A stretch of 64,000 nt of DNA from Lutibacter citreus (GTDB lineage: Bacteria > Bacteroidota > Bacteroidia > Flavobacteriales > Flavobacteriaceae), in NCBI RefSeq assembly GCF_003260195.1, contig NZ_QEIH01000005.1:186001-250000 (forward strand). The letters run 5' to 3'. The notes below the pieces were generated by a model. The model worked only from the letters and a program-made list of their open reading frames with translations, did no database searches and was not told the origin of the DNA. Positions 1-64,000 of this stretch are shown in pieces. Numbering within the stretch: position 1 is the stretch's first letter; each line of letters starts with the position of its first letter. The position numbers and the translations under genes were made by a program.

Positions 1-60
1 CTTCAGCTTCATTGTATAGTAAAAGTATACATATAAAAATTCAATAAACTGTATAGATTA

Positions 61-98
61 AATATGGTAAGAATAAATATAAACTTGCCATATTTTTT
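61..98 (+). terminator. Rho-independent terminator-like hairpin
   Basis: An 11-bp inverted repeat (61-71 with 84-94, one G-U pair) is followed by a run of T. It probably ends a gene lying left of the window. The rest of 1-193 shows no gene; it also holds the short stem at 147-174. Confidence 0.5.
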
Positions 99-146
99 CA
101 AATTTCAAACACAAATATTATAACATTAAAATAATCTAAAACAAGA

Positions 147-174
147 AAGCAAGTTAGGAAAACATATCTTGCTT
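147..174 (+). promoter_or_regulatory. Small 5' UTR stem-loop before the first sulfatase
   Basis: A perfect 7-bp inverted repeat (AAGCAAG at 147-153, CTTGCTT at 168-174) sits 19 bases before the ATG at 194. There is no T-run, so it is not a normal terminator. It could be an mRNA leader structure; its function is unknown. Confidence 0.25.
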
Positions 175-193
175 CAGTTAAAATACAGTAATT

Positions 194-1591
194 ATGAGAA
201 CAAAAAGACTAATTTTATTTTTCGCATTAAGTTTCGTTTTTTCATCTGTGTTATTCGCGCAGAAGAAAACAAATATTGTATTCCTATTTGCAGATGATGC
301 AGGTTACCACGATTTTGGTTTCCAAGGAAGTAAAACATTTAAAACACCAAATTTAGACAAGTTAGCTACTGAAGGAGTTGTAATGAAGCAAGCCTATACA
401 ACTGCAGCTGTTTGTGGACCTTCAAGAGCAGGTTTGTTAACAGGAATGTACCAACAACGTTTTGGAATTGAAGAAAACAATGTTCCTGGTTATATGAGCC
501 ATTCTTCAAAATTAATGGGTGATGAAATGGGGTTGCCATTACATTTAAAAACCATTGCCGATTATTTAAAACCATTAGGTTATAAGTCGCAAATATTAGG
601 AAAATGGCATTTAGGAAACGCAGATAGATACCATCCTTTAAAAAGAGGATTTGATGAGTTTTATGGTTTTAGAGGAGGAGCAAGAAGTTTTTGGCCATTA
701 ACACAAACAGAAGCTGCTGAAAGACCTGAAAATAGATTGGAAATTGGGTATCAAAAATATGAAGAACCATCTAAATATTTAACAGATGCTATTGCGGATG
801 AAGCTTGTAACTTTATGGAGAGAAATAAAAAGAAACCATTTTTCATGTATGTTTCTTTTAATGCCGTTCACACCCCAATGCAAGCTACAAAAGAAGATTT
901 GGCTAAAGTAAAGGGTTTAACAGGGAAACGTAAAACATTGGCTGCTATGACAATTGCCTTAGATAGAGCTTGTGGTCAAATATTAGAAAAATTGAAAGAA
1001 TTAGGTTTAGAAGAAAACACACTTGTAGTGTTTTCAAATGATAATGGTGGTCCTGATGGTTCTATGACTTGTAATTACCCATTAAGTGGTTGTAAATCTA
1101 ATAACCTTGAGGGTGGAATTCGTGTTCCTTGTATACTAAAATTACCAAATGTAATTAAACCTGGAACAACTTATAATAAACCTGTAAGTATGTTAGATAT
1201 GTTACCAACATTTGTAAATGCAGGTGCTGGAGATGCGTCTAAAATTAAAAATATTGATGGAGTTGATTTAATACCTTACATCACTGGTGAAAATAAAGCG
1301 GCACCTCACGAAATGTTATTTTGGAAAAAAGAAAATAGAGGTATTATTCGTATGGGAGATTGGAAAATGTTGAGGTTTCCAGATAGACCTGCTGAATTAT
1401 ACAATATAGAAAAGGACCAAGAGGAGAATAACAACTTAGCCTATAAACATCCTGAAAAAGTAAAAGAAATGTTTACTCATTTATGGAATTGGGAATGTGA
1501 ATTAGAGCGTCCACTTTGGATGTTAAAACGTGTTTATGAAGAAAACGCAATGAAGCGTATGGACGATAAAAGAACTCCAGTTTTAGATTAA
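194..1591 (+). CDS. Secreted S1-family sulfatase
   Basis: A type I, formylglycine-dependent sulfatase that hydrolyses sulfate esters, here probably from algal sugars in the periplasm. A signal peptide occupies about residues 1-22 (cleavage near FAQ). The metal-binding aspartates are D34-D35. The maturation motif C74-G-P-S-R lies at 74-78, so C74 is the residue converted to formylglycine. A late SNDNGG motif supplies further calcium ligands. The length of 465 aa is normal for a compact S1 enzyme. It is separated from the downstream block by a strong terminator and about 500 bp of partly decayed DNA, so it may be its own transcript. Maturation needs a sulfatase-modifying enzyme, which is not encoded here. 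The family is certain; sulfate position and sugar cannot be read from the sequence. Confidence 0.93.
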   Translation: MRTKRLILFFALSFVFSSVLFAQKKTNIVFLFADDAGYHDFGFQGSKTFKTPNLDKLATEGVVMKQAYTTAAVCGPSRAGLLTGMYQQRFGIEENNVPGYMSHSSKLMGDEMGLPLHLKTIADYLKPLGYKSQILGKWHLGNADRYHPLKRGFDEFYGFRGGARSFWPLTQTEAAERPENRLEIGYQKYEEPSKYLTDAIADEACNFMERNKKKPFFMYVSFNAVHTPMQATKEDLAKVKGLTGKRKTLAAMTIALDRACGQILEKLKELGLEENTLVVFSNDNGGPDGSMTCNYPLSGCKSNNLEGGIRVPCILKLPNVIKPGTTYNKPVSMLDMLPTFVNAGAGDASKIKNIDGVDLIPYITGENKAAPHEMLFWKKENRGIIRMGDWKMLRFPDRPAELYNIEKDQEENNNLAYKHPEKVKEMFTHLWNWECELERPLWMLKRVYEENAMKRMDDKRTPVLD

Positions 1592-1620
1592 AAAATTAAG
1601 AAGAGAATACTTCTAATTAT

Positions 1621-1676
1621 AATGCATCCGGGATATTTCAATTATAAAAATTGAATATTTTGGATGCATTTTTATT
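1621..1676 (+). terminator. Strong hairpin terminator after the first sulfatase
   Basis: A long inverted repeat beginning AATGCATCC (1621) and ending GGATGCATT (1670) encloses an AT-rich stem, followed by TTTATT. It starts 29 bases after the stop codon at 1591 and should separate this gene from the rest of the block. Confidence 0.75.
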
Positions 1677-1858
1677 AGTTAATGGTTTTGAAATTGGAAG
1701 ATAAAGTAGTTTCTAACTTTTATAATACTCTCTTTTTTATTTAGAAATGATGGTGTTTAAACACTATACAAACAATATACAAATAACTGTTTTTAGAATA
1801 TATACGCATAAAAAAACATACGTTTTAGTTTTAGACACATATAGCTGTCCACTCAATT

Positions 1859-1866
1859 TAACTTTG
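1859..1866 (+). promoter_or_regulatory. Candidate Bacteroidetes -7 promoter element
   Basis: TAACTTTG matches the TAnnTTTG -7 consensus exactly and lies 38 bases before the ATG of the sulfatase stub. No clean TTTG -33 box is present at the usual spacing. It could drive the stub and the genes that follow. Confidence 0.3.
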
Positions 1867-1903
1867 TTTTAAATTGCATAAACAAATTGAAATAGGTTTT
1901 ATT

Positions 1904-2066
1904 ATGAAAATAAAAAATATAGCTTTAATTTTTTCAAAGCTATTATTAGTGAAAATAAATATTTCTATTGCTCAACAAATACAGCAACCAAATATATTTT
2001 GGGTTTCAAGTGAAGACAATTAGAAGAAGTTGTATTGGTTGTTATAGAAATACAATTTATAAATAG
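1904..2066 (+). pseudogene. 5' stub of a decayed S1 sulfatase
   Basis: An ATG at 1904 opens a 39-codon frame ending at TAG 2021-2023. It encodes a signal peptide ending in AQ, then QPNIFWVSSEDN, which is the typical first strand of an S1 sulfatase. In another frame, 2034-2066 encodes IGCYRNT and then stops. The sulfatases at 8408 and 18123 have N-F-R-T-L-G-C-Y-R at this place, so the stub looks like the same subfamily with a frameshift and a stop, and everything after about residue 50 lost. The stub ends 26 bases before the GH35-like gene. This reading comes from the sequence; the subfamily assignment is inference. Confidence 0.7.
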
Positions 2067-2092
2067 ACATCAATCAACTATATAAACATATT

Positions 2093-4615
2093 ATGAAAAA
2101 AATCATTCTTCTTTTAGGAATTACAATCTTATTTTATTCTTGTAAAACAGCTACTAATTCAAAAAAAGTTGAAAATATCATAACCTATGATACCCCATTA
2201 ACTTCAGATTTTTCTAAAGTTGAGATGAAGACACCTCCAAACATACCTAATATGTCTGGTGTTTCACCTAAAGGCGATAAAATTACAGTGAATAGTGAAT
2301 ATTTAACGTTAAATGATAAGCCTTGGATTCCTTCTTATGGTGAATTTCACTATCAACGTTACCCAGCTAATCAATGGGAAGATGCTCTTTTGAAGATGAA
2401 AGCTCAGGGTTTTGATGGTGTTTCGGCTTATGTTTTATGGATTATGCACGAAGAAATTGAAGGTGAATGGAATTTTTCTGGAAATAATGATTTAAGACGT
2501 TTTATTAAATTGTGTCAAAAACACGATCTTAAATTTTTTGCACGAATTGGTCCTTGGGTAAATGGAGAATGTAGAAATGGAGGTCACCCAGATTGGCTAG
2601 TATCTAGATTAGGAGATCCTAAAAATCCATTTGGGAACAGTGGTAGAGGAGGAAAATTACGTACAATGGATCCAGAATATTTAGCTTCGGTTGATATTTT
2701 ATACCAAAAGTTAGCAGAACAAATGGAGGGTTTGTATTGGAAAGATGGAGGTCCAATTTATGCTATTCAATTAGATAATGAGTTTTCGCATCACGTTTCA
2801 AAAGGAAGTCCTGCTTTAATGGACTGGGAAAAAGAAACGGCAATAAAATACGGAATGGATGTTCCATTATATTCTGTAACAGGATGGGCAGACGCTCCTT
2901 TCACACAAGACAACACCATTCCTTCATATGGTTCATATACCGACTATTTTTGGATTCCTGCAGATGCAAAACATGTAACTGAGGCATTTAGTTTTAGTAT
3001 TTATAGGGCCTCAAATGATGTTAATACTGAATTAAGTGATGGAGCCAAAGAAACTGAAGGTGTCCAAACTTCTTATAATTCAAATCCATATTTAACCTGT
3101 GAAACTGGAATTGGAATGGATATGGCATATCACAGAAGAACGAATCTTAATTATTTAGATAACGGAGCACTTTCACTAGTAGAGTTTGGAAGTGGAGCGA
3201 ATGGCATAGGATATTTTATGAATGTTGGAGGGAACAATCCTAAAGGAAAATTAACCTATATGAATCGTGATATTGAACAAGGAGCAAATGATAACGGTGT
3301 TATTAGCCGTGATTTTCAGGCTGCTATTGGGGAATTTGGACAAGTGCGTAAAAGTTTTCACGAATTTCCTGTTCAATTAAATTTTATGACAGATTTTGGG
3401 CAGTATGTAGCTCCTTGTAAAACATTTGTTCCTAGTGAGTTAGATGAACTGAAAGGACATAAAATTAGCGATACCAAAAAGCTTCAAAGAGCAATTAGAA
3501 CTGATGGTAAAACAGGATTTATTTTTGTGAATAACCATGTGAAATTAGACACGGCTTATCAATTTAACAATATTCAATTTGAAATAAAGTTAAAAAATGA
3601 AACATTGAAAATTCCAGAAAAAGCAATCAATATTCCTATTGACTCCTACTTTTATTGGCCTTTTAATTTAACACTTCAAGAAACTACTATAAAATATGCT
3701 TCAGCACAACCAGTACTTTCATTAAAAGAAAGTAATACCTATGTTTTCTTTGAAAATGAAGGAATTGACGCTGAATTTTTATTAGATAATACAAATCTTG
3801 AAGCTGTAACAGCTAACAATGCTAAAGTTTCAAAATTAAAAGAAACAATTAAAATTTCAATTACTGAGGCTGGATTGAATTGCTACTTTGATGTAAAACA
3901 AAAAAATGGAGAATTAATTCGTTTTATAGTTTTATCGCAAAAACAAGCAAAGCAGCTTTATAAAAATGAAGATAAACTATACTTGTCTAATGCAGAGGTG
4001 ATTACATTTAACAATGTGAATAATACCATTAAAGTGATAAGTGAGAATACTAATAATTCAGTTTGGGTATATTCTTCAAACAATATTGAAAATGTAACCA
4101 CTACAAAAGATGGCTTATTTGATAAAATTGAAGTAAATTTTGAAAAACAAGAAGTTCCAATTACCATTAAAGAAACTCAAAATGGTAAGAATTTGAGTTT
4201 TAAAAATCGTTCAAATAATCAGAAGAAAAACAACAAAATTGCACGTCCTTTAGATTCAGTTTGGCATAAAGGAACTGTTGTTGAATTTAGCTTTCCTAAA
4301 GGTATACCTTCAAACCTAAATGATGTTAGAGTTCTTGTTGATTATGAAGCAAGTGCTTTACGTTTTTACAAAAACGGAGAATTTAAATACGATAATTATT
4401 ATAACGGTAATGTATGGGATTTTAGCACTAAACATTTATTGTCTGATTATTCTTCTGATATGAAATTGGAATTAAAGTTCATTCCACTTCAACCTAATGA
4501 TGCAATTTATATTGATGGGGTTTATTGGCCAGAACTAAATAAAAATGAGAATGTTTTAAAAATTAATAGTATAAAAACAAAACCGATATATAATAAAAGT
4601 TTTAAATTAAAATAA
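2093..4615 (+). CDS. GH35-like beta-galactosidase family lipoprotein
   Basis: Probably a surface or periplasmic exo-glycosidase removing galactose-type residues. The lipobox ends at C17 (LFYSC). Residues about 65-390 form a TIM barrel with GH35 hallmarks: a GFDGVSAYVLW strand near 106-116, H119-E120, R151-IGPW with E159, and the QLDNE motif with E230 as likely acid/base. E337 (TCETG) is a candidate nucleophile. The remaining roughly 450 residues should be beta-sandwich modules. At 840 aa it is long for bacterial GH35, and the motifs are divergent (GPWVNGEC instead of the common GPYxCAEW), so specificity may differ from a plain beta-galactosidase. Five bases separate it from the next sulfatase, indicating co-transcription. 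The clan is fairly sure; the exact family is less so. Confidence 0.75.
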   Translation: MKKIILLLGITILFYSCKTATNSKKVENIITYDTPLTSDFSKVEMKTPPNIPNMSGVSPKGDKITVNSEYLTLNDKPWIPSYGEFHYQRYPANQWEDALLKMKAQGFDGVSAYVLWIMHEEIEGEWNFSGNNDLRRFIKLCQKHDLKFFARIGPWVNGECRNGGHPDWLVSRLGDPKNPFGNSGRGGKLRTMDPEYLASVDILYQKLAEQMEGLYWKDGGPIYAIQLDNEFSHHVSKGSPALMDWEKETAIKYGMDVPLYSVTGWADAPFTQDNTIPSYGSYTDYFWIPADAKHVTEAFSFSIYRASNDVNTELSDGAKETEGVQTSYNSNPYLTCETGIGMDMAYHRRTNLNYLDNGALSLVEFGSGANGIGYFMNVGGNNPKGKLTYMNRDIEQGANDNGVISRDFQAAIGEFGQVRKSFHEFPVQLNFMTDFGQYVAPCKTFVPSELDELKGHKISDTKKLQRAIRTDGKTGFIFVNNHVKLDTAYQFNNIQFEIKLKNETLKIPEKAINIPIDSYFYWPFNLTLQETTIKYASAQPVLSLKESNTYVFFENEGIDAEFLLDNTNLEAVTANNAKVSKLKETIKISITEAGLNCYFDVKQKNGELIRFIVLSQKQAKQLYKNEDKLYLSNAEVITFNNVNNTIKVISENTNNSVWVYSSNNIENVTTTKDGLFDKIEVNFEKQEVPITIKETQNGKNLSFKNRSNNQKKNNKIARPLDSVWHKGTVVEFSFPKGIPSNLNDVRVLVDYEASALRFYKNGEFKYDNYYNGNVWDFSTKHLLSDYSSDMKLELKFIPLQPNDAIYIDGVYWPELNKNENVLKINSIKTKPIYNKSFKLK

Positions 4616-4620
4616 TCAAA

Positions 4621-6474
4621 ATGAAAAAATTAAAGTATTTAATCTTAATTATTATAACTGTACTTATTTCAAGTAAATCTGTTCTAGCACAGCAAAAAAA
4701 ACAACCAAATGTACTTTGGGTTTTAACAGATGATCATCGTTATGATGCTGTTCGTTCATTCAATAAAATGTTAACAGGAAAAGAAGAAAGTGCATTAGGT
4801 TATGTAGAATCTCCAAATATTGACCGTTTAGCCAGTATGGGTACAACATTTGTAAATACCTATTGTCAGGCTCAAGGTTGTGCGCCTTCAAGAGCATCAA
4901 TGCACTATGGACGTTATCCTTTCCGCTCCGGAGTATATGAGTTTGAGTATCATAATAATAACACAGAAAATTCATATCCACATTTACCAGAACAGATGGA
5001 AAAATTGGGATATCAAACACTTCACATAGGAAAGTTAGGCGTAAGATTAAGAACAATTAAAAATGGTAAGGCAGTCTCTCCTAATATGTACCAAATAGAT
5101 ATTGATTCAAAAACACTTGCAAATGAAGGTTTTGCAGAATGGGGTAAGATATCTTTATTGAAAGAAATTGATGGTCAGAAATTGGTAAAACCTTTTAAAA
5201 ATATTAAGTACTTAAAAACTGAAGATGGCAAATACTATTTTTTCAGTAAAGAGTTGGAAAAACAAAACCCTCAATTTGCGGGTATGGCAAAAGAAATTTA
5301 TGATAAGTTAGATTTGTTGCGTAAGCACACTAACAAAAAACCAGAAACTGAATTTAATGATGGTATATTGGGAGGTATAAGTCCAAGACCAGCAGGTAAA
5401 ACACGTGATGGATATTATACTACTTCTTTTAAAGAATTTTTAACTAGCGAAAACAAGGAATTTAAATTAGGTAAATTATCATTCAATGGTGTAGATACTT
5501 CTAAGCCTTTGTTTTGTCATATTGGTTACGATTTTCCTCATACTCCAGTACTTCCACCATTAGAATATCGTGAGCGTTTTCAAAAACACACCTACAAATT
5601 ACCTGAATTAAGTAAGGAAGAATGGGCTAAAATGCCAAAGCAACTTAAAAAGCAGGTAAACAATGCTTATTCTAATGATTTTACAGATGAGCAAAAACAA
5701 AAAATGATTCAAGATTATTATGCTTTTTGTGCATATGGAGATGATTTAGTTGGACAATCTGTAGATGCTTTTATTGATTACAGTAAAAAGAAAAAACAAC
5801 CTTGGTTAGTTGTTTATGTGAATGGAGATCACGGTTGGAAATTGAATGAACATGGTGCATATTCAAAATTTACACCTTGGGACATTGATGCTCATAACCC
5901 AATAGTAGTAGTTTCTTCGGATAAAAATAAATTCCCAGAAGGTAAAGTGGTAAAGGATTATACTGAATTTATGGACATTGCTCCTACAATTATTGCTGCA
6001 GCAGGAGCCAATATTGAAACTGAAAAATTTAATTATTTAGACGGAATGAACTTAGCGAATGTAGTTTCAGGAAAAGCAGTAAAAAGAGATTATGTAGTTG
6101 GTGAAAGTCATGCCGTTACAGGCCCAAGAGCATTTATAAGAACTAAAGACTATGCATTTTCTATGCAAACAAGACCCAATAAAAAACGAGGAGAAAATAT
6201 GAACTGGGCATTAAATACTTCTTATAAAGATTTAGATCCTGCATTGTATGATATGGAAAAAGACCCACATGAGATTAACAATTTGGCTTTCAATAAAAAG
6301 TATGAAAAAGTAGCAAAAGCTATGAAGGAAAAGTTGATAAATATTGTTTTAGGAGATAATAGAGCAGAAATAAATTGGGGTAAAGGAATGAAAGCTATTA
6401 ATACCAAGGTGTATCATAGTAATTTTGCTCCTGGAGCACACGATTATAAGTTAAAATTAGAAAAAATTAAGTAA
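4621..6474 (+). CDS. Secreted S1-family sulfatase (tandem copy 1)
   Basis: A large sulfatase of 617 aa with a signal peptide to about residue 24 (VLAQ). D37-D38 (TDDHR) are metal ligands and C87-A-P-S-R is the formylglycine motif. A late NGDHGW motif near residue 400 carries the other metal ligands. An insertion of roughly 120 residues follows the active-site helix, including the [19 protein letters not shown] stretch. It is clearly paralogous to the next gene over its full length, sharing [29 protein letters not shown] and the C-terminal [12 protein letters not shown]. Only one base separates the two. The closest relationship is to that neighbour, not to the other five sulfatases here. Confidence 0.92.
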
Positions 6475-6475
6475 A

Positions 6476-8308
6476 ATGAAAATTAAAATATTTTTTGCAT
6501 TATTTCTTTTAGCAACAACAATTAAATTTGGTTTTGCTCAAACACAACAACCAAACATTCTTTGGGTGTTAACAGATGATTATCGATATGATGCGGTTCG
6601 TTCATTCAATAAAATGCTTACAGGTAATGAAATGAGTGAATTAGGTTATGTTGAATCTCCAAATATTGATCGTTTGGCCAGTATGGGAACAACATTTATA
6701 AATACCTATTGTCAGGCTCAAGGTTGCGCACCTTCTCGTGCGTCAATGCATATGGGAAGATATCCATTTCGTTCTGGTGTTTATGAATTTGAATATTTCA
6801 ATAATACAGCAAAACATTTTAAACCAACGTTACCAGAGCAATTAGCAGATTTAGGTTACCAAACATTACGTATTGGAAAATTAGGTGTTCGAATAAAAAC
6901 TGTTAAAAATGGTAAAGTAAGACCTTATAATATTTATCAAAACAATCTTGATTTTAAGGCGTTAAGAAAGGATGGATTTACAGGTTGGGGTAAAGATTGG
7001 TTTTATGAGTTAGATGGTAAAAAGTTAGCGAAGCCTATTAAAAATATGGAGTATTTTGTAACTCAAGAAGGTAAATTTGAATATATTTCAAAAGAGCTGG
7101 AAGAGATGAATCCTAAATATGCAGGAACAGCTGCAAAGGCCGTAAAAAAATATGATTTATTAAGACATTATAATAAAAAGAAAGGAAAACTAACACCATT
7201 TACATCTGGAATTTTAGGAGGCGTAAGTTCAAGAAAAGCGGGAGAAACTAGAGATGGTTACTACGCTTCAATTTTTGAAGATTATTTAAAAAATGAACAA
7301 AATAAATTTACAGTTGGTTCACAAACAATAAACGGAATTGATGCTTCAAAACCACAATTCTTTTATATAGGTTTCGATTTCCCTCACACGCCAGTATTGC
7401 CACCAGCAAGTTATAGAGAGCGTTTTCAAAAGCATTCTTATAAAGTTCCTGAATTTGATGAAAAGGAATTAAAAACAATGGCAAAGCAAATGAAAAAGCA
7501 AGTTGAAGCTGGTTATACCGATCATTTTAAGGATTCAGATAAACAAAAAATGATTCAAGATTATTTTGCATTTTGTGCTTATGGAGATGGTTTAATTGGA
7601 CAATCTGTTGATGCTTTTATTGAGTACAATAAAAAAGAAAACAAACCATGGATGATTGTTTATGTAAATGGTGACCACGGCTGGAAATTAAACGATCACG
7701 GTTCGGTATCTAAATTTTCACCTTGGGATATTGATGCTCACAATCCAATAGTAGTAGTTTCTTCAGATAAAAAGAAATTTCCTGCAGGAAAAGTTGTTAA
7801 AGATTATGCCGAATTTGTAGATATTGCTCCAACAATTCTTTCTGCAGCTGGTGCTAATATTAAATCTGATAAATTTAAGTATTTAGATGGTTTAGATATG
7901 GCAAAAGTAGTATCCAAAAAAGCACCTAAAAGAGATTATGTTGTTGGTGAAAGTCATGCAGTTACTGGTCCAAGAGCATTTATTAGAACTAAAGAATATG
8001 TGTTTTCAATGCAAACTCGTCCAACCAAAAATAGGGGTGAAGATATGAATTGGGCGTTAAACGCAACTTATAAAGAGTTAGACCCAGCACTTTATAATAT
8101 GAAAAAGGATCCGCATGAGATTAATAATTTAGCTTTCAATAAAAAATATCAAAAAGTAGCAGAGCAGATGAAAGAGAAGTTAGTCAATATTGTACTTGGC
8201 GATAATAGAATTGAAGTTGGATGGGGTAAAAAAGCGGATGGAACAAAAATTTACAGAAGTAATTTCGCTCCTGGAGCACACGATTATAAATTAAAAATTA
8301 AAAAATAA
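6476..8308 (+). CDS. Secreted S1-family sulfatase (tandem copy 2)
   Basis: A 610-aa paralogue of the preceding gene, starting one base after its stop codon. Signal peptide to about residue 21 (GFAQ), metal-binding D34-D35 (TDDYR), formylglycine motif C84-A-P-S-R. It keeps the same insertion and the same C-terminal [12 protein letters not shown]. The copies differ most in the insertion (about residues 150-240), where substrate-facing loops are expected, so they may act on different sulfate positions or sugar contexts. The pair points to a tandem gene duplication followed by divergence. A hairpin repeat follows the stop codon. Confidence 0.92.
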
Positions 8309-8337
8309 CAAGGTGATTGTCTGAAAAGTAAAATTAA

Positions 8338-8366
8338 CGTCATTCTGAATTAAATTGAGAATGACG
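8338..8366. repeat. Palindromic intergenic element
   Basis: A perfect 9-bp inverted repeat (CGTCATTCT at 8338-8346, AGAATGACG at 8358-8366) with an 11-base AT-rich loop lies in the 99-bp gap between two sulfatase genes. CATTCTGAA-type palindromes recur between genes in many flavobacterial genomes. No poly-T follows on the + strand, so it is better read as a repeat or RNA-processing site than as a terminator. Confidence 0.5.
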
Positions 8367-8407
8367 AATTTCAAAACTTTTTAGGTAATCGAATTAAATA
8401 AATACAT

Positions 8408-9877
8408 ATGAAATTATTAAAACTTTATTCAGTTTTATTGTTAGGCATTATTTTACTTCCACAAGTATCAAATGCACAAAAAGCAAAACCTAATTTAATT
8501 ATTATTCACACAGATGAACACAATTTTAGAACGTTAGGTTGTTACCGAAATATTTTAAGTGAAGACCAAGCATTTGTTTGGGGAAAAGGTGTAGAAGTGA
8601 AAACACCAAATATTGATAGATTAGCAAATGAAGGTGCCATTTGTAATAATTTTTATTCATCTTCTCCGGTTTGTACACCTTCTAGAGCATCACTAGTTTC
8701 TGGGAATTATCCTATTGCAACAGGGTCTTATAGAAATGATATTCCAATGAAAGATGAGGTTATAACATTTGCTGAAGTATTAAAGCAAGATGGTTATGCA
8801 ACATCATATTTAGGAAAATGGCATTTAGATGGAGATGCAAAACCTGGATTTACACCAAAAAGAAAATTTGGATTTACAGACAATCAATATATGTTTAATC
8901 GGGGGCATTGGAAAGCTTTAGATGATGAGAATGGAGAGCCTATAATTTATGGTAAATATGATCCTAAAACACAAAGACAAAGTGTAAATTTAAAAACGAT
9001 AACTGATGAAAATTTCACAACGGATTATTTAGTAACAAAAACGTTGGAAGTTTTAGAACGTGATAAAAACAAACCATTTTGTTTAATGGTTTCTATACCA
9101 GATCCGCATACACCAAATACAGTCCGTCCTCCGTATGATACAATGTATTCAAATTTACATTTTGAAAAACCTAAAACTTTAAAAACTCCACTTTCAGAAA
9201 TGCCAGATTGGGCAGGTGCTAAGGGGAAAAATCTTGTAAATGATTTAGAGCAAGATAAAATGCAACGTTATTTTGGAATGGTAAAATGTATTGATGATAA
9301 TGTTGGTCGTATTCTAAAATTCTTGGATGAAAACAATTTATCGGAAAATACAATTGTTGTTTTTACCTCAGATCACGGAGATTTAATGGGTGAGCACCAT
9401 AAACATAATAAAGGAAATCCTTATGAAGGATCTGCTAAAATTCCTTTTGTATTGCGTTACCCTAGTAAAGTAAAAGCGGGTAAAATTATACGTAAAGCAT
9501 ATACAACTGTTGATTTCGCACCAACTATTCTTGGGTTAATGGGAGCTAATCAAATTAAAAATGCTGTAGGAATGAATGGATCTGAAGATTTTACTTCAAA
9601 CAAAAAAGAAGTTGTAAATGATAGAATTACTTACATGACATCTTCTAGTCAGAATTGGATTGCGGCTATTACAAATAGATATAAGTTAGTATTATCTCAA
9701 AAAGAAAAACCTTGGTTAATTGATTTAGATGAAAATCCAGATGAGGATATTAATTTTTATAATAATGCTAAATACAAGAAAATAGCTAGTGAATTACAAG
9801 TTGAACTTTTAAAACAAGCTAAAAAGTATAACGATCCTGTTTTTACTAAAGGGAAAAAAGAATTACTTTATAAGTAA
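8408..9877 (+). CDS. Secreted S1-family sulfatase (DEHN type)
   Basis: A 489-aa sulfatase with signal peptide to about residue 23 (SNAQ). Metal ligands are D36-E37 (HTDEHN), followed by FRTLGCYR at 40-47. The formylglycine motif is C89-T-P-S-R, in the Cys-type sulfatase pattern. The late SDHGDLMGEH motif is typical of the choline-sulfatase and iduronate-sulfatase side of the family. It is paralogous to the sulfatase at 18123, sharing [21 protein letters not shown]-like, KCIDDNVG and KPWLID blocks. It begins 99 bases after the previous gene and is followed 14 bases later by an SGNH hydrolase, the same sort of partner that is near the paralogue. Confidence 0.92.
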   Translation: MKLLKLYSVLLLGIILLPQVSNAQKAKPNLIIIHTDEHNFRTLGCYRNILSEDQAFVWGKGVEVKTPNIDRLANEGAICNNFYSSSPVCTPSRASLVSGNYPIATGSYRNDIPMKDEVITFAEVLKQDGYATSYLGKWHLDGDAKPGFTPKRKFGFTDNQYMFNRGHWKALDDENGEPIIYGKYDPKTQRQSVNLKTITDENFTTDYLVTKTLEVLERDKNKPFCLMVSIPDPHTPNTVRPPYDTMYSNLHFEKPKTLKTPLSEMPDWAGAKGKNLVNDLEQDKMQRYFGMVKCIDDNVGRILKFLDENNLSENTIVVFTSDHGDLMGEHHKHNKGNPYEGSAKIPFVLRYPSKVKAGKIIRKAYTTVDFAPTILGLMGANQIKNAVGMNGSEDFTSNKKEVVNDRITYMTSSSQNWIAAITNRYKLVLSQKEKPWLIDLDENPDEDINFYNNAKYKKIASELQVELLKQAKKYNDPVFTKGKKELLYK

Positions 9878-9891
9878 ACATTTCAAAACAA

Positions 9892-11142
9892 ATGAAACCA
9901 ACTACAGTAAATTCTTTTAGAAATATTTTAGCACTCATATTTTTATGTTTCGGATTGTCAAACATAAATAGTATTGCTCAGAATTTAAAAAGTGATAGTG
10001 ATTTTGAAACAACTGAAGAGTTGCGAATGAGATCTGGTCTTTCAAATTTTTTTGCTAAAGTTAATTCAAGTAAAAAGGTAGTAGTTGGTTATGTTGGTGG
10101 AAGTATTACAAATCAAGAAGGTTGGAGACCAAAATCTTTTAATTGGTTAGAAAAACATTATTCTAAAGCTTCTTTTGAAATGATAAACGCTGCAGTACCA
10201 GGAACTGGTGCTGAATTTGGCAATTGTCGTTTAGAAGAAGCTTTATTAGTTCATCAACCAGATTTAGTTTTTATTGAATACCGTGTAAACGGTTCAGGAG
10301 GATTTGGTGTTCGTGCTTATGAAGGTTTGGTTCGTCAAATATGGTTAGCAAACCCGAAAACGGATATCTGTTTTGTGTATACCATTGGAGAAAATATGAT
10401 ATCAAATATTAGAAAAGGTTTACAGCACGGAGAAGGTAAAAAATTGGAGAGAGTTGCAATTCATTATAACATTCCTTCTATAGATTTTGGAATAGAAGTT
10501 GTTAAACAATTAGATGTAGGGAATTTTATTTATAGAAGTAAAAAACCTGTGAATGGAAAAGTAATATTTGCTAAAGATGCAGTTCATCCAAAAGATGCCG
10601 GACATCAATTATATAGCCAAATAGTTAGTCGTTCGTTTTTGAAAATGGAAAATATAGGCGAAACGGGAAATCATAATTTACCAGTTTCAATTGAAAAAAA
10701 TCACTTTGTAAATTCAAAGCTAGTTCCAATTTCAAAGGCTATTTTAAGTAAAGGATGGAAAGAAGTTTCTAAAAATGATGAAACTTATAAAAATGATATT
10801 TTTAGAACAAGTCAAATGTTGGGAGATGCTTTAAAGTGTTCTTCTGAAGGAGAAACATTGCGTATTGAATGGGAAGGGAAAATTATTGGATTTTCAACAA
10901 TTCCTTTAGGTGAAGGAACAGAAGTTGAGGTTAGTATTGATGGAGGAATCTCTAAAGTGTTCAAATTCAAGCAAAAAGCAAGTAAATTTAAAAATAAACC
11001 AGCACGAAAATTTGCAAATTTCTTTTATGCTCCTGAATTAAATGAAGGAAAGCATAAAGCAACATTAAAAGTTACTAAACTAGCAAAAGGAAATAATTTT
11101 TACGTTGGTCAGTTTTTAGTTTTTGGAACTCCTAAAAATTAA
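9892..11142 (+). CDS. Secreted SGNH/GDSL-family hydrolase
   Basis: Probably a carbohydrate esterase, for example removing acetyl groups from the polysaccharide so that glycosidases and sulfatases can act. Signal peptide to about residue 30 (SIAQ). The SGNH blocks are visible: S71 in GGSIT (block I), GTGAEFG near 104-110, the IEYRVNGSGG region with the block III asparagine near 133, and the catalytic D229-x-x-H232 dyad (DAVHPKDAGH). Residues about 260-416 form a second, probably beta-rich domain, longer than minimal SGNH enzymes. It is paralogous to the gene at 15431. Fold assignment is strong; acetylesterase activity is inferred from context. Confidence 0.8.
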   Translation: MKPTTVNSFRNILALIFLCFGLSNINSIAQNLKSDSDFETTEELRMRSGLSNFFAKVNSSKKVVVGYVGGSITNQEGWRPKSFNWLEKHYSKASFEMINAAVPGTGAEFGNCRLEEALLVHQPDLVFIEYRVNGSGGFGVRAYEGLVRQIWLANPKTDICFVYTIGENMISNIRKGLQHGEGKKLERVAIHYNIPSIDFGIEVVKQLDVGNFIYRSKKPVNGKVIFAKDAVHPKDAGHQLYSQIVSRSFLKMENIGETGNHNLPVSIEKNHFVNSKLVPISKAILSKGWKEVSKNDETYKNDIFRTSQMLGDALKCSSEGETLRIEWEGKIIGFSTIPLGEGTEVEVSIDGGISKVFKFKQKASKFKNKPARKFANFFYAPELNEGKHKATLKVTKLAKGNNFYVGQFLVFGTPKN

Positions 11143-11188
11143 AAATATTCTATTAAAATTAAAAATATCTTAATTCAAAATAAAGTAA

Positions 11189-12820
11189 ATGAATAAATTA
11201 TTTAAAATATGTTTAGCCATTTTTTCTGTAATGCTTTTAACTACTTCAGTAAAAGCTCAAAAAAAACCAAATATTATTGTTGTTTTTGCAGATGATATAA
11301 GTGCAAGGGAAATACCTGTTTATAATTCTTCAAAATGGAGTGTTCCGCCTCAAGGAGGTGATACTTCAAACCCAAAATATAGAGCAGAAACTCCAGTTAT
11401 GGATAAGCTAGCAAAAGATGGAATTTATATAAAATCGGCTTGGGGTGCAACAATTTGTTCGCCTAGTAGAGCTATGATGATGACAGGGAGATATGCTCAT
11501 ATACATAAATGGTGGCATTTAAAAGATAGAGGTTCTTTTATTGATAAAAAAGGGAAAAAAGTAAATACCTATCCGCTTTATGAAAGTTCACCATATACAA
11601 TTGGTCAAGTTGCAAAATTTGGTGGTTATGCAACATATTGGGCTGGTAAAACACAAATTGATGGTGTAGATAAATTTGGCTTTGATGAAGGTTGTTTTAC
11701 GCCTGGAGTAAATGATAAAAAAAATCCTAATACAGATTTTAAAATTGTACAAAAGAAAATAAATGGAAAAAGAGTGTTAATTAATGAAGATACTGGAGGC
11801 GAAGTTGAATATTATCAACAATTTGGATGGTATTGGAAACCTCATGTAGAATTAATGAATCACCCAAGTGCAAAGAGTCATTTTGAATATTGGCCAAATA
11901 CTCCAGAATCAAAAGCTTCTTATGGTTTAAATACTTTTGGACCAGATGTTGAATTAGATTTTATTCTCGATTTTATGGAACGTAAACATAAAGAAGATAA
12001 ACCATTTTTTGTGTATCATACAACTCATTTAGGTCACGATGGTTGGGATTTTTTAAGTAACGATATTAATAAAAAAACAAGACAAAAATGGCCAGGAACT
12101 CCAAAAGTTGAATGGAAAAACGGTAAGTATAAAAGAACAGAACCAAATGTAACAGGAAATAAAGGAAATTATGATACACACGGAACTGTAACTGAAGGAG
12201 GAATTCATAATCATGTAAAATATTTAGATTATCAATTATGGCAATATGTTGAAAAATTAAAAGAGTTAGGTGTTGAAGATAATACCATTTTAATTTTTTG
12301 CGCTGATAATGGTACAAGTGGTTATGGAAAAGGAAGTACAATTGCACAGCGTGGTCCACATATTCCAATGATTATTTATGCTCCTTGTTTAAATATGACT
12401 AAAAAAGGAGAACAAGATGTATTGGTAAATGTTTCTGATATATTACCAACAATAGCTGAAATTGCTGGTGTGATAATTCCTGAAAGTTATGAACTGAACG
12501 GAACTAGTTTAATACCGTTTTTAACTACAGATAAAGCTGAACATCGTGATTGGATTTACACGTATCATATGGAAAAACAATTGATTAGAAGTAAAAATAT
12601 TTTAATTGATGGGCAAGGGAAAACTTATGATGTTTCTAAATATCCAGATGATTTAATCAGTTTTCAAGTTATTAATGATATGAAAAAAGCTTCTAAAGAA
12701 GATCAAAAGGAGTATAAGGAATTAAAAGATATTTTACCAAGATTTGATTTGCACGCTACAGAACATGATGCTCCAGTTAATGGAATTGGTAAAGTAGCAC
12801 CCTTAAAAGTAAAAAAATAA
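11189..12820 (+). CDS. Secreted S1-family sulfatase
   Basis: A 543-aa sulfatase with signal peptide to about residue 24 (VKAQ), metal-binding D35-D36 (FADDIS) and the formylglycine motif C90-S-P-S-R. The late CADNGTSGYGKGS motif supplies the C-terminal metal site. A stretch rich in K, N and G (about residues 160-345) is an insertion relative to shorter S1 enzymes. It has no close paralogue in the window. It lies 46 bases after the SGNH hydrolase and 18 bases before the Asp-box protein, so all three are probably co-transcribed. Confidence 0.9.
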   Translation: MNKLFKICLAIFSVMLLTTSVKAQKKPNIIVVFADDISAREIPVYNSSKWSVPPQGGDTSNPKYRAETPVMDKLAKDGIYIKSAWGATICSPSRAMMMTGRYAHIHKWWHLKDRGSFIDKKGKKVNTYPLYESSPYTIGQVAKFGGYATYWAGKTQIDGVDKFGFDEGCFTPGVNDKKNPNTDFKIVQKKINGKRVLINEDTGGEVEYYQQFGWYWKPHVELMNHPSAKSHFEYWPNTPESKASYGLNTFGPDVELDFILDFMERKHKEDKPFFVYHTTHLGHDGWDFLSNDINKKTRQKWPGTPKVEWKNGKYKRTEPNVTGNKGNYDTHGTVTEGGIHNHVKYLDYQLWQYVEKLKELGVEDNTILIFCADNGTSGYGKGSTIAQRGPHIPMIIYAPCLNMTKKGEQDVLVNVSDILPTIAEIAGVIIPESYELNGTSLIPFLTTDKAEHRDWIYTYHMEKQLIRSKNILIDGQGKTYDVSKYPDDLISFQVINDMKKASKEDQKEYKELKDILPRFDLHATEHDAPVNGIGKVAPLKVKK

Positions 12821-12838
12821 ACCTACAGTTTAATTAGA

Positions 12839-15400
12839 ATGAATAAAATAACACCTTTAATTATAATTTTTTTATTGAGTTTAACAGCAAACGCTCAACT
12901 TGATAAAAAGTATTTCAAGAAATTAAATTCAAAAAAAGTTGAATCAACTGATTTGGTTGAATGGCAACAAGTAGGACCAGGAATGTCTGGTTATTGTGAA
13001 GAGTTTTGGTGTCATCCAACAGATAAAAATGTAATGATGATGTCTCCAGATATGTACAATACATATGGTTCTTGGGATGCTGGAAAATCTTGGAGTACAA
13101 TTAAAGATGTTGATGGTAGTGGTAAAGATTTAGGTAGAATTAGAAAATTCACCTTTTCATATCAAAATCCTGCTTTTGGTTTTGCCATTACTGGTGGAGG
13201 AAAATTATATAAAACAACTGACACTGGTAGAAGTTGGAAAGAAATAAATACTTTTAAAGGTCGCCATTCTGAAATAACTGTTGACCCTTCAAATGATAAT
13301 AATTGGTATATAGGTCCTGGAGATTTTTGGAATGTTAAAAAGAATTGGCGATATAAAAATGGACAAGTTGGCAAACTATCTAATAATGCTATTTATAGAA
13401 GCACCGACAAAGGTGAAACTTGGCAAAATTTTAAAGTTGGTGATTTTAATAAAATTGATATTGGTAGAATTATTGTTGATCCAAAAAATTCAAAAGTATT
13501 AATTACAATTACTAATGAAGGTGTTTTTAGAAGTGAAAATCAAGGGGAAACTTGGAGGTCTAGCAGTAAAGGTCTTCCTGTAAATAGACCTAGAGATTTA
13601 GATTCTTATTTCAATAAAAAAACAAATGAATTTATTCTATATTTAGTTGAACAAACAGCTTTTGAGGCTGATGGTAAAACAGTTACTTCTAAAGGTGGAG
13701 TTTATAAAAGCACTGATTCAGGAAAAAACTGGATAAATATTACAGGAAATTTAGGTGTAAACTTAAATCAGATTACGAGCAATGCTCTACAGAATAGATA
13801 TTGGAAATCTTTAGCATATTGGTTTCAAACAAACGTAAAATCAGTAAGAACTAAATATCCGGATTTACCAAGTGATGTTTTAGATATATGGCATAGAATT
13901 CAGGTAAACCCTTTGAATAAAAATGAAATCTATTTATCTCATAATACAAAACATGACAAAGCTTTTTTAACAGGTGATGCTTGGAAAACTAATGATGGTG
14001 GAAAAACGTGGAAAGCAGTTGCAAGAGTGGGTAAATATTGGATTGACGGTAAGGACAAATCCTATTGGAAATCACGTGGAAATGAATTAGGAACTAACAC
14101 AGAGTTTGCGCATTTACAACCAGAAATGGACACAAGAGAAGATTCTTGGGGAAATCGTTTTTTAGAGTTAAGCGCAGACGGAACCGCATATATCTGTTTA
14201 GACCAACAAGTTTTAGAATCAAAAGATGGAGGAAAAAGCTGGCAACAAATAGATGATAACGAAACTTATAAAGGAAGTAAACGTTGGGTTGGCCGCGGAG
14301 GAAGTAATTTACCGGGTCGTTTTATGTTATTAGAAACTGGAATTAAAGACAGATATTTATTAACTAGTGGAGAACACGGTTTATGGCAAACAGCTCCATT
14401 AGGAGATTATCCAGATAAAATGGCAGTTGCTGTAGAACAATTAGAAGGACAAATAAATCATGGTGGAGCACATTCTGCGGGAACAGTTGCAGTTCACCCA
14501 AACAATACAGATATTATCTACTTTTTATCGTATAGACAAAATCATAGAGGTAAATTACGTAGATCAATTGATGGAGGAAAAACGTGGGAAAACATTTCAA
14601 CCATATTTGCTGCTGACACTCCTTCGCACGAACGTTTGGTATTTTTAAATTCTTTGATAATTGATCCAAAGAACCCAAATAATATGTATTTCTGTGCAAC
14701 TAAAAAACCTATTTCACAAGTTGCAGGACCATATGCAAAATCATTAACCAAAGGAGATTACGGGTTTTATCGTTCAACAGATGGAGGTTATAATTGGGAG
14801 TTAAGTAATAATGGATTTGAAGAAAACTCAAGTGTAAGAAGAATTGTTTTTGACCCTAAAAATTCGAACACTTTATTTGCTGCAGTGAATGATAGCAATG
14901 GAGGTTTGTATAAGTCTACAGATAAAGGTAGTAATTGGAATAAGATTGAAATTCCTTCAGTAATTCAAAATGTAAACAATGTTTTTATTGATAGAAATAC
15001 ACAAGATATGTTTATTTCCGCAGGAAATGAAAACGCTACAGATTTAGGAGGTGGTGTTTGGAAAAGTAAAAACAAAGGGAAGTCTTGGGAACGGATTTTT
15101 AAATTACCATATGTTTGGCAATGTGAAACTTCACCCATAAACCCTAATATTATTACAGTAAGTGCGCCGTTACCTCCAAAATCAAAAAATGCAACTGCAA
15201 AATTAAATCCAGGAGCTTATGTTTCTATGGATGGCGGGAAAACTTGGAATAAAATTAACAGAGGTTTAGGTCAGCAAGATAGAATTGTAGATTTAAAACC
15301 AGACCCGTATAGAGAAGACGTTTTTTGGGCTTCACAAAAAGGAAGTGGATGGGCAATTGGCTATTTAAAAGGAACCAAAAAAGGTTGGTCTAAAAAGTAA
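12839..15400 (+). CDS. Secreted Asp-box beta-propeller protein, candidate glycoside hydrolase
   Basis: An 853-aa exported protein (signal peptide to about residue 19, NAQ) with many Asp-box (BNR) motifs of the S-x-D-x-G-x-x-W type: STDKGETW, SENQGETW, STDSGKNW, TNDGGKTW, SKDGGKSW, SIDGGKTW, STDGGYNW, STDKGSNW and SMDGGKTW. Asp-boxes mark the blades of sialidase, sortilin/VPS10 and GH74-type propellers. The number and spread suggest two propellers in tandem, as in GH74, but sialidase hallmarks such as an N-terminal FRIP motif are not evident. Gene context makes a polysaccharide-acting enzyme or binding protein likely. Family cannot be fixed from sequence alone. Confidence 0.72.
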   Translation: MNKITPLIIIFLLSLTANAQLDKKYFKKLNSKKVESTDLVEWQQVGPGMSGYCEEFWCHPTDKNVMMMSPDMYNTYGSWDAGKSWSTIKDVDGSGKDLGRIRKFTFSYQNPAFGFAITGGGKLYKTTDTGRSWKEINTFKGRHSEITVDPSNDNNWYIGPGDFWNVKKNWRYKNGQVGKLSNNAIYRSTDKGETWQNFKVGDFNKIDIGRIIVDPKNSKVLITITNEGVFRSENQGETWRSSSKGLPVNRPRDLDSYFNKKTNEFILYLVEQTAFEADGKTVTSKGGVYKSTDSGKNWINITGNLGVNLNQITSNALQNRYWKSLAYWFQTNVKSVRTKYPDLPSDVLDIWHRIQVNPLNKNEIYLSHNTKHDKAFLTGDAWKTNDGGKTWKAVARVGKYWIDGKDKSYWKSRGNELGTNTEFAHLQPEMDTREDSWGNRFLELSADGTAYICLDQQVLESKDGGKSWQQIDDNETYKGSKRWVGRGGSNLPGRFMLLETGIKDRYLLTSGEHGLWQTAPLGDYPDKMAVAVEQLEGQINHGGAHSAGTVAVHPNNTDIIYFLSYRQNHRGKLRRSIDGGKTWENISTIFAADTPSHERLVFLNSLIIDPKNPNNMYFCATKKPISQVAGPYAKSLTKGDYGFYRSTDGGYNWELSNNGFEENSSVRRIVFDPKNSNTLFAAVNDSNGGLYKSTDKGSNWNKIEIPSVIQNVNNVFIDRNTQDMFISAGNENATDLGGGVWKSKNKGKSWERIFKLPYVWQCETSPINPNIITVSAPLPPKSKNATAKLNPGAYVSMDGGKTWNKINRGLGQQDRIVDLKPDPYREDVFWASQKGSGWAIGYLKGTKKGWSKK

Positions 15401-15430
15401 TAGAAAAATTCAATTAAATATTTTATAAAA

Positions 15431-16642
15431 ATGAAATCAATATTCACACTTTTAATCAGTTTATCGTTATTTACTTCAACTACGATATGGGCACAAAACA
15501 ACTACAATTTTGACACTTCTAAAACAGAAGAATTAAGAAAAAGAGATGGTTTACCAAACTTCTTTCAAAAATTAAAAGCAGGTAAAGATGTAAAAGTTGG
15601 TTATATTGGAGGAAGTATTACAAATGGAGGTTTATGGAGAACTAAATCTATAGAATGGCTTAAAGAAGCATATCCAAAAGCAAATATTACTCAGGTTAAC
15701 GCTGCAATTGGAGGAACAGGTCCAGAATATGGAGCTTGTAGAATTCAAAATCATTTGTTGGTTCATAACCCAGATATGGTGTTTATCGAATATAGAGTGA
15801 ATAATGGAGGTGCTTATCAAGGAAGAGCATTGGCCGGACTAATACCTCAAATATGGAAAAACAATCCGAATACTGAAATTTGTATTGTTTATACTATTTC
15901 TAAAGGAATGATTGAAGATATTTCTAATGGAAACCAAACGAGAGCTGGTGTTTTTATGGAGCCTGTTGCTAATCATTATGGAGTAACTTCAATAGAATTT
16001 GGATTGGAGGTTGTAAAATTATTAAATGAAGATCAATTAGTTTTTCAAAAAGGAGATAAACCTGCAGAAGGTAGAATTGTATTTTCTAATGATGGAACGC
16101 ATCCAGTTGATGCTGGGCATAATATTTATAGAGATGTTTTGGTAAGATCATTAAAAGCTATTGAAAATCACGGCAAACAAGGACCAAATGTAATACCTGA
16201 ACCTATAACGGAAAATATATTTTCAAATGCTTCTTTAGTTCCTATTACAAATGCCAAGTTTAGCTCTAAATGGAAAGATGTTGATTTAGGAAATCAAGTT
16301 GTTATTAATGATGATTTAACAGATAAAAATAATGGAACAAAAACACTTTTCGCTAAAGCTAAAAAAACTTCAAAAATAGGTGAAACGTTTACGTTGAAAT
16401 GGGATGGATTCTTATTAGGGTTTACATCAATATTAGAGGCTAAAGGAGATATTCAAGTTGAAGTAACTACCGATGGAGTTAGCAAAATATTTGATATGAA
16501 ATCTAGAAATGGTAAAACACAAACAAAATATATTTTTTTAGATGAAATAACTGGTGGTTCTCACACCACAACAGTAAAATTAATAAAATTGGCTCCAGAA
16601 AAAATTTTTCAAATAGGGCAGTTTTTGGTAGTGGATAATTAA
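15431..16642 (+). CDS. Secreted SGNH/GDSL-family hydrolase (second copy)
   Basis: A 403-aa paralogue of the hydrolase at 9892. Signal peptide to about residue 22 (IWAQ). S62 in GGSIT is the nucleophile, GGTGPEYG lies near 94-101, IEYRVNNGG follows near 119-127, and D221-x-x-H224 (DGTHPVDAGH) completes the catalytic set. The C-terminal half (about 250-403) is again an added beta-rich domain ending with the shared FQIGQFLV-type strand. The two copies flank a sulfatase and the Asp-box gene. Likely a carbohydrate esterase with a different acylation site from its sister; the substrate is not known. Confidence 0.8.
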   Translation: MKSIFTLLISLSLFTSTTIWAQNNYNFDTSKTEELRKRDGLPNFFQKLKAGKDVKVGYIGGSITNGGLWRTKSIEWLKEAYPKANITQVNAAIGGTGPEYGACRIQNHLLVHNPDMVFIEYRVNNGGAYQGRALAGLIPQIWKNNPNTEICIVYTISKGMIEDISNGNQTRAGVFMEPVANHYGVTSIEFGLEVVKLLNEDQLVFQKGDKPAEGRIVFSNDGTHPVDAGHNIYRDVLVRSLKAIENHGKQGPNVIPEPITENIFSNASLVPITNAKFSSKWKDVDLGNQVVINDDLTDKNNGTKTLFAKAKKTSKIGETFTLKWDGFLLGFTSILEAKGDIQVEVTTDGVSKIFDMKSRNGKTQTKYIFLDEITGGSHTTTVKLIKLAPEKIFQIGQFLVVDN

Positions 16643-16693
16643 GTGAAAGACTTATATATTAACACATATTGAAAATTAAAAGTAAAACAAAAA

Positions 16694-18118
16694 ATGAATA
16701 AAAACAATCTGAAATATCTATTAGGGCTTTTTATTGTTTGTGTTGGATTCTCTAGTTTGAATGCACAAACGAAATTAGCAACTATTTTTAATAATCATAT
16801 GGTTTTGCAACGTAATGCTGAAGTTTCTATTTGGGGAAAAGACTCACCTAATAAAACCATAGAATTACAAGCCAGTTGGGGAAAACAAGCTAAAACCAAA
16901 ACAAATTCAAAAGGAGTTTGGAAAACTACTATTCAAACTATAAATGCAGGCGGTCCTTATACATTAGAGGTTAAAGGTTCTGAAACTATAATTTTAGAAG
17001 ATATTTTGTTGGGTGAAGTTTGGCTGTGTGGAGGTCAATCTAATATGGCAATGCGTTTAAAAGGGAATACTGGTCAACATATTGAAGGAAGTAATAGAGT
17101 AATTTTAAATAGTTCAAATTCACAATTAAGATTTTTTACTGTATCAACAGCAGTAAGTGAAGTTCCTTTAGATAATTGTAAAGGGAATTGGGAGGTTTCC
17201 ACCCCCAAAACAGCAGCAGAATTTAGTGCTGTAGGTTATTTCTTCGGAAAAATGATTCAAGAATATTTAGGCATTCCTGTTGGATTAATTTCGAGTAATG
17301 TTGGTGGTACACCTGCGCAAGCTTGGACTTCAAAAGAAATTATTTCTTCAGAATTCCCTGAATTTAATAAAGATTTTTCTGAAAAATTGACTACAAAATC
17401 GGCAACAGTTCTTTATAACGGAATGATAAACCCTTTAATTCCTTATGGAATAAAAGGAGCTATTTGGTATCAAGGAGAGGGAAATAGATGGGATGCAGAA
17501 CAATACTCACGGTTATTCCCTGCAATGATTAAAAATTGGCGAGATGAATGGAATCAAGGAAGTTTTCCGTTTTATTTTGTTCAATTAGCACCTTACGGAA
17601 ATAAAAATCTTGAAGGTTGGGTACAATTACAACAATCTCAATTAAAAACAATGCTTACTGTTCCAAACACAGGTATGGCAGTAATTAATGATATTGGTTA
17701 CAAAACAAGAATTCATCCACCAAAAAAGAGAGAAGTAGGTGAGCGGTTGGCTTTTTGGGCATTGGCAAAAAGTTATGATGTAGAGGGGATTGCACATTCA
17801 GGACCTATTTATAAATCTATAAAAATAGATGGTAACAAAGCTGAAATTAGCTTTAAAGAAGCTGATTTAGGAATTACAAGTTTAGGGAAACCATTAACAG
17901 ATTTTGAAATTTCAGGTGAAGATGGCATATATCACCCAGCAGAAGCTAAAATTATAATAAAGGAAAAAACAGTACAAGTTTGGAGCGATAAAGTATCAAA
18001 ACGAAAAAATGTTCGTTACGGTTGGAATAGTTATATAGAAGGTTGTTTGTTTAATACAGCCGGTTTACCAGCTTCAGCTTTTAGTACTGAAAGTTGGGAA
18101 ATTAAATTTAAAAATTAA
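16694..18118 (+). CDS. Sialate O-acetylesterase-like (SASA) carbohydrate esterase
   Basis: A 474-aa exported esterase of the SASA/SGNH type. Signal peptide to about residue 25 (LNAQ). The first blade carries the usual FxxHMVLQR motif (HMVLQR at 35-40) and a beta-sandwich. The catalytic serine is S116 in GGQSNM. AIWYQGEGN (near 256) is the typical second SASA block. In polysaccharide loci these enzymes usually remove O-acetyl groups from sugars other than sialic acid. It is paralogous to the gene at 21053. It starts 51 bases after the SGNH hydrolase and is followed 4 bases later by a sulfatase. Confidence 0.88.
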   Translation: MNKNNLKYLLGLFIVCVGFSSLNAQTKLATIFNNHMVLQRNAEVSIWGKDSPNKTIELQASWGKQAKTKTNSKGVWKTTIQTINAGGPYTLEVKGSETIILEDILLGEVWLCGGQSNMAMRLKGNTGQHIEGSNRVILNSSNSQLRFFTVSTAVSEVPLDNCKGNWEVSTPKTAAEFSAVGYFFGKMIQEYLGIPVGLISSNVGGTPAQAWTSKEIISSEFPEFNKDFSEKLTTKSATVLYNGMINPLIPYGIKGAIWYQGEGNRWDAEQYSRLFPAMIKNWRDEWNQGSFPFYFVQLAPYGNKNLEGWVQLQQSQLKTMLTVPNTGMAVINDIGYKTRIHPPKKREVGERLAFWALAKSYDVEGIAHSGPIYKSIKIDGNKAEISFKEADLGITSLGKPLTDFEISGEDGIYHPAEAKIIIKEKTVQVWSDKVSKRKNVRYGWNSYIEGCLFNTAGLPASAFSTESWEIKFKN

Positions 18119-18122
18119 GATT

Positions 18123-19592
18123 ATGAATAAACTAAAAATAGTTGGTTTAATAGTATTGTATAGCATTTGTTCATTCGCTCAAAAGAATGAAAAACCAAAT
18201 ATTATTTGGATTGTTACGGATGAGCATAACTTTAGAACATTAGGTTGTTATAGAGATTTAATGGAACCTGAACAAGCAAAACAATGGGGAGACAAAGTTG
18301 TAGAAACACCAAATATTGATTGGATTGCAGATAATGGAGCATTGTTTACAAGTATGTATGCGTCATCTCCTGTTTGTTCACCATCAAGAGCAAGTATGTT
18401 TACAGGGCAATATCCACAAACTGTAAATATGGCTGTTAATAACAAAATAATGGATTTGAGCTATCCTACAATTGCTTCAGTTTTAAAAAAGAATGGTTAT
18501 AAAACAGGTTATGGAGGAAAATGGCATTTAAGTGGTGATTCTAAACCAGGTTGGGCTCCTGAAAGTTATGGTTTTACAGATAATAAATATATGTATAATC
18601 GTGGGCATTGGAAGAAATTTGGAATGAAAGCAGACGGAACTCCGTTTATAGATGCTAAAGATAAAAAAGGAGAACCTTCATATAATATGAATGGTGCAGA
18701 TGAAAAATCATATTCTACAGACTGGATTATGGATAGAGCTATAGAGTTTGTAGATAAAAATAAAAAAGATCCGTTTTTCTATGTTGTAAGTTTGCCAGAA
18801 CCACACGGACCTGATGCTGTTAGAGCTCCATATGATACAATGTATTCAGGTTTTAAATTTGATATGCCAAGAACTTTTATGGAAGCTAGAAATGAGGATT
18901 CTCCAGCCTGGAGAAAGTTTGATAAAAGAGTGAAAGAGCCACAAAAAATGCAAGATATGATTGCAACTTATTTTGGATCTGTAAAATGTATTGATGATAA
19001 TGTAGGGAAATTGATAAAATCATTAAAAGAACAACATCTTTTAGATAATACAATTATTCTATTTGCTTCTGATCACGGAGATTTACTAGGTGAACACAAT
19101 CAAATTAATAAAGGAGCGCCATTTGAAGGTTCAGCTTTAATACCTTTTGTTGTTTACTATGGTAAATCAATTAAACCAGGAACTGTAATTGATAAAGCTG
19201 CAAACACGACGGATTGGATGAAAACCTTTTTGAGTATGGCAGGCATTAAAAATCAACCAAAAAGTGCAGGTAGAGATTTAACAACTTTATTGAATACTTC
19301 AAACTCAAAAACTTGGGATGATGTTACTTTTAGTAGAATTCATAAAAGATGGTTAGCAGCAATTGATGACAGATATAAGTTAGCCATTGATGTTTCTAAA
19401 TCAAAACCTTGGTTAATTGATACTAAAAATGATCCAGATGAATTGATAAATCATTATGGAGAACCAGCTTATAAAAACATAGCTGTTGAACTTGCTGAGA
19501 AAATGAAGCAGTATATGAAATCTGAAAATGAACCATTTAAGGATGATGTTAAGTTTATGGAAAAGTTAGATAATGTATTATTATATAAATAA
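18123..19592 (+). CDS. Secreted S1-family sulfatase (DEHN type, second copy)
   Basis: A 489-aa sulfatase, exactly the length of its paralogue at 8408. Signal peptide to about residue 20 (SFAQ). D33-E34 (TDEHN), FRTLGCYRD at 37-45, formylglycine motif C85-S-P-S-R, and [10 protein letters not shown] late in the chain. The residue after the formylglycine is S instead of T, and the loop after GHWK is shorter, so substrate preference could differ from the 8408 enzyme. Four bases separate it from the upstream SASA esterase and 14 from the next sulfatase, so translation is probably coupled. Confidence 0.92.
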
Positions 19593-19606
19593 AAGAATAC
19601 TTAAGA

Positions 19607-21037
19607 ATGAAAAATAGCAAGAAATTTAGTGTAATTTATTTACTACTATTAGTAGTAACTTTTCAATCGTTTTCTCAAAACAAATTAAAAAATCAGAAGC
19701 CAAATATTATTATATTTATGGCAGATGATATGGGATATGCTGATACCGGATTTACCGGTGCAACGGATATTTTAACTCCAAATTTGGATAAACTTGCTGA
19801 AAGCGGAGTTGTATTTGAACAAGGTTATGCAAACCATTCATTTTGTGCTCCAAGTCGTGCGGCTTTACTTTCAGGTAAATATCCATATCGTTTCGGATTT
19901 GAAACTAATCCGGCTTATGACCCTGCAAATCCATTAATGGGTATAGATTCTACTGTTAAACTATTTCCAAAAAGACTTCAAGAAGTAGGGTATAAAACAG
20001 GAGTTATAGGGAAATGGCATTTAGGAGCTTCAGAAAAACATCATCCAAATAATAGAGGTTTTGATTATTTCTACGGGTTTTTAGGTGGTGGTCACGATTA
20101 CTTTAAAATTGATACTACAAAACCAGTTTGGGAAGCTTATTTACAAGGTTTAATTCGAAATAAAAAAACAGCAAATTTTGAAGGTTATTTAACAACGGCA
20201 TTAAGTAATGATGCAGCTAATTTTGTTGAAGAAAATAAAGAGAATCCGTTCTTTTTATTTGTGTCTTATAATGCTCCACATATGCCTTTACAAGCTCCAG
20301 CAGAAGATATTGAGAGATATAGCCATATAAAAAATAAAAAACGAAGAGTTTATGCAGCAATGGTAGATGTAATGGATAGAGGAATTGGTACTGTGGTTTC
20401 AACTTTAAAGAAAAATAATATTTATGAAAATACATTAATCTTTTTCTTAAGTGACAATGGAGGTCCGCAATCATCTAAAAAAAGCCCAACGAAAGGAAAT
20501 GGTTCAAGTAACAAACCTTTTAGAGGTGGTAAAGGAAACTTTTATGATGGAGGAGTTCACGTTCCATTTATGGCATCTTGGCCTGCGAAATTTAAATCGG
20601 GCTCTCGATATAAATTTCCAGTAAATTCATTAGATATTGGTAGAACAGCTGTTGCTGTTGCAGGAGTAGAAGCTAATTCGGTAAATGATATGGAAGGAGT
20701 AAATTTAATTCCTTTTGTAACTGGTAAAGATATAAAAGCCCCTCACGATGCTATTTATTGGCGAGGTGGAAGTAATTGGTCTGTACTTGCATCAGATGGA
20801 ATGAAGCACGTTAAGGACAAAGATAGTAAGAAACCTGAACTATTTTATTTGCCAAATGACGTTTCAGAATCGGAAAATATAATAGATAAGAAATCTAAAA
20901 GAGCTAAAGAATTACAAGCTAAATGGATTGAATGGAATAAGAAAAATATTAACGGAAATATGATGGGGTATAAGGCTTACCATAAATTGCGTGAAGAGTT
21001 CTTTAAAGAATCAGTTCCGAAGAATAAAAAGAATTAA
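19607..21037 (+). CDS. Secreted S1-family sulfatase (arylsulfatase A type)
   Basis: A 476-aa sulfatase with signal peptide to about residue 24 (SFSQ). D40-D41 ([11 protein letters not shown]) and the motif C80-A-P-S-R are intact, followed by the GKWHLG block and a late LSDNGGP metal motif. Together with the 194 enzyme it belongs to the N-acetylgalactosamine-6-sulfatase/arylsulfatase A-like side of S1, judged by the DDxGYxDxGF/GFTG-type N-terminus and the SDNGG motif. The C-terminal tail is lysine-rich. It sits 15 bases upstream of the second SASA esterase. Confidence 0.92.
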
Positions 21038-21052
21038 AAATAACATTCAATA

Positions 21053-22603
21053 ATGAAAAGTATTACGAGAATTTATTTAGTAATCGCAATTTTAATAGTT
21101 AGTTTTTCTGCTGTTGCACAAGTTAGCGTATCTAACATTTTTAGTAGCCATATGGTGTTGCAAAGAAATCAGCAAAATCCAATTTGGGGGACAGCAAGTG
21201 TTGGTGAAAAAGTAACCATAACTATTGATACCCAAAAACATAAAACAATTACAGACAAAAACGGTAATTGGAAAGTGAAATTGAACCCATTAAAAGTTGG
21301 AGGTCCATATAAATTGACAGTTAAAGGGAAGAATAAAATTACTTTTGATGATATATTGGTTGGTGAAGTGTGGATTTGTACAGGTCAATCTAATATGCAA
21401 TGGAGTGTAATAAATTCTAATCATTCAGATTTAGAAATAGCATCAGCCAATTATCCAAATATACGCTTGTTTAGTGTTCCTTTAACTGGGAATCCTGAAA
21501 TTCAAACTAAAATTGCAGATACTTCTTGGGTTGCGTGTACACCAAAAAACATTCCTGAATTTTCTGCGGCAGGTTATTTCTTCGGAAGAAAATTACATCA
21601 AACTTTAGGAGTACCTATTGGATTAATTAATGCTTCTTGGGGAGCATCATCATTAGAAACTTGGATTTCTCGTGAAGCATTAGAAGCTTCAGGGAAGCAC
21701 AATGAATTATTAGAAGATTGGGATATAGCAGCTAGTGAATTCACCGATGAAAAATTAGTTGAAGTAACTAAAGCTTATGAAGAATGGGAAGCCGCAGGGA
21801 AACCTGGAGCAAAAATGCGTCCACCTCGTGATATTAGAATTGCTCAAAACAGACCTGCAAACGCTTTTAATGGAGTTATAAATCCAATTGTTGGATTTGG
21901 AATAAAAGGTGCAATATGGTGTCAAGGAGAAAGTAATTTAGGAAGAGGTTACCAATATAGAAGTTTATTTCCTTTACTTATAAATTCTTGGAGAACGTTA
22001 TGGAATCAAGGGGATTTCCCATTTTATTGGATTCAGTTAGCTAGTATGAAAGAACCAGACAAAGAACCAACTTCAAGTAGTTGGGCAGAGTTAAGAGAAT
22101 CACAAACCAAAACACTTTCATTACCAAATACAGGGGAAGTTGTTACTATGGATTTAGGAGAAGGTCGTGATATTCATTATAGAAATAAACAACCAGTTGG
22201 AAACCGCTTAGCACGTTTGGCACTAACAAAAGAGTATGGTTATAAATTTGCAAGTGAAAGCCCTAGATATGAGTCTATTAAAATTAAAGGCAATACGATT
22301 ATCATTACTTTTAATCATATTGATGAAGGTTTGTATGCTGCTGACTTTGAAACTGTAAAAGGTTTTGCAATTGCAGGATTTGATAAAAAGTTTGTTTGGG
22401 CAAAAGCAAAAATTATAGATAAAAACAAAATTGAAATTTCATCAGAAAAAATAATAAATCCAATTGCTGTAAGATATGCTTGGTCTAACAATCCTAAAGC
22501 AAATTTATTTGATAGAAATGGATTACCAGTAACAGGTTTTAGAACAGATAAGTGGAAATTACAATCTCAAGATAGAAAAAAAGCATATAGACGTTATAAA
22601 TAA
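21053..22603 (+). CDS. Sialate O-acetylesterase-like (SASA) carbohydrate esterase (second copy)
   Basis: A 516-aa exported esterase paralogous to the gene at 16694. Signal peptide to about residue 23 (VAQ), HMVLQR at 33-38, catalytic S113 in TGQSNM, and AIWCQGESN as second block. It carries an insertion (about residues 205-260, with a KPGAKMRPPRD stretch) that the first copy lacks. The C-terminus is very basic (RKKAYRRYK). The phosphoesterase frame follows immediately after the stop codon. Confidence 0.88.
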   Translation: MKSITRIYLVIAILIVSFSAVAQVSVSNIFSSHMVLQRNQQNPIWGTASVGEKVTITIDTQKHKTITDKNGNWKVKLNPLKVGGPYKLTVKGKNKITFDDILVGEVWICTGQSNMQWSVINSNHSDLEIASANYPNIRLFSVPLTGNPEIQTKIADTSWVACTPKNIPEFSAAGYFFGRKLHQTLGVPIGLINASWGASSLETWISREALEASGKHNELLEDWDIAASEFTDEKLVEVTKAYEEWEAAGKPGAKMRPPRDIRIAQNRPANAFNGVINPIVGFGIKGAIWCQGESNLGRGYQYRSLFPLLINSWRTLWNQGDFPFYWIQLASMKEPDKEPTSSSWAELRESQTKTLSLPNTGEVVTMDLGEGRDIHYRNKQPVGNRLARLALTKEYGYKFASESPRYESIKIKGNTIIITFNHIDEGLYAADFETVKGFAIAGFDKKFVWAKAKIIDKNKIEISSEKIINPIAVRYAWSNNPKANLFDRNGLPVTGFRTDKWKLQSQDRKKAYRRYK

Positions 22604-22609
22604 TCAATT

Positions 22610-22726
22610 ATAAAAAAAACACTAACCATTATTTTAGTTTTAGCTATAAACCTTTTTTATGCTCAAAAAAAAGATGTTTTAGCTATTTCAGAAAAAAAGG
22701 CAGCAAAAAATAAAATTTGTTTTGCG
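22610..22726 (+). other. In-frame signal peptide region without ATG, upstream of the phosphoesterase
   Basis: Reading from 22610 in the frame of the phosphoesterase gives an open run of 39 codons: ATA, then KKTLTIILVLAINLFYAQ and KKD. This is a textbook signal peptide with the same AQ cleavage site as its neighbours. The codon where ATG is expected is ATA at 22610 (ATT at 22607 precedes it). Either a start mutation has occurred, a rare AUU/AUA start is used, or translation continues from the upstream esterase, whose stop is only 6 bases away. Confidence 0.6.
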
Positions 22727-24403
22727 TTGTACACCGTAAACGATAATACGATGAAAATGACAGCTCAGTTTTATCCTATTAAAAATTATGATCCATTTAG
22801 AGCAACACTTCAAATTAAAAAGAATTTAAAATGGGAAAATGTTCAAGAGGCTGAAATTAATTATCCAGGGTATACTGCTCATTTCAGAATTGAGGGTTGG
22901 GATGATTCTAAAGAAACGGAGTACAGAGTTGTATATAAAAAGAATCAATTTTACACAGGGATAATTCGTCAAAATCCTATAAATAAGGATGAATTGGTAA
23001 TGGCAGCTTTTTCGTGTTGGTCTATTTATGAAAGACACGGAGGTCAAGAACCAGAAACTGATATTGTAGATAATTTAAAAAAGTTAAAACCAGATGTATT
23101 GTTTTTTGCAGGAGATCAGGTTTATGACCATAGTGAACATTACAAGTATTGGTTAAAATTTGGAGAGTCGTTTGGTGAGATTATTAGTAATACACCTACA
23201 ATTACAATTCCAGATGATCATGATGTTGGTCACGGAAATCTTTGGGGAGATGGTGGTAGAAAATCAGAAACTAGAGATGGTAATTATGGCGGTTATTATA
23301 TGCCAGTTTCTTATCTTAAAGAAATTGAACGTGCACAAACTTGGCATTTACCAGACCCTTATGATCCAACACCAATAGAACAGGGAATAGGAGTTTATTA
23401 TACCAATTTAACTTGGGGTGGGGTAAGTTTTGCTATTGTTGAAGATAGAAAATTTAAGTCTGGGCCAAAAAGAGTTTTAGAAGGTAAACGATATAAGGAT
23501 ACGCATAATATGGATGTTTTAGAAGCAACCTTATTAGGAAAACGTCAACTTGATTTTTTAGAAGATTGGACAACAAATTGGAAAGGTGCTGAAATGAAAG
23601 CGGTGTTATCTCAAACTATTTTTACAAATTTAGCTACACATTCACCAACAATAGAGAAAAAACAAAAATACAGTGTAGATTCTAATGGATGGCCACAAGC
23701 AGGAAGAAATAAAGCCTTAAATGTTATTAGAAAAAGTTTTTCGTGTATGATTGCAGGAGACCAACATTTAGGTTCAGTAGTACATCACGGTATTGAAGAT
23801 TGGAACAATGCAGGTTATTCATTTGCTGTGCCAGCTGCGGCTAATTATTGGATGCGTTGGTGGAACCCTGATAAACCTGGTAAAAACCATATAAAAGGGA
23901 CACCAAATTATACGGGTGAGTATAAGGACGCTTTTCATAATAAGATTACAGTACACGCAGTTGCAAATCCTACACACAAAGATAATAATCCTAAAAATGA
24001 TTTGTTAAAAGGAAGAGCTGCAGGTTACGGAATTATTAAATTTAACAAACCAAAACGTGCCATTACTTTTGAATGTTGGGAGCGAAATGTAGATATGTTT
24101 GCTGAAGGAAGTAAACCTTATAATGGATGGCCAATAACTTTTTCTCAATTGGATAACTTCAAGTTAAAGGATGCATATGAATTACCAACATTGAAAATTT
24201 CAGAAGTAAATCAAGTTGTTACCGTTAGAAACGATTACACCAAAGAGGTTATTTCTTCATTAAGAATTAATGGAAATGAATATAAGCCTAACGTAATGTA
24301 TCCGGGTTCTTACACTATTGAAGTTGGAGAAGGTAAAAACTTAAAACGCTTTTTTGAAGTTGAAGCAGTAAAATATAATAAGAAGAAGTTAATAATAAAT
24401 TAG
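22727..24403 (+). CDS. PhoD-like metallophosphoesterase, signal peptide displaced
   Basis: A 558-aa enzyme from the first ATG. A beta-sandwich N-domain (about 1-88) precedes a calcineurin-like metallophosphatase core: AAFSCWS near 93-99, AGDQVYDH at 128-135, PDDHD at 162-166 and a later AGDQHLG. This is the PhoD/alkaline phosphatase D superfamily, acting on phosphomonoesters or diesters. In this locus it may act on a substituted sugar, or have another role. From the ATG the protein has no export signal, but the 39 upstream codons supply one in frame, so the natural protein was probably about 597 aa and exported. The C-terminal 80 residues form a further beta domain. Confidence 0.8.
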   Translation: MYTVNDNTMKMTAQFYPIKNYDPFRATLQIKKNLKWENVQEAEINYPGYTAHFRIEGWDDSKETEYRVVYKKNQFYTGIIRQNPINKDELVMAAFSCWSIYERHGGQEPETDIVDNLKKLKPDVLFFAGDQVYDHSEHYKYWLKFGESFGEIISNTPTITIPDDHDVGHGNLWGDGGRKSETRDGNYGGYYMPVSYLKEIERAQTWHLPDPYDPTPIEQGIGVYYTNLTWGGVSFAIVEDRKFKSGPKRVLEGKRYKDTHNMDVLEATLLGKRQLDFLEDWTTNWKGAEMKAVLSQTIFTNLATHSPTIEKKQKYSVDSNGWPQAGRNKALNVIRKSFSCMIAGDQHLGSVVHHGIEDWNNAGYSFAVPAAANYWMRWWNPDKPGKNHIKGTPNYTGEYKDAFHNKITVHAVANPTHKDNNPKNDLLKGRAAGYGIIKFNKPKRAITFECWERNVDMFAEGSKPYNGWPITFSQLDNFKLKDAYELPTLKISEVNQVVTVRNDYTKEVISSLRINGNEYKPNVMYPGSYTIEVGEGKNLKRFFEVEAVKYNKKKLIIN

Positions 24404-24440
24404 GTCATAATATTATTTTAGGTATAATATATAAATTCGT

Positions 24441-25094
24441 AAAAATGTCACATTCTTTTCTATAATAAATGATGGTTTGTTTTATGGTACTGAAGTTGGA
24501 AATCAGGGTTATGGTACTTGTACCCACGTTTGGGGATATGTTCAGGCTATGTGTCAAAATGGTTATGAATATGCAGCATCTTCGTTAATGATGTGGCAAG
24601 ATATGCCATATCATTCATTGTCTCATATTTGGTATATGCACAATAATAGATATATAGGATCTAAAAGAAATCCTTGGTGTATAATTGAATGGGGTTTACA
24701 TTATTCAAGATCAATGGCAAGTTATGGTCATTTTATTGAAGCAAGTGGATTTGAATACCATGGTCCTAAAGGTTATATGGCATTTTCACCTAAAATTACT
24801 CCTTGGAATTTCAAAGCTCCATTTACCGCTGCAGAAGGTTGGGGTACTTTTGAGCAAATTCAGAAGAAAGGAAAACAGCGTAATAACATTCAGGTTAATT
24901 ATGGAAAATTAAGTTTAAAAACTTGTGCTTTTGATGCAGTGAATGAGAGAAAAATAACAAAACTGAATGTATCTATTAATGGTGGAGAAGCGAAAAATGT
25001 TTCATTCATTCAAAATAAAAATCGACTAACTATAGTGTTTAAAGATAAAATAATAATCCCAGAAGAATCATTATTAATGGTTGAATTAAAATAA
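24441..25094 (+). pseudogene. GH116-like remnant, 5'-truncated and internally deleted
   Basis: The open frame after the stop at 24438-24440 has no ATG; the first usable start is TTG at 24477. Its start (NDGLFYGTEVGNQGYGTCTH) matches residues about 410-430 of the next gene. From QNGYEYAASS on it matches that gene from about residue 740 to the C-terminus: both share RNPW, HYSR, SGFEYxGPKG, ITPxNFK and AEGWG. So about 400 N-terminal residues and about 300 central residues, including the region of acid/base D654, are missing. It is a decayed tandem paralogue, ending 7 bases before the intact gene. Confidence 0.82.
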
Positions 25095-25101
25095 ATAAAT
25101 T

Positions 25102-27849
25102 ATGAAAAATAAAATTGGTTTTAGTATTTCAACTTTTTATAAAACTGCATTCTTAATTTTGTTTGTATCTATTCAATGTTATTGTCAAGAAAAAAAAGGA
25201 GAACCTTATATTCCATTAGATAAAAATCTTAGCGAAGAGTATGTTCAATCTTTAACAAAAAGAGGAGAGCGTAAGGTATATTCAGGAAAAGAACTAAAAT
25301 ATATAGGGATGCCTTGTGGTGGTATTGGAGCTGGACAGGTTGAAATTACAGGGCAGGGAGTATTAAATTTCACAGAGTCTATTTATAATAAAATGCAACA
25401 GCCTAATGGAGGGCATGGTCTTTCTACGGGATATCAATATTTGAATCCAACAATACCTGTTTCCAAAATTGAAAATGGATTTGAAATAACTATCAAAGCT
25501 AAAAACAAAAAAGCTATTCATAACAAGTTAAATAGTGATGATTTTGATGACATTCAATTTATTGGTGAATATCCTATGGCTCAAATTTATTATCAAAAAA
25601 AGCAGTCAAAACTTCCTATATCTATACAAGGAAAGGTTTTTTCTCCTTTTATACCTCTTTCAGTAAGAAAATCAACCAATCCTATTGTAGTGTTTCATTA
25701 TTCTTTGAAGAATACTAGCAATACCAATCAAGAAGTAACTTTAAGCAACAATCTTAAGAATATAAAATTTAATAGTGAAGGAAACATAGAATATGTAAAT
25801 AAAGCATTTAAATATAAGGAGTTAAGTGGAGTTTCTATGGGTATGGTGACAACAGACACTACTATGGCTGTATTAAAACATCCTCAGTTAGGTGGATTTT
25901 CAATAGCTGTTTTAGATAAGAATGCTAATTTATTTTTAAATGAATCCAATATAAAAGCAAAGGATGGAGTTTCAGAAAAAACATTAGAACCTATAAAAGG
26001 GAGCATAAGTTCCACAATTAATTTAAAACCTGGCCAAACAAAAGAATTAACGTTTATGGTTTCGTGGTATTTTCCTAATTATTATGAAAATGGTAGGCGC
26101 TATAAAATTGCTAAAAGTTTAGCTCCTGGTTGGGTTGGACACGTTTATAATAATTGGTATAGTAATTCTTTTGATGTAGTGAAATATGTTGGCATGAATT
26201 TTAATGAATTATATACAGAAACAGAAGAATTTAGAAATACATTTCACGATTCTTCATTGCCATATTGGTTATTAAATAGAGTTTCTATGCCTCTTTCTAC
26301 ACTTGCAGCAGGTAATATTGCAATATGGAAGAATGGTAGGTTGTTTGGTTATGAAGGTGTTGGTTTTTGTCAAGGTACTTGTGGGCACGTTTATAATTTT
26401 GTAACAACTTTTGCATATTTATTTCCAGAATTAGAAAGGTCAGTTCGTTTAAAACAAGATTTTAGTAGTGAAGGAGCATACAGTGCTTATAGTAAAAGTG
26501 GACGAATTAATTTTAGAGGGTACGGAGCGAATCATCCGGAATATAAACATAGTTACGCTTCTGATGCACAGAGCGGATATATATTAAAAGCCTACCGCGA
26601 ACATTTAATGTCTTCGGATAATACATTTTTAGATGCTGTTTGGGAGCAGGTAAAAGGTGCGATAGGTTATCATATTTATAAAGATGGGGCCGAAATAGGA
26701 CTTGAACCTAATGGTGTTTTAGAAGGAATACAAACTTTTTGGGACCCAATGTGGTATGGGCCAAACCCTTATAATAATACCTTGTATTTAGCAGCTTTAA
26801 GAGCATCTGAGGAAATGGCAAAAATTAAGGGAGAATATAAATTAGCAAAAAGTTATAGAAATTTATTTGAAAAAGGCCAAGCTTATATGAATGATAAATT
26901 ATGGAATGGAGAATTCTATTTTCATTTATATCCAAATGGTTTTAAAGCAAAACAAGCTTCAAATGGTTTTATTCCAATAGAGAACGCAGAGATCAATGCA
27001 CAAAATTTCATTGAAAATTTTAATAATGGTGGGGAGCTATATTATGAAGGTGGTGCTTGCGATGCACAGCAGTTATTCGGTCAAAACTGGGCAAATCAAT
27101 TAGGTTTAGGATATATTCTTCCAAAAGAAAATTGTAGTAAGGCTGTAAAAAGCATATTTAAGTATAATTGGACACCAGATATTTCAACAGTTTATAATTA
27201 TCAGAAACCACATGCCCGAACTTTAGCTACTAAAGGTGAAGCAGCTATGGTAAATGGGAGTTGGCCCCATAAAAAAGCACAATCATTTGAAAATAACCAT
27301 GATAAATTTAATATTTGGTCTGGTTTAGAATATGAGGCTGCTTGTGATATGATTAATGAAGGTGATGTTAAGAATGGGCTTATTGTTATCCGCTCTATTC
27401 ATGATAGATATGATGGGGTTAAAAGGAATCCTTGGAACGAAGTAGAAGGGTCGGATCATTATTCTAGAGCTATGCAATCTTGGAATGTGCTTCGTTCTTT
27501 AAGTGGTTTTGAATATAATGGTCCAAAAGGTAAATTGGGGTATAATCCACGTATTACACCAGAAAATTTTAAAAGTTTTTTCTCTTCAGCTGAAGGTTGG
27601 GGAAGTATTATTCAAAAAAGGAATGGAGTATCCCAAACCAATAATATTGAAATTAAATATGGAAATTTGGATTTGAAAGAACTTTATCTAAATACGGGTG
27701 ATAATACAATTATTAAAGAGATAGTTATTAATTTGGATGGTAGAAGTCAAGAATTTAAATTTATCCAAGTTGAAAATAAAATTTCAATATCTTTTAATAA
27801 AAGAATAAAATTAGAAAAGAATCAAAAGTTGAACATAACCATTAATTAA
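25102..27849 (+). CDS. GH116-family glycoside hydrolase
   Basis: A 915-aa exported enzyme related to GBA2-type beta-glucosidases. Signal peptide to about residue 29 (YCQ). The N-terminal beta-sandwich domain starts with GMPCGGIGAGQVEITGQG (69-86), the GH116 signature region. An alpha/alpha-barrel domain covers about 380-800. D654 in GGACDAQ aligns with the family's acid/base aspartate (compare SDQ-x-x-GQW in GBA2), followed by GQNWANQLGLG. I could not place the nucleophile with confidence. A short beta domain closes the protein. GH116 members cleave beta-glucosides or beta-xylosides; in this locus another sugar is possible. Confidence 0.78.
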   Translation: MKNKIGFSISTFYKTAFLILFVSIQCYCQEKKGEPYIPLDKNLSEEYVQSLTKRGERKVYSGKELKYIGMPCGGIGAGQVEITGQGVLNFTESIYNKMQQPNGGHGLSTGYQYLNPTIPVSKIENGFEITIKAKNKKAIHNKLNSDDFDDIQFIGEYPMAQIYYQKKQSKLPISIQGKVFSPFIPLSVRKSTNPIVVFHYSLKNTSNTNQEVTLSNNLKNIKFNSEGNIEYVNKAFKYKELSGVSMGMVTTDTTMAVLKHPQLGGFSIAVLDKNANLFLNESNIKAKDGVSEKTLEPIKGSISSTINLKPGQTKELTFMVSWYFPNYYENGRRYKIAKSLAPGWVGHVYNNWYSNSFDVVKYVGMNFNELYTETEEFRNTFHDSSLPYWLLNRVSMPLSTLAAGNIAIWKNGRLFGYEGVGFCQGTCGHVYNFVTTFAYLFPELERSVRLKQDFSSEGAYSAYSKSGRINFRGYGANHPEYKHSYASDAQSGYILKAYREHLMSSDNTFLDAVWEQVKGAIGYHIYKDGAEIGLEPNGVLEGIQTFWDPMWYGPNPYNNTLYLAALRASEEMAKIKGEYKLAKSYRNLFEKGQAYMNDKLWNGEFYFHLYPNGFKAKQASNGFIPIENAEINAQNFIENFNNGGELYYEGGACDAQQLFGQNWANQLGLGYILPKENCSKAVKSIFKYNWTPDISTVYNYQKPHARTLATKGEAAMVNGSWPHKKAQSFENNHDKFNIWSGLEYEAACDMINEGDVKNGLIVIRSIHDRYDGVKRNPWNEVEGSDHYSRAMQSWNVLRSLSGFEYNGPKGKLGYNPRITPENFKSFFSSAEGWGSIIQKRNGVSQTNNIEIKYGNLDLKELYLNTGDNTIIKEIVINLDGRSQEFKFIQVENKISISFNKRIKLEKNQKLNITIN

Positions 27850-27890
27850 GAATAAAACTGATGAGAGAAATATTATTAAAAGTATTAAGT

Positions 27891-28883
27891 ATGAAAGCAA
27901 AAATATTACTGTTATTTGTATTGTCTGTTCTATTAGTTCAATGTAAACATAAGACAGCTATAAAAGTATTAATTCCAAAGCAGGAAAATAAATTTGTGGA
28001 GGTGTACCAACCAAAGGGAGATAATTTTTTTGGTCCAGATACAAAGTTTCTCAAAGAAGGACAATGGTATGAAAGATGGGTGCCAAATGATCATACTTTT
28101 GTGAAAGCAGAAGATGGTAAATGGCATATATTTGGAATAACGCATCCGTATGTTGATCCAAAACTTGGAAATGTTCATGATGGTGAATATGCTTCTTTTC
28201 ATGCAATATCCTCTAGTACAAATTTTAAAGAAACATTAAAAGAAGACCATTATTTAGACTTGCCCAAGATTCTTACGCCTAAACAACGCCCTGGAGAAAT
28301 TACGGCAAATCACGCTCCATATATTGTAAAAAAAGATGGTTTATATAATATGGTTTATGGTCATAGTCCAATACGATTAGCAACTTCACCAGATTTATAT
28401 AATTGGACTCCTAAAGGAAATTTATTTGAAGAAGAAAAAGGAGCAAGAGATCCAAATTTGTTATTTCATAAAGGAACTTATTACATCACTTATTGTTCAG
28501 AAAAGTGTGTAAGAATGAGAACTTCTAAAGATTTAATAAATTGGAGTGAAGCAAAAACGATTCTTGTAACTAATGAATTCGACCCAGAATCACCTTCAAT
28601 AATTTTTTATAATGATTCTTTTTATCTTTTTGTTTGTGCCTGGGAAAAAGGATCCTGGGATGGAATAATATTACAGGGTGCTTATACTCATAAAGCATAC
28701 GTTTATCTATCAGATGATTTAAATGATTTTGGGACGGATAATGAAAAAGAAATTACCATATTAAATGCACATGCTCCTGAAATTTTTAAAGATGAAAATG
28801 GGCAATGGTATATTTCAAGTGTAGTATATCCAAATGAAGGTGTAAATGTAGATAAATTGGAATGGGTTGAAAAAATAAAATAA
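27891..28883 (+). CDS. GH43-like five-bladed propeller lipoprotein
   Basis: A 330-aa lipoprotein when started at the ATG at 27891; an ATG at 27861 in the same frame would add ten residues before the signal peptide and spoil it. The lipobox LVQC ends at C18. The fold is a five-bladed propeller of the GH43/GH32 clan type: D67 (PNDHTF), D187 (GARDPNL) and E233 (DPESPS) occupy the places of base, pKa modulator and acid. Blade motifs such as YYITY and FYLFV recur. It could be an arabinofuranosidase-like, galactosidase-like or anhydrogalactosidase-like exo-enzyme. It lies between the GH116 and GH117 genes. Confidence 0.72.
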   Translation: MKAKILLLFVLSVLLVQCKHKTAIKVLIPKQENKFVEVYQPKGDNFFGPDTKFLKEGQWYERWVPNDHTFVKAEDGKWHIFGITHPYVDPKLGNVHDGEYASFHAISSSTNFKETLKEDHYLDLPKILTPKQRPGEITANHAPYIVKKDGLYNMVYGHSPIRLATSPDLYNWTPKGNLFEEEKGARDPNLLFHKGTYYITYCSEKCVRMRTSKDLINWSEAKTILVTNEFDPESPSIIFYNDSFYLFVCAWEKGSWDGIILQGAYTHKAYVYLSDDLNDFGTDNEKEITILNAHAPEIFKDENGQWYISSVVYPNEGVNVDKLEWVEKIK

Positions 28884-28925
28884 TATTTATAATTCTAAAA
28901 ATAAAACGGTTAAGTTCAATTAAAT

Positions 28926-30203
28926 ATGAAAATAATTAAAAAATACTTATTTCTTTTAGGCTTTTTAACAACGCTAATGGCTGTTGGGCAAGTAAAAACA
29001 ACAAATGCTTTTCCTTATAATTTCCCTGAAGAAAAACCAAATATGCCGTTAAGTGCAGCAATGCAAAGAAACTATGATAATTATATGGGTATTAGGCCAG
29101 AAACTAATGAATTATATACTCAATTTAAATACACTAAACTTAAAGGTTTTGATTATAATGGGGGTGACGGAACCATATCACGTCGTGACCCTTCAAAAGT
29201 GATTTTTGCGAATGGTAAATATTACATTTGGTATACACACCGTAAAACTCCTGTTCCTCCTATAGGTCTTCATAGAGCCAAAGAGAGTAGTGAAACAATT
29301 CCTTCAGCAGATTGGGATTTATCTGATATTTATTATGCTACATCTGAAGATGGGTTTACTTGGAAAGAACAAGGAGTTGCCGTTCCTCGTCCTCCAAAAC
29401 CTCATGTTGGGCATCGTTCAGTTACAACAACTGATATTTTAGTATTTAAAGGTAAATATTATTTGTATTATCAAGGTTTTACAGAAGCTCCAGGTTTAAA
29501 TGGAGGAGATTATTGTCCTGTTGCAGTTTCATATGCAAATTCTCCTGATGGACCTTGGACTGCAACAAATAAAATAGTTATTCCTAACGGGAAACCTGGA
29601 GAGTGGGATCAACATTCTATACACGATCCATTTCCAATGGTTCATAATGGAAAAATTTATTTGTATTATAAATCTGATTTTGGAAAAAGCAAAACTACCG
29701 GAATGGTACGTATGCATGGGTTGGCGATTGCAGATGATCCATTAGGACCTTTTGAAAAACACCCTTTAAATCCAATTTTAAATTCAGGACATGAAACTAC
29801 ATTGTTCCCATTTAAGGAAGGTGTTGCGGCTTTTGCTATTAGAGATGGCAATGAAAGTAATACTATTCAATACGCAAAGGATTGGGTAAATTTTGAAATA
29901 GCATCAACTGTTGAAATGATGCCAGATGCAGCAGGGCCATTTATTCCTGATGCATTTACAAATACAAAAAAAGGAAGAGGAATTACTTGGGGAATATCAC
30001 ACTTTGCAAGACCTCATGGAGATTGGAATAGAAATCATATTATACTGCTACGTTTCGATTGCGATTTAAGTTTGGATGTTGAAGATAAAGCAATGAAAAA
30101 GCATCATATTATCCGTGAGTTTGAGACTATATTAAAACATGGTTTGTCTGGAAATCAAAAAAAGAGAATAGCTAAAGAAAATGAAAAATTAATGAGACAA
30201 TAA
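28926..30203 (+). CDS. GH117-family glycoside hydrolase (anhydro-galactosidase type)
   Basis: A 425-aa five-bladed propeller enzyme. GH117 founders release 3,6-anhydro-L-galactose from the non-reducing end of agar oligosaccharides. The family's domain-swapping N-terminal motif SxAxxR is present as SAAMQR at 43-48. Catalytic candidates are D88 (SRRDPS, base), D234 (IHDPFP) and H289-E290 (SGHETT); their spacing closely follows known members. Signal peptide to about residue 22 (VGQ). GH117 contains several clades, not all agar-active, so the sugar released is unsure. It is the last gene of the block and is followed by hairpins. Confidence 0.88.
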   Translation: MKIIKKYLFLLGFLTTLMAVGQVKTTNAFPYNFPEEKPNMPLSAAMQRNYDNYMGIRPETNELYTQFKYTKLKGFDYNGGDGTISRRDPSKVIFANGKYYIWYTHRKTPVPPIGLHRAKESSETIPSADWDLSDIYYATSEDGFTWKEQGVAVPRPPKPHVGHRSVTTTDILVFKGKYYLYYQGFTEAPGLNGGDYCPVAVSYANSPDGPWTATNKIVIPNGKPGEWDQHSIHDPFPMVHNGKIYLYYKSDFGKSKTTGMVRMHGLAIADDPLGPFEKHPLNPILNSGHETTLFPFKEGVAAFAIRDGNESNTIQYAKDWVNFEIASTVEMMPDAAGPFIPDAFTNTKKGRGITWGISHFARPHGDWNRNHIILLRFDCDLSLDVEDKAMKKHHIIREFETILKHGLSGNQKKRIAKENEKLMRQ

Positions 30204-30211
30204 ACCCTTTT

Positions 30212-30240
30212 AAAAGAAGATTAAAACTTTCTTCTCTTTT
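30212..30240 (+). terminator. Terminator-like hairpin after the GH117 gene
   Basis: AGAAGA (30215-30220) pairs with TCTTCT (30230-30235), with flanking A and T runs extending the stem. It begins 9 bases after the stop codon and should end the polysaccharide transcript. Confidence 0.5.
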
Positions 30241-30323
30241 CATTTAATATTCTATCTGAAATAATATTATTTAAGGCAGAGTATTCATTCTAAGATTTAA
30301 AATTTTATTTGATTAAATGTTTC

Positions 30324-30358
30324 AACAGTCTATCATTTTTTTATGGTAGGCTGTTGTT
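30324..30358. terminator. Second hairpin in the convergent gap
   Basis: A 12-bp inverted repeat with G-U pairs (AACAGTCTATCA at 30324-30335, TGGTAGGCTGTT at 30344-30355). It may terminate transcription from either side between GH117 and the kinase gene. The rest of 30,204-30,607 is AT-rich with no gene seen. Confidence 0.5.
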
Positions 30359-30607
30359 GTTTACATCAATTTAAAATGATTATTCAGTAGCCTTTTATTC
30401 TAATTTAATAAACTAACAATTAATCCCGTTACGGTTAAATTTCTTAAATTTAAATAGCACAGTAAAAAGTTATTATAGGCCAAGTAGATTTTTAAAAATA
30501 AAAGTTAATTAGTTGGAAGTTGGTTTTTAATAAAGAGCTTATTTTAGCTGTCAATTAAATTTGAGTTATTGTGGCACTACAATTTTATTATTAACAATTA
30601 AAAATAT

Positions 30608-33600
30608 TTAATTTACTATGTTGTTTTCTATACTTTTTGAATTATTTATTTTAACATTGTTATTTAGATTTAACTGAATTATAGGAATTGTTAATTGAAA
30701 ATTAGAACCTTTTCCTTCAATAGAAGTAACACTTAAATCACCATTAAGCATTTTTGCGTAATGTTTTGATATTGAAAGACCTAATCCTGAACCTTCAAAA
30801 ACATTTACATCTTCAATATCAGCTTGTACAAAACGTTCAAAAATATGTTGTTGTTTATTAAGAGGTACACCAATACCTGTATCTGTTATATTAAAAATTA
30901 AGCTTTCATTTATAATTTCATAACCAAAAACAATACTTCCTTTAAATGTAAATTTAATAGCGTTTTTAATTAGGTTTTGTAAAATACTATAAATTTTATC
31001 ATGGTCTGATTTAAAAATTAAATCACTTGAAAATTCATTTAAATTAGTTAAAATAATACCTTTTTTTACCGCTTGTGGAAGAAAGAATAAATAGAGATCA
31101 TTTAATGTTTTATTTATGGTTATTTCTGTAGTAGTTACTTTAACTAGGTTGGCTTCTATTTTAGATATATCAATAATATCATTTATGGTGTTTAGCATTC
31201 GTAATCCACTTTTTTCAATAATTTCAATATATTTATGCTGTTTTTCAGGTGTTAAATTTGGTGTTTTTAATAATTCAGAAAAACCTAGAATTCCGTTCAT
31301 TGGAGTTCGTATTTCATGGCTCATATTTGCAAGAAATGCAGATTTTAAGCGATCACTTTCTTCTGCTTTATTTTTTGCAATAGTTAATTGACGTAAAATT
31401 TCTTTTTGTTCTGTAATATCTTCTTTAATAGCAATGTAGTGTGTAATGGTTCCTTTAGAATCATAAACAGGAGAAATAGAAGCTTTTTCCCAGAAAAACT
31501 CCCCATTTTTTTTCTTATTATGAAATTCACCATGCCAATTTTTTCCACTTTTAATAGTTTCCCAAAGTTCTTTGTATTCTTCTTCTTTTTTTTCTTTTGA
31601 GCTTAAAATACTAGGATTTTCACCTATTAATTCATTGTATGAATAGCCAGTTACATTACTAACTTTAGGGTTGCAATACTCTAAAATTCCATTTCTATTT
31701 GTTATCATTACAGAAACAGGACTTTGTTCAATAGCGTGTGATAATTTTAATAATTCATTTTCGAATTTCTTTTTATCCGTAATGTCTAAAATCATACCAA
31801 CTAATTTATTTTCAGTAGTGATTTTTACATTTATTAAACAATGTTTAAGTTTATCATTTTTGGTAATGAAATCTACTTCATAATTTGTTACAAAGCCTTT
31901 ACTTTTTACTTTTTTAATTAATTGTTCTCTTTGAGATTTATTGGAGTATCTATCATTAATAAATATATTATCAGATTTAGTCAATTCATTATATCCGCTT
32001 TCTTCTTGTAAAAATTTGTTAGAAAATAATAATTTACCATTTAAATCAGTTTCAAACACACCAATAAAGGCATTGTTTACAATGTTTCTGTATTTTTCTT
32101 CTGAATCTTTTAATTTTTGTTCTTGTAAATATTTTTGGGTGATATTAGACATTGAGCCAATTACTTTAATTGGATTGCCATTAGAATCATTTAATTTATA
32201 GGCGCGATCATAAACCCAGGCATAAGTTCCATCTTTTTGAAGTATTCTATATTCGTCTTCCCAATGGTTTTCTTTTGATTCAAAATAATCATAAATTTTA
32301 CTAGAAACTCTTTTTAAATCATCAGGATGAATTCCTTTTTTTATGTCTTCATCTGAATATCCAAATTCCTTGTTCTTCCATCCAAAAATAGTTGCAAAAT
32401 TGTTACTTCTCCAATATGTTTTATTAATTAAATCTCTTTCCCAGATAACTTCATTTGTAGCTAAAGAAGCCAATCTAAATCTTTCATCACTAAGTTTTAA
32501 TTTTTCTAAAGTATTTTTAAAATTGGTAATGTTTTCAATTACACCATCATACCTAATAATTTCTCCATTAATATCTTTTACGGCTTTTGCACCCTCAAGA
32601 ACTGTAATTATTTTTTGGTTTTTAGTGTACCGTTCTGATCGATAATCGGCTATTTCGCCATTTTTTTTCATTATTGAATCAAATTCTATTTTTTTTGAAA
32701 CATCTACATAACTACCAGTTGATAAATCACTTTTTAAAAGGTCTTCTAAACAGTTGTACTCAAACATTTTTATTAATGTTGGATTGGCTGAAATTACTTT
32801 TCCTTTTGGTGTAGTCTGGTATAAACCAACAGTACTGTTGTTAAATAAACGTTGGTATAAGGTTTTACTTTCATTTAGTTCGTTTCCTATTTTTCTTGAA
32901 ATAAAGGCATAAATTACAATGATTGTTATTATAATAATTAAGAAAAAAATAGAATTATTAATTGTACCTGAAGGTTTATTTGTTAAAATATGAGACTCAA
33001 TATAGTTAACCGTTAGAATAAAAATAAGTATAAAAGGTAAAAAAGATTTTAATAATTTAGTTTGAATTGTAGATGAATGAAAAAGTTTTTTTAACGGCCA
33101 AATCTTAAATTCCATTATATTTAATTGAACAAGGCTTATTAAAAAAAAAGCAAATGCGGTAGGAATTGATAATGAAAGAATATCAAATGTATAAATAAAC
33201 ATGCTGTTCTTTACATAGCCCAATAAAAATATTGCACTTGAGAATGCTTGTAAATAGAAGAAAATAGAATTTATAGAGTGAGTTATTTTATGTTTTTTAT
33301 TTTTAATAGTTAAAAAGAAGATATTTGAAAAAATAAATAAACTAGCAGCTAAAGGAGAAATTTCTCCAACAGGATTCTCTCCAAATAAATAAGATTTGTT
33401 AAAAAGATGTTCTTCGAAATCCCAATTTAAAATAAAAAAATAATCAATTAAACAAAAAACAGATATAAGAAGACTTATAATTGGAAGAATCAGATTTATT
33501 CTTTTAACTACTTTAGATGGCTTTTTTAAAAAATATAATAAATAATTAAAGCTTAATACAATAAACAAAATGGCTGTTAAAGGTGCTATCGGAAAGTATT

Positions 33601-33706
33601 TTGAAGAAATACTTGTTAATATTACCCAATTTTTGAACCAACCTAAAAGACCTAAAGAAGCAACAAGAAGCACTAATAAAATTAAATTGATTTTGAATTT
33701 TTTCAT
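30608..33706 (-). CDS. Membrane-bound multi-PAS sensor histidine kinase
   Basis: A 1032-aa kinase. Eight or so hydrophobic segments occupy residues 1-270. Four PAS/PAC units follow: about 281-395, 403-525, 533-645 and 652-770, each ending in a D/N-I-T motif (ENIT, SNIT, LDITDKK, KEDITEQK). The HisKA domain has H797 in SHEIRTPMNG; the HATPase domain (about 900-1010) shows NLIKNAIKF, DTGIGVP and GSGLGLSI motifs. No receiver or output domain is attached and no regulator gene is adjacent, so it is an orphan. The membrane part resembles no periplasmic sensor I recognise. Autophosphorylation is expected; signal and partner are unknown. Confidence 0.9.
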   Translation of the reverse strand: MKKFKINLILLVLLVASLGLLGWFKNWVILTSISSKYFPIAPLTAILFIVLSFNYLLYFLKKPSKVVKRINLILPIISLLISVFCLIDYFFILNWDFEEHLFNKSYLFGENPVGEISPLAASLFIFSNIFFLTIKNKKHKITHSINSIFFYLQAFSSAIFLLGYVKNSMFIYTFDILSLSIPTAFAFFLISLVQLNIMEFKIWPLKKLFHSSTIQTKLLKSFLPFILIFILTVNYIESHILTNKPSGTINNSIFFLIIIITIIVIYAFISRKIGNELNESKTLYQRLFNNSTVGLYQTTPKGKVISANPTLIKMFEYNCLEDLLKSDLSTGSYVDVSKKIEFDSIMKKNGEIADYRSERYTKNQKIITVLEGAKAVKDINGEIIRYDGVIENITNFKNTLEKLKLSDERFRLASLATNEVIWERDLINKTYWRSNNFATIFGWKNKEFGYSDEDIKKGIHPDDLKRVSSKIYDYFESKENHWEDEYRILQKDGTYAWVYDRAYKLNDSNGNPIKVIGSMSNITQKYLQEQKLKDSEEKYRNIVNNAFIGVFETDLNGKLLFSNKFLQEESGYNELTKSDNIFINDRYSNKSQREQLIKKVKSKGFVTNYEVDFITKNDKLKHCLINVKITTENKLVGMILDITDKKKFENELLKLSHAIEQSPVSVMITNRNGILEYCNPKVSNVTGYSYNELIGENPSILSSKEKKEEEYKELWETIKSGKNWHGEFHNKKKNGEFFWEKASISPVYDSKGTITHYIAIKEDITEQKEILRQLTIAKNKAEESDRLKSAFLANMSHEIRTPMNGILGFSELLKTPNLTPEKQHKYIEIIEKSGLRMLNTINDIIDISKIEANLVKVTTTEITINKTLNDLYLFFLPQAVKKGIILTNLNEFSSDLIFKSDHDKIYSILQNLIKNAIKFTFKGSIVFGYEIINESLIFNITDTGIGVPLNKQQHIFERFVQADIEDVNVFEGSGLGLSISKHYAKMLNGDLSVTSIEGKGSNFQLTIPIIQLNLNNNVKINNSKSIENNIVN

Positions 33707-33957
33707 AGGTCATTTTAGATAACTAATTGAGAGGAGAATTAATTAACTATTTAAAATGTTAGAGGTTAATAATTATTTTAAAGATATATCAATAATATAA
33801 ATTGAAATATGATAATTGTTAGGTTTAAATAATTTTAAGAAAGCAAAACTATTTTCTTAATTTGTTTAGTTTAAAATATAGATAATGAGTGGTTTGCGTT
33901 CTTTTTTATTTGGTGTTTATTAGTGAATAATGATAAATATTAGGGTATTTTCAGTAA

Positions 33958-34647
33958 TTAAGAAACAAAAAAGATGCTTCCACCGTCATATAAATAATCA
34001 TTTCCTAAACAAATTACGTCTTTTCCTTGGTTAGAAATAAATTTATAAAGAGCTTCACCATCATGGTGTTTTAAAATATTTCCTAAGAAAAACACCTTGT
34101 TATTTATTGAGCCCATTGTACCGCCAATAAAACCATTTTTGTGATCTTTTATTTTAATTTCTGAAGGATCAAAGTAAAAATAATCTATCACGTTTTTTTT
34201 AAGCACATTAAGAATTCCTTTGTCTGAAGTAACAACTTTATCTTTTATAACAAACATGCTACATCTGGCAAATGCTTGTGGAAGGTTTATTAATGTTTTT
34301 TGAGAACTTCTTTGTTGAATTGAAACATCAGGTTTGTTTTTTTTACAAAAAAAATGCTTTTCAGAAGTTAAACAGTTGTACAATACACTATCGTCTAAAT
34401 TTTCTCCAACATTTTTAATGCCAAAGGAATAATTGATAGCTTTATTATTTAAAAATTCAATTAAACTTTTAGGAGTGTTAGGAGCTAAAACGAGTCCTTT
34501 TTCATCTTGAAATATAAATATATCGGGATGACCAGAAATAGAATTGTATGTAATCCCCTTGCTTGAAAATTCAAAAATATCATTTGTATATTTTGCAAGA
34601 TTATTTTTTACATCTAAAGGAGTTCTTTTATCAATTATGGCATACAT
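33958..34647 (-). CDS. DUF6873-like protein paired with a radical SAM gene
   Basis: A 229-aa soluble protein without signal peptide. Features are GHPDIFIF near 39-46, an LVLAPN segment, KTLINLPQAFARCSMFVI near 138-155, SDKGI, FIGGTMG, and a DGEALYKFISNQG stretch. It resembles the DUF6873 (GME-fold) family, an assignment made from memory of the motif pattern. It overlaps the upstream radical SAM gene by 17 bases (ATG inside the end of that gene), which strongly suggests coupled translation and a shared function. Function is not known. Confidence 0.6.
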   Translation of the reverse strand: MYAIIDKRTPLDVKNNLAKYTNDIFEFSSKGITYNSISGHPDIFIFQDEKGLVLAPNTPKSLIEFLNNKAINYSFGIKNVGENLDDSVLYNCLTSEKHFFCKKNKPDVSIQQRSSQKTLINLPQAFARCSMFVIKDKVVTSDKGILNVLKKNVIDYFYFDPSEIKIKDHKNGFIGGTMGSINNKVFFLGNILKHHDGEALYKFISNQGKDVICLGNDYLYDGGSIFFVS

Positions 34648-35635
34648 TTAATTCAAAATCTTTAAGGTTTTTATCAGCTACAAATTTAACGTCATACCCT
34701 TTGGTTTGAAGCAAATTTCTATTTCTTCCCTTGTAACCAATCGCATAATTTAATTGATTTTGTGCAACATGAATAATAGATTTTCCTTTTTCTAGTTGCT
34801 TTTCATTTAAAACATCATTCCATAATTCAGATAAAACCATTTCTTTAAATGATGGGTGAATTGGTCCTGCAACTAAGGATTTTTCAGGTTCTAATTCTTC
34901 TGAAGGATGCAATCCAACTCTTAAAACTTTAATATTAGCTTCATTAAATATTTTTAAAATTTCTTTACTCCAACTTACAGCTTCTTCTAATGAAAGTACA
35001 TTATAATCTCCTTTTTTGTACATTTTTTCCAAAACGGTACCTTTTACTACAACAGTAGGATAAATTCTAGTGGTATCTGCTTTTAATCTAACAATATCTT
35101 TTGCGGTTTGTATGGATAATTCTAAGTTGTCATATGGTAAACCTAGCATCATTTGAAGTCCTAATTCAAAATTTCTATTATTAATTAAATTGGCTGCTTT
35201 TTCTATCGCGTCAAATTTATGACCTCTACCAGATTTTACTAAAACTTTATCATTAGTAGATTGTGCACCTAGCTCAATAGCTATAACGCCATACTTTTCT
35301 AAAATATCTAAAATGGGGTTGGTAATATAATCGGGTTTTGTTGAAATTCGGATTCCCTGTACTTTACCTTCTACAACATATTTATAAGCTACTTTTAAAT
35401 AACTGATCATTTTTTGTTGAGGAATTCCAGTAAAACTTCCACCAAAAAATGCGATGTTAATTTCAGCGCTTTTAGGAATAGTTTCAAGGTAACTATCTAT
35501 TATTACTCCTATTTCATTTGGGGTAGGTACTGAAAAAGTATTACTAATTTTTTCTTGATTACAAAAAACACATTGATGTGGACACGCAAGTTCAGGTATA
35601 AAAATAGGAATATTACAGTGTTTTTTTTTACTCAT
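34631..35635 (-). CDS. Elp3-like radical SAM protein
   Basis: A 334-aa radical SAM enzyme. The C18-x-x-x-C22-x-x-C25 motif (ACPHQCVFC) binds the 4Fe-4S cluster, followed by FFGGSFTGIP (about 63-72), the SAM-binding GGS motif. STKPDYI, ELGAQS and GLPYDNLE match the catalytic half of elongator protein 3 (tRNA uridine modification), but no C-terminal acetyltransferase domain is present, so it is a stand-alone radical SAM form. Start at ATG 35635. It overlaps the DUF6873-like gene. An exact -7 promoter match lies upstream at 35698-35705. Confidence 0.82.
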   Translation of the reverse strand: MSKKKHCNIPIFIPELACPHQCVFCNQEKISNTFSVPTPNEIGVIIDSYLETIPKSAEINIAFFGGSFTGIPQQKMISYLKVAYKYVVEGKVQGIRISTKPDYITNPILDILEKYGVIAIELGAQSTNDKVLVKSGRGHKFDAIEKAANLINNRNFELGLQMMLGLPYDNLELSIQTAKDIVRLKADTTRIYPTVVVKGTVLEKMYKKGDYNVLSLEEAVSWSKEILKIFNEANIKVLRVGLHPSEELEPEKSLVAGPIHPSFKEMVLSELWNDVLNEKQLEKGKSIIHVAQNQLNYAIGYKGRNRNLLQTKGYDVKFVADKNLKDFELNVCHN

Positions 35636-35697
35636 TTTTTATATGCTTATAAGTAACTACAATAATCATAAAAAGGTAGATTATTTTATTAAAGTCG

Positions 35698-35705
35698 CAA
35701 ATTTA
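35698..35705 (-). promoter_or_regulatory. Candidate -7 element for the radical SAM operon
   Basis: On the minus strand this reads TAAATTTG, matching TAnnTTTG, about 63 bases before the ATG at 35635. A clean -33 TTTG at the normal distance is not visible. Confidence 0.35.
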
Positions 35706-35747
35706 AACATATAAATTAATGAAGTATATGATATAAATCAATGGAAT

Positions 35748-36116
35748 TTATTTATTCTCACCTAAATAAACCCAATGCTTATTTTCTATATAAAACTTAG
35801 AGTTTTCATGGATTACATTAATAATACCATTTTCCATAAAAAAAGCTTTAAATTCAACAGTATCTCTAGTAGATTTTAAAACTTCTAATTTTACCCAACT
35901 TACAGATTTTGTCCATTTTTCAATTTCCTTTTTTTCTTTGTTGCTAGGTCTTGAACTGCTATGATGACTTTTTTGTAAATAATTAATATTTGCCAAAACA
36001 AAAGCGCTATATCTTGAGCGCATTAAAGCTTCTGCACTGGTTGCATTTTCTATGTTTTTATGTGCTTTTTCACAACAATCACTATATTTTTTATTAGGGT
36101 TACAAGGACAATTCAT
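35748..36116 (-). CDS. ychJ: YchJ-family protein with SEC-C metal-binding motif
   Basis: A 122-aa member of the YchJ/UPF0225 family. The N-terminus carries the zinc-binding SEC-C motif with C3, C5, C14 and C15 (CPCNPNKKYSDCC), followed by the family signature SAEALMRSRYSAFVLANINYL (about 28-48) and a HSSSRP motif. The remainder is a cystatin-like/NTF2-like half. The physiological role is not established for the family. It follows the small unknown gene by 9 bases on the same strand. Confidence 0.85.
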   Translation of the reverse strand: MNCPCNPNKKYSDCCEKAHKNIENATSAEALMRSRYSAFVLANINYLQKSHHSSSRPSNKEKKEIEKWTKSVSWVKLEVLKSTRDTVEFKAFFMENGIINVIHENSKFYIENKHWVYLGENK

Positions 36117-36125
36117 TGAGGGTTT

Positions 36126-36485
36126 TTAATTTAAAATTTCACTTTCTTTGTTAATTTTATAACATCGTTCAATGCCCAAATAATTTTGGTCTGCATATTT
36201 TTCGCTCCAAAAACCATCCAACACATCTTTAGTTAAGATTTGGTAAACAACAACACCTTTAAATTTTTTTTGATTCTCACCTAAATAGTAAAAGTTAATT
36301 ACCAAAATATTATTCTTAAAAAAACCAGTACCAAATTGATCTTGACTATCATTTATGAGCCAATGTGCATCAATTTTAGAATGATCATTAAGTGTTAAAG
36401 TTAAAATTCCATTGTATTTCGAATGATCTTCATTTTGGTTTTTACCCTTTACATTGTATTTGCCTACCAACTCAGTTATAATCAT
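36126..36485 (-). CDS. Small uncharacterised protein
   Basis: I do not recognise this 119-aa protein. It has no signal peptide or membrane segment. Alternating hydrophobic patterns (GILTLTL, NNILVINFYYL, FKGVVVYQIL) suggest a small beta-barrel or lipocalin-like fold, and it ends in a charged tail. It precedes ychJ in a two-gene unit. A -7-like element lies 17 bases upstream of its ATG. Confidence 0.65.
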   Translation of the reverse strand: MIITELVGKYNVKGKNQNEDHSKYNGILTLTLNDHSKIDAHWLINDSQDQFGTGFFKNNILVINFYYLGENQKKFKGVVVYQILTKDVLDGFWSEKYADQNYLGIERCYKINKESEILN

Positions 36486-36502
36486 AAAAATAAATATTTA
36501 AA

Positions 36503-36510
36503 CAAATGTA
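36503..36510 (-). promoter_or_regulatory. Candidate -7 element for the small gene and ychJ
   Basis: On the minus strand this reads TACATTTG, an exact TAnnTTTG match, 17 bases before the ATG at 36485. A TTTG lies 13 bases further upstream (36524-36527), closer than the usual spacing. Confidence 0.35.
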
Positions 36511-36801
36511 AATATTTTGTAGTCAAATTTTTATAAGTGAACTTAAAAAAAAGAGTTATTAAATTTACTTAGAATAGAATGCTAAAAGCCGGAGGTTTAA
36601 CTAAATTATTTCCAATGAGCTTACAAGATTTCATTTTTCAGATGGAAAATGTTTTTCAATTGTAATATCAAAAAAACAAGATAAAATATTAAAAAAACGT
36701 TTTAGTCAATTCTTCTATATAAAGGATAAAATAATCGAACAATATTATAATTTCGCGGTACTATATATTTTTCAAAAAAACAAGCTGTTAAAAGCTAATT
36801 C
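36511..36801. other. Divergent intergenic region with weak coding potential
   Basis: This AT-rich stretch separates divergent genes. A 28-codon frame (ATG 36579 to TAA 36663-36665, beginning MLKAGGLTKLF) is the only peptide-like signal; I recognise no homologue and the composition change near GCCGGAGG may mean an old remnant. TAATTTCG at 36748-36755 is a near-consensus -7 element for the exporter genes. Confidence 0.3.
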
Positions 36802-36843
36802 TTGAAAAAAAGAAACCAGTTTTTAAATTTTTATTTTGATATT

Positions 36844-37608
36844 ATGAATAAACATGATACAAAAGAACTTTCTCAATTTCTTTTGGAAACCGGAGCTTTA
36901 TTAATGAGTTCAGGAGCAAATACTAACAGAATTAGAATTACAACATTAAGAATTGCAAATGCTTATGGTCATTCAGCAGAATTATTAATTATGCACAGAG
37001 CATTAATGCTTACTTTAAATAGTGAAAATGACGATAATTTTTACAGTAGCATAAAAAAAACATTACCACATGGCGCTAATTTTAGGATTGTAAGTGGTAT
37101 TAGTAAGTTAAGTTGGCAAATTGCCGAAGAGAAATTAGCCTTAAATAAGGCTGTAGAAGAATTGAATCGTTTACAAGGATTACCTCATTATCCGCGCATT
37201 TTAATATTAATATTTGTAGCCTTAGCAGGAGCTTCCTTTTGTAGACTGTTTGGAGGTGGACCAATTGAAATGTCTGTAGCTTTTACTGCTACATTTATAG
37301 GATTGTTTGTTCGTCAAGAGGCAATTAAAAAGAAGTTTAATTCGTACTTATGTGTGTTTTTTGGAGCTTTTACTTCATCACTTATAGCAGGATTAACTGT
37401 AAAATTAAATATAGGTGATCATCCAGATTTAGCTTTTGCAACAAGTGTTCTTTACTTAATTCCAGGGATACCGCTTATTAATTCCTTAACGGACTTGCTA
37501 GATGGGAATATTATGAACGGAATTGTAAGAGGTGTAAATGGTTTAATTTTAGCTTTTGCAATTGCTTTAGGTTTGTTAGGTGCTATAATAATTTATAATA
37601 TTGGGTAA
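36844..37608 (+). CDS. Threonine/serine exporter, N-terminal (ThrE/DUF1212) subunit
   Basis: A 254-aa membrane protein when started at ATG 36844; a TTG at 36802 would add 14 unlikely residues. The soluble N-terminal part has the family motif LLETGALLMSSGANTNRI (about 14-31), then five hydrophobic segments from about residue 115, including LIPGIPLINSLTDLLDGN, the conserved proline-rich membrane motif. ThrE-type proteins export threonine and serine, and relatives take part in dicarboxylate transport. The C-terminal half is encoded by the next gene, one base away, as in many split systems. Confidence 0.85.
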   Translation: MNKHDTKELSQFLLETGALLMSSGANTNRIRITTLRIANAYGHSAELLIMHRALMLTLNSENDDNFYSSIKKTLPHGANFRIVSGISKLSWQIAEEKLALNKAVEELNRLQGLPHYPRILILIFVALAGASFCRLFGGGPIEMSVAFTATFIGLFVRQEAIKKKFNSYLCVFFGAFTSSLIAGLTVKLNIGDHPDLAFATSVLYLIPGIPLINSLTDLLDGNIMNGIVRGVNGLILAFAIALGLLGAIIIYNIG

Positions 37609-37609
37609 T

Positions 37610-38125
37610 ATGGATTTATTCGCTTTTTTTGAAAAATGGATTTGGCTTGGTTTTGCAGCTGTTGGTTTTGCTATGTTATTTAATGTACCAAAACGTACAT
37701 TAATAACCATTTTTATACTGGGAGCCATTGGTGGTGCTGTTAAACTATTAACTATTCAGTATGAAGGAAATATTGTTATTGGTAGCTTTTTTGGAGCTGT
37801 AGTTGTTGGTTTTTTAAGTGTTTGGGTGGCACACATAAAACATGCGCCTCCATTTGTATTTGCCATTCCTGCTGTAATACCAATGGTTCCCGGGGCTTTT
37901 TCATATAAAATGATGCTAGGTATTATTAAACTTACCAGTAATACTGATGAAACCCTTTTTATAAAAATTTTAAATGACACAATTAGTAATGGTTTAAAAG
38001 CTTTTTTTATACTTTTATTATTAGCTGTAGGCGTTTCTGCGCCAATGATTTTAACAAGAAGAGAGTCAGCTAAAGACATAAAAGTAAAACTACAATTAAC
38101 ACATGAAAAGTCTATAAAAAAATAG
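37610..38125 (+). CDS. Threonine/serine exporter, C-terminal (ThrE_2/DUF3815) subunit
   Basis: A 171-aa membrane protein from ATG 37610, one base after the upstream stop (a TTG at 37601 would overlap it). Four to five hydrophobic segments and the motif PAVIPMVPGAFSYKMMLG (about 92-109) are characteristic. It is expected to pair with the upstream subunit to form the complete transporter. The tail is lysine-rich and cytosolic. Confidence 0.85.
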   Translation: MDLFAFFEKWIWLGFAAVGFAMLFNVPKRTLITIFILGAIGGAVKLLTIQYEGNIVIGSFFGAVVVGFLSVWVAHIKHAPPFVFAIPAVIPMVPGAFSYKMMLGIIKLTSNTDETLFIKILNDTISNGLKAFFILLLLAVGVSAPMILTRRESAKDIKVKLQLTHEKSIKK

Positions 38126-38368
38126 ATTTAATGTTAAAGATAGAAGCATATTATTTTACTTTTAAAAGTATTAAACTTGGTAGTTTCAATTATTATCTCA
38201 TTTATAGTAAACAAAAACAGATTAATAGTTAGATATTTGATGTTCTTTTGAATCATAATAAATAAAAATTTAAAAGATTGTAAAGACGTTGATATAAAAA
38301 TATAGAATACTTAACAATAGAATATTATTGAATTATTAAATAATACTAAATTATATTTTATTGATTTG
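38126..38368. other. Leader region before the cobQ unit, no riboswitch seen
   Basis: An AT-rich gap. I looked for the cobalamin riboswitch landmarks (GGGAA, a CAGCTGTAA-like core, the AGTCAGAA-ACCTGCC box) and found none, unlike the gap at 42,397. No coding signal was found. Confidence 0.4.
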
Positions 38369-38376
38369 TATATTTG
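38369..38376 (+). promoter_or_regulatory. Candidate -7 element for the cobQ unit
   Basis: TATATTTG matches TAnnTTTG exactly and lies 23 bases before the ATG at 38400. A good -33 box is not seen. Confidence 0.4.
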
Positions 38377-38399
38377 GCGACTTATTAGAAAATTGAGAT

Positions 38400-39860
38400 A
38401 TGAAGTTAAGTCCCATAATGTTTGTTGGTACCGGATCTGATGTTGGCAAAAGTATTATTGCAGCAGGAATTTGTAGAGTTTTAAAACAAGATGGCTATAA
38501 TCCAGCGCCTTTTAAAGCACAAAATATGTCGCTAAATAGTTTTGTAACTCCAGAGGGTTTAGAGATAGGTAGAGCGCAAGCGGTACAGGCTGAAGCTTGT
38601 GGAATTCCTTGTAAAAGTAGTATGAATCCGGTGTTGTTAAAACCAACGTCTCATAAATCTTCACAAATAATATTACACGGTAAACCTATTGGAAACCAAA
38701 CGGCAAACGAATATTTTTTAGGGAATAATAAAGAGAATTTATTTAAGGAAGCTCAAAACGCTTTCGATTCTTTGGCTGAAGAATACCATCCAATTGTAAT
38801 GGAAGGTGCCGGAAGTATTTCTGAATTAAACCTAAAACACAGAGACATTGTAAATATGAGAATGGCACAATATGCCAAAGCTTCTGTTTATTTAATTGCA
38901 GATATTGATAAAGGAGGTGTTTTTGCAAGTGTTTACGGAACTATTGAATTGTTAGAAAAATGGGAGCGAGATCTAATTAAGGGAATTATTATAAATAAAT
39001 TTAGAGGTGATATTAATTTATTTGAAACTGGTAGAACCAAAATTGAAGAGCTTACAGGTATTCCCGTAATTGGGGTAGTGCCTTATGCATCGGATATTTA
39101 TATTGAAGATGAAGATTCTGTTGCTTTAAGTCAGAAAAATGAAATAGCTTCTTTAGAAAAAATAAATATTGCAGTTATTTTATTACCGCATATTTCAAAT
39201 TATACCGATTTTAATTTATTGGAACGTGATGAACGTGTAAATTTATTTTATTCAAAAAATGCTGAAGAAATAGGTAAAGCGGATATCATTATACTTCCAG
39301 GAACGAAGAATACTATAGCCGACTTGCAATTTTTACGCACAAATGGTATAGCTCAAACGGTTTTAAAAGCTTTTGATGCAGATAAAAAAGTGATAGGTAT
39401 TTGTGGTGGTTATCAAATGATGGGTGAAGAAATTAGTGATCCTTTTGGAGTTGAAAGCGATGCTACTATTATTCCTGGTTTAGGAATATTACCTTTAAAA
39501 ACAGCATTAACGAAAGAAAAAACTACTATTCAACGAGATTTTAAGTTTAAAAACTTTGATGAAAAATGTAGTGGTTATGAAATTCATATGGGAACTTCAA
39601 TAACAGATAAACCTTCACCATTATTACAAATAAATGATACTAAAGAAGGTTATTTATTGAATGATAATTGCTGGGGATCTTATATGCACGGAATTTTTGA
39701 CAATCAAGTGGTTATTGATGATTTATTAGGAAGTGTTTCTAAAAATGAAGTTAAAAGCTATGAAGCATTTAAAAATGAAAATTTCGATAAATTAGCAGAT
39801 TTATTAAGAGATTGTCTTGATATTGAAAAAATATACTCTCAAATAACAATTGCAAAATGA
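38400..39860 (+). CDS. cobQ: Cobyric acid synthase
   Basis: CobQ/CbiP amidates the b, d, e and g side chains of adenosylcobyrinic acid a,c-diamide using glutamine and ATP. The N-terminal dethiobiotin-synthetase-like domain has GTGSDVGKS (5-13) and KAQNMSLNS near 40-48. The C-terminal glutaminase domain carries the nucleophile C335 in GICGGYQMMG and the GYEIHMG motif near 394-400. Length 486 aa is typical. It opens the first cobalamin unit and overlaps the next gene by 4 bases (ATGA). Confidence 0.95.
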   Translation: MKLSPIMFVGTGSDVGKSIIAAGICRVLKQDGYNPAPFKAQNMSLNSFVTPEGLEIGRAQAVQAEACGIPCKSSMNPVLLKPTSHKSSQIILHGKPIGNQTANEYFLGNNKENLFKEAQNAFDSLAEEYHPIVMEGAGSISELNLKHRDIVNMRMAQYAKASVYLIADIDKGGVFASVYGTIELLEKWERDLIKGIIINKFRGDINLFETGRTKIEELTGIPVIGVVPYASDIYIEDEDSVALSQKNEIASLEKINIAVILLPHISNYTDFNLLERDERVNLFYSKNAEEIGKADIIILPGTKNTIADLQFLRTNGIAQTVLKAFDADKKVIGICGGYQMMGEEISDPFGVESDATIIPGLGILPLKTALTKEKTTIQRDFKFKNFDEKCSGYEIHMGTSITDKPSPLLQINDTKEGYLLNDNCWGSYMHGIFDNQVVIDDLLGSVSKNEVKSYEAFKNENFDKLADLLRDCLDIEKIYSQITIAK

Positions 39861-40870
39861 TTAATGGGCACGGTGATGATTTGCATCAATTTAATTGTGA
39901 AATAAAATACAATTTTAGTTCAAATGTGTACTATAAAGGTTGTTCTCCTTTACTTTTAAAAGAGTTGGAAAGTAAGGTGGCTCAAATTCAAAATTATCCT
40001 TCACCTGCAGCTAAAGAACTAAATGTTTTGGCTGCCAACTATTTTGATTTAGATGAAAATCAGTTTTTATTTTCTAATGGAGCAACGGAAGCTTTTTATT
40101 TAATAGCTCAGTGTTTTCAACATAAAAAGGCAATTATTGTAGGGCCTACTTTTGCAGAATATGAAGATGCGTGTAAAATTAATAAGTTAGAACACCGTTT
40201 TATTTCAAGAAAGCAAATATTTGAAACTAATTATGAAGATAGCTTGGTTTTTATATGTAACCCCAATAATCCTGATGGAAAAATTTTAACAACTGCTGAA
40301 ATTGAAAATCTACTAAAATCTTATCCAAAAGCACATTTTATAATTGATGAAGCTTATTATGAGTTTACAAATGCTGTAAATTCGGTATTGCCATTAATAA
40401 AAAAATATTCAAATATTTCAATAGTTCGTTCTTTAACAAAAACTTTTGCAATGCCAGGTTTACGTTTGGGGTATGTAATTTCAAATTCTAATTTTATTAG
40501 TAATTTATTTGCGTTAAAAATGCCTTGGAGTGTAAATAGTTTGGCTATTGCTTCGGGTGTGTTTATTTTTAATAATTATAAAAAATTAACCTTTAATATT
40601 AACGAGTTATTAGCCGAAACTTCTATTTTTAAAGCTCAAGTAAATAGCATTCCTTATTTAAATGTAATTGAGGGTTATACTACCTATTTTTTAGTTGAAC
40701 TTCAAAAAGGAACAGCTTCAGAATTAAAAAAATATTTGATTGAAAACCATCAAATTTTAGTGCGTGATGCTACTAATTTTACAGGATTAAAAGGAGAGTG
40801 TATTCGTTTAGCGGTACAATCTGAAAAAGAAAATTTAGCATTAATAAAAGCCTTAAAAGAATGGAATTAA
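39857..40870 (+). CDS. cobD: L-threonine-O-3-phosphate decarboxylase / HisC-like aminotransferase
   Basis: A PLP-dependent fold type I enzyme of 337 aa, placed here as the decarboxylase that makes (R)-1-aminopropan-2-ol phosphate for the nucleotide loop. The N-terminal MINGHGDDLHQF resembles the GGN-type start of CobD. NPNNPDG (135-141) and DEAYYEF (164-170) are PLP-site blocks, and K195 in SLTKTFAMPGLRLGY is the Schiff-base lysine. Position between cobQ and cbiB, with 4- and 10-base overlaps, supports the assignment over histidinol-phosphate aminotransferase. Confidence 0.85.
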   Translation: MINGHGDDLHQFNCEIKYNFSSNVYYKGCSPLLLKELESKVAQIQNYPSPAAKELNVLAANYFDLDENQFLFSNGATEAFYLIAQCFQHKKAIIVGPTFAEYEDACKINKLEHRFISRKQIFETNYEDSLVFICNPNNPDGKILTTAEIENLLKSYPKAHFIIDEAYYEFTNAVNSVLPLIKKYSNISIVRSLTKTFAMPGLRLGYVISNSNFISNLFALKMPWSVNSLAIASGVFIFNNYKKLTFNINELLAETSIFKAQVNSIPYLNVIEGYTTYFLVELQKGTASELKKYLIENHQILVRDATNFTGLKGECIRLAVQSEKENLALIKALKEWN

Positions 40871-41796
40871 CATTCGTTTATATATTAGTTTCTGGGTTTT
40901 TATTAGACCTTTTATTTGGTGATCCAAAATGGTTGCCACATTTAATTGTAGGTTATGGAAATTTAATTTCAAAAGGAGAAAAGCTATTAAATAAGGGAAA
41001 ATCTCAATTTGTAAAGGGGATGTTTTTAACAATAGTTTTGGTTGGAAGTGTTTTTTTATTGCCATTTTTCTTTATTAATTTTTTGCGAAATAGCCATTAT
41101 TATATTGTTGAAATAGCTTTTTCAGTTTTAATGGTATTTTACTGTTTAGCCAATAAAACATTGGTTATAGAAGGTAAAGCTGTTTTTAATGTTTTGAAAA
41201 ACGAAGGTTTAGAAGCAGGGAGAAAAAGATTATCGTGGATAGTTGGTAGAGATACTTCAGCCTTGAATGAGCAACAAATTAGAATTGCTACTTTAGAAAC
41301 AATGTCTGAAAATTTAAGTGATGGTATTATTGCTCCATTATTTTATTTTGTTTGCTTTGGTGTGCCAGGAATTATGGCGTATAAAATGATTAATACGCTA
41401 GATTCTATGATTGGTTATAAAAATGATCGTTACGAACAATTTGGTAAGTTTGCAGCAATTTTAGATGATGTTGCAAATTATATTCCATCAAGAATTACAG
41501 CCATTTTAATTTTAGTAGTTCAATTTAAAATTAAAGGTCTTTTCTTTGTATTTAAAGAAGGTAAAAAACATAGCAGTCCAAATGCTGGTTATCCAGAAGC
41601 GGCATTAGCATACGTGTTAGATTGTCAATTTGGGGGTCCAAATTTTTATGGAGGTAAAATTTATAAAAAACCATTTATTGGTTCTAATAATAGATTAATT
41701 CAACATCAAGAAATTAATAAAGTAGCCAAAATAAATTATGCTGCTAGTGTATTGTTTGTAACTGTTTCAGTACTTGTTTATCTATGGCTCAAATAA
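40861..41796 (+). CDS. cbiB: Adenosylcobinamide-phosphate synthase, membrane protein
   Basis: CbiB attaches aminopropanol (phosphate) to cobyric acid. The 311-aa protein shows the family's N-terminal LLDLLFGDPKWLPHLIVGYG block (about 15-34), IVGRDTS near 135, ETMSENLSDGIIAPLF near 155-170, and NAGYPEAALA near 240, within several membrane spans. It overlaps cobD by 10 bases and the next gene by 13, so the four genes form one translationally coupled unit. Confidence 0.93.
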   Translation: MELTFVYILVSGFLLDLLFGDPKWLPHLIVGYGNLISKGEKLLNKGKSQFVKGMFLTIVLVGSVFLLPFFFINFLRNSHYYIVEIAFSVLMVFYCLANKTLVIEGKAVFNVLKNEGLEAGRKRLSWIVGRDTSALNEQQIRIATLETMSENLSDGIIAPLFYFVCFGVPGIMAYKMINTLDSMIGYKNDRYEQFGKFAAILDDVANYIPSRITAILILVVQFKIKGLFFVFKEGKKHSSPNAGYPEAALAYVLDCQFGGPNFYGGKIYKKPFIGSNNRLIQHQEINKVAKINYAASVLFVTVSVLVYLWLK

Positions 41797-42329
41797 AAAA
41801 GAAATACATTATATCGGGTCCTCCAGGATCAGGAAAATCTACATTGATAAATGCTTTAGAAAAAAAAGGAATTAAGTGTTTAAACGAAGTTTCCAGAGAT
41901 ATAATTATTGATGAACAAAAATCAGGAAATGACGGAATGCCTTGGCAAAATATTGAACGTTTTACACAGTTGGTTTTTAATGAAACAAAATTAAGGCTTC
42001 ATAAAGAACCAGATAGTGTTTTTTGTGATAGAAGTTTAATAGATAATATTGCTTATTTAGAACACGCAAATAAAAAAGTTGAAGCACATTATAAAAATTT
42101 CAATTTTAATAAATACTACCATAAAACTATTTTTTTTGCAAAACCTTGGAAACAAATTTATGTTCAAGACGAACAGCGACCTCAACGCTTTGAAGATCAA
42201 TTATCCTTGTCTAAAATAATTAAAGATATTTATAAAAAATACAACTATAACATCATTTTTTTACCCTTTACTACTGTTGAATTAAGAGCAGAGTTTGTTT
42301 TAAAGGAACTTGATAGAATGAAGTTTTAA
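41784..42329 (+). CDS. P-loop ATPase/kinase-like protein (AAA_28 type) in the cobalamin cluster
   Basis: A 181-aa cytosolic P-loop protein with Walker A GPPGSGKST (residues 12-20), a FCDRSLIDNIAYL block (about 83-95) with the DR-S-x-x-D pattern of small-molecule kinases, and RPQRFED near 130. It resembles the AAA_28/NadR-kinase-like group. No CobU/CobP (adenosylcobinamide kinase) was found in the window, so a kinase role in the nucleotide-loop branch is conceivable, but that is inference. It overlaps cbiB by 13 bases. Confidence 0.7.
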   Translation: MAQIKKKYIISGPPGSGKSTLINALEKKGIKCLNEVSRDIIIDEQKSGNDGMPWQNIERFTQLVFNETKLRLHKEPDSVFCDRSLIDNIAYLEHANKKVEAHYKNFNFNKYYHKTIFFAKPWKQIYVQDEQRPQRFEDQLSLSKIIKDIYKKYNYNIIFLPFTTVELRAEFVLKELDRMKF

Positions 42330-42360
42330 ATTATACAAGACTGAAATATCTTTTATTAAT

Positions 42361-42392
42361 TTTGGATGGAATTGTAAATAGTATTACTTTCG
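42361..42392 (+). promoter_or_regulatory. Bacteroidetes-type promoter for the riboswitch operon
   Basis: A TTTG -33 box (42361-42364) is followed after 20 bases by TACTTTCG (42385-42392), a one-mismatch -7 element. The predicted start of transcription falls near 42,398, exactly where the riboswitch P1 stem begins, which supports the call. Confidence 0.6.
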
Positions 42393-42396
42393 CAAA

Positions 42397-42568
42397 GCTT
42401 TTGGTTTCTTGTTTTGTAAAGAAATGGAATTAAAAAGGGAATCTCGTTTAAATCGAGAACTGTACCCGCAGCTGTAAGCTCTAAAAAAGCTTTTAACATT
42501 TTGTCACTGTCAATATTTTGATGGGAAGACGTTAAAAGTAGAGTAAGTCAGAAAACCTGCCAAAAAGC
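42397..42568 (+). ncRNA. Cobalamin riboswitch (AdoCbl aptamer)
   Basis: The aptamer shows all landmarks of the cobalamin riboswitch family: AAAGGGAAT, the core AACTGTACCCGCAGCTGTAAG, a CACTG segment, GGGAAGAC, and the B12 box AAGTCAGAAAACCTGCC (42545-42561). GCTTTTGG (42397-42404) pairs with CCAAAAAGC to close P1. It should repress the downstream biosynthesis operon when cobalamin is abundant. Downstream stems (42614-42634, 42644-42667) lack a long U-run, so translational control of the leader ORF or first gene is more likely than termination. Confidence 0.93.
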
Positions 42569-42672
42569 AAAATTTTATACAAAACTTTCGGGAATAGAAG
42601 TTGAAGTGTTTGAAAACTACCTTTAGGTTTAGTTCTTACTCTTTGTTTTATTCTTGATGAAACAAAAGTAGA

Positions 42673-42786
42673 ATGAAAAAATCAATTTTTTTTAAACTAT
42701 TTTATGCAATAAACGGAGTATTTTTTGCGCAAAAAATAGCTTTTCTAACAGTTAATATCCATCTTAATTTATTAAAGAATGGGTAA
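42673..42786 (+). CDS. 37-aa signal-peptide-like leader ORF after the riboswitch
   Basis: ATG 42673 opens a 37-codon frame ending at TAA 42784-42786, overlapping the next start codon (ATG 42779) by 8 bases. The peptide begins MKKSIFFKLFYAINGVFFAQK, a typical export signal with AQ cleavage, then a short tail. In many Bacteroidetes a riboswitch of this class precedes a TonB-dependent B12 receptor gene. The ORF may be the left-over start of such a receptor after a deletion, now acting as a coupling leader. Reading frame is seen; the origin is inference. Confidence 0.45.
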   Translation: MKKSIFFKLFYAINGVFFAQKIAFLTVNIHLNLLKNG

Positions 42787-43600
42787 AAACTTAGCAACAT
42801 CAACTACTACTTTTTTCTTTTGCGATGGAGGTTCTTGTCAAAAAGCAGGAAGTGAAATTGTAACTAGAAATGCAAGGGCTTATATTAGAAATAATAACCT
42901 TTGGAACAAAACCCATACCATTAAAACTAGATGTAACGGTAGGTGCGAAGATGCACCAACTTGTATTGTACAGTCTGGTAATTATTGGTATAAACACTTA
43001 ACAGCTTCTAAAATTCAAGAAATTATAGAGTCTCATGTTAATGAACAAAAAGGAGTAACTCCTTATTTATTGTATCAAGATAATTGGGATAAAGTAATTT
43101 CAGAAAAAGAAATAAAACCATTTAAACCAAAAGGTTTTCAGCATAAAAATGATGTTGATTTGGGGATGTGTTGTATAACAAAAGGATTTAGTTCAGATCA
43201 ATATTTATATCCTTTATTTCTATTTCTACTTCAAACAAAAAGTGGCGCTGTATTACAATTAAACAACGGTGAATTATTAGATTTTAAAGACTTGGTTGCC
43301 GTAAAATATGAAGATCCGTATGCTATAACTTTAGAATTTACACATAATAAAACAGTTCAATTAATTATTGGTTTTGTTCCCAAAACGGAACCTATTGAAC
43401 TAGTGCAACAAAAAATATCGAGTACAGAATATTTTAGGTTAACAAGTAGTGGTGAAAAGGGAATACGATTTAAAAATAAAATAGGAAAAACAGTAGCAAT
43501 AATTAAATTGGATTCAACAAAAAATACAATTTGGAATTATTGTTTAAATATTCAATTGGGGGGAATTTTAGAACCTCATATAAATGAAACAAATGGCTAA
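42779..43600 (+). CDS. Thioredoxin-like [2Fe-2S] ferredoxin-domain protein
   Basis: A 273-aa cytosolic protein. Residues about 8-90 form a thioredoxin-like ferredoxin with C15-x4-C20-x31-C52-x3-C56, the NuoE-type cluster pattern, plus C62. The C-terminal domain (about 120-270) is unrecognised and contains a CC pair in GMCCITKG near 134. As the first long gene behind the riboswitch it probably serves corrin synthesis, for example as electron donor at a reductive step or in handling the CbiX product; this is inference. It overlaps the next gene by 17 bases. Confidence 0.7.
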   Translation: MGKNLATSTTTFFFCDGGSCQKAGSEIVTRNARAYIRNNNLWNKTHTIKTRCNGRCEDAPTCIVQSGNYWYKHLTASKIQEIIESHVNEQKGVTPYLLYQDNWDKVISEKEIKPFKPKGFQHKNDVDLGMCCITKGFSSDQYLYPLFLFLLQTKSGAVLQLNNGELLDFKDLVAVKYEDPYAITLEFTHNKTVQLIIGFVPKTEPIELVQQKISSTEYFRLTSSGEKGIRFKNKIGKTVAIIKLDSTKNTIWNYCLNIQLGGILEPHINETNG

Positions 43601-45140
43601 AAAAATAGCAATATTAGGCATAGGATGGTTGGGTGAATCATTAGCGATTAATTTACACCAAAAAGGGAATATAATTTCAGGAAGTTCGTCTTCTATATCT
43701 AAAACAAAAGAGCTGGCAAAGCATCCTTTTTATGTTAGTAGAATTGAAGTTTTACCAAATGAAATTAAAGGAGATTGGGATAGTTTTATTGATGATACAG
43801 CATATTTAATTATAAATATTCCTCCAAGAAGAATAGAAAATATAGCAACTATTTATCCAAGCTTAATAACACAAATTGCGGATAAAACACCGAAAAGTGT
43901 AAAAGTGATTTTTGTAAGTTCTACCGCTGTTTACGGACCTAGTGATATTCCTATTTCTGAGAATGTTGAAGCGATTCCAATAAAAGAATCAGGAGTTGCA
44001 GTTTTGGCAGCTGAAAAAGTAATTCAAAACCATTTTGGGGAAAATGCTACAATTTTACGTTTAGCAGGATTAATTGGTCCCGACAGACATCCAGGAAAGT
44101 TTTTAGCAGGAAAAAGAGTATTGAAAAATGCTGCAGCTCAGGTTAATTTAATTCACAGAGAAGATTGTATAGGTTTAATTAATGCAATAATTGAGCAAGA
44201 TTGTTTTGGTGAGGTTATTAATGGTTGCGCTTCAAAACATCCTGTAAGAGAAAATTATTATAAAAATGCAGCTAAAATTTTAGAGTTAGATCAGCCTATT
44301 TTTGAGGTAACAGAAAAAATTGCTGAAAAGAAAATAATTGATAATTCTAAATCTAAAGAATTATTGAATTATACCTATAAATTTGACAATCCAGAGCAAA
44401 TTTTCACAAGTGAATTTACAGGAAAGATTTCTATTATTGGAGCTGGTCCTGGAACCATAAAACTATTAACACTTCAAGCGTTTGATTTAATAAAAGATGC
44501 CGAAATTATTTTACATGATAATTTAATTAGTGAAGAAATTTTAGAGATAAATACAACTGCAGAAAGAATTTATGTGGGACGAAAATTTGGAGATAAATTC
44601 TGTCAAATGAAACGTCAAGAAAACATCAACAATTTATTTAGTAAGTATTATTATTTAGGGAAAAAAGTTGTCCGTATTAAATCTGGTGATCCATATATTT
44701 ATGGAAGAGCAGGTGAGGAAGCACGGTATTTAACCAAAGAAAAAATACCATTTAATGTTGTACCAGGTATTTCGGCGGCATTGGCAGCTGCAAGTTATTG
44801 CAATATACCTATTACTGAACGTCAAAAATCGAATGCAGTTTTAATTTGTACAGCGCATACCGCAGATTATTCATTTGATCAGCTAAAAGGAATTGCATCT
44901 TTATTAAAAGCCGGAAATTCATTGGCTTTGTATATGGGTCTAAAAAGTTTGGATAAGTTAATTCCAAAACTAATTGAAGTTACTGGAAACCCAAATATTC
45001 CAATAAATGCTATTTCCAATGTATCTAGAGAAAACGAGTTGTTGTTAAGTTCAACATTAGGAGAAATAGAAGCAGCAATAAAAGAAAATCCATTACCAAT
45101 GCCAGTAGTATTTTTAATTGGAATAGAACCAATTCAATAA
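43584..45140 (+). CDS. cobA: SDR-like domain fused to uroporphyrinogen-III C-methyltransferase
   Basis: A 518-aa fusion. Residues about 5-275 are an NAD(P)-binding Rossmann domain of the epimerase/YeeZ type (GIGWLGESLA, FVSSTAVYG, RLAGLIGPDRHPGKFL, LIHREDC). Residues about 279-518 are SUMT/CobA, which methylates uroporphyrinogen III at C2 and C7 to precorrin-2: IIGAGPGTIKLLT, RIKSGDPYIYGRAGEE, VPGISAALAAASY, ITERQKS. A start at ATG 43593 is an alternative and reduces the overlap with the upstream gene from 17 to 8 bases. CysG couples SUMT to a Met8 dehydrogenase; here an unrelated dehydrogenase-like domain takes that place. Confidence 0.88.
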   Translation: MKQMAKKIAILGIGWLGESLAINLHQKGNIISGSSSSISKTKELAKHPFYVSRIEVLPNEIKGDWDSFIDDTAYLIINIPPRRIENIATIYPSLITQIADKTPKSVKVIFVSSTAVYGPSDIPISENVEAIPIKESGVAVLAAEKVIQNHFGENATILRLAGLIGPDRHPGKFLAGKRVLKNAAAQVNLIHREDCIGLINAIIEQDCFGEVINGCASKHPVRENYYKNAAKILELDQPIFEVTEKIAEKKIIDNSKSKELLNYTYKFDNPEQIFTSEFTGKISIIGAGPGTIKLLTLQAFDLIKDAEIILHDNLISEEILEINTTAERIYVGRKFGDKFCQMKRQENINNLFSKYYYLGKKVVRIKSGDPYIYGRAGEEARYLTKEKIPFNVVPGISAALAAASYCNIPITERQKSNAVLICTAHTADYSFDQLKGIASLLKAGNSLALYMGLKSLDKLIPKLIEVTGNPNIPINAISNVSRENELLLSSTLGEIEAAIKENPLPMPVVFLIGIEPIQ

Positions 45141-45142
45141 TT

Positions 45143-46075
45143 ATGAAAAAAGGAATTTTATTATGCGGTCACGGTAGTAGAACCAAAACAGGTACTTCTG
45201 CATTTAAAGAAATGGTAGATGCTCTTAAAGCAAGGTATACAGATTATGAAGTAGATTATGGTTTTTTAGAATTCAATCATCCGTTATATGAAGCTGCAGT
45301 AGAGCGTATGTATGAAAAAGGAATTCGTGAAATTTATGCGTTACCAATTATACTTTTTGCAGGTTCTCATGCAAAAAATGATATTCCGTATGAATTAAAT
45401 ACGTTACAATCATATCATTCAGATTTAACAATAAAAATGGGTAAACATTTAGGTGTTAGTTCTTTTTTATTGGATTTATCTCAGAAAATTTTGCTGGAAA
45501 AGGAACAAGAATTACCAGTAATTCCAAGAAAAGAAACAGCTTTAATTGTTGTAGGAAGAGGAACAACAGATCCAGATGCAAATTCTGATGTACACAAATT
45601 ATGCAGTATGCTTTGGGAAGGAATGGGTTTTGGATTTGCAACCGTTGGGTATAGCGGTACGGCATATCCAAGTGTTAAAGAATCGATGGAATTTGTTGAT
45701 AAATTAGGTTTTAAAAGAACGTATGTAATTCCATTTTTCTTTTTTACAGGAATTTTGTTAGAACGCATTTATAAAGCTGTTGAAGATTTTAATGAAACAA
45801 CCACAAACAAATATATTTCAACAAAACCTTTTGGAAAAGATGAGTTGATTTTAAAGGCTTTTGATGAACGGTTAGATGAGGCAATTAATGGTACTGGAAA
45901 TATGAATTGTCAGGTTTGTAAATACCGTAAGCAAATTGTTGGTTTTGAAGAAGAGATTGGAAAAGAACAAATTGGACACCATTTAAATGTGAAAGGGATT
46001 TTGTTTGAAGAAGATGAAAAAGTTGGTGCTAAAAAAAGCATTTCAAAAACATTAAAAAATATTTTAGGAATTTAA
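45143..46075 (+). CDS. cbiX: Sirohydrochlorin cobaltochelatase, long form
   Basis: CbiX inserts cobalt into sirohydrochlorin at the start of the early-cobalt pathway. The 310-aa protein has two chelatase repeats: CGHGSR with H10 in the first, VVGRGTTDPDAN near 132-143 in the second, each followed by a conserved ALPIILFAGSHAKNDI or YVIPFFFFTGILLERI strand. A C-terminal extension carries CQVCKYRKQ (Cys about 255 and 258), which could bind a metal or cluster. It starts two bases after the SDR-CobA gene. Confidence 0.93.
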   Translation: MKKGILLCGHGSRTKTGTSAFKEMVDALKARYTDYEVDYGFLEFNHPLYEAAVERMYEKGIREIYALPIILFAGSHAKNDIPYELNTLQSYHSDLTIKMGKHLGVSSFLLDLSQKILLEKEQELPVIPRKETALIVVGRGTTDPDANSDVHKLCSMLWEGMGFGFATVGYSGTAYPSVKESMEFVDKLGFKRTYVIPFFFFTGILLERIYKAVEDFNETTTNKYISTKPFGKDELILKAFDERLDEAINGTGNMNCQVCKYRKQIVGFEEEIGKEQIGHHLNVKGILFEEDEKVGAKKSISKTLKNILGI

Positions 46076-46099
46076 TTAATTCCAATTAAAAGATAATAA

Positions 46100-46804
46100 A
46101 TGAATACAGAATCAATAATTTATGGAGTTTCATTAGGTCCGGGAGATCCTGATTTAATTACATTAAAAGGATTAAAAGTTTTACAAGATGCAGATAAAAT
46201 TTACTATCCCGGATCTTTGTTTAAAAATGGCGTAAAATCAAGTTACTCACTTAGTATTTTAGAACATTATAAATTAGATGAAACTAAATTTGAAGGTTTT
46301 TATTTAGAAATGGATTTGGCACGAGTTAAAGTAAGTAAATTATACGATTTAACTTTTGAACAAATTATATCAGATTATAAAAAAGGCTTGAAGATAGCAA
46401 TAGTAAGTGAAGGAGATGTAAATACATTTAGCTCTTTTTCATATTTGTTAGAAAAAATTAAAAAAGAAAATTTCAACGTAGAATTAATTCCAGGAATCAC
46501 TTCATATGCTTTAGCCGCTTCAGAACATTTAACGCCGTTATGTTTACAAAATGAGAAGCTAATTATTTTGCCAAGAGTTCAAACTGAAGCAGAATTAGAA
46601 GAAGCTTTAACACATTTTGATACCGTTGTTTTAATGAAAATTAAATCGGTGATGGATGTGGTTAATAATGTGCTTTCAAAAGGAAATTACGCTATTAATT
46701 ATTCTGAGAAATTAGGAACAAAAAATCAATTTATAGCTTCAAATTTAGAAGAAATCAACAAAAGAGATATTCCATATTTCTCTTTAATAACTATTAGAAA
46801 ATGA
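46100..46804 (+). CDS. cbiL: Cobalt-precorrin-2 C20-methyltransferase
   Basis: CbiL/CobI adds the C20 methyl group. The 234-aa protein shows the corrin methyltransferase pattern: GVSLGPGDPDLITLKG (about 9-24), YYPGS, VSEGDVNTFSSFSYL (near 100-114) and ELIPGITSYALAASE. Length and order fit the family. It follows cbiX by 24 bases and overlaps the next start by 4 bases (ATGA). Confidence 0.92.
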   Translation: MNTESIIYGVSLGPGDPDLITLKGLKVLQDADKIYYPGSLFKNGVKSSYSLSILEHYKLDETKFEGFYLEMDLARVKVSKLYDLTFEQIISDYKKGLKIAIVSEGDVNTFSSFSYLLEKIKKENFNVELIPGITSYALAASEHLTPLCLQNEKLIILPRVQTEAELEEALTHFDTVVLMKIKSVMDVVNNVLSKGNYAINYSEKLGTKNQFIASNLEEINKRDIPYFSLITIRK

Positions 46805-48177
46805 AAATTACAGTAGCAGGTCTTGGACCAGGAGATAAAAATTATATGTTACCCTTAGTAAAAAATGCGTTGGCATTGGCTGATGTTGTTATTGGGTACG
46901 ATTATTATTTTCAATTTGGAAAAGAATTTTTTAAAGAAGATGCAGAGTTAATCTCAATGCCTTTGGGAAAGGAAGAAGCACGTGCCGAAAAAGCAATTGA
47001 AAAAGCAAAAGAAGGTAAATATGTTGTTGTAATTGGTTCTGGTGATGCTAGTATTTATTCAATGGCAGCAATTGTTTACGAAATGGTTGCTAAACGAGAT
47101 ATAGAAAATCTTGAATTGGAAACCTTGCCTGGTATTTCAGCATTTTTAGCATCAGGAAGTAAATTAGGAGCACCACTTGGTCACGATTTCTGTTGTATTT
47201 CATTGTCGGATTTAATGACACCTTGGAATGTAATTGAAAAACGAATTAGAGCTGCTGCAATGGGAGATTTTGTAACTAGTTTGTACAATCCAAAAAGTAT
47301 TAAAAGACATTGGCAGTTAGGGAGATTGCAAAAAATATTTTTAGAAGAAAGAAGCGCATCAACTCCAGTTGCTATTGTAAAACAAGTTACACGTCCGGAT
47401 GAAAATATTAAAATTACGACGCTTGGAGAATTCAATCCAGAAGATGTAGATATGTTTAGTTTGGTAATGATTGGGAATTCTCAAACATTCCAGTTTAAAA
47501 ACTATTTGGTAACTCCTCGTGGATACTTAAATAGAAAACCGCATACAGGAAAAGAAATTCAGCAAGAAAGTTTTAGAATAGTTACAAATCATATTCAGGA
47601 TTTGGACTATGCTAATAACGATAAATGGGCAATTACACGTGTAATTCATACCACAGGAGTTTTAGACGATCATCAGTTTTATAAATCTACTGAGAATGCA
47701 ATTTTAAACTTGCATAATTACCTAAAAAACGGAGGTGAAATTATTACGGATGTTACTATGGTAAAAGCAGGAATTACGAAAGCTTTTAGTGGGCAATATG
47801 GAACAAGTATTCATTGCTATTTAAATGATGAAGATGCGCAGGAATTAGCCATAAAAGAAAATATTACACGTTCTCAGGCAGGAATTAGAAAAGCTATTGA
47901 GTTGCATCCAAATGCGTTATATGTTGTTGGAAATGCACCAACTGCTTTAATGGAAATTACAGATCAGATTAGAACGAATAAAGATTTTAAACCAACAGGA
48001 GTTATTGGAGCACCAGTAGGATTTGTAAATGTAATTGAATCTAAAGAACAATTATCGCAGGTAAAAGATACTGATTGGGTAATTATTGAAGGAAACAGAG
48101 GAGGAAGCAATGTTGCAGCAGCAATTGTAAATGCAGCTTATACATTAGAAGAAGCTTCAACTTATTTTGAAGAATAG
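46801..48177 (+). CDS. cbiH-cbiC: Fused precorrin-3B C17-methyltransferase and precorrin-8X methylmutase
   Basis: A 458-aa bifunctional protein. Residues 1-240 are CbiH/CobJ, the ring-contraction methyltransferase: VAGLGPGDKNYMLP, VIGSGDASIYSMAAIV, TLPGISAFLASGSKLGAPLGHDF, SLYNPKS. Residues about 250-458 are CbiC/CobH, which migrates the C11 methyl to C12: ITRVIHTTGVLDD, ITDVTMVKAGI, VGNAPTALMEI, GAPVGFVNVIESKE. The catalytic histidine of CbiC corresponds to the H in RVIHTTG. No extra iron-sulfur domain is attached to the CbiH half. A 4-base overlap links it to cbiL. Confidence 0.93.
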   Translation: MKITVAGLGPGDKNYMLPLVKNALALADVVIGYDYYFQFGKEFFKEDAELISMPLGKEEARAEKAIEKAKEGKYVVVIGSGDASIYSMAAIVYEMVAKRDIENLELETLPGISAFLASGSKLGAPLGHDFCCISLSDLMTPWNVIEKRIRAAAMGDFVTSLYNPKSIKRHWQLGRLQKIFLEERSASTPVAIVKQVTRPDENIKITTLGEFNPEDVDMFSLVMIGNSQTFQFKNYLVTPRGYLNRKPHTGKEIQQESFRIVTNHIQDLDYANNDKWAITRVIHTTGVLDDHQFYKSTENAILNLHNYLKNGGEIITDVTMVKAGITKAFSGQYGTSIHCYLNDEDAQELAIKENITRSQAGIRKAIELHPNALYVVGNAPTALMEITDQIRTNKDFKPTGVIGAPVGFVNVIESKEQLSQVKDTDWVIIEGNRGGSNVAAAIVNAAYTLEEASTYFEE

Positions 48178-48185
48178 TTAAAGGT

Positions 48186-49397
48186 ATGTGCAAAAAAGCA
48201 TTCGATAAAACACATTGTTTTGATTTTTATATTGTTGGAATAGGAAATCATTCCAAACCAATTATAAGCAAAGAGGTTTTGTTATTGATACAAAATACTT
48301 CGGTTTTTTCTGGTGGAAAAAGACATTATAAATTAGTAAAATCAATATTACCAAAAAAGCATACTTGGATAGAAATATCGGGTAGAATGGATGTTGTTCT
48401 TCTAAAATATGGAGAATATAAATTACCAATAATGATTTTTGCCTCTGGAGATCCATTTTTTTATGGCTTTGGAAATACGCTAAAACGGTATATGCCTGAA
48501 GCTAAGATTAAATCATTTCCATATTTCAATAGTATTCAACGGTTGTGTCAAAAAACAACAATTGATTATAGCTTATTGCGTTCGGTATCTGTTCACGGTA
48601 GATCTTGGTCAGCTTTAGATATTGCTTTAATTCATGAAGAGCCTTTAATTGGAGTTTTAACCGATAACAAAAAAACGCCTGCGGCTATTGCAGCACGATT
48701 GTTAAAATATGGTTTTGATAATTATAAAATTACAGTAGGCGAAGAGTTAGATGGAGAAAATGAAAAAATTAATACCTACGATTTAATTGAGTGTAAGTTT
48801 TTAACGCATCAAAATTTAAATTGTGTGCTTTTGGAACGAAAGTTTGCGAAAAACAGCTTTTTTGGAATTCCAGATGCTGAGTTTATTTCACTTCCAAATA
48901 GGTCGAATATGATTACCAAAATGCCTATTCGGTTAAGTACATTAAATGCTTTGCAATTAAAAAACGCGGTTACCTTTTGGGATATTGGTTCTTGTACGGG
49001 TTCTGTGGCTATTGAAGCGAAAAAACATTTTCCACATTTAGATATTATAGCTTTTGAAAAAAGAGAGGAATGCGGAGAGATTATTCAGAAAAATAAAGAA
49101 CAATTTTCAGCACCTGGAATTAAAGTTGTAATCGATGATTTTTTCGATTTAAACTTGTCAGAATATCCAACTCCAGATGTTGTTTTTATAGGAGGTCACG
49201 GAAATAGATTGAAAGAAATGATTCATAAAGTATATGCGTTAAATCCTTCAGTACGATTTGTAACCAACGCAGTAAAAGAAACAACCAGTTCAACTTTTAT
49301 AAATGAACTTACACAGCTGGAATATTCAATAGATAGTATGAATATTCAGGTAAACGAACATAATAAAATCACAATTCATTCAGCAGTGAAAAAATAG
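48186..49397 (+). CDS. cbiET: Cobalt-precorrin-7 C5- and precorrin-6B C15-methyltransferase/decarboxylase
   Basis: A 403-aa CbiE-CbiT (CobL-type) fusion that methylates C5 and C15 and decarboxylates the C12 acetate. The CbiE half (about 10-210) has VGIGNHSKP, FSGGKRHYKL, FASGDPFFYGFGNTL and SVHGRSW. The CbiT half (about 230-403) is a class I SAM methyltransferase with FWDIGSCTGSVAIEAKKHFP (near 265) and DVVFIGGHGNRLKEMI. Domain order and length match CobL. It begins 8 bases after the upstream stop. Confidence 0.93.
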   Translation: MCKKAFDKTHCFDFYIVGIGNHSKPIISKEVLLLIQNTSVFSGGKRHYKLVKSILPKKHTWIEISGRMDVVLLKYGEYKLPIMIFASGDPFFYGFGNTLKRYMPEAKIKSFPYFNSIQRLCQKTTIDYSLLRSVSVHGRSWSALDIALIHEEPLIGVLTDNKKTPAAIAARLLKYGFDNYKITVGEELDGENEKINTYDLIECKFLTHQNLNCVLLERKFAKNSFFGIPDAEFISLPNRSNMITKMPIRLSTLNALQLKNAVTFWDIGSCTGSVAIEAKKHFPHLDIIAFEKREECGEIIQKNKEQFSAPGIKVVIDDFFDLNLSEYPTPDVVFIGGHGNRLKEMIHKVYALNPSVRFVTNAVKETTSSTFINELTQLEYSIDSMNIQVNEHNKITIHSAVKK

Positions 49398-49402
49398 AAA
49401 AA

Positions 49403-51244
49403 ATGAAAAAAATAAGCATTATAGCAATTACGGATAAAGGGATTGAACAAGCCTTAGTTTTACAAAAACAATTTCCAAAGTCATTAATAATTACAACGCG
49501 TACATCTGATAATGAACATGTATCAGTAGTATCTTCAATTTCAGATTATCTAGCTGATAATTTCTCAAAAATTGACGGCATCTGTTTTATTAGTGCACTT
49601 GGTATTTGTGTTAGAACTATTGCACCATTTTTAAATGATAAATATAAGGATGCAGCCGTAATTTGCGTAGATGAATTAGGATTAAATGTACAGTCTGTAA
49701 TTAGCGGACATACAGGTGGAGCAAATGATTTTGCTGTTAAAGTAGCTCAGTTATTGGGTGGAAAAGCAATTATTTCAACATCAAGTGATGTGCAAGAAAT
49801 TTGGGGGTTGGATACTCTTGGAAAACAATTTAATTGGAAAACAGAAAGTGCTTCAACGTTGAACGAAATAATGGCATTATTTGTAAACAATAAGCCTACC
49901 GCTTTATTGTTGGATATAAAGGATAATGGAACAGAATTCTTAGAAAAAACGTTGCCAAATTTTGTGACTGTTTTTTATAATGTAGCAGATATTGATTTCA
50001 CTAAATTTGAATTATTAATTGCAGTAACTTATAAAGTAATTACAGCTACAATTCCTGTATTGTACTATGTTCCTAAAGTGTTATCTGTTGGTTCTGGTTG
50101 TTCAAAAAGTTTAGATGAACGTTTATTTGATGAAACTTTTAAAGCGAAATTTGAAGAAAAAGGATTGTTGTTTTCAGCAATTGAAAATTTTGGATCTATA
50201 GATATTAAAGGAAAACAAAGTGCTTATTTAGATTGGAGTACAAACAATAATATTCCGTTTAAAACTTTTACTTCTGAAGAAATTGATACTGTAAATGTGC
50301 CAAACCCAAGTTTAATGGTACAAGAAAAAATTGGTGTTGACGGAGTTTCAGAATCTACAGCTATGTTATTGTCTAAAAACAATAATTTATTGGTTGAAAA
50401 ACAAAAAGTTATTCTTGATAATAACGAAAAATTTACGTTTGCAGTTGCTTTAAATTCAAAGGTTGAAAGAAAAGCTCAAATAGCAATTATTGGAGCTGGT
50501 CCTGGAGATGAAGAATTGATTACTGTAAAAGGAAAACAATACTTAGAAAATGCTGATTGTGTACTGTATGCAGGGAGTTTAATTCCTGAAGAAATGACAA
50601 ATTGGTGTAAAAAAGGTGCTGTAGTTCGTAATTCAGCTTCAATGACTTTAGAAGAACAAGTTGCTTTAATGCAAGAACATTATATAAAAGGAAATTCAAT
50701 AGTTCGTTTACAATGTGGTGATCCTTCAATTTATGGCGCTATTCAAGAGCAAATGACCATTTTTGATGAGTTAGGAATGGATTATTTTATTGTCCCTGGT
50801 ATCTCTTCATTTAGTGCAGCTGCAGCCGCATTAAAATCGGAATTTACAATTCCAGAAGTTGTACAATCTATTATTTTAACTAGAGGAGAAGGTAAAACAC
50901 CATTACCAGAATCTGAAAAATTAGTTGAAATGGCAAAACACAAAGCAACAATGTGTTTGTTTTTAAGTGTTGGTATTGCTAAGAAAGTTCAAAATCAATT
51001 ATTAGAACATTATGATGCTACAACACCAGTTGCTGTAATGTATAGATTAACTTGGAAAGATGAAGAAATATACCAAGGAAAACTGGAAGATTTAGCTCAA
51101 ATAGTTAAGGATAGTAAAAAATCGAGAACTGTTTTAATTATAGTTGGAGAGGCCATTGGAGCAAGAAAAAATAGATCACATTTATACAGTCCAGAATGGA
51201 AACATATTTTTAGAACCAATAAGAAATTTGTTTTAAGTGAGTAA
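49403..51244 (+). CDS. cbiG-cbiF: Fused CbiG hydrolase and precorrin-4 C11-methyltransferase
   Basis: A 613-aa fusion. Residues about 1-350 are CbiG, which opens the delta-lactone and releases acetaldehyde in the early-cobalt route: FISALGICVRTIAPFLNDKYKDAAV, SGHTGGANDFA, STSSDVQ and SVGSGCSK. Residues about 358-613 are CbiF/CobM: IIGAGPGDEELITVKG, YAGSLIPEEM, RLQCGDPSIYGAIQEQM, VPGISSFSAAAAAL, and TRGEGKTPLPE. CbiG presence marks the pathway as early-cobalt. Five bases separate it from cbiET. Confidence 0.93.
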   Translation: MKKISIIAITDKGIEQALVLQKQFPKSLIITTRTSDNEHVSVVSSISDYLADNFSKIDGICFISALGICVRTIAPFLNDKYKDAAVICVDELGLNVQSVISGHTGGANDFAVKVAQLLGGKAIISTSSDVQEIWGLDTLGKQFNWKTESASTLNEIMALFVNNKPTALLLDIKDNGTEFLEKTLPNFVTVFYNVADIDFTKFELLIAVTYKVITATIPVLYYVPKVLSVGSGCSKSLDERLFDETFKAKFEEKGLLFSAIENFGSIDIKGKQSAYLDWSTNNNIPFKTFTSEEIDTVNVPNPSLMVQEKIGVDGVSESTAMLLSKNNNLLVEKQKVILDNNEKFTFAVALNSKVERKAQIAIIGAGPGDEELITVKGKQYLENADCVLYAGSLIPEEMTNWCKKGAVVRNSASMTLEEQVALMQEHYIKGNSIVRLQCGDPSIYGAIQEQMTIFDELGMDYFIVPGISSFSAAAAALKSEFTIPEVVQSIILTRGEGKTPLPESEKLVEMAKHKATMCLFLSVGIAKKVQNQLLEHYDATTPVAVMYRLTWKDEEIYQGKLEDLAQIVKDSKKSRTVLIIVGEAIGARKNRSHLYSPEWKHIFRTNKKFVLSE

Positions 51245-51251
51245 ATAGAGC

Positions 51252-51346
51252 GCACTTAGACAATCTCAGGGAGACAACTTTAGAAGAGAGGATAGAGAAG
51301 CACTTCGACAGGCTCAGTGTGACAATTAGAAGAAATAAAAGAATTT
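51252..51346. repeat. Two-copy intergenic direct repeat
   Basis: GCACTTxGACAxxCTCAG occurs at 51252-51269 and again at 51300-51317; each continues to GACAA and then a TTAGAAGA stretch. The 26-base cores (51252-51277 and 51300-51325) differ at 5 positions. The second copy, containing CTTCGACAGGCTCAGTGTGACA-like sequence, looks like a repeat common between genes of flavobacteria. It fills most of the 113-bp gap between cbiG-cbiF and cbiJ. Confidence 0.65.
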
Positions 51347-51357
51347 AGATAATAGAG

Positions 51358-52119
51358 ATGATATTAGTTTTTGGAGGAACAACAGAAGGTAAACAAGCAA
51401 TTGAGGTGTTAGATGCACTTCAATTGCAGTATATCTATTCCACCAAAACAGCAATAAAAGTGGAATTAGGTAAAAATGGATTGTATCGTTCTGGTGCTTT
51501 TTCTGTTGAAAGTTTAGAACAATTTATTTCTGATAAAAAAATTACAGCCATTATTCACGCATCACATCCTTTTGCTGAAGAATTACATAGAACAATTGAT
51601 GTGGTGGCTAAAAGATGTGAATTACCAGTTTATAGATTACAAAGAGCATATCCTGAGAGAATAGAAAGTTCAATGATTTATTATGTGCAGAATTATGAAG
51701 ACTCATTGAAAGTGTTGAATGAAAAATTTAAAGGAAAAATTTTATTGGGATTAACAGGTGTTCAAACAATTGAGAAGTTTGAAAACTTTTGGGAAAACAA
51801 CTTGAGTTATTTTAGAATTTTAGATAGACCATCTTCAAAAGATATTGCGTTGAAAAGTGGTTTTCCTGAAAATCAATTGATTTTGGGTTATCCAAATACT
51901 TCAGTTGAAGCTGAGGTTGAACTTTTTCAACAAAAAAAGATAGCAGTTGTTATCACTAAAGAAAGTGGAAATAGTGGCGCTTTGTCTGTGAAGATTGATG
52001 CGGCAAAACAATGTAATATTCCAATTATAATTATAAAAAAACCTAAGTTACCAACATCTTTTCAATTGGTGAACAATAAATCGACTTTGTCAGAAATTTT
52101 AAAAACAACAGTTCAATAA
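51358..52119 (+). CDS. cbiJ: Precorrin-6A reductase
   Basis: CbiJ/CobK reduces (cobalt-)precorrin-6A with a nicotinamide cofactor. The 253-aa protein starts with ILVFGGTTEGKQAIEVL (2-18), has IHASHPFAEEL (near 62-72), LLGLTGVQTIEKF, and a VITKESGNSGALSVKIDAAKQCNIPIIII-type end, all typical. It begins after the intergenic repeats, so it may rely on read-through from upstream. Confidence 0.9.
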   Translation: MILVFGGTTEGKQAIEVLDALQLQYIYSTKTAIKVELGKNGLYRSGAFSVESLEQFISDKKITAIIHASHPFAEELHRTIDVVAKRCELPVYRLQRAYPERIESSMIYYVQNYEDSLKVLNEKFKGKILLGLTGVQTIEKFENFWENNLSYFRILDRPSSKDIALKSGFPENQLILGYPNTSVEAEVELFQQKKIAVVITKESGNSGALSVKIDAAKQCNIPIIIIKKPKLPTSFQLVNNKSTLSEILKTTVQ

Positions 52120-52120
52120 A

Positions 52121-53212
52121 ATGGGATTAAGAAAAGTACCAGACGGACCTTTAAGAGATGGTTTTACAACCGGAACTTCTGCTACGGCAGCTGTTAAAGC
52201 AGCGTTGGTATCTATTATTGAACAAAAAAAACAGTCGAAAGTCAACGTTCATTTGCCAATTGATAAAATATTGGAGATTAAAATTCATACCAATGAGTTT
52301 ACAAATGATAGCGCAAAATGCAGTGTTATAAAAGATGCGGGAGATGATCCTGATGTTACAAATGGCGCTGAGGTTGGGTGTGAAATTCAATTGACGGAAA
52401 GTAAAGAAATTAAGTTTGTTGGTGGTGAAGGTGTTGGTACAGTTACATTGCCAGGTTTAGAGTTGGCAGTTGGCGAACCTGCTATTAATCCTGTTCCAAG
52501 AAAAATGATGACAAGTGCAGTTCAAAAATTATTGCACGACTTTGATTTAGAATGTGGATTGGTAATTTCAATTTTTGTAACCAATGGAAAAAAATTGGCG
52601 AAACGAACCTTGAATGAACGTGTTGGAATTTTAAATGGTTTATCCATTTTAGGAACTTCAGGAATTGTAAAACCATATTCCTCATCATCTTATATTGCAA
52701 GTATTGAACAAGGAATTGATGTTGCAGTTGCTAATGGAATTAACGAAGTTGTTATTAATTCTGGAGCGAGAAGTGAGAAGTATTTACGACAATTATTTCC
52801 CAATTTAACAGAGCAATCTTTTATACATTTTGGTAACTGGATTGGAGAAACTTTACAGAAAATAAGCACTTCAAAAATAGAAAAAGTTACGATAGGAATT
52901 ATGTTGGGGAAAGCTGTAAAATTAGCTTATGGAAGAACAGATACACACAGTTGTGTTTCTAGTTGGAATAAAGAGTTTGTTGTGAGTGTTGCTGCAGCCT
53001 GTGGATATGATTCAGCAACAACTGATAAAATTTTGGAACTAAATATGGCAGGAAGATTAACTGAAATATTTCCATTCAATAATGATGAAATTTTTTATCA
53101 AAAGCTATTGGGAAAATGTTATTTCCAAAGCAAAGGAATAATTAATAAAGTAGCATTAGATGTGTACTTAATAGGTAAAAGTGGTGAGTTTATTAAATAT
53201 AAAAAAATATGA
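52121..53212 (+). CDS. cbiD: Cobalt-precorrin-5B C1-methyltransferase
   Basis: CbiD methylates C1 in the early-cobalt pathway. The 363-aa protein begins with the family block LRDGFTTGTSATAAVKAAL (about 10-28), then DAGDDPDVTNGAEV (near 71-84), GEGVGTVTLPGLEL, INPVPRKMM and LGTSGIVKPYS. CbiD, CbiG and CbiX together are diagnostic of early cobalt insertion. It starts one base after cbiJ and overlaps the next gene by 4 bases. Confidence 0.94.
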   Translation: MGLRKVPDGPLRDGFTTGTSATAAVKAALVSIIEQKKQSKVNVHLPIDKILEIKIHTNEFTNDSAKCSVIKDAGDDPDVTNGAEVGCEIQLTESKEIKFVGGEGVGTVTLPGLELAVGEPAINPVPRKMMTSAVQKLLHDFDLECGLVISIFVTNGKKLAKRTLNERVGILNGLSILGTSGIVKPYSSSSYIASIEQGIDVAVANGINEVVINSGARSEKYLRQLFPNLTEQSFIHFGNWIGETLQKISTSKIEKVTIGIMLGKAVKLAYGRTDTHSCVSSWNKEFVVSVAAACGYDSATTDKILELNMAGRLTEIFPFNNDEIFYQKLLGKCYFQSKGIINKVALDVYLIGKSGEFIKYKKI

Positions 53213-53925
53213 GTATAGTTAGTTTAGTAAGACCTTTAATGGCGGGTGTTTTACACTCATTTGAGCCAGATCACGTTACGGCAATTTCTGTATTAGCAAC
53301 AGAAAACGCAATAACAAAAGAAAAAACATCTTTTAAAACGGTATTAAAAGCATCCCAATGGGCTTTGGGGCATTCGCTAACCTTATTATTATTTGGAGTT
53401 GTAGCGCTTGTTTTTAGATCTTCTTTAGCCCTTTTTATTCACGATATTTCTTATTGGGCAGAAGTCTCTGTTGGCCCAATTATGATTTGGTTAGGAGTTA
53501 CCGCTATTAGAAGAAATCATAGAATTAAAGAGATGATTCAAAAGCATAAAGAAATTGAAGAACACGATCATTTAGATTCAAATTTAATCCATTTACACGG
53601 AAAAGGTGGTGAAGAAATAGCTATGAATCCAATGAATAAATCTTTTTGGGTTGGTATGTTACACGGATTGGCTGGTACTGGAGGAGCGTTAACTTCTGCA
53701 TTGGTTATTAGTGCTGCAACAATTACGGATGCTGTTATTGTTTTAGTGGTTGAATGCTTAGGAATTATCATTGCAATGGGTGTTTATAGTTATTCCTTAA
53801 TTGCTGTAATGAGCCGTTTTATAGAGAAAAATCTTTCCATTTTTAAATGGATGAATGGTGTTGCTGGTTTGGCTTCTATTTTAATTGGTTCTTATTGGAT
53901 TTATAATACAATTTTCGCAGTATGA
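53209..53925 (+). CDS. NicO/UreH-like cobalt or nickel membrane transporter
   Basis: A 238-aa membrane protein with about six spans. H16-x4-D21-H22 (HSFEPDHVTA) matches the HxxxxDH metal motif of nickel/cobalt transporters, and ALGHSLTLLLFG follows near 53-64. A cytosolic or periplasmic loop (about 110-140) holds EEHDHLDSNLIHLHG, a likely metal-binding stretch. HGLAGTGGAL is the second conserved membrane motif. In this operon it most likely moves cobalt, in or out. It overlaps the genes on both sides by 4 bases. Confidence 0.75.
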   Translation: MSIVSLVRPLMAGVLHSFEPDHVTAISVLATENAITKEKTSFKTVLKASQWALGHSLTLLLFGVVALVFRSSLALFIHDISYWAEVSVGPIMIWLGVTAIRRNHRIKEMIQKHKEIEEHDHLDSNLIHLHGKGGEEIAMNPMNKSFWVGMLHGLAGTGGALTSALVISAATITDAVIVLVVECLGIIIAMGVYSYSLIAVMSRFIEKNLSIFKWMNGVAGLASILIGSYWIYNTIFAV

Positions 53926-55607
53926 AAACATTAAAAAACACATTTCCATTTTCTGCAATTGTTGGTCAGGACGATTTTAAACTAGCCTTAATATTGAATG
54001 TTATTGATCCTTTATTGGGTGGTGTTTTAGCTATTGGTGATAAGGGAACAGGTAAAACCACTTTAATCCGTTCTTTGGCTCAATTAATTAATGCTGAAGA
54101 TTCGTTTCCTTTTGTGAATTTACCAATTGGTGTTTCTGAAGATCGGGTTTTAGGACACGTGAATTTGGAAAAGTTGATTAATGAAAAGAAAGAACAAGTA
54201 CAACTTGGATTATTAGCAAAGGCAAACAAAGGCTGCCTATATATTGATGAAATTAATTTGTTAAATGATTATTTAATGGATGTTTTATTAGATGCATCCG
54301 CTACCGGATCTTACCATTTAGAAAGAGAAGGAATTTCAAAAACTATTGAAAGTCGCTTTTGTTTAATTGGATCAATGAATCCTGAAGAAGGCGATTTACG
54401 TCCGCAATTAAAAGACAGATTCGGATTAAGTGTTGTTATAAAAACAGCTGTTTCTTTGGAAGAGAGAACTCAAATTATTTCGAACAGATTGCAATTTGAT
54501 GATGATCCACAAGAGTTTGTAGCTAGCTATTCAGAAAAGCAAGAAAAAATATATCATCAAATTAAAAACGCTCAAAAAAACTTGAAGTCTATAAAAATAG
54601 ATGAAAGTTTATATGAAATAGCAGCTAATTTGGCCTTGTTAAATGAAGTTGAAGGACATAGAGCTGATATTTTATTATTGAAAACAGCAAGAGCGTATGC
54701 AGCGTATTTAAATGATACTACGGTTGAAGAGTTTCACTTGCAAAAAATTGCTCCGTTTGTATTGAATCATCGTTCAAATAATGGCGATTTTTCTAAAGAA
54801 CAGAATAATTCTCAGGAAGAACAAGAACAACAAAAACAAGAGCAACAAAAAGAAGAAGAATCTTCAAATAGTTCACAACAAGAACATACGTTTCAATCTA
54901 TCATTCCAGCCAATGAACGTAAGCATTCAAATGGTGTAAAGACTGGTTCAAAAAATGGAGCGAATACCAAGAGTTATCATCAGCAAAATCAATTGACTGA
55001 AAATCCTTCAGCATTGAAAAATATTGATAATCGAAAAACGGTTTCTCAATATTTAGCGACTGATAAATTCGAAATAAAAAACAAATTTCAACAAAGTAAA
55101 TCACAACCGCATCTAATATTTTTATTGGATTCAAGCGGATCCATGTTAAAAGAGAAAGTGGTTGCTTATGCTAAAGGATTGGTAGAGAAATTCGCAAAAT
55201 TAGAAAGTGGATTAAAACCAATATACTCATTAATTTCATTGTACAATGGTGATGCCGATTTAGTGCAAGAAGGATCTAAGGATATTGATGAATTATTAGA
55301 GAAACTGAAAGATATTAAAACAGGTGGAAAAACTAATATAGTTCCTGCTTTTAAGAAAATTAAAGCGTTGACAAACAATTCAAAAGATATTAATTATGAA
55401 TTAATCATTATTACGGATGGGAAATTTAATACAGCTACTGAAAATGCTTTTGATGAAGCCGTTATTGCTTGTCAGACGTATTGTAAATCTGTACATCAAT
55501 TAACAGTTGTTGATGCTGAAAAAGGTTTGGTGAAATTAAATTTAGCGCAAAAATTTGCAACAAAAATTAGAGCGAATTACGAACCTTTAATGCTACAAAA
55601 TGGTTAA
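53922..55607 (+). CDS. AAA+ ATPase with VWA domain, chelatase subunit (ChlI/ChlD-like)
   Basis: A 561-aa protein joining the two small subunits of class I chelatases. The AAA+ part (about 5-280) has Walker A GDKGTGKTT (39-47), a YIDEINLL Walker B near 107, and SMNPEEG. A low-complexity Q/E-rich linker (about 292-325) follows. The VWA part (about 395-561) has the MIDAS motif DSSGSM near 403 and later TGGKTN and ITDGKF. It would power metal insertion by CobN, encoded 3.5 kb downstream. Overlap with the neighbours on both sides (4 and 8 bases) ties it to the cobalt genes. Confidence 0.85.
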   Translation: MKTLKNTFPFSAIVGQDDFKLALILNVIDPLLGGVLAIGDKGTGKTTLIRSLAQLINAEDSFPFVNLPIGVSEDRVLGHVNLEKLINEKKEQVQLGLLAKANKGCLYIDEINLLNDYLMDVLLDASATGSYHLEREGISKTIESRFCLIGSMNPEEGDLRPQLKDRFGLSVVIKTAVSLEERTQIISNRLQFDDDPQEFVASYSEKQEKIYHQIKNAQKNLKSIKIDESLYEIAANLALLNEVEGHRADILLLKTARAYAAYLNDTTVEEFHLQKIAPFVLNHRSNNGDFSKEQNNSQEEQEQQKQEQQKEEESSNSSQQEHTFQSIIPANERKHSNGVKTGSKNGANTKSYHQQNQLTENPSALKNIDNRKTVSQYLATDKFEIKNKFQQSKSQPHLIFLLDSSGSMLKEKVVAYAKGLVEKFAKLESGLKPIYSLISLYNGDADLVQEGSKDIDELLEKLKDIKTGGKTNIVPAFKKIKALTNNSKDINYELIIITDGKFNTATENAFDEAVIACQTYCKSVHQLTVVDAEKGLVKLNLAQKFATKIRANYEPLMLQNG

Positions 55608-56919
55608 GCAAATTCCTCAATTTATTATAGCTGCACCTACAAGTAACTCAGGTAAAACGACCATTACTTTAGGTTTACTTCGTGCTTTAGAAAATCGTGG
55701 TATTTCCACACAATCTTTTAAAGTTGGGCCAGATTATATTGATCCTAAATTTCATAAAGTTGCCTGTGGGAAAAATGGTTTGAATCTGGATTTATATATG
55801 ACAGATACCGAAGATATTTTAGCAACCTATGCTAAATATGCTAAAAATAAAGGAGCTGTTTGTGTTGAAGGAGTTATGGGCTTATTTGACGGTGCCAGAA
55901 GATCAAAAGGAAGTACTGCAGAGGTTGCAAAAATATTGGATTTACCCATTATTTTGGTGGTTGATGCAAAATCTGTTGCCTATTCTGTTGCTCCGTTATT
56001 ATACGGTTTTAAAAACTTTGATAAAGCGTTGAATATTGCTGGTGTTATTTTTAACAGAGTGAATACCAAGAGTCATTATCAATTTTTATTAGAAGCTTGT
56101 GAAGATGTTGGAATTCCGGCTTTGGGTCACGTTCCATTTCTTCCAGATTGTGAAATTCCATCCAGACATTTAGGATTGTCTATTCAAGAAATGCAAGGTT
56201 ACGATTCCGTAATTGAAAAAGTGGCAAATGCAATGGAAGAAACAGTGGATATAGATTCATTATTGGACTGTTGTTTATTAGATGAGAAGTCAACTAAAGA
56301 AATCCCAATTATTTCAACTTCAGAGAAAATAAACATAGCCGTTGCGGAAGATGAAGGATTCAATTTTAGCTATGTTCAAAATATTGAATGTTTAAAAGAG
56401 CTAGGAAACGTTGTGTTTTTTAGTCCGCTAAAAGATGAAAAATTACCCAATGTAGATTTGGTGTATTTACCTGGAGGTTATCCAGAATTTTACACAAAAC
56501 AATTATCTGATAACAAATCAATGCTTCAAAGCATCAAGAATTTTGCTGATGCAGGAGGGAAGATTATTGCTGAATGCGGAGGGATGATGTATTTGGGGAA
56601 ATCTATTATAGATAAAGAAGGCAATGAATTTGAAATGGCAAATGTTTTTGATCTCTCAACTTCAATGCAAGCAATGAAACTGAATTTAGGTTACAGAACC
56701 ATTCAGTTTGATGATTTTCAATTAAAAGGACACGAATTTCATTATTCAACAATAATTCAGCATAAAAAATTTAAAAGTATAGCAACCGTGTTTAACGCAA
56801 GAGAAAGCGAAGTAGATACGGTTGTGTTTCAATATAAAAATGTTTTAGCATCCTACATTCATTATTATTTAGGACAAGAAAAACTATTAAAAAACCTATT
56901 AAAATTACTTACTAACTAA
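55600..56919 (+). CDS. cbiA: Cobyrinic acid a,c-diamide synthase
   Basis: CbiA/CobB amidates the a and c carboxylates of cobyrinic acid. The 439-aa protein has the ATPase motif APTSNSGKTT (8-17), SFKVGPDYIDPKFH (near 38-51), GVMGLFDG, and a C-terminal glutaminase domain with C326 in AECGGMMYLG, plus LGYRT and KGHEFHYS. Length is typical. The ATG lies inside the end of the AAA/VWA gene (8-base overlap). Confidence 0.94.
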   Translation: MVKQIPQFIIAAPTSNSGKTTITLGLLRALENRGISTQSFKVGPDYIDPKFHKVACGKNGLNLDLYMTDTEDILATYAKYAKNKGAVCVEGVMGLFDGARRSKGSTAEVAKILDLPIILVVDAKSVAYSVAPLLYGFKNFDKALNIAGVIFNRVNTKSHYQFLLEACEDVGIPALGHVPFLPDCEIPSRHLGLSIQEMQGYDSVIEKVANAMEETVDIDSLLDCCLLDEKSTKEIPIISTSEKINIAVAEDEGFNFSYVQNIECLKELGNVVFFSPLKDEKLPNVDLVYLPGGYPEFYTKQLSDNKSMLQSIKNFADAGGKIIAECGGMMYLGKSIIDKEGNEFEMANVFDLSTSMQAMKLNLGYRTIQFDDFQLKGHEFHYSTIIQHKKFKSIATVFNARESEVDTVVFQYKNVLASYIHYYLGQEKLLKNLLKLLTN

Positions 56920-56932
56920 AAAATTAAAAGAG

Positions 56933-57520
56933 ATGAAAGTTTACACTCGAAAAGGAGATAAAGGACAAACAGGAGTTTTTGGAGGAAGCAGACAATATAA
57001 AGACTCACCAAGAGTGGAATGTATTGGAACTATTGATGAAGCAAATTCGACCATAGGTTTATTAAGAGCCAAATTGGGTGAAACACACGAATGGCAACCA
57101 AATTTACATAAAATCCAAAAGGACATTATGAATATGATGTCTCATTTAGCACGTCCTTCAGATGCAAGAAAGGTAAATGAAAATCCGAGACCGGAAGATG
57201 GCGCAGCATTTTGTGAACAATGGATTGATGAATTGGAAGGTGCAATGAGTGCTTCTTCAGATTATTTTTTATTACCTGGAGGAAATGAAATCTCTGCATT
57301 ATGTCACGTTTGTCGTACACAAATTAGAAGAGGAGAACGTAAAATGGTAACATTAATGCGTGAAGATCCTGAAAGTGTACACGATTATATTGCAGCATAT
57401 ATAAATAGATTGTCGGATTTGTTTTTTACAATGGCAAGAGCTGAAATGGACAGGCAAGGAGTTGCTGAAGAAAAATGGAATTTATTTTTATATAAAAGAA
57501 AAAAGAAAACTACTAAATAA
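56933..57520 (+). CDS. PduO-type cob(I)yrinic acid a,c-diamide adenosyltransferase
   Basis: Transfers adenosyl from ATP to the reduced corrinoid. The 195-aa protein has the PduO/MMAB signature TRKGDKGQTGVFGGSR (5-20), the VECIGTIDEANSTIG block (28-42) and RRGERKM with AYINRLSDLFFTMAR towards the end. This is not the CobA/BtuR fold. Its place between cbiA and cobW agrees with adenosylation in the middle of corrin synthesis. Confidence 0.93.
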   Translation: MKVYTRKGDKGQTGVFGGSRQYKDSPRVECIGTIDEANSTIGLLRAKLGETHEWQPNLHKIQKDIMNMMSHLARPSDARKVNENPRPEDGAAFCEQWIDELEGAMSASSDYFLLPGGNEISALCHVCRTQIRRGERKMVTLMREDPESVHDYIAAYINRLSDLFFTMARAEMDRQGVAEEKWNLFLYKRKKKTTK

Positions 57521-57532
57521 AAATAGCTACAA

Positions 57533-58552
57533 ATGAAAAAAATACCAATTACTGTTATAACGGGTTTTCTTGGAGTAGGAAAAACTACGTTAGTTCACAA
57601 TATGATTAAAAATGCGAATGGTAAAAAAATTGCTGTTTTGGTAAATGAATTTGGTGAAGTTGGAATTGATGGAGATATTATAAAATCGGGTTGTGGAGAT
57701 GATGAATGCAACTTAATTGAATTGGCAAATGGCTGTATTTGTTGCACAGTTCAAGAAGAGTTTTTACCCGCCATGTTAGATTTAATTGAGCGTAAAGATG
57801 AAATAGATCATATTGTTATTGAAACTTCCGGTTTGGCAATGCCAAAACCTTTGATTAGAGCTGTAAACTGGCCAGATTTAAAGCCACATATTACTATTGA
57901 TTCTGTAATTACGGTTGTAGATGCAGTTGGAATGATTACAGGTGAATTATGTGACAGAGAAAGAGTTCAAAAGCAACGTTTGGCTGATGATTCTTTGGAT
58001 CACGAAACACCAATTGAAGAATTGTTTTTAGATCAGTTGTCTTGTGCAGATTTAGTGTTGGTTAGTAAAACAGATTTATTGGAAGCTGATAAATTAGCTG
58101 AGGTTAAAGAATTAATAATTAAAAAAGCGAGACCAAATGTGAAGATTATTCCTGTTCAAAATGGATTAATAGACAATGAATTGTTATTGGGTATTGAAGC
58201 AAGTACGGAAAATGATTTAGATAATCGTCATTCAATTCACGAGCATCACCACGATCATCATCACGATCACGACCACGATGATGACATAAATACAATTGTG
58301 GTTGAAACTGCTGAAACTCCTGATATAAAACTATTGGTAAAAGAATTAAAAGCAAGGGTTCAGCAAGAAGAAATTTATAGAATAAAAGGTTTTGTAAATA
58401 TTCCAAATAAACCAATGCGTATGGTTTTACAAGGAGTAGGAGAGCGTTTTGATTACTATTTTGATAGAGCTTGGGCTGTAGATGAAGAGAGAAAAACAAG
58501 CTTGGTTATTATAGGAAGAAATATTGAAGAAGCAACAAAAACTGAAGTATAG
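57533..58552 (+). CDS. cobW: CobW-type GTPase, cobalt chaperone
   Basis: A 339-aa G3E GTPase. Walker A GFLGVGKTT (11-19), the metal-binding motif C68-x-C70-C71 (GCICC), ETSGLAMP (97-104) and SKTD (178-181) are all present. A histidine/aspartate-rich stretch at about 232-251 (HEHHHDHHHDHDH) probably stores or delivers metal. CobW supplies Co(II) in cobalamin synthesis and usually accompanies CobN. Thirteen bases separate it from the adenosyltransferase gene. Confidence 0.93.
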   Translation: MKKIPITVITGFLGVGKTTLVHNMIKNANGKKIAVLVNEFGEVGIDGDIIKSGCGDDECNLIELANGCICCTVQEEFLPAMLDLIERKDEIDHIVIETSGLAMPKPLIRAVNWPDLKPHITIDSVITVVDAVGMITGELCDRERVQKQRLADDSLDHETPIEELFLDQLSCADLVLVSKTDLLEADKLAEVKELIIKKARPNVKIIPVQNGLIDNELLLGIEASTENDLDNRHSIHEHHHDHHHDHDHDDDINTIVVETAETPDIKLLVKELKARVQQEEIYRIKGFVNIPNKPMRMVLQGVGERFDYYFDRAWAVDEERKTSLVIIGRNIEEATKTEV

Positions 58553-58569
58553 TTTTTAAAAAATAAGAA

Positions 58570-59142
58570 GTGCATAAAAACATTAAACTTTTATTATTAA
58601 CCTCTATTTTAATACATTCAGGAGCTAATTTATTGGCTCCTATTTATGCAATTTTCATTAAGCAAATTGGAGGAGATTTAATTGATGCCGGAATAGCAAT
58701 TGGTATTTACGCCTTATTAAAAGGTGTTTTTTATTTTCTATTTGGAAGAATAAAAGAAGAGTTATTCAGTAAAAGAATAATGATGTGTATTGGTTATTCT
58801 GTAATGGGAATTGGCTATTTGGCATATATTTTTGCTGCAAAACCACTCGATGTTTTTTTAATTCAAATTATTATTTCATTGGGAGAAACGGTTATTAATC
58901 CGTCTTGGAGTGCAATTATTGCAACTTCATTAGAAAAAGGAAAAGAGCGTCATTTGTATGCTAATTTCTTTGGATATCGTTCAATTTTTGAAGGAATAGC
59001 AGCCATTTTTGGAGGCTTATTTGCAATGAAATTTGGATTTAATGTGCTTTTTGGAATTATGGCAGGATTTGCTATAACATCAGGAATACTTTCATTATTT
59101 GTAGAAGAAAAACCAATTAAAACCGAAGTCAATTGCATTTAA
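58570..59142 (+). CDS. Half-size MFS-like membrane protein
   Basis: A 190-aa protein with about six membrane spans, beginning at GTG 58570. It looks like the N-terminal half of a major facilitator transporter: ILIHSGANLLAPIYAIFI, a FGRIKEE loop 2-like motif and SWSAIIATSLEKGKERHLYANFFGYRS near 115-140. Normal MFS proteins have 12 spans and about 400 residues. The next gene starts inside its last 10 bases, so the short length seems genuine and not caused by a sequencing break. It may dimerise; a corrinoid or cobalt export role is speculation. Confidence 0.65.
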   Translation: MHKNIKLLLLTSILIHSGANLLAPIYAIFIKQIGGDLIDAGIAIGIYALLKGVFYFLFGRIKEELFSKRIMMCIGYSVMGIGYLAYIFAAKPLDVFLIQIIISLGETVINPSWSAIIATSLEKGKERHLYANFFGYRSIFEGIAAIFGGLFAMKFGFNVLFGIMAGFAITSGILSLFVEEKPIKTEVNCI

Positions 59143-62100
59143 TATCAACTATACCTGGAGGCTGGAATCCAAATGATGAAGGTGTTTTTTATGTACAACA
59201 AAAACCTGGAGATGTGCTGTTTTTATCGGCAGCAGATACCGATTTGTACATTCTAAATAAAGTATATAAAAAATTATATGCTGAAAACAACAATCTTCCA
59301 AGTTTAAGATTGGCGAATCTCACCTATTTTAAGCAGGAATTAACCATTGATACGTATATTGAAGAGGTAGTTTCAAAGGCAAAAGTGGTTGTTTTGAAGT
59401 TGTTGGGAGGTACTGCATATTTTTCCTATTTATGTGAAGCTATTTCTGATTATGCTGAAGAAAATGACATTCAGTTAATCTTTATGCCTGGAGATGATAA
59501 GCCAGATTTAGAATTAATGCAATTGTCTACACTTCCATTAACAGAAGTAGATAGTATTTGGAAATATTTAATTGCTGGTGGATCGGATAATACAGAAGAA
59601 GCCTTAAAAAAAATATTGAATTCAACTTTAGCTGTTGAATTTCAAATTAAAGAAAAAATAAATACTCCAGATTTGTTTTTATTTCACCCAAAAGAAGGTG
59701 CGTTAACAACAGATTATAAACCAACAAACCTACCGTTGGTCATTATTTTTGGATATAGAAGCTATTATTTAGCCGATAATTTAGATCCAATTTTAAAACT
59801 TACTGAAAAATTAGAAGAAAACGGAGTGTTGGCCATTACCGTAATGGCATTATCTTATCGCGATAAAAATATAAAATATAGTATTTTTGAATTATTAAAA
59901 GAGCATAATTTAAGCACGCCAAAAGTAATTATTAATACCACTGGGTTTTCAATTCAGTCGTTTAATGAAACTACTGAAGACGGCTTGTTTGATACGTTTA
60001 ATGTTCCTGTAATTCAGGGAATAATGGCAAGTTGTAATAAAGAAACTTGGGCTGAAGGTAGTTTTGGATTACCACCAACGGATGTTGCAATGAATATTGC
60101 TTTGCCTGAAGTTGATGGTAAAATTATTTCAACAGCTATTTCATTTAAGGAAGCTTTGGAAAAGGATGATTTAACCGATTCAGAAGTGGTAAAATATGTT
60201 GCTTTTGATGAAGGTTGTACTAGGGTTGCAAAGCAAGCGAAAGCTTGGATTACCTTGAATGCTAAAGAAAATAACCAAAAAAAAATAGCCATTGTTGTTC
60301 CTAATTACCCGAATAAAAATAGTCGATTAGCGAATGGAGTGGGATTGGATACGCCGCAAAGTACGGTAGATTTAATTCACGAATTACAGCAAGTAGGTTA
60401 TGATTTAGGAACTGAAATACCAAATACTGTTGATGAATTAATTACACGGTTAACGGATGCAATTACCAATGATCCAGATTCGTTGCATTCAGCAAAAGTG
60501 AATTTAACAATTCCGGTAAGTGACTTTTTTGCCTATTACAATAATTTGGCTATTTCACTTCGTGAAAAGGTTGAAAAACAATGGGGAAACCCAACAGATT
60601 CGCCAAATTACAGAAATGGTAGTTTTATTATTCCAGGTGTTTGTTTAGGCAATGTATTTGTGAGTATTCAGCCGAGTAGAGGATATGATATCGATTTACA
60701 AGCTACGTATCACTCACCAGATTTACCGCCAACGTATGCGTATTTGGCATATTATGTTTGGTTACAACAGTATTTTAAAGCCGATGCTATTATTCATATG
60801 GGGAAACACGGAAACTTAGAGTGGTTGCCCGGTAAAAGTGTTGCTTTAAGTGAAGAAAGTTGTTTTCCGAGTGCTATTTTAGGTGAAATTCCTCATTTTT
60901 ATCCGTTTATTATTAACGATCCTGGCGAAGGAACTCAAGCAAAAAGAAGAACGCACGCTATTATTTTAGATCATTTGATTCCTCCAATGACGCGTGCTGA
61001 AAATTACGGGGATTTGTTGAAATTAGAATTGCTCATTGATGAATTTTATGAAGCTGCTTTGTTGGATCCTAAAAGAGCCAGTTTGATAAAAAGCAAGATT
61101 GAAACATTGGTAAATACGACTCATTTGAAATCGGATTTAAACAATGATGGTAAAGATATTGATGCACTTTTAGAAGTAATTGATGGTTATTTATGTGAAT
61201 TAAAAGAAGCGCAAATTAGAGGCGGACTTCATATTTTTGGAAAACATCCAGAAGGTGAAAAATTAACCGATTTAATGGTAGCCTTGCATCGTTTACCTTC
61301 AAACAATACCTTAGGAATTACACAAGCCATTGCAAAAGATTTAGGCTTAGATTTTGATCCGCTAAATGTTGATTTTGAATTAAGTTACAACCAAAATGTG
61401 GGTTCAATTCAATGTAGAACGTTTGGTCAAGCCGTTGAAGTTTTAGAATTGAAAGCGAAGAATTATATTGATGATTTATTAAATAATGAATTAAATAAAA
61501 AATTATTAGGTATTGAAATACAGAATGTTATTAACGTAATAGAAAGTTCTACTTTAATTAAGATTTTCCGTACGAAAGATGAAATTACAAATCTTTTAAA
61601 GGGCTTGAATGGTGGTTATGTACCGCCAGGAGGTTCAGGTGCTCCAACACGTGGTAGATTGGATATTTTACCAACAGGGAAAAACTTTTACTCCGTAGAT
61701 ACAAGAACAATTCCTTCACAATCCGCATATGAATTAGGTGTGAAAAGCGCCAAAAATATTATAGAAAGGTATGTACAAGATCAGGGAGAATATCCAACTT
61801 CAATAGGGATTTCAGTTTGGGGAACTTCAACAATGAGAACTGGTGGAGACGACATTGCTCAGGCTTTCGCTTTACTTGGTGTTCGACCAATTTGGTCTGG
61901 AATCAACAGAAGAGTAACCGATTTTGAAATTATTTCATTATTAGAATTAAAACGCCCAAGAGTTGATGTCTTATTACGAATTTCAGGATTTTTTAGAGAT
62001 GCCTTTCCTGATGTAATTTCATTATTTAATGCAGCCATTGAAAAAATTGCGATGTTGGATGAAGATGATGAAATGAATCCTATAAGAAAACGATTCAATG

Positions 62101-62879
62101 CTGAAAAAAAGGATTGGGTTGCCAAAGGATTATCTGAACAACAAGCAGAAGAACGTTCGCTATACCGCGTTTTTGGATCGAAACCAGGAGCTTATGGAGC
62201 TGGATTACAAGGTTTGATTGATGGAAAGAACTGGGAAACACAAGAAGACTTAGCACAAGTTTATATCAACTGGAGTGGTTTTGCTTACTTCGGAAATAAA
62301 AATGAAGGAAAATCGGCTCACGAATCTTTTGAAAAGCGCTTAGAAAATATTGAAGTTGTAATTCAAAATCAGGATAACAGAGAACACGATTTATTAGATT
62401 CTGACGATTATTACCAGTTTCAAGGAGGAATGACTTCCGCAGTAACAAAAGTTAAAGGAGAACAACCAGAAACTTTTTTTGGAGATCATTCAAGACCAGA
62501 CAATCCGAAAATTAAAACGTTAAAAGAAGAATTGCATAAAGTATATCGATCACGCGTTGTAAATCCGAAATGGATGAGCGGTATGCGTGATCACGGTTAT
62601 AAAGGTGCTTTTGAAATGGCTGCTACAATGGATTATTTGTTTGCCTATGATGCTACCACAAATTTAATTGAAGATTTTATGTATCAGGGAATTACAGAAT
62701 CTTACTTGTTTGATGAAGAGAATAAAGCATTTATTGAGCAAAATAATAAATGGGCTTTAAAAGATATGTCTGAAAGAATGTTAGAAGCTATTCAAAGAGG
62801 AATGTGGAAAAATCCTTCAGAAGAAACTGTTGAAAAATTACAGAATTTGTTTTTAGAATCTGAAAACGAGTTGGAGTAA
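59133..62879 (+). CDS. cobN: Aerobic-type cobaltochelatase large subunit
   Basis: CobN inserts Co(II) into hydrogenobyrinic acid a,c-diamide, with AAA and VWA partners. The 1248-aa protein has the family's N-terminal TIPGGWNPNDEGVFY, IHMGKHGNLEWLPGKSVALS (near 556-575), DPGEGTQAKRRTHAIILDHLIPPMTRAE, and the late GVRPIWSGINRRVTDFE and GSKPGAYGAGLQ blocks. Start is TTG at 59133, since no ATG occurs before the conserved region. It overlaps the half-MFS gene by 10 bases. It coexists here with CbiX, which is odd because one chelatase should suffice. Confidence 0.93.
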   Translation: MHLISTIPGGWNPNDEGVFYVQQKPGDVLFLSAADTDLYILNKVYKKLYAENNNLPSLRLANLTYFKQELTIDTYIEEVVSKAKVVVLKLLGGTAYFSYLCEAISDYAEENDIQLIFMPGDDKPDLELMQLSTLPLTEVDSIWKYLIAGGSDNTEEALKKILNSTLAVEFQIKEKINTPDLFLFHPKEGALTTDYKPTNLPLVIIFGYRSYYLADNLDPILKLTEKLEENGVLAITVMALSYRDKNIKYSIFELLKEHNLSTPKVIINTTGFSIQSFNETTEDGLFDTFNVPVIQGIMASCNKETWAEGSFGLPPTDVAMNIALPEVDGKIISTAISFKEALEKDDLTDSEVVKYVAFDEGCTRVAKQAKAWITLNAKENNQKKIAIVVPNYPNKNSRLANGVGLDTPQSTVDLIHELQQVGYDLGTEIPNTVDELITRLTDAITNDPDSLHSAKVNLTIPVSDFFAYYNNLAISLREKVEKQWGNPTDSPNYRNGSFIIPGVCLGNVFVSIQPSRGYDIDLQATYHSPDLPPTYAYLAYYVWLQQYFKADAIIHMGKHGNLEWLPGKSVALSEESCFPSAILGEIPHFYPFIINDPGEGTQAKRRTHAIILDHLIPPMTRAENYGDLLKLELLIDEFYEAALLDPKRASLIKSKIETLVNTTHLKSDLNNDGKDIDALLEVIDGYLCELKEAQIRGGLHIFGKHPEGEKLTDLMVALHRLPSNNTLGITQAIAKDLGLDFDPLNVDFELSYNQNVGSIQCRTFGQAVEVLELKAKNYIDDLLNNELNKKLLGIEIQNVINVIESSTLIKIFRTKDEITNLLKGLNGGYVPPGGSGAPTRGRLDILPTGKNFYSVDTRTIPSQSAYELGVKSAKNIIERYVQDQGEYPTSIGISVWGTSTMRTGGDDIAQAFALLGVRPIWSGINRRVTDFEIISLLELKRPRVDVLLRISGFFRDAFPDVISLFNAAIEKIAMLDEDDEMNPIRKRFNAEKKDWVAKGLSEQQAEERSLYRVFGSKPGAYGAGLQGLIDGKNWETQEDLAQVYINWSGFAYFGNKNEGKSAHESFEKRLENIEVVIQNQDNREHDLLDSDDYYQFQGGMTSAVTKVKGEQPETFFGDHSRPDNPKIKTLKEELHKVYRSRVVNPKWMSGMRDHGYKGAFEMAATMDYLFAYDATTNLIEDFMYQGITESYLFDEENKAFIEQNNKWALKDMSERMLEAIQRGMWKNPSEETVEKLQNLFLESENELE

Positions 62880-62896
62880 ATTAAAAGATTGATAAT

Positions 62897-63616
62897 ATGA
62901 GAAAAATAGGAATTGCTTTATGTATTTTAATAATACCTTTTAAAGGATTCAGTATGCATATTGCTGAAGGTTTTTTACCTAAAGAATGGGCCTTGTTTTG
63001 GATGGTTGTTTTTTTACCATTTTTAATAGTCGGTTTTAGAAAATTAAAAAAACAATTAGAAGATGTACCAAAAGTAAAAATGTTATTTGCAGTTGCAGCC
63101 GCATTTGTATTTGTATTATCATCATTTAAAATTCCATCAGTTGCAGGAAGCAGTTCGCATTTAACAGGTATTGCATTAGGTGCTATTTTGTTTGGAGCTT
63201 CAACTATGTCTGTTGCAGGAGTAATTGTATTATTATTTCAAGCTTTATTGCTCGCTCACGGAGGAATTACTACGCTTGGAGCAAATGCTTTTTCAATGGC
63301 TGTTGTTGGAGCATTTAGTGCCGTTTGGGTATATAAATTAGCTTCAAAACTAAAATTATCTCAATGGTTAAGTATTTTTTTAGCTGCATTTGTATCTGAT
63401 ATTTTAATATATGTTGCAACTTCATTACAATTAGCTTTAGCGTTTCAATCAGAAACAAATAGTTTATTGGAAAATGCTACTAAATTTATGAGTGTTTTTG
63501 CTATTACTCAGGTTCCATTGGCTTTAATTGAAGGTGTTTTTACCGCTTTTGTATTTAAACTTATTATGAATTATAGCAAGTCAGAACTACTATTAATTAA
63601 CCCTTTATTAAAATGA
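62897..63616 (+). CDS. cbiM: ECF cobalt transporter substrate-binding component
   Basis: A 239-aa membrane protein that binds Co(II) at the membrane. The N-terminal 19 residues (MRKIGIALCILIIPFKGFS) look like a cleavable signal; after cleavage M20-H21 (MHIAEGFLP) would be the metal-binding N-terminus known from CbiM/NikM. SSHLTGIALGAILFG near 85-99 and the LLAHGGITTLGANAFSMAV block near 112-130 are family signatures. It overlaps the cbiN gene by 4 bases. Confidence 0.94.
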   Translation: MRKIGIALCILIIPFKGFSMHIAEGFLPKEWALFWMVVFLPFLIVGFRKLKKQLEDVPKVKMLFAVAAAFVFVLSSFKIPSVAGSSSHLTGIALGAILFGASTMSVAGVIVLLFQALLLAHGGITTLGANAFSMAVVGAFSAVWVYKLASKLKLSQWLSIFLAAFVSDILIYVATSLQLALAFQSETNSLLENATKFMSVFAITQVPLALIEGVFTAFVFKLIMNYSKSELLLINPLLK

Positions 63617-63897
63617 AAAATAAAAAGATAATTAATATTACAATTATTGTTGTTGCCTTAGGACTAATTGCAATGCAGTTTTTTTTGGCAGATATTGTAT
63701 CCAATTTTGAAGGGACAGATGATCAAGCTGTTGGAATAATTAATGAATTAGCTCCTAATTATAAACCTTGGGCTGAAAGTATTTGGGAACCATCAGGAGA
63801 ATGGGGTGAAACACTTTTATTCGCTTTTCAAACAACTTTAGGGTTAGGTGTAATTGCATTTTATTTTATTAAAAGAAATTCAAAACAAAAGGTGTAA
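63613..63897 (+). CDS. cbiN: ECF cobalt transporter accessory component
   Basis: A 94-aa protein with two membrane helices (about 7-27 and 66-84) and an extracytoplasmic loop containing FEGTDDQAVGIINELAPNYKPW, the CbiN signature that helps load cobalt onto CbiM. The stop codon is directly followed by the next start. Confidence 0.92.
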   Translation: MKNKKIINITIIVVALGLIAMQFFLADIVSNFEGTDDQAVGIINELAPNYKPWAESIWEPSGEWGETLLFAFQTTLGLGVIAFYFIKRNSKQKV

Positions 63898-64000
63898 ATG
63901 CTAATTGAAGATTTATATAATTACAATCACAAATTATCAAAAACACCTGTAGTCATAAAAAGTCTATATGTGTTGCCTGCATTTATATTGTCAATTATTT
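63898..64000 (+). CDS. cbiQ: ECF cobalt transporter permease, 5' part only
   Basis: The ATG follows the cbiN stop with no gap, and the frame stays open to the window edge (34 codons, MLIEDLYNYNHKLSK...). Order cbiM-cbiN-cbiQ is standard, and the start with a charged helix leading into a hydrophobic LYVLPAFILSII fits CbiQ, the T component. The rest lies outside. Confidence 0.75.
   Translation, partial: MLIEDLYNYNHKLSKTPVVIKSLYVLPAFILSII

Follow-up and report, generated by a model that had tools for sequence, protein, structure and literature searches.

Described systems for sulfated galactans

Loci for agar and porphyran, such as those of Zobellia, Aquimarina, Paraglaciecola and gut Bacteroides, contain a GH16 agarase or porphyranase, GH117, GH2 and S1 sulfatases. 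The carrageenan cluster of Zobellia galactanivorans has no SusC/SusD of its own and is served by a remote pair, according to the passages of PMC5698469 that deal with it, and PMC5943477 allows systems that lack this pair to count as PUL-like. The sulfatase-rich block of Lutibacter citreus described here has the gene families of the agar and porphyran loci, but adds to them eleven sulfatases, several esterases, GH35, GH3, GH43, GH116 and three GH74-like proteins, while the GH86 of the host sits elsewhere in the genome, outside the block. With the carrageenan regulon it shares the absence of a local SusC/SusD and, putatively, an S1_19-type sulfatase, but it has neither GH127 (by Pfam) nor a carrageenase-like GH16. 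We regard it as likely that the block is an accessory locus that breaks down a heavily decorated galactan of the agar type: a sulfated agaran or porphyran, perhaps a xylogalactan such as coralline red algae have.

Extent and setting of the locus

The window is a stretch of 64,000 nucleotides (contig positions 186001–250000). An initial annotation of its region 194–30203 had described a dense block on one strand with mostly short gaps, and this description holds: all 18 open reading frames (ORFs) lie on the + strand, with a largest intergenic gap of 501 bases (1592–2092) and all others of 123 bases or fewer. The locus is cut by the window edge, and this region is the second part of a one-strand block of approximately 53 kb and 30 ORFs (contig positions 162792–216203), whose true start lies 23 kb further upstream. 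This upstream part contributes four sulfatases, a pair each of Asp-box and GH3 proteins, and single GH43, apiosidase-like, GH16 and GH2 proteins, the GH2 stopping at about window position 47. The whole block thus holds 11 S1 sulfatases, GH2, GH35, two GH3, two GH43-like proteins, GH117, GH116, an AgaC-like GH16, esterases, a PhoD-like protein and three Asp-box proteins. For window positions 194–30203, Pfam gives seven sulfatases, one GH35, one GH116 and one PhoD, and places two further proteins in its GH43 family, the second of which is GH117 by comparison with solved structures. It also gives a BNR/Asp-box protein and four esterases, two of SASA type and two weak ones of GDSL type. This agrees with the seven intact S1 sulfatases, four putative esterases, one phosphoesterase and set of glycosidase-like and Asp-box proteins annotated initially.

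Sulfatase matches number 136 genome-wide, with a few genes counted twice, and a dense run of sulfatase genes is therefore nothing unusual for this host. The window has no tRNA, and Rfam recognizes a single element in it, a cobalamin riboswitch (42392–42578). A plasmid-borne origin was considered and rejected, the closest plasmid matches being distant (Persicobacter, 61% for one sulfatase and 52% for the Asp-box protein).

A canonical Bacteroidota PUL has a SusC/SusD pair within the locus. None had been seen in the block, and an upstream search for susC/susD and endo-enzymes had been proposed; it yielded the AgaC-like GH16 and no SusC/SusD. No ORF of at least 150 amino acids in contig positions 146011–250000 matched the host's own SusC/SusD-sized ORFs, the queries being 18 SusC- or SusD-sized ORFs from eight loci of the same genome. 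On the contig, the nearest Plug match is at 259447 and the sole SusD-like_3 match at 262410, which places the nearest pair approximately 43–46 kb downstream of the block. With the same 18 queries from one genome and the same ORF size, SusC/SusD-like genes were found in four of 15 related stretches, 13 of which were selected for holding an Asp-box gene. By this comparison, the missing local pair is a variant among related loci.

Sulfatases

S1 sulfatases are recognized by a Sulfatase domain together with a C/S-x-P/A-S/T-R active site, and all 11 sulfatases of the block (seven in the window, four upstream) have the domain and the motif C-x-P-S/T-R. The first (194–1591; PF00884 E 2e-53; CGPSR) is 36% identical to the S1_19-like gene at 19607 and has counterparts at 87–89% in two Lutibacter stretches. 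Two large sulfatases follow at 4621–6474 (PF00884 E 5e-29; CAPSR) and 6476–8308 (PF00884; CAPSR), the second a 67% paralogue of the first; the first has no close solved relative (best E 6e-27) and has relatives at 62–86% in 10 of the 15 related stretches. The sulfatase at 11189–12820 (PF00884 E 9e-29; CSPSR) is likewise without a close solved relative (best E 3e-20), with relatives in nine of the 15. Those at 8408–9877 (PF00884 E 2e-52; CTPSR) and 18123–19592 (PF00884 E 8e-55; CSPSR) complete the set, together with the one at 19607–21037 (PF00884 E 3e-61; CAPSR), which lies near solved S1_19/carrageenan sulfatases (6bia, E 6e-101; 9hh3, named ‘family S1-19’, E 1e-96).

This last enzyme raises the question of carrageenan or a carrageenan/agar hybrid galactan, in which the S1_19-like sulfatase would desulfate galactose and GH2 and GH35 would release it. 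The sulfatase is indeed closest to those acting on iota/kappa-carrageenan, an observation counted against agaran, and the carrageenan cluster of Zobellia likewise has no local SusC/SusD in the account of PMC5698469. The GH16 of the block, however, matches ZgAgaC at 1e-64 and kappa-carrageenase at just 8e-4, Pfam gives no GH127 domain, and both GH16s tested from the related Wenyingzhuangia aestuarii locus are porphyranase-like (porphyranase B 3juu, E 7e-112; 4awd, E 1e-51). A carrageenan locus would be marked by a kappa-carrageenase-type GH16 or GH127, and the block has neither, in a check that covered these two families. We consider carrageenan unlikely.

Glycosidases and esterases

The AgaC-like GH16 upstream of the window has the beta-agarase ZgAgaC (6hy3) as its best solved match (E 1.4e-64), followed by porphyranase A at 2e-18, and none of the 15 related stretches has a relative of it at 50%. 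The GH117 at 28926–30203 is assigned to its family by a close, full-length match to a solved GH117 (4u6d, E 3e-190, spanning 4–418), with 4u6b at E 1e-155 and anhydro-L-galactosidases at 1e-58; we take 4u6d and 4u6b to be the Zobellia GH117s Zg3615 and Zg3597. Most solved relatives of the GH35 beta-galactosidase-like protein (2093–4615; PF01301 E 3e-44) carry the name beta-galactosidase (best E 1e-24), and the protein has counterparts at 86–87% in only two of the 15 stretches, both from Lutibacter. A GH43-like protein at 27861–28883 (PF04616 E 1e-13) has weak NCBIfam matches and relatives at 48–77%, and the upstream GH43 resembles beta-xylosidases/arabinofuranosidases. The GH116 protein (25102–27849; PF04685 E 2e-37, PF12215 E 1e-29) has no 50% relative in the 15 stretches; it is preceded by a GH116-like gene remnant (24477–25094) that is 37% identical to the intact protein over 176 amino acids and gives no match in a Pfam scan.

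Two SASA-family carbohydrate esterases are encoded at 16694–18118 (PF03629 E 5e-19; relatives in seven of 15 stretches) and 21053–22603 (PF03629 E 9e-15). The putative GDSL esterases at 9892–11142 (PF13472 E 2.7e-6) and 15431–16642 (PF13472 E 1.2e-5) both fall under the curated cut-off and are 42% identical; the former has a 50% relative in none of the 15 stretches, while the latter has relatives at 73–80% in three. Comparisons of the GH35, GH116, apiosidase-like and GDSL proteins yielded no sugar-specific match. The PhoD-like phosphatase/phosphoesterase (22727–24403; PF09423 E 4e-12) has a frame that continues upstream through a signal-peptide-like stretch, with no ATG, GTG or TTG before 22727; seven relatives of 592–609 amino acids also have this stretch.

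The two GH3 proteins, GH43, apiosidase-like protein and GH116 are, to our knowledge, not typical of agar loci. They speak for a different sulfated target, such as a brown- or green-algal polysaccharide that contains fucose, xylose or arabinose, on which GH117-like enzymes would have a different specificity. Relatives of block genes occur in Tamlana fucoidanivorans and Cellulophaga fucicola and, in the passages of PMC9296495 on these genes, agaC and the GH117 of a putative fucose-polysaccharide locus of Zobellia are induced by brown algae, which was also counted against agaran. Against such a glycan stand the lack of GH29 and GH105 domains by Pfam and the agaran-type GH16 and GH86 genes within or adjoining related genes, and we judge it quite unlikely. 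Ulvan and fucoidan loci were set aside on the same absence of GH29 and GH105, which covers Pfam-modelled families only.

Related loci

The synteny comparison called for initially places 20 and 15 block genes in conserved order, at 65–92% identity, in two Lutibacter genomes. Parts of the block recur reshuffled in Wenyingzhuangia, Flavicella, Tamlana, Maribacter, Zobellia and others, in stretches where many ORFs were classed ‘other’ and nine of those were given to Pfam. The Lutibacter 4-1427 copy includes a GH95, which was counted in favour of agaran. Neither GH16 nor GH117 has a 50% relative in the two Lutibacter sister stretches, and the shared core is therefore without a recognized agar endo-enzyme. 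Of 78 GH117-derived loci, only 30 have a further gene of the block nearby (at 50% or above) and six have an Asp-box gene, low counts that were held against agaran; the co-occurrence set of 23 named genomes is biased, since it was hand-picked from these loci partly after results were seen.

The block might also be an aggregate whose enzyme genes serve several different substrates and do not form a single pathway, in a sulfatase-gathering genome. The genome-wide abundance of sulfatases fits this, as do the lack of 50% relatives of GH116, GH117 and one GDSL protein in the sister stretches, and the GH116 remnant and odd PhoD start, which indicate turnover. The conserved order in two sister genomes and the recurrence of much of the gene set in other genera argue the other way, making an aggregate very unlikely.

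Asp-box proteins

The Asp-box protein at 12839–15400 (PF15902, PF02012) has 12 Asp-box-like repeats. Its predicted model (mean pLDDT 79.9) retrieves GH74 structures at Foldseek ranks 1–24 (E 5e-31 to 2e-22), with the next fold at 1e-15, and GH74 also gives the top matches in a profile search. The clade is thus predicted to have the GH74 tandem-propeller fold, with TM-scores of 0.56–0.62, rmsd of 6.5–8.4 and identity of 13–16%. GH74 enzymes have two catalytic Asp residues, whose sites were placed by eye from a profile alignment. The first (D71) is retained in 21 of 22 aligned sequences, while the presumed second (455), for which the site mapping is weak, is Asp in 11 of 22, so one catalytic Asp is apparently kept and the other not. 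The block proteins thereby resemble GH74 xyloglucanases in their predicted tandem propellers and first-site Asp, but differ in their low identity and sulfatase-rich setting.

In a sample of the class, one of the 394 other genomes contained the clade, with at most two candidates scored per genome. A paralogue in the same genome directly precedes a GH86 ORF in a SusC/SusD locus on another contig (C30:256873–274278), and the GH86-type Porphyrn_cat_1 has three matches in the host genome and none in 14 control genomes. We propose tentatively, as a possibility about which we are doubtful, that the Asp-box proteins form a new clade of glycoside hydrolases that has the GH74 scaffold and cuts the sulfated-agaran backbone. 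They would then be the core endo-enzymes of this type of locus, since both Lutibacter sister loci have three Asp-box proteins apiece and no GH16 recognized by BLAST. A full-text search found no paper on Asp-box/BNR-repeat proteins paired with sulfatases and polysaccharides; the clade is the most novel part of the locus, an unstudied double-propeller group that may take part in cutting the polysaccharide.

Substrate and proposed pathway

The initial view that the block matches no well-known agar, carrageenan, ulvan or fucoidan locus was too strong, because agaran markers are present: the AgaC-like GH16, GH117, the porphyranase-like GH16s of a related locus and the GH86 beside the Asp-box paralogue. 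An agar or porphyran locus has a GH16 or GH86 agarase or porphyranase, and the AgaC-like GH16 upstream of the window is such a gene. On these markers, the substrate class is probably agaran. By Pfam, GH29, GH105 and GH127 are absent from the intact block ORFs, all of which are assigned to other families; for marker families that Pfam may not model, such as GH82 and ulvan lyases, absence is by exclusion only. A little-studied sulfated, acylated algal glycan had been suggested. A sulfated, esterified glycan is supported, and ‘little-studied’ stands, since a full-text literature search found, among the entries listed, no characterized locus with the gene set of the block. PMC9504466 describes an agaran that is both xylosylated and sulfated; together with the upstream GH43, which resembles beta-xylosidases/arabinofuranosidases, this counts for an agaran that is perhaps xylosylated.

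In the pathway that we infer for this agaran, from substrate, enzyme activities and export to the order of steps and the transporter, exported endo-enzymes would cut the galactan, namely the AgaC-like GH16 and possibly the GH74-like tandem propellers. Esterases and S1 sulfatases, one of them putatively S1_19-type, would uncover the chain, while GH43 and GH3 would strip xylose-type side sugars. GH117 would then remove anhydro-L-galactose-type units, GH2 and GH35 would release beta-galactose from the non-reducing end, and import would proceed through a SusC/SusD pair encoded elsewhere.

The kind of locus is already known, and the Asp-box double-propeller group is its unstudied part. The analysis assigns a recurrent, apparently undescribed sulfatase-rich locus to the probable agaran loci and brings forward a candidate new endo-enzyme clade. 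If true, this would help explain how complex sulfated, xylosylated red-algal galactans are opened, and would provide new enzymes for analysing them.

Gene content and extent of the block

The host genome comprises 5.11 Mb in 35 contigs, and the window covers C31:186001-250000. Positions 194-30203 of the window are filled by 18 ORFs, all on the + strand, and Pfam assigns to them seven sulfatases, a GH35, a GH116, two GH43-family proteins (the second is a GH117 by comparison with solved structures), one Asp-box protein (12839-15400), a PhoD and four esterases, of which two are SASA proteins and two weak GDSL matches. The gene count of the initial annotation is thus borne out by ORF calls and Pfam. 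The ORF at 24477-25094 is a shortened GH116-like remnant beside the intact gene and indicates turnover of genes at that end of the block. The PhoD-like gene (22604-24403) differs from seven relatives in that its signal-peptide-like stretch, although in frame, lacks an ATG, GTG or TTG start; the cause may be an error in sequencing, decay of the gene or an uncommon start codon.

The block extends upstream beyond the window edge, spanning approximately 162792-216203 of the window's contig, C31, with 30 ORFs. The upstream addition (stretches L001 and L002) consists of 12 + strand genes: four for sulfatases, two each for Asp-box and GH3 proteins, and single genes for an apiosidase-like protein, a GH43, a GH16 and a GH2, the last of which reaches its end just inside the window. 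At the head of the block lies a divergent protein of 417 aa that matches Trans_reg_C below the threshold; it may be a regulator of the block, since a 68% relative holds the corresponding place in Lutibacter sp. 4-1427. The motif C-x-P-S/T-R is present in all 11 block sulfatases. Across the genome, sulfatase matches number 136; the 276 kb stretch C30:250353-526840 accounts for 40, and further dense groups are found on contigs C2, C32, C34 and C35.

To the right of the block, a domain scan covering ORFs up to 45140 identifies a histidine kinase with a PAS domain and a radical SAM protein, as well as a threonine/serine exporter pair followed by cobalamin biosynthesis genes. The exporter and cobalamin genes occupy 36802-45140 together with a cobalamin riboswitch (42392-42578, 98.3 bits), an ordinary arrangement.

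Conservation and distribution

A block gene was counted as conserved where its best hit reached 50% identity and 70% coverage. The synteny comparison proposed in the initial annotation reveals sister loci in two Lutibacter genomes, with 20 distinct block genes in the same order in the uncultured Lutibacter sp. 4-1427 and 15 in Lutibacter oricola (65-92% identity). The GH2 orthologue is found at 80% in 2 of 37 other genomes of the genus, which marks an accessory locus. Just upstream of the sister locus in Lutibacter sp. 4-1427 (L134, C5:290886-302474) is a one-strand series of seven ORFs of much the same size (428-512 aa). The L. oricola locus encodes a beta-helix protein of 952 aa that carries a type IX secretion tail (L140:5995-8853), and Lutibacter sp. 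4-1427 has an equal-length ORF at the matching place; the window block showed no protein of this kind.

In reshuffled relatives the numbers of distinct block genes are: Wenyingzhuangia aestuarii 15, Wenyingzhuangia heitensis 13, Flavicella 11, Tamlana 10, Ochrovirga 9, Saccharicrinis and Maribacter vaceletii 8 each, Labilibaculum 6, Zobellia barbeyronii 5 and Cellulophaga fucicola 3. The Asp-box gene is the sole block gene in a Reichenbachiella stretch and in one of two stretches from genome G289, the other holding two. Across 15 related stretches, relatives of the large paralogous S1 sulfatases starting at 4621 and 6476 occur in 10, of the S1 sulfatase at 11189 in nine, of the apiosidase-like protein in nine, of GH43, SASA and PhoD in seven each and of GH117 in six; relatives of GH116, the weak GDSL at 9892 and the AgaC-like GH16 occur in none of the 15. 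Among 78 GH117-derived loci (flanks up to 10 kb), another block gene is present at 50% or more in 30 and the Asp-box gene in six.

Asp-box proteins

The block contains three Asp-box proteins, mutually 52-63% alike, each with 12-13 Asp-box-like repeats. A structure model built from nine sequences (pLDDT 79.9, pTM 0.75) has GH74 structures as its 24 best matches (E 5e-31 to 2e-22, TM-score 0.56-0.62, rmsd 6.5-8.4), followed by other propellers at 1e-15. A profile search again places GH74 on top (E 6e-21), with alignments that slip between repeats. From these slipping alignments, a single weak anchor (profile W48 on ClGH74a W12) maps W42, Y52, H59, P60 and D71 by eye to the GH74 N-terminal site. 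In an alignment of 22 sequences (19 relatives and the three own copies), D71 is kept in 21, D472, D473 and E512 in all and E475 in 21, while position 455, the candidate second GH74 Asp, is Asp in 11. These proteins, an uncharacterised GH74-like clade, are the most novel part of the block.

The family is found at E 1e-120 in 1 of 394 other genomes of the class; of 23 hand-picked, named genomes that carry a GH117, 18 have it. G289 was found without GH117 selection; one of its copies adjoins a sulfatase 66% like the block's S1_19-like sulfatase (19607-21037), and the other adjoins a GH2-like gene but no sulfatase relative. The Reichenbachiella copy, which stands alone, weakens the link. A 1092-aa host paralogue (56%) lies in a separate SusC/SusD locus (C30:256873-274278, L180/L181), where a GH2-like gene is on one side of it and, on the other, an ORF that matches Porphyrn_cat_1 (GH86-type).

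SusC/SusD

The initial annotation had seen no SusC/SusD within the window, and the absence extends over C31:146011-250000 when searched with 18 of the genome's own queries. The genome as a whole has 20 SusD-like_3 and 52 Plug matches. SusC- or SusD-like ORFs occur in 4 of the 15 related stretches (Ochrovirga, M. vaceletii, C. fucicola and Z. barbeyronii, the last a cut SusC at the stretch edge) and in none of the other 11, so their absence is a variant among related loci. The Zobellia carrageenan cluster, as described in PMC5698469, resembles the block in likewise lacking SusC/SusD locally.

Substrate

Upstream endo-enzymes had also been proposed as a check, and the upstream part of the block contains a GH16 whose closest match is the beta-agarase ZgAgaC. 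ZgAgaC is reported to be active on agarose and complex agars (PMC6950322), and a relative, Aq1840, is described in PMC10163077. The W. aestuarii locus has two porphyranase-like GH16s. The GH117 matches the Zobellia structures 4u6d and 4u6b, which we take to be Zg3615 and Zg3597. The solved-structure comparison took in 3 of the 11 block sulfatases; one is S1_19-like and two are without a close solved relative. The upstream GH43 is similar to beta-xylosidase/arabinofuranosidases, a GH95 is present in the Lutibacter sp. 4-1427 locus, and sulfated agarans bearing xylose side chains are described from a coralline alga in PMC9504466. Taken together, the GH16, the porphyranase-like GH16s, GH117, sulfatases, GH43, GH95 and xylosylated agarans favour a decorated agaran as substrate, while carrageenan and brown-algal glycans remain rival targets. 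The block is real and conserved in part; truncated by the window edge and free of SusC/SusD, it is a variant of what is most probably a locus for agaran-type degradation.
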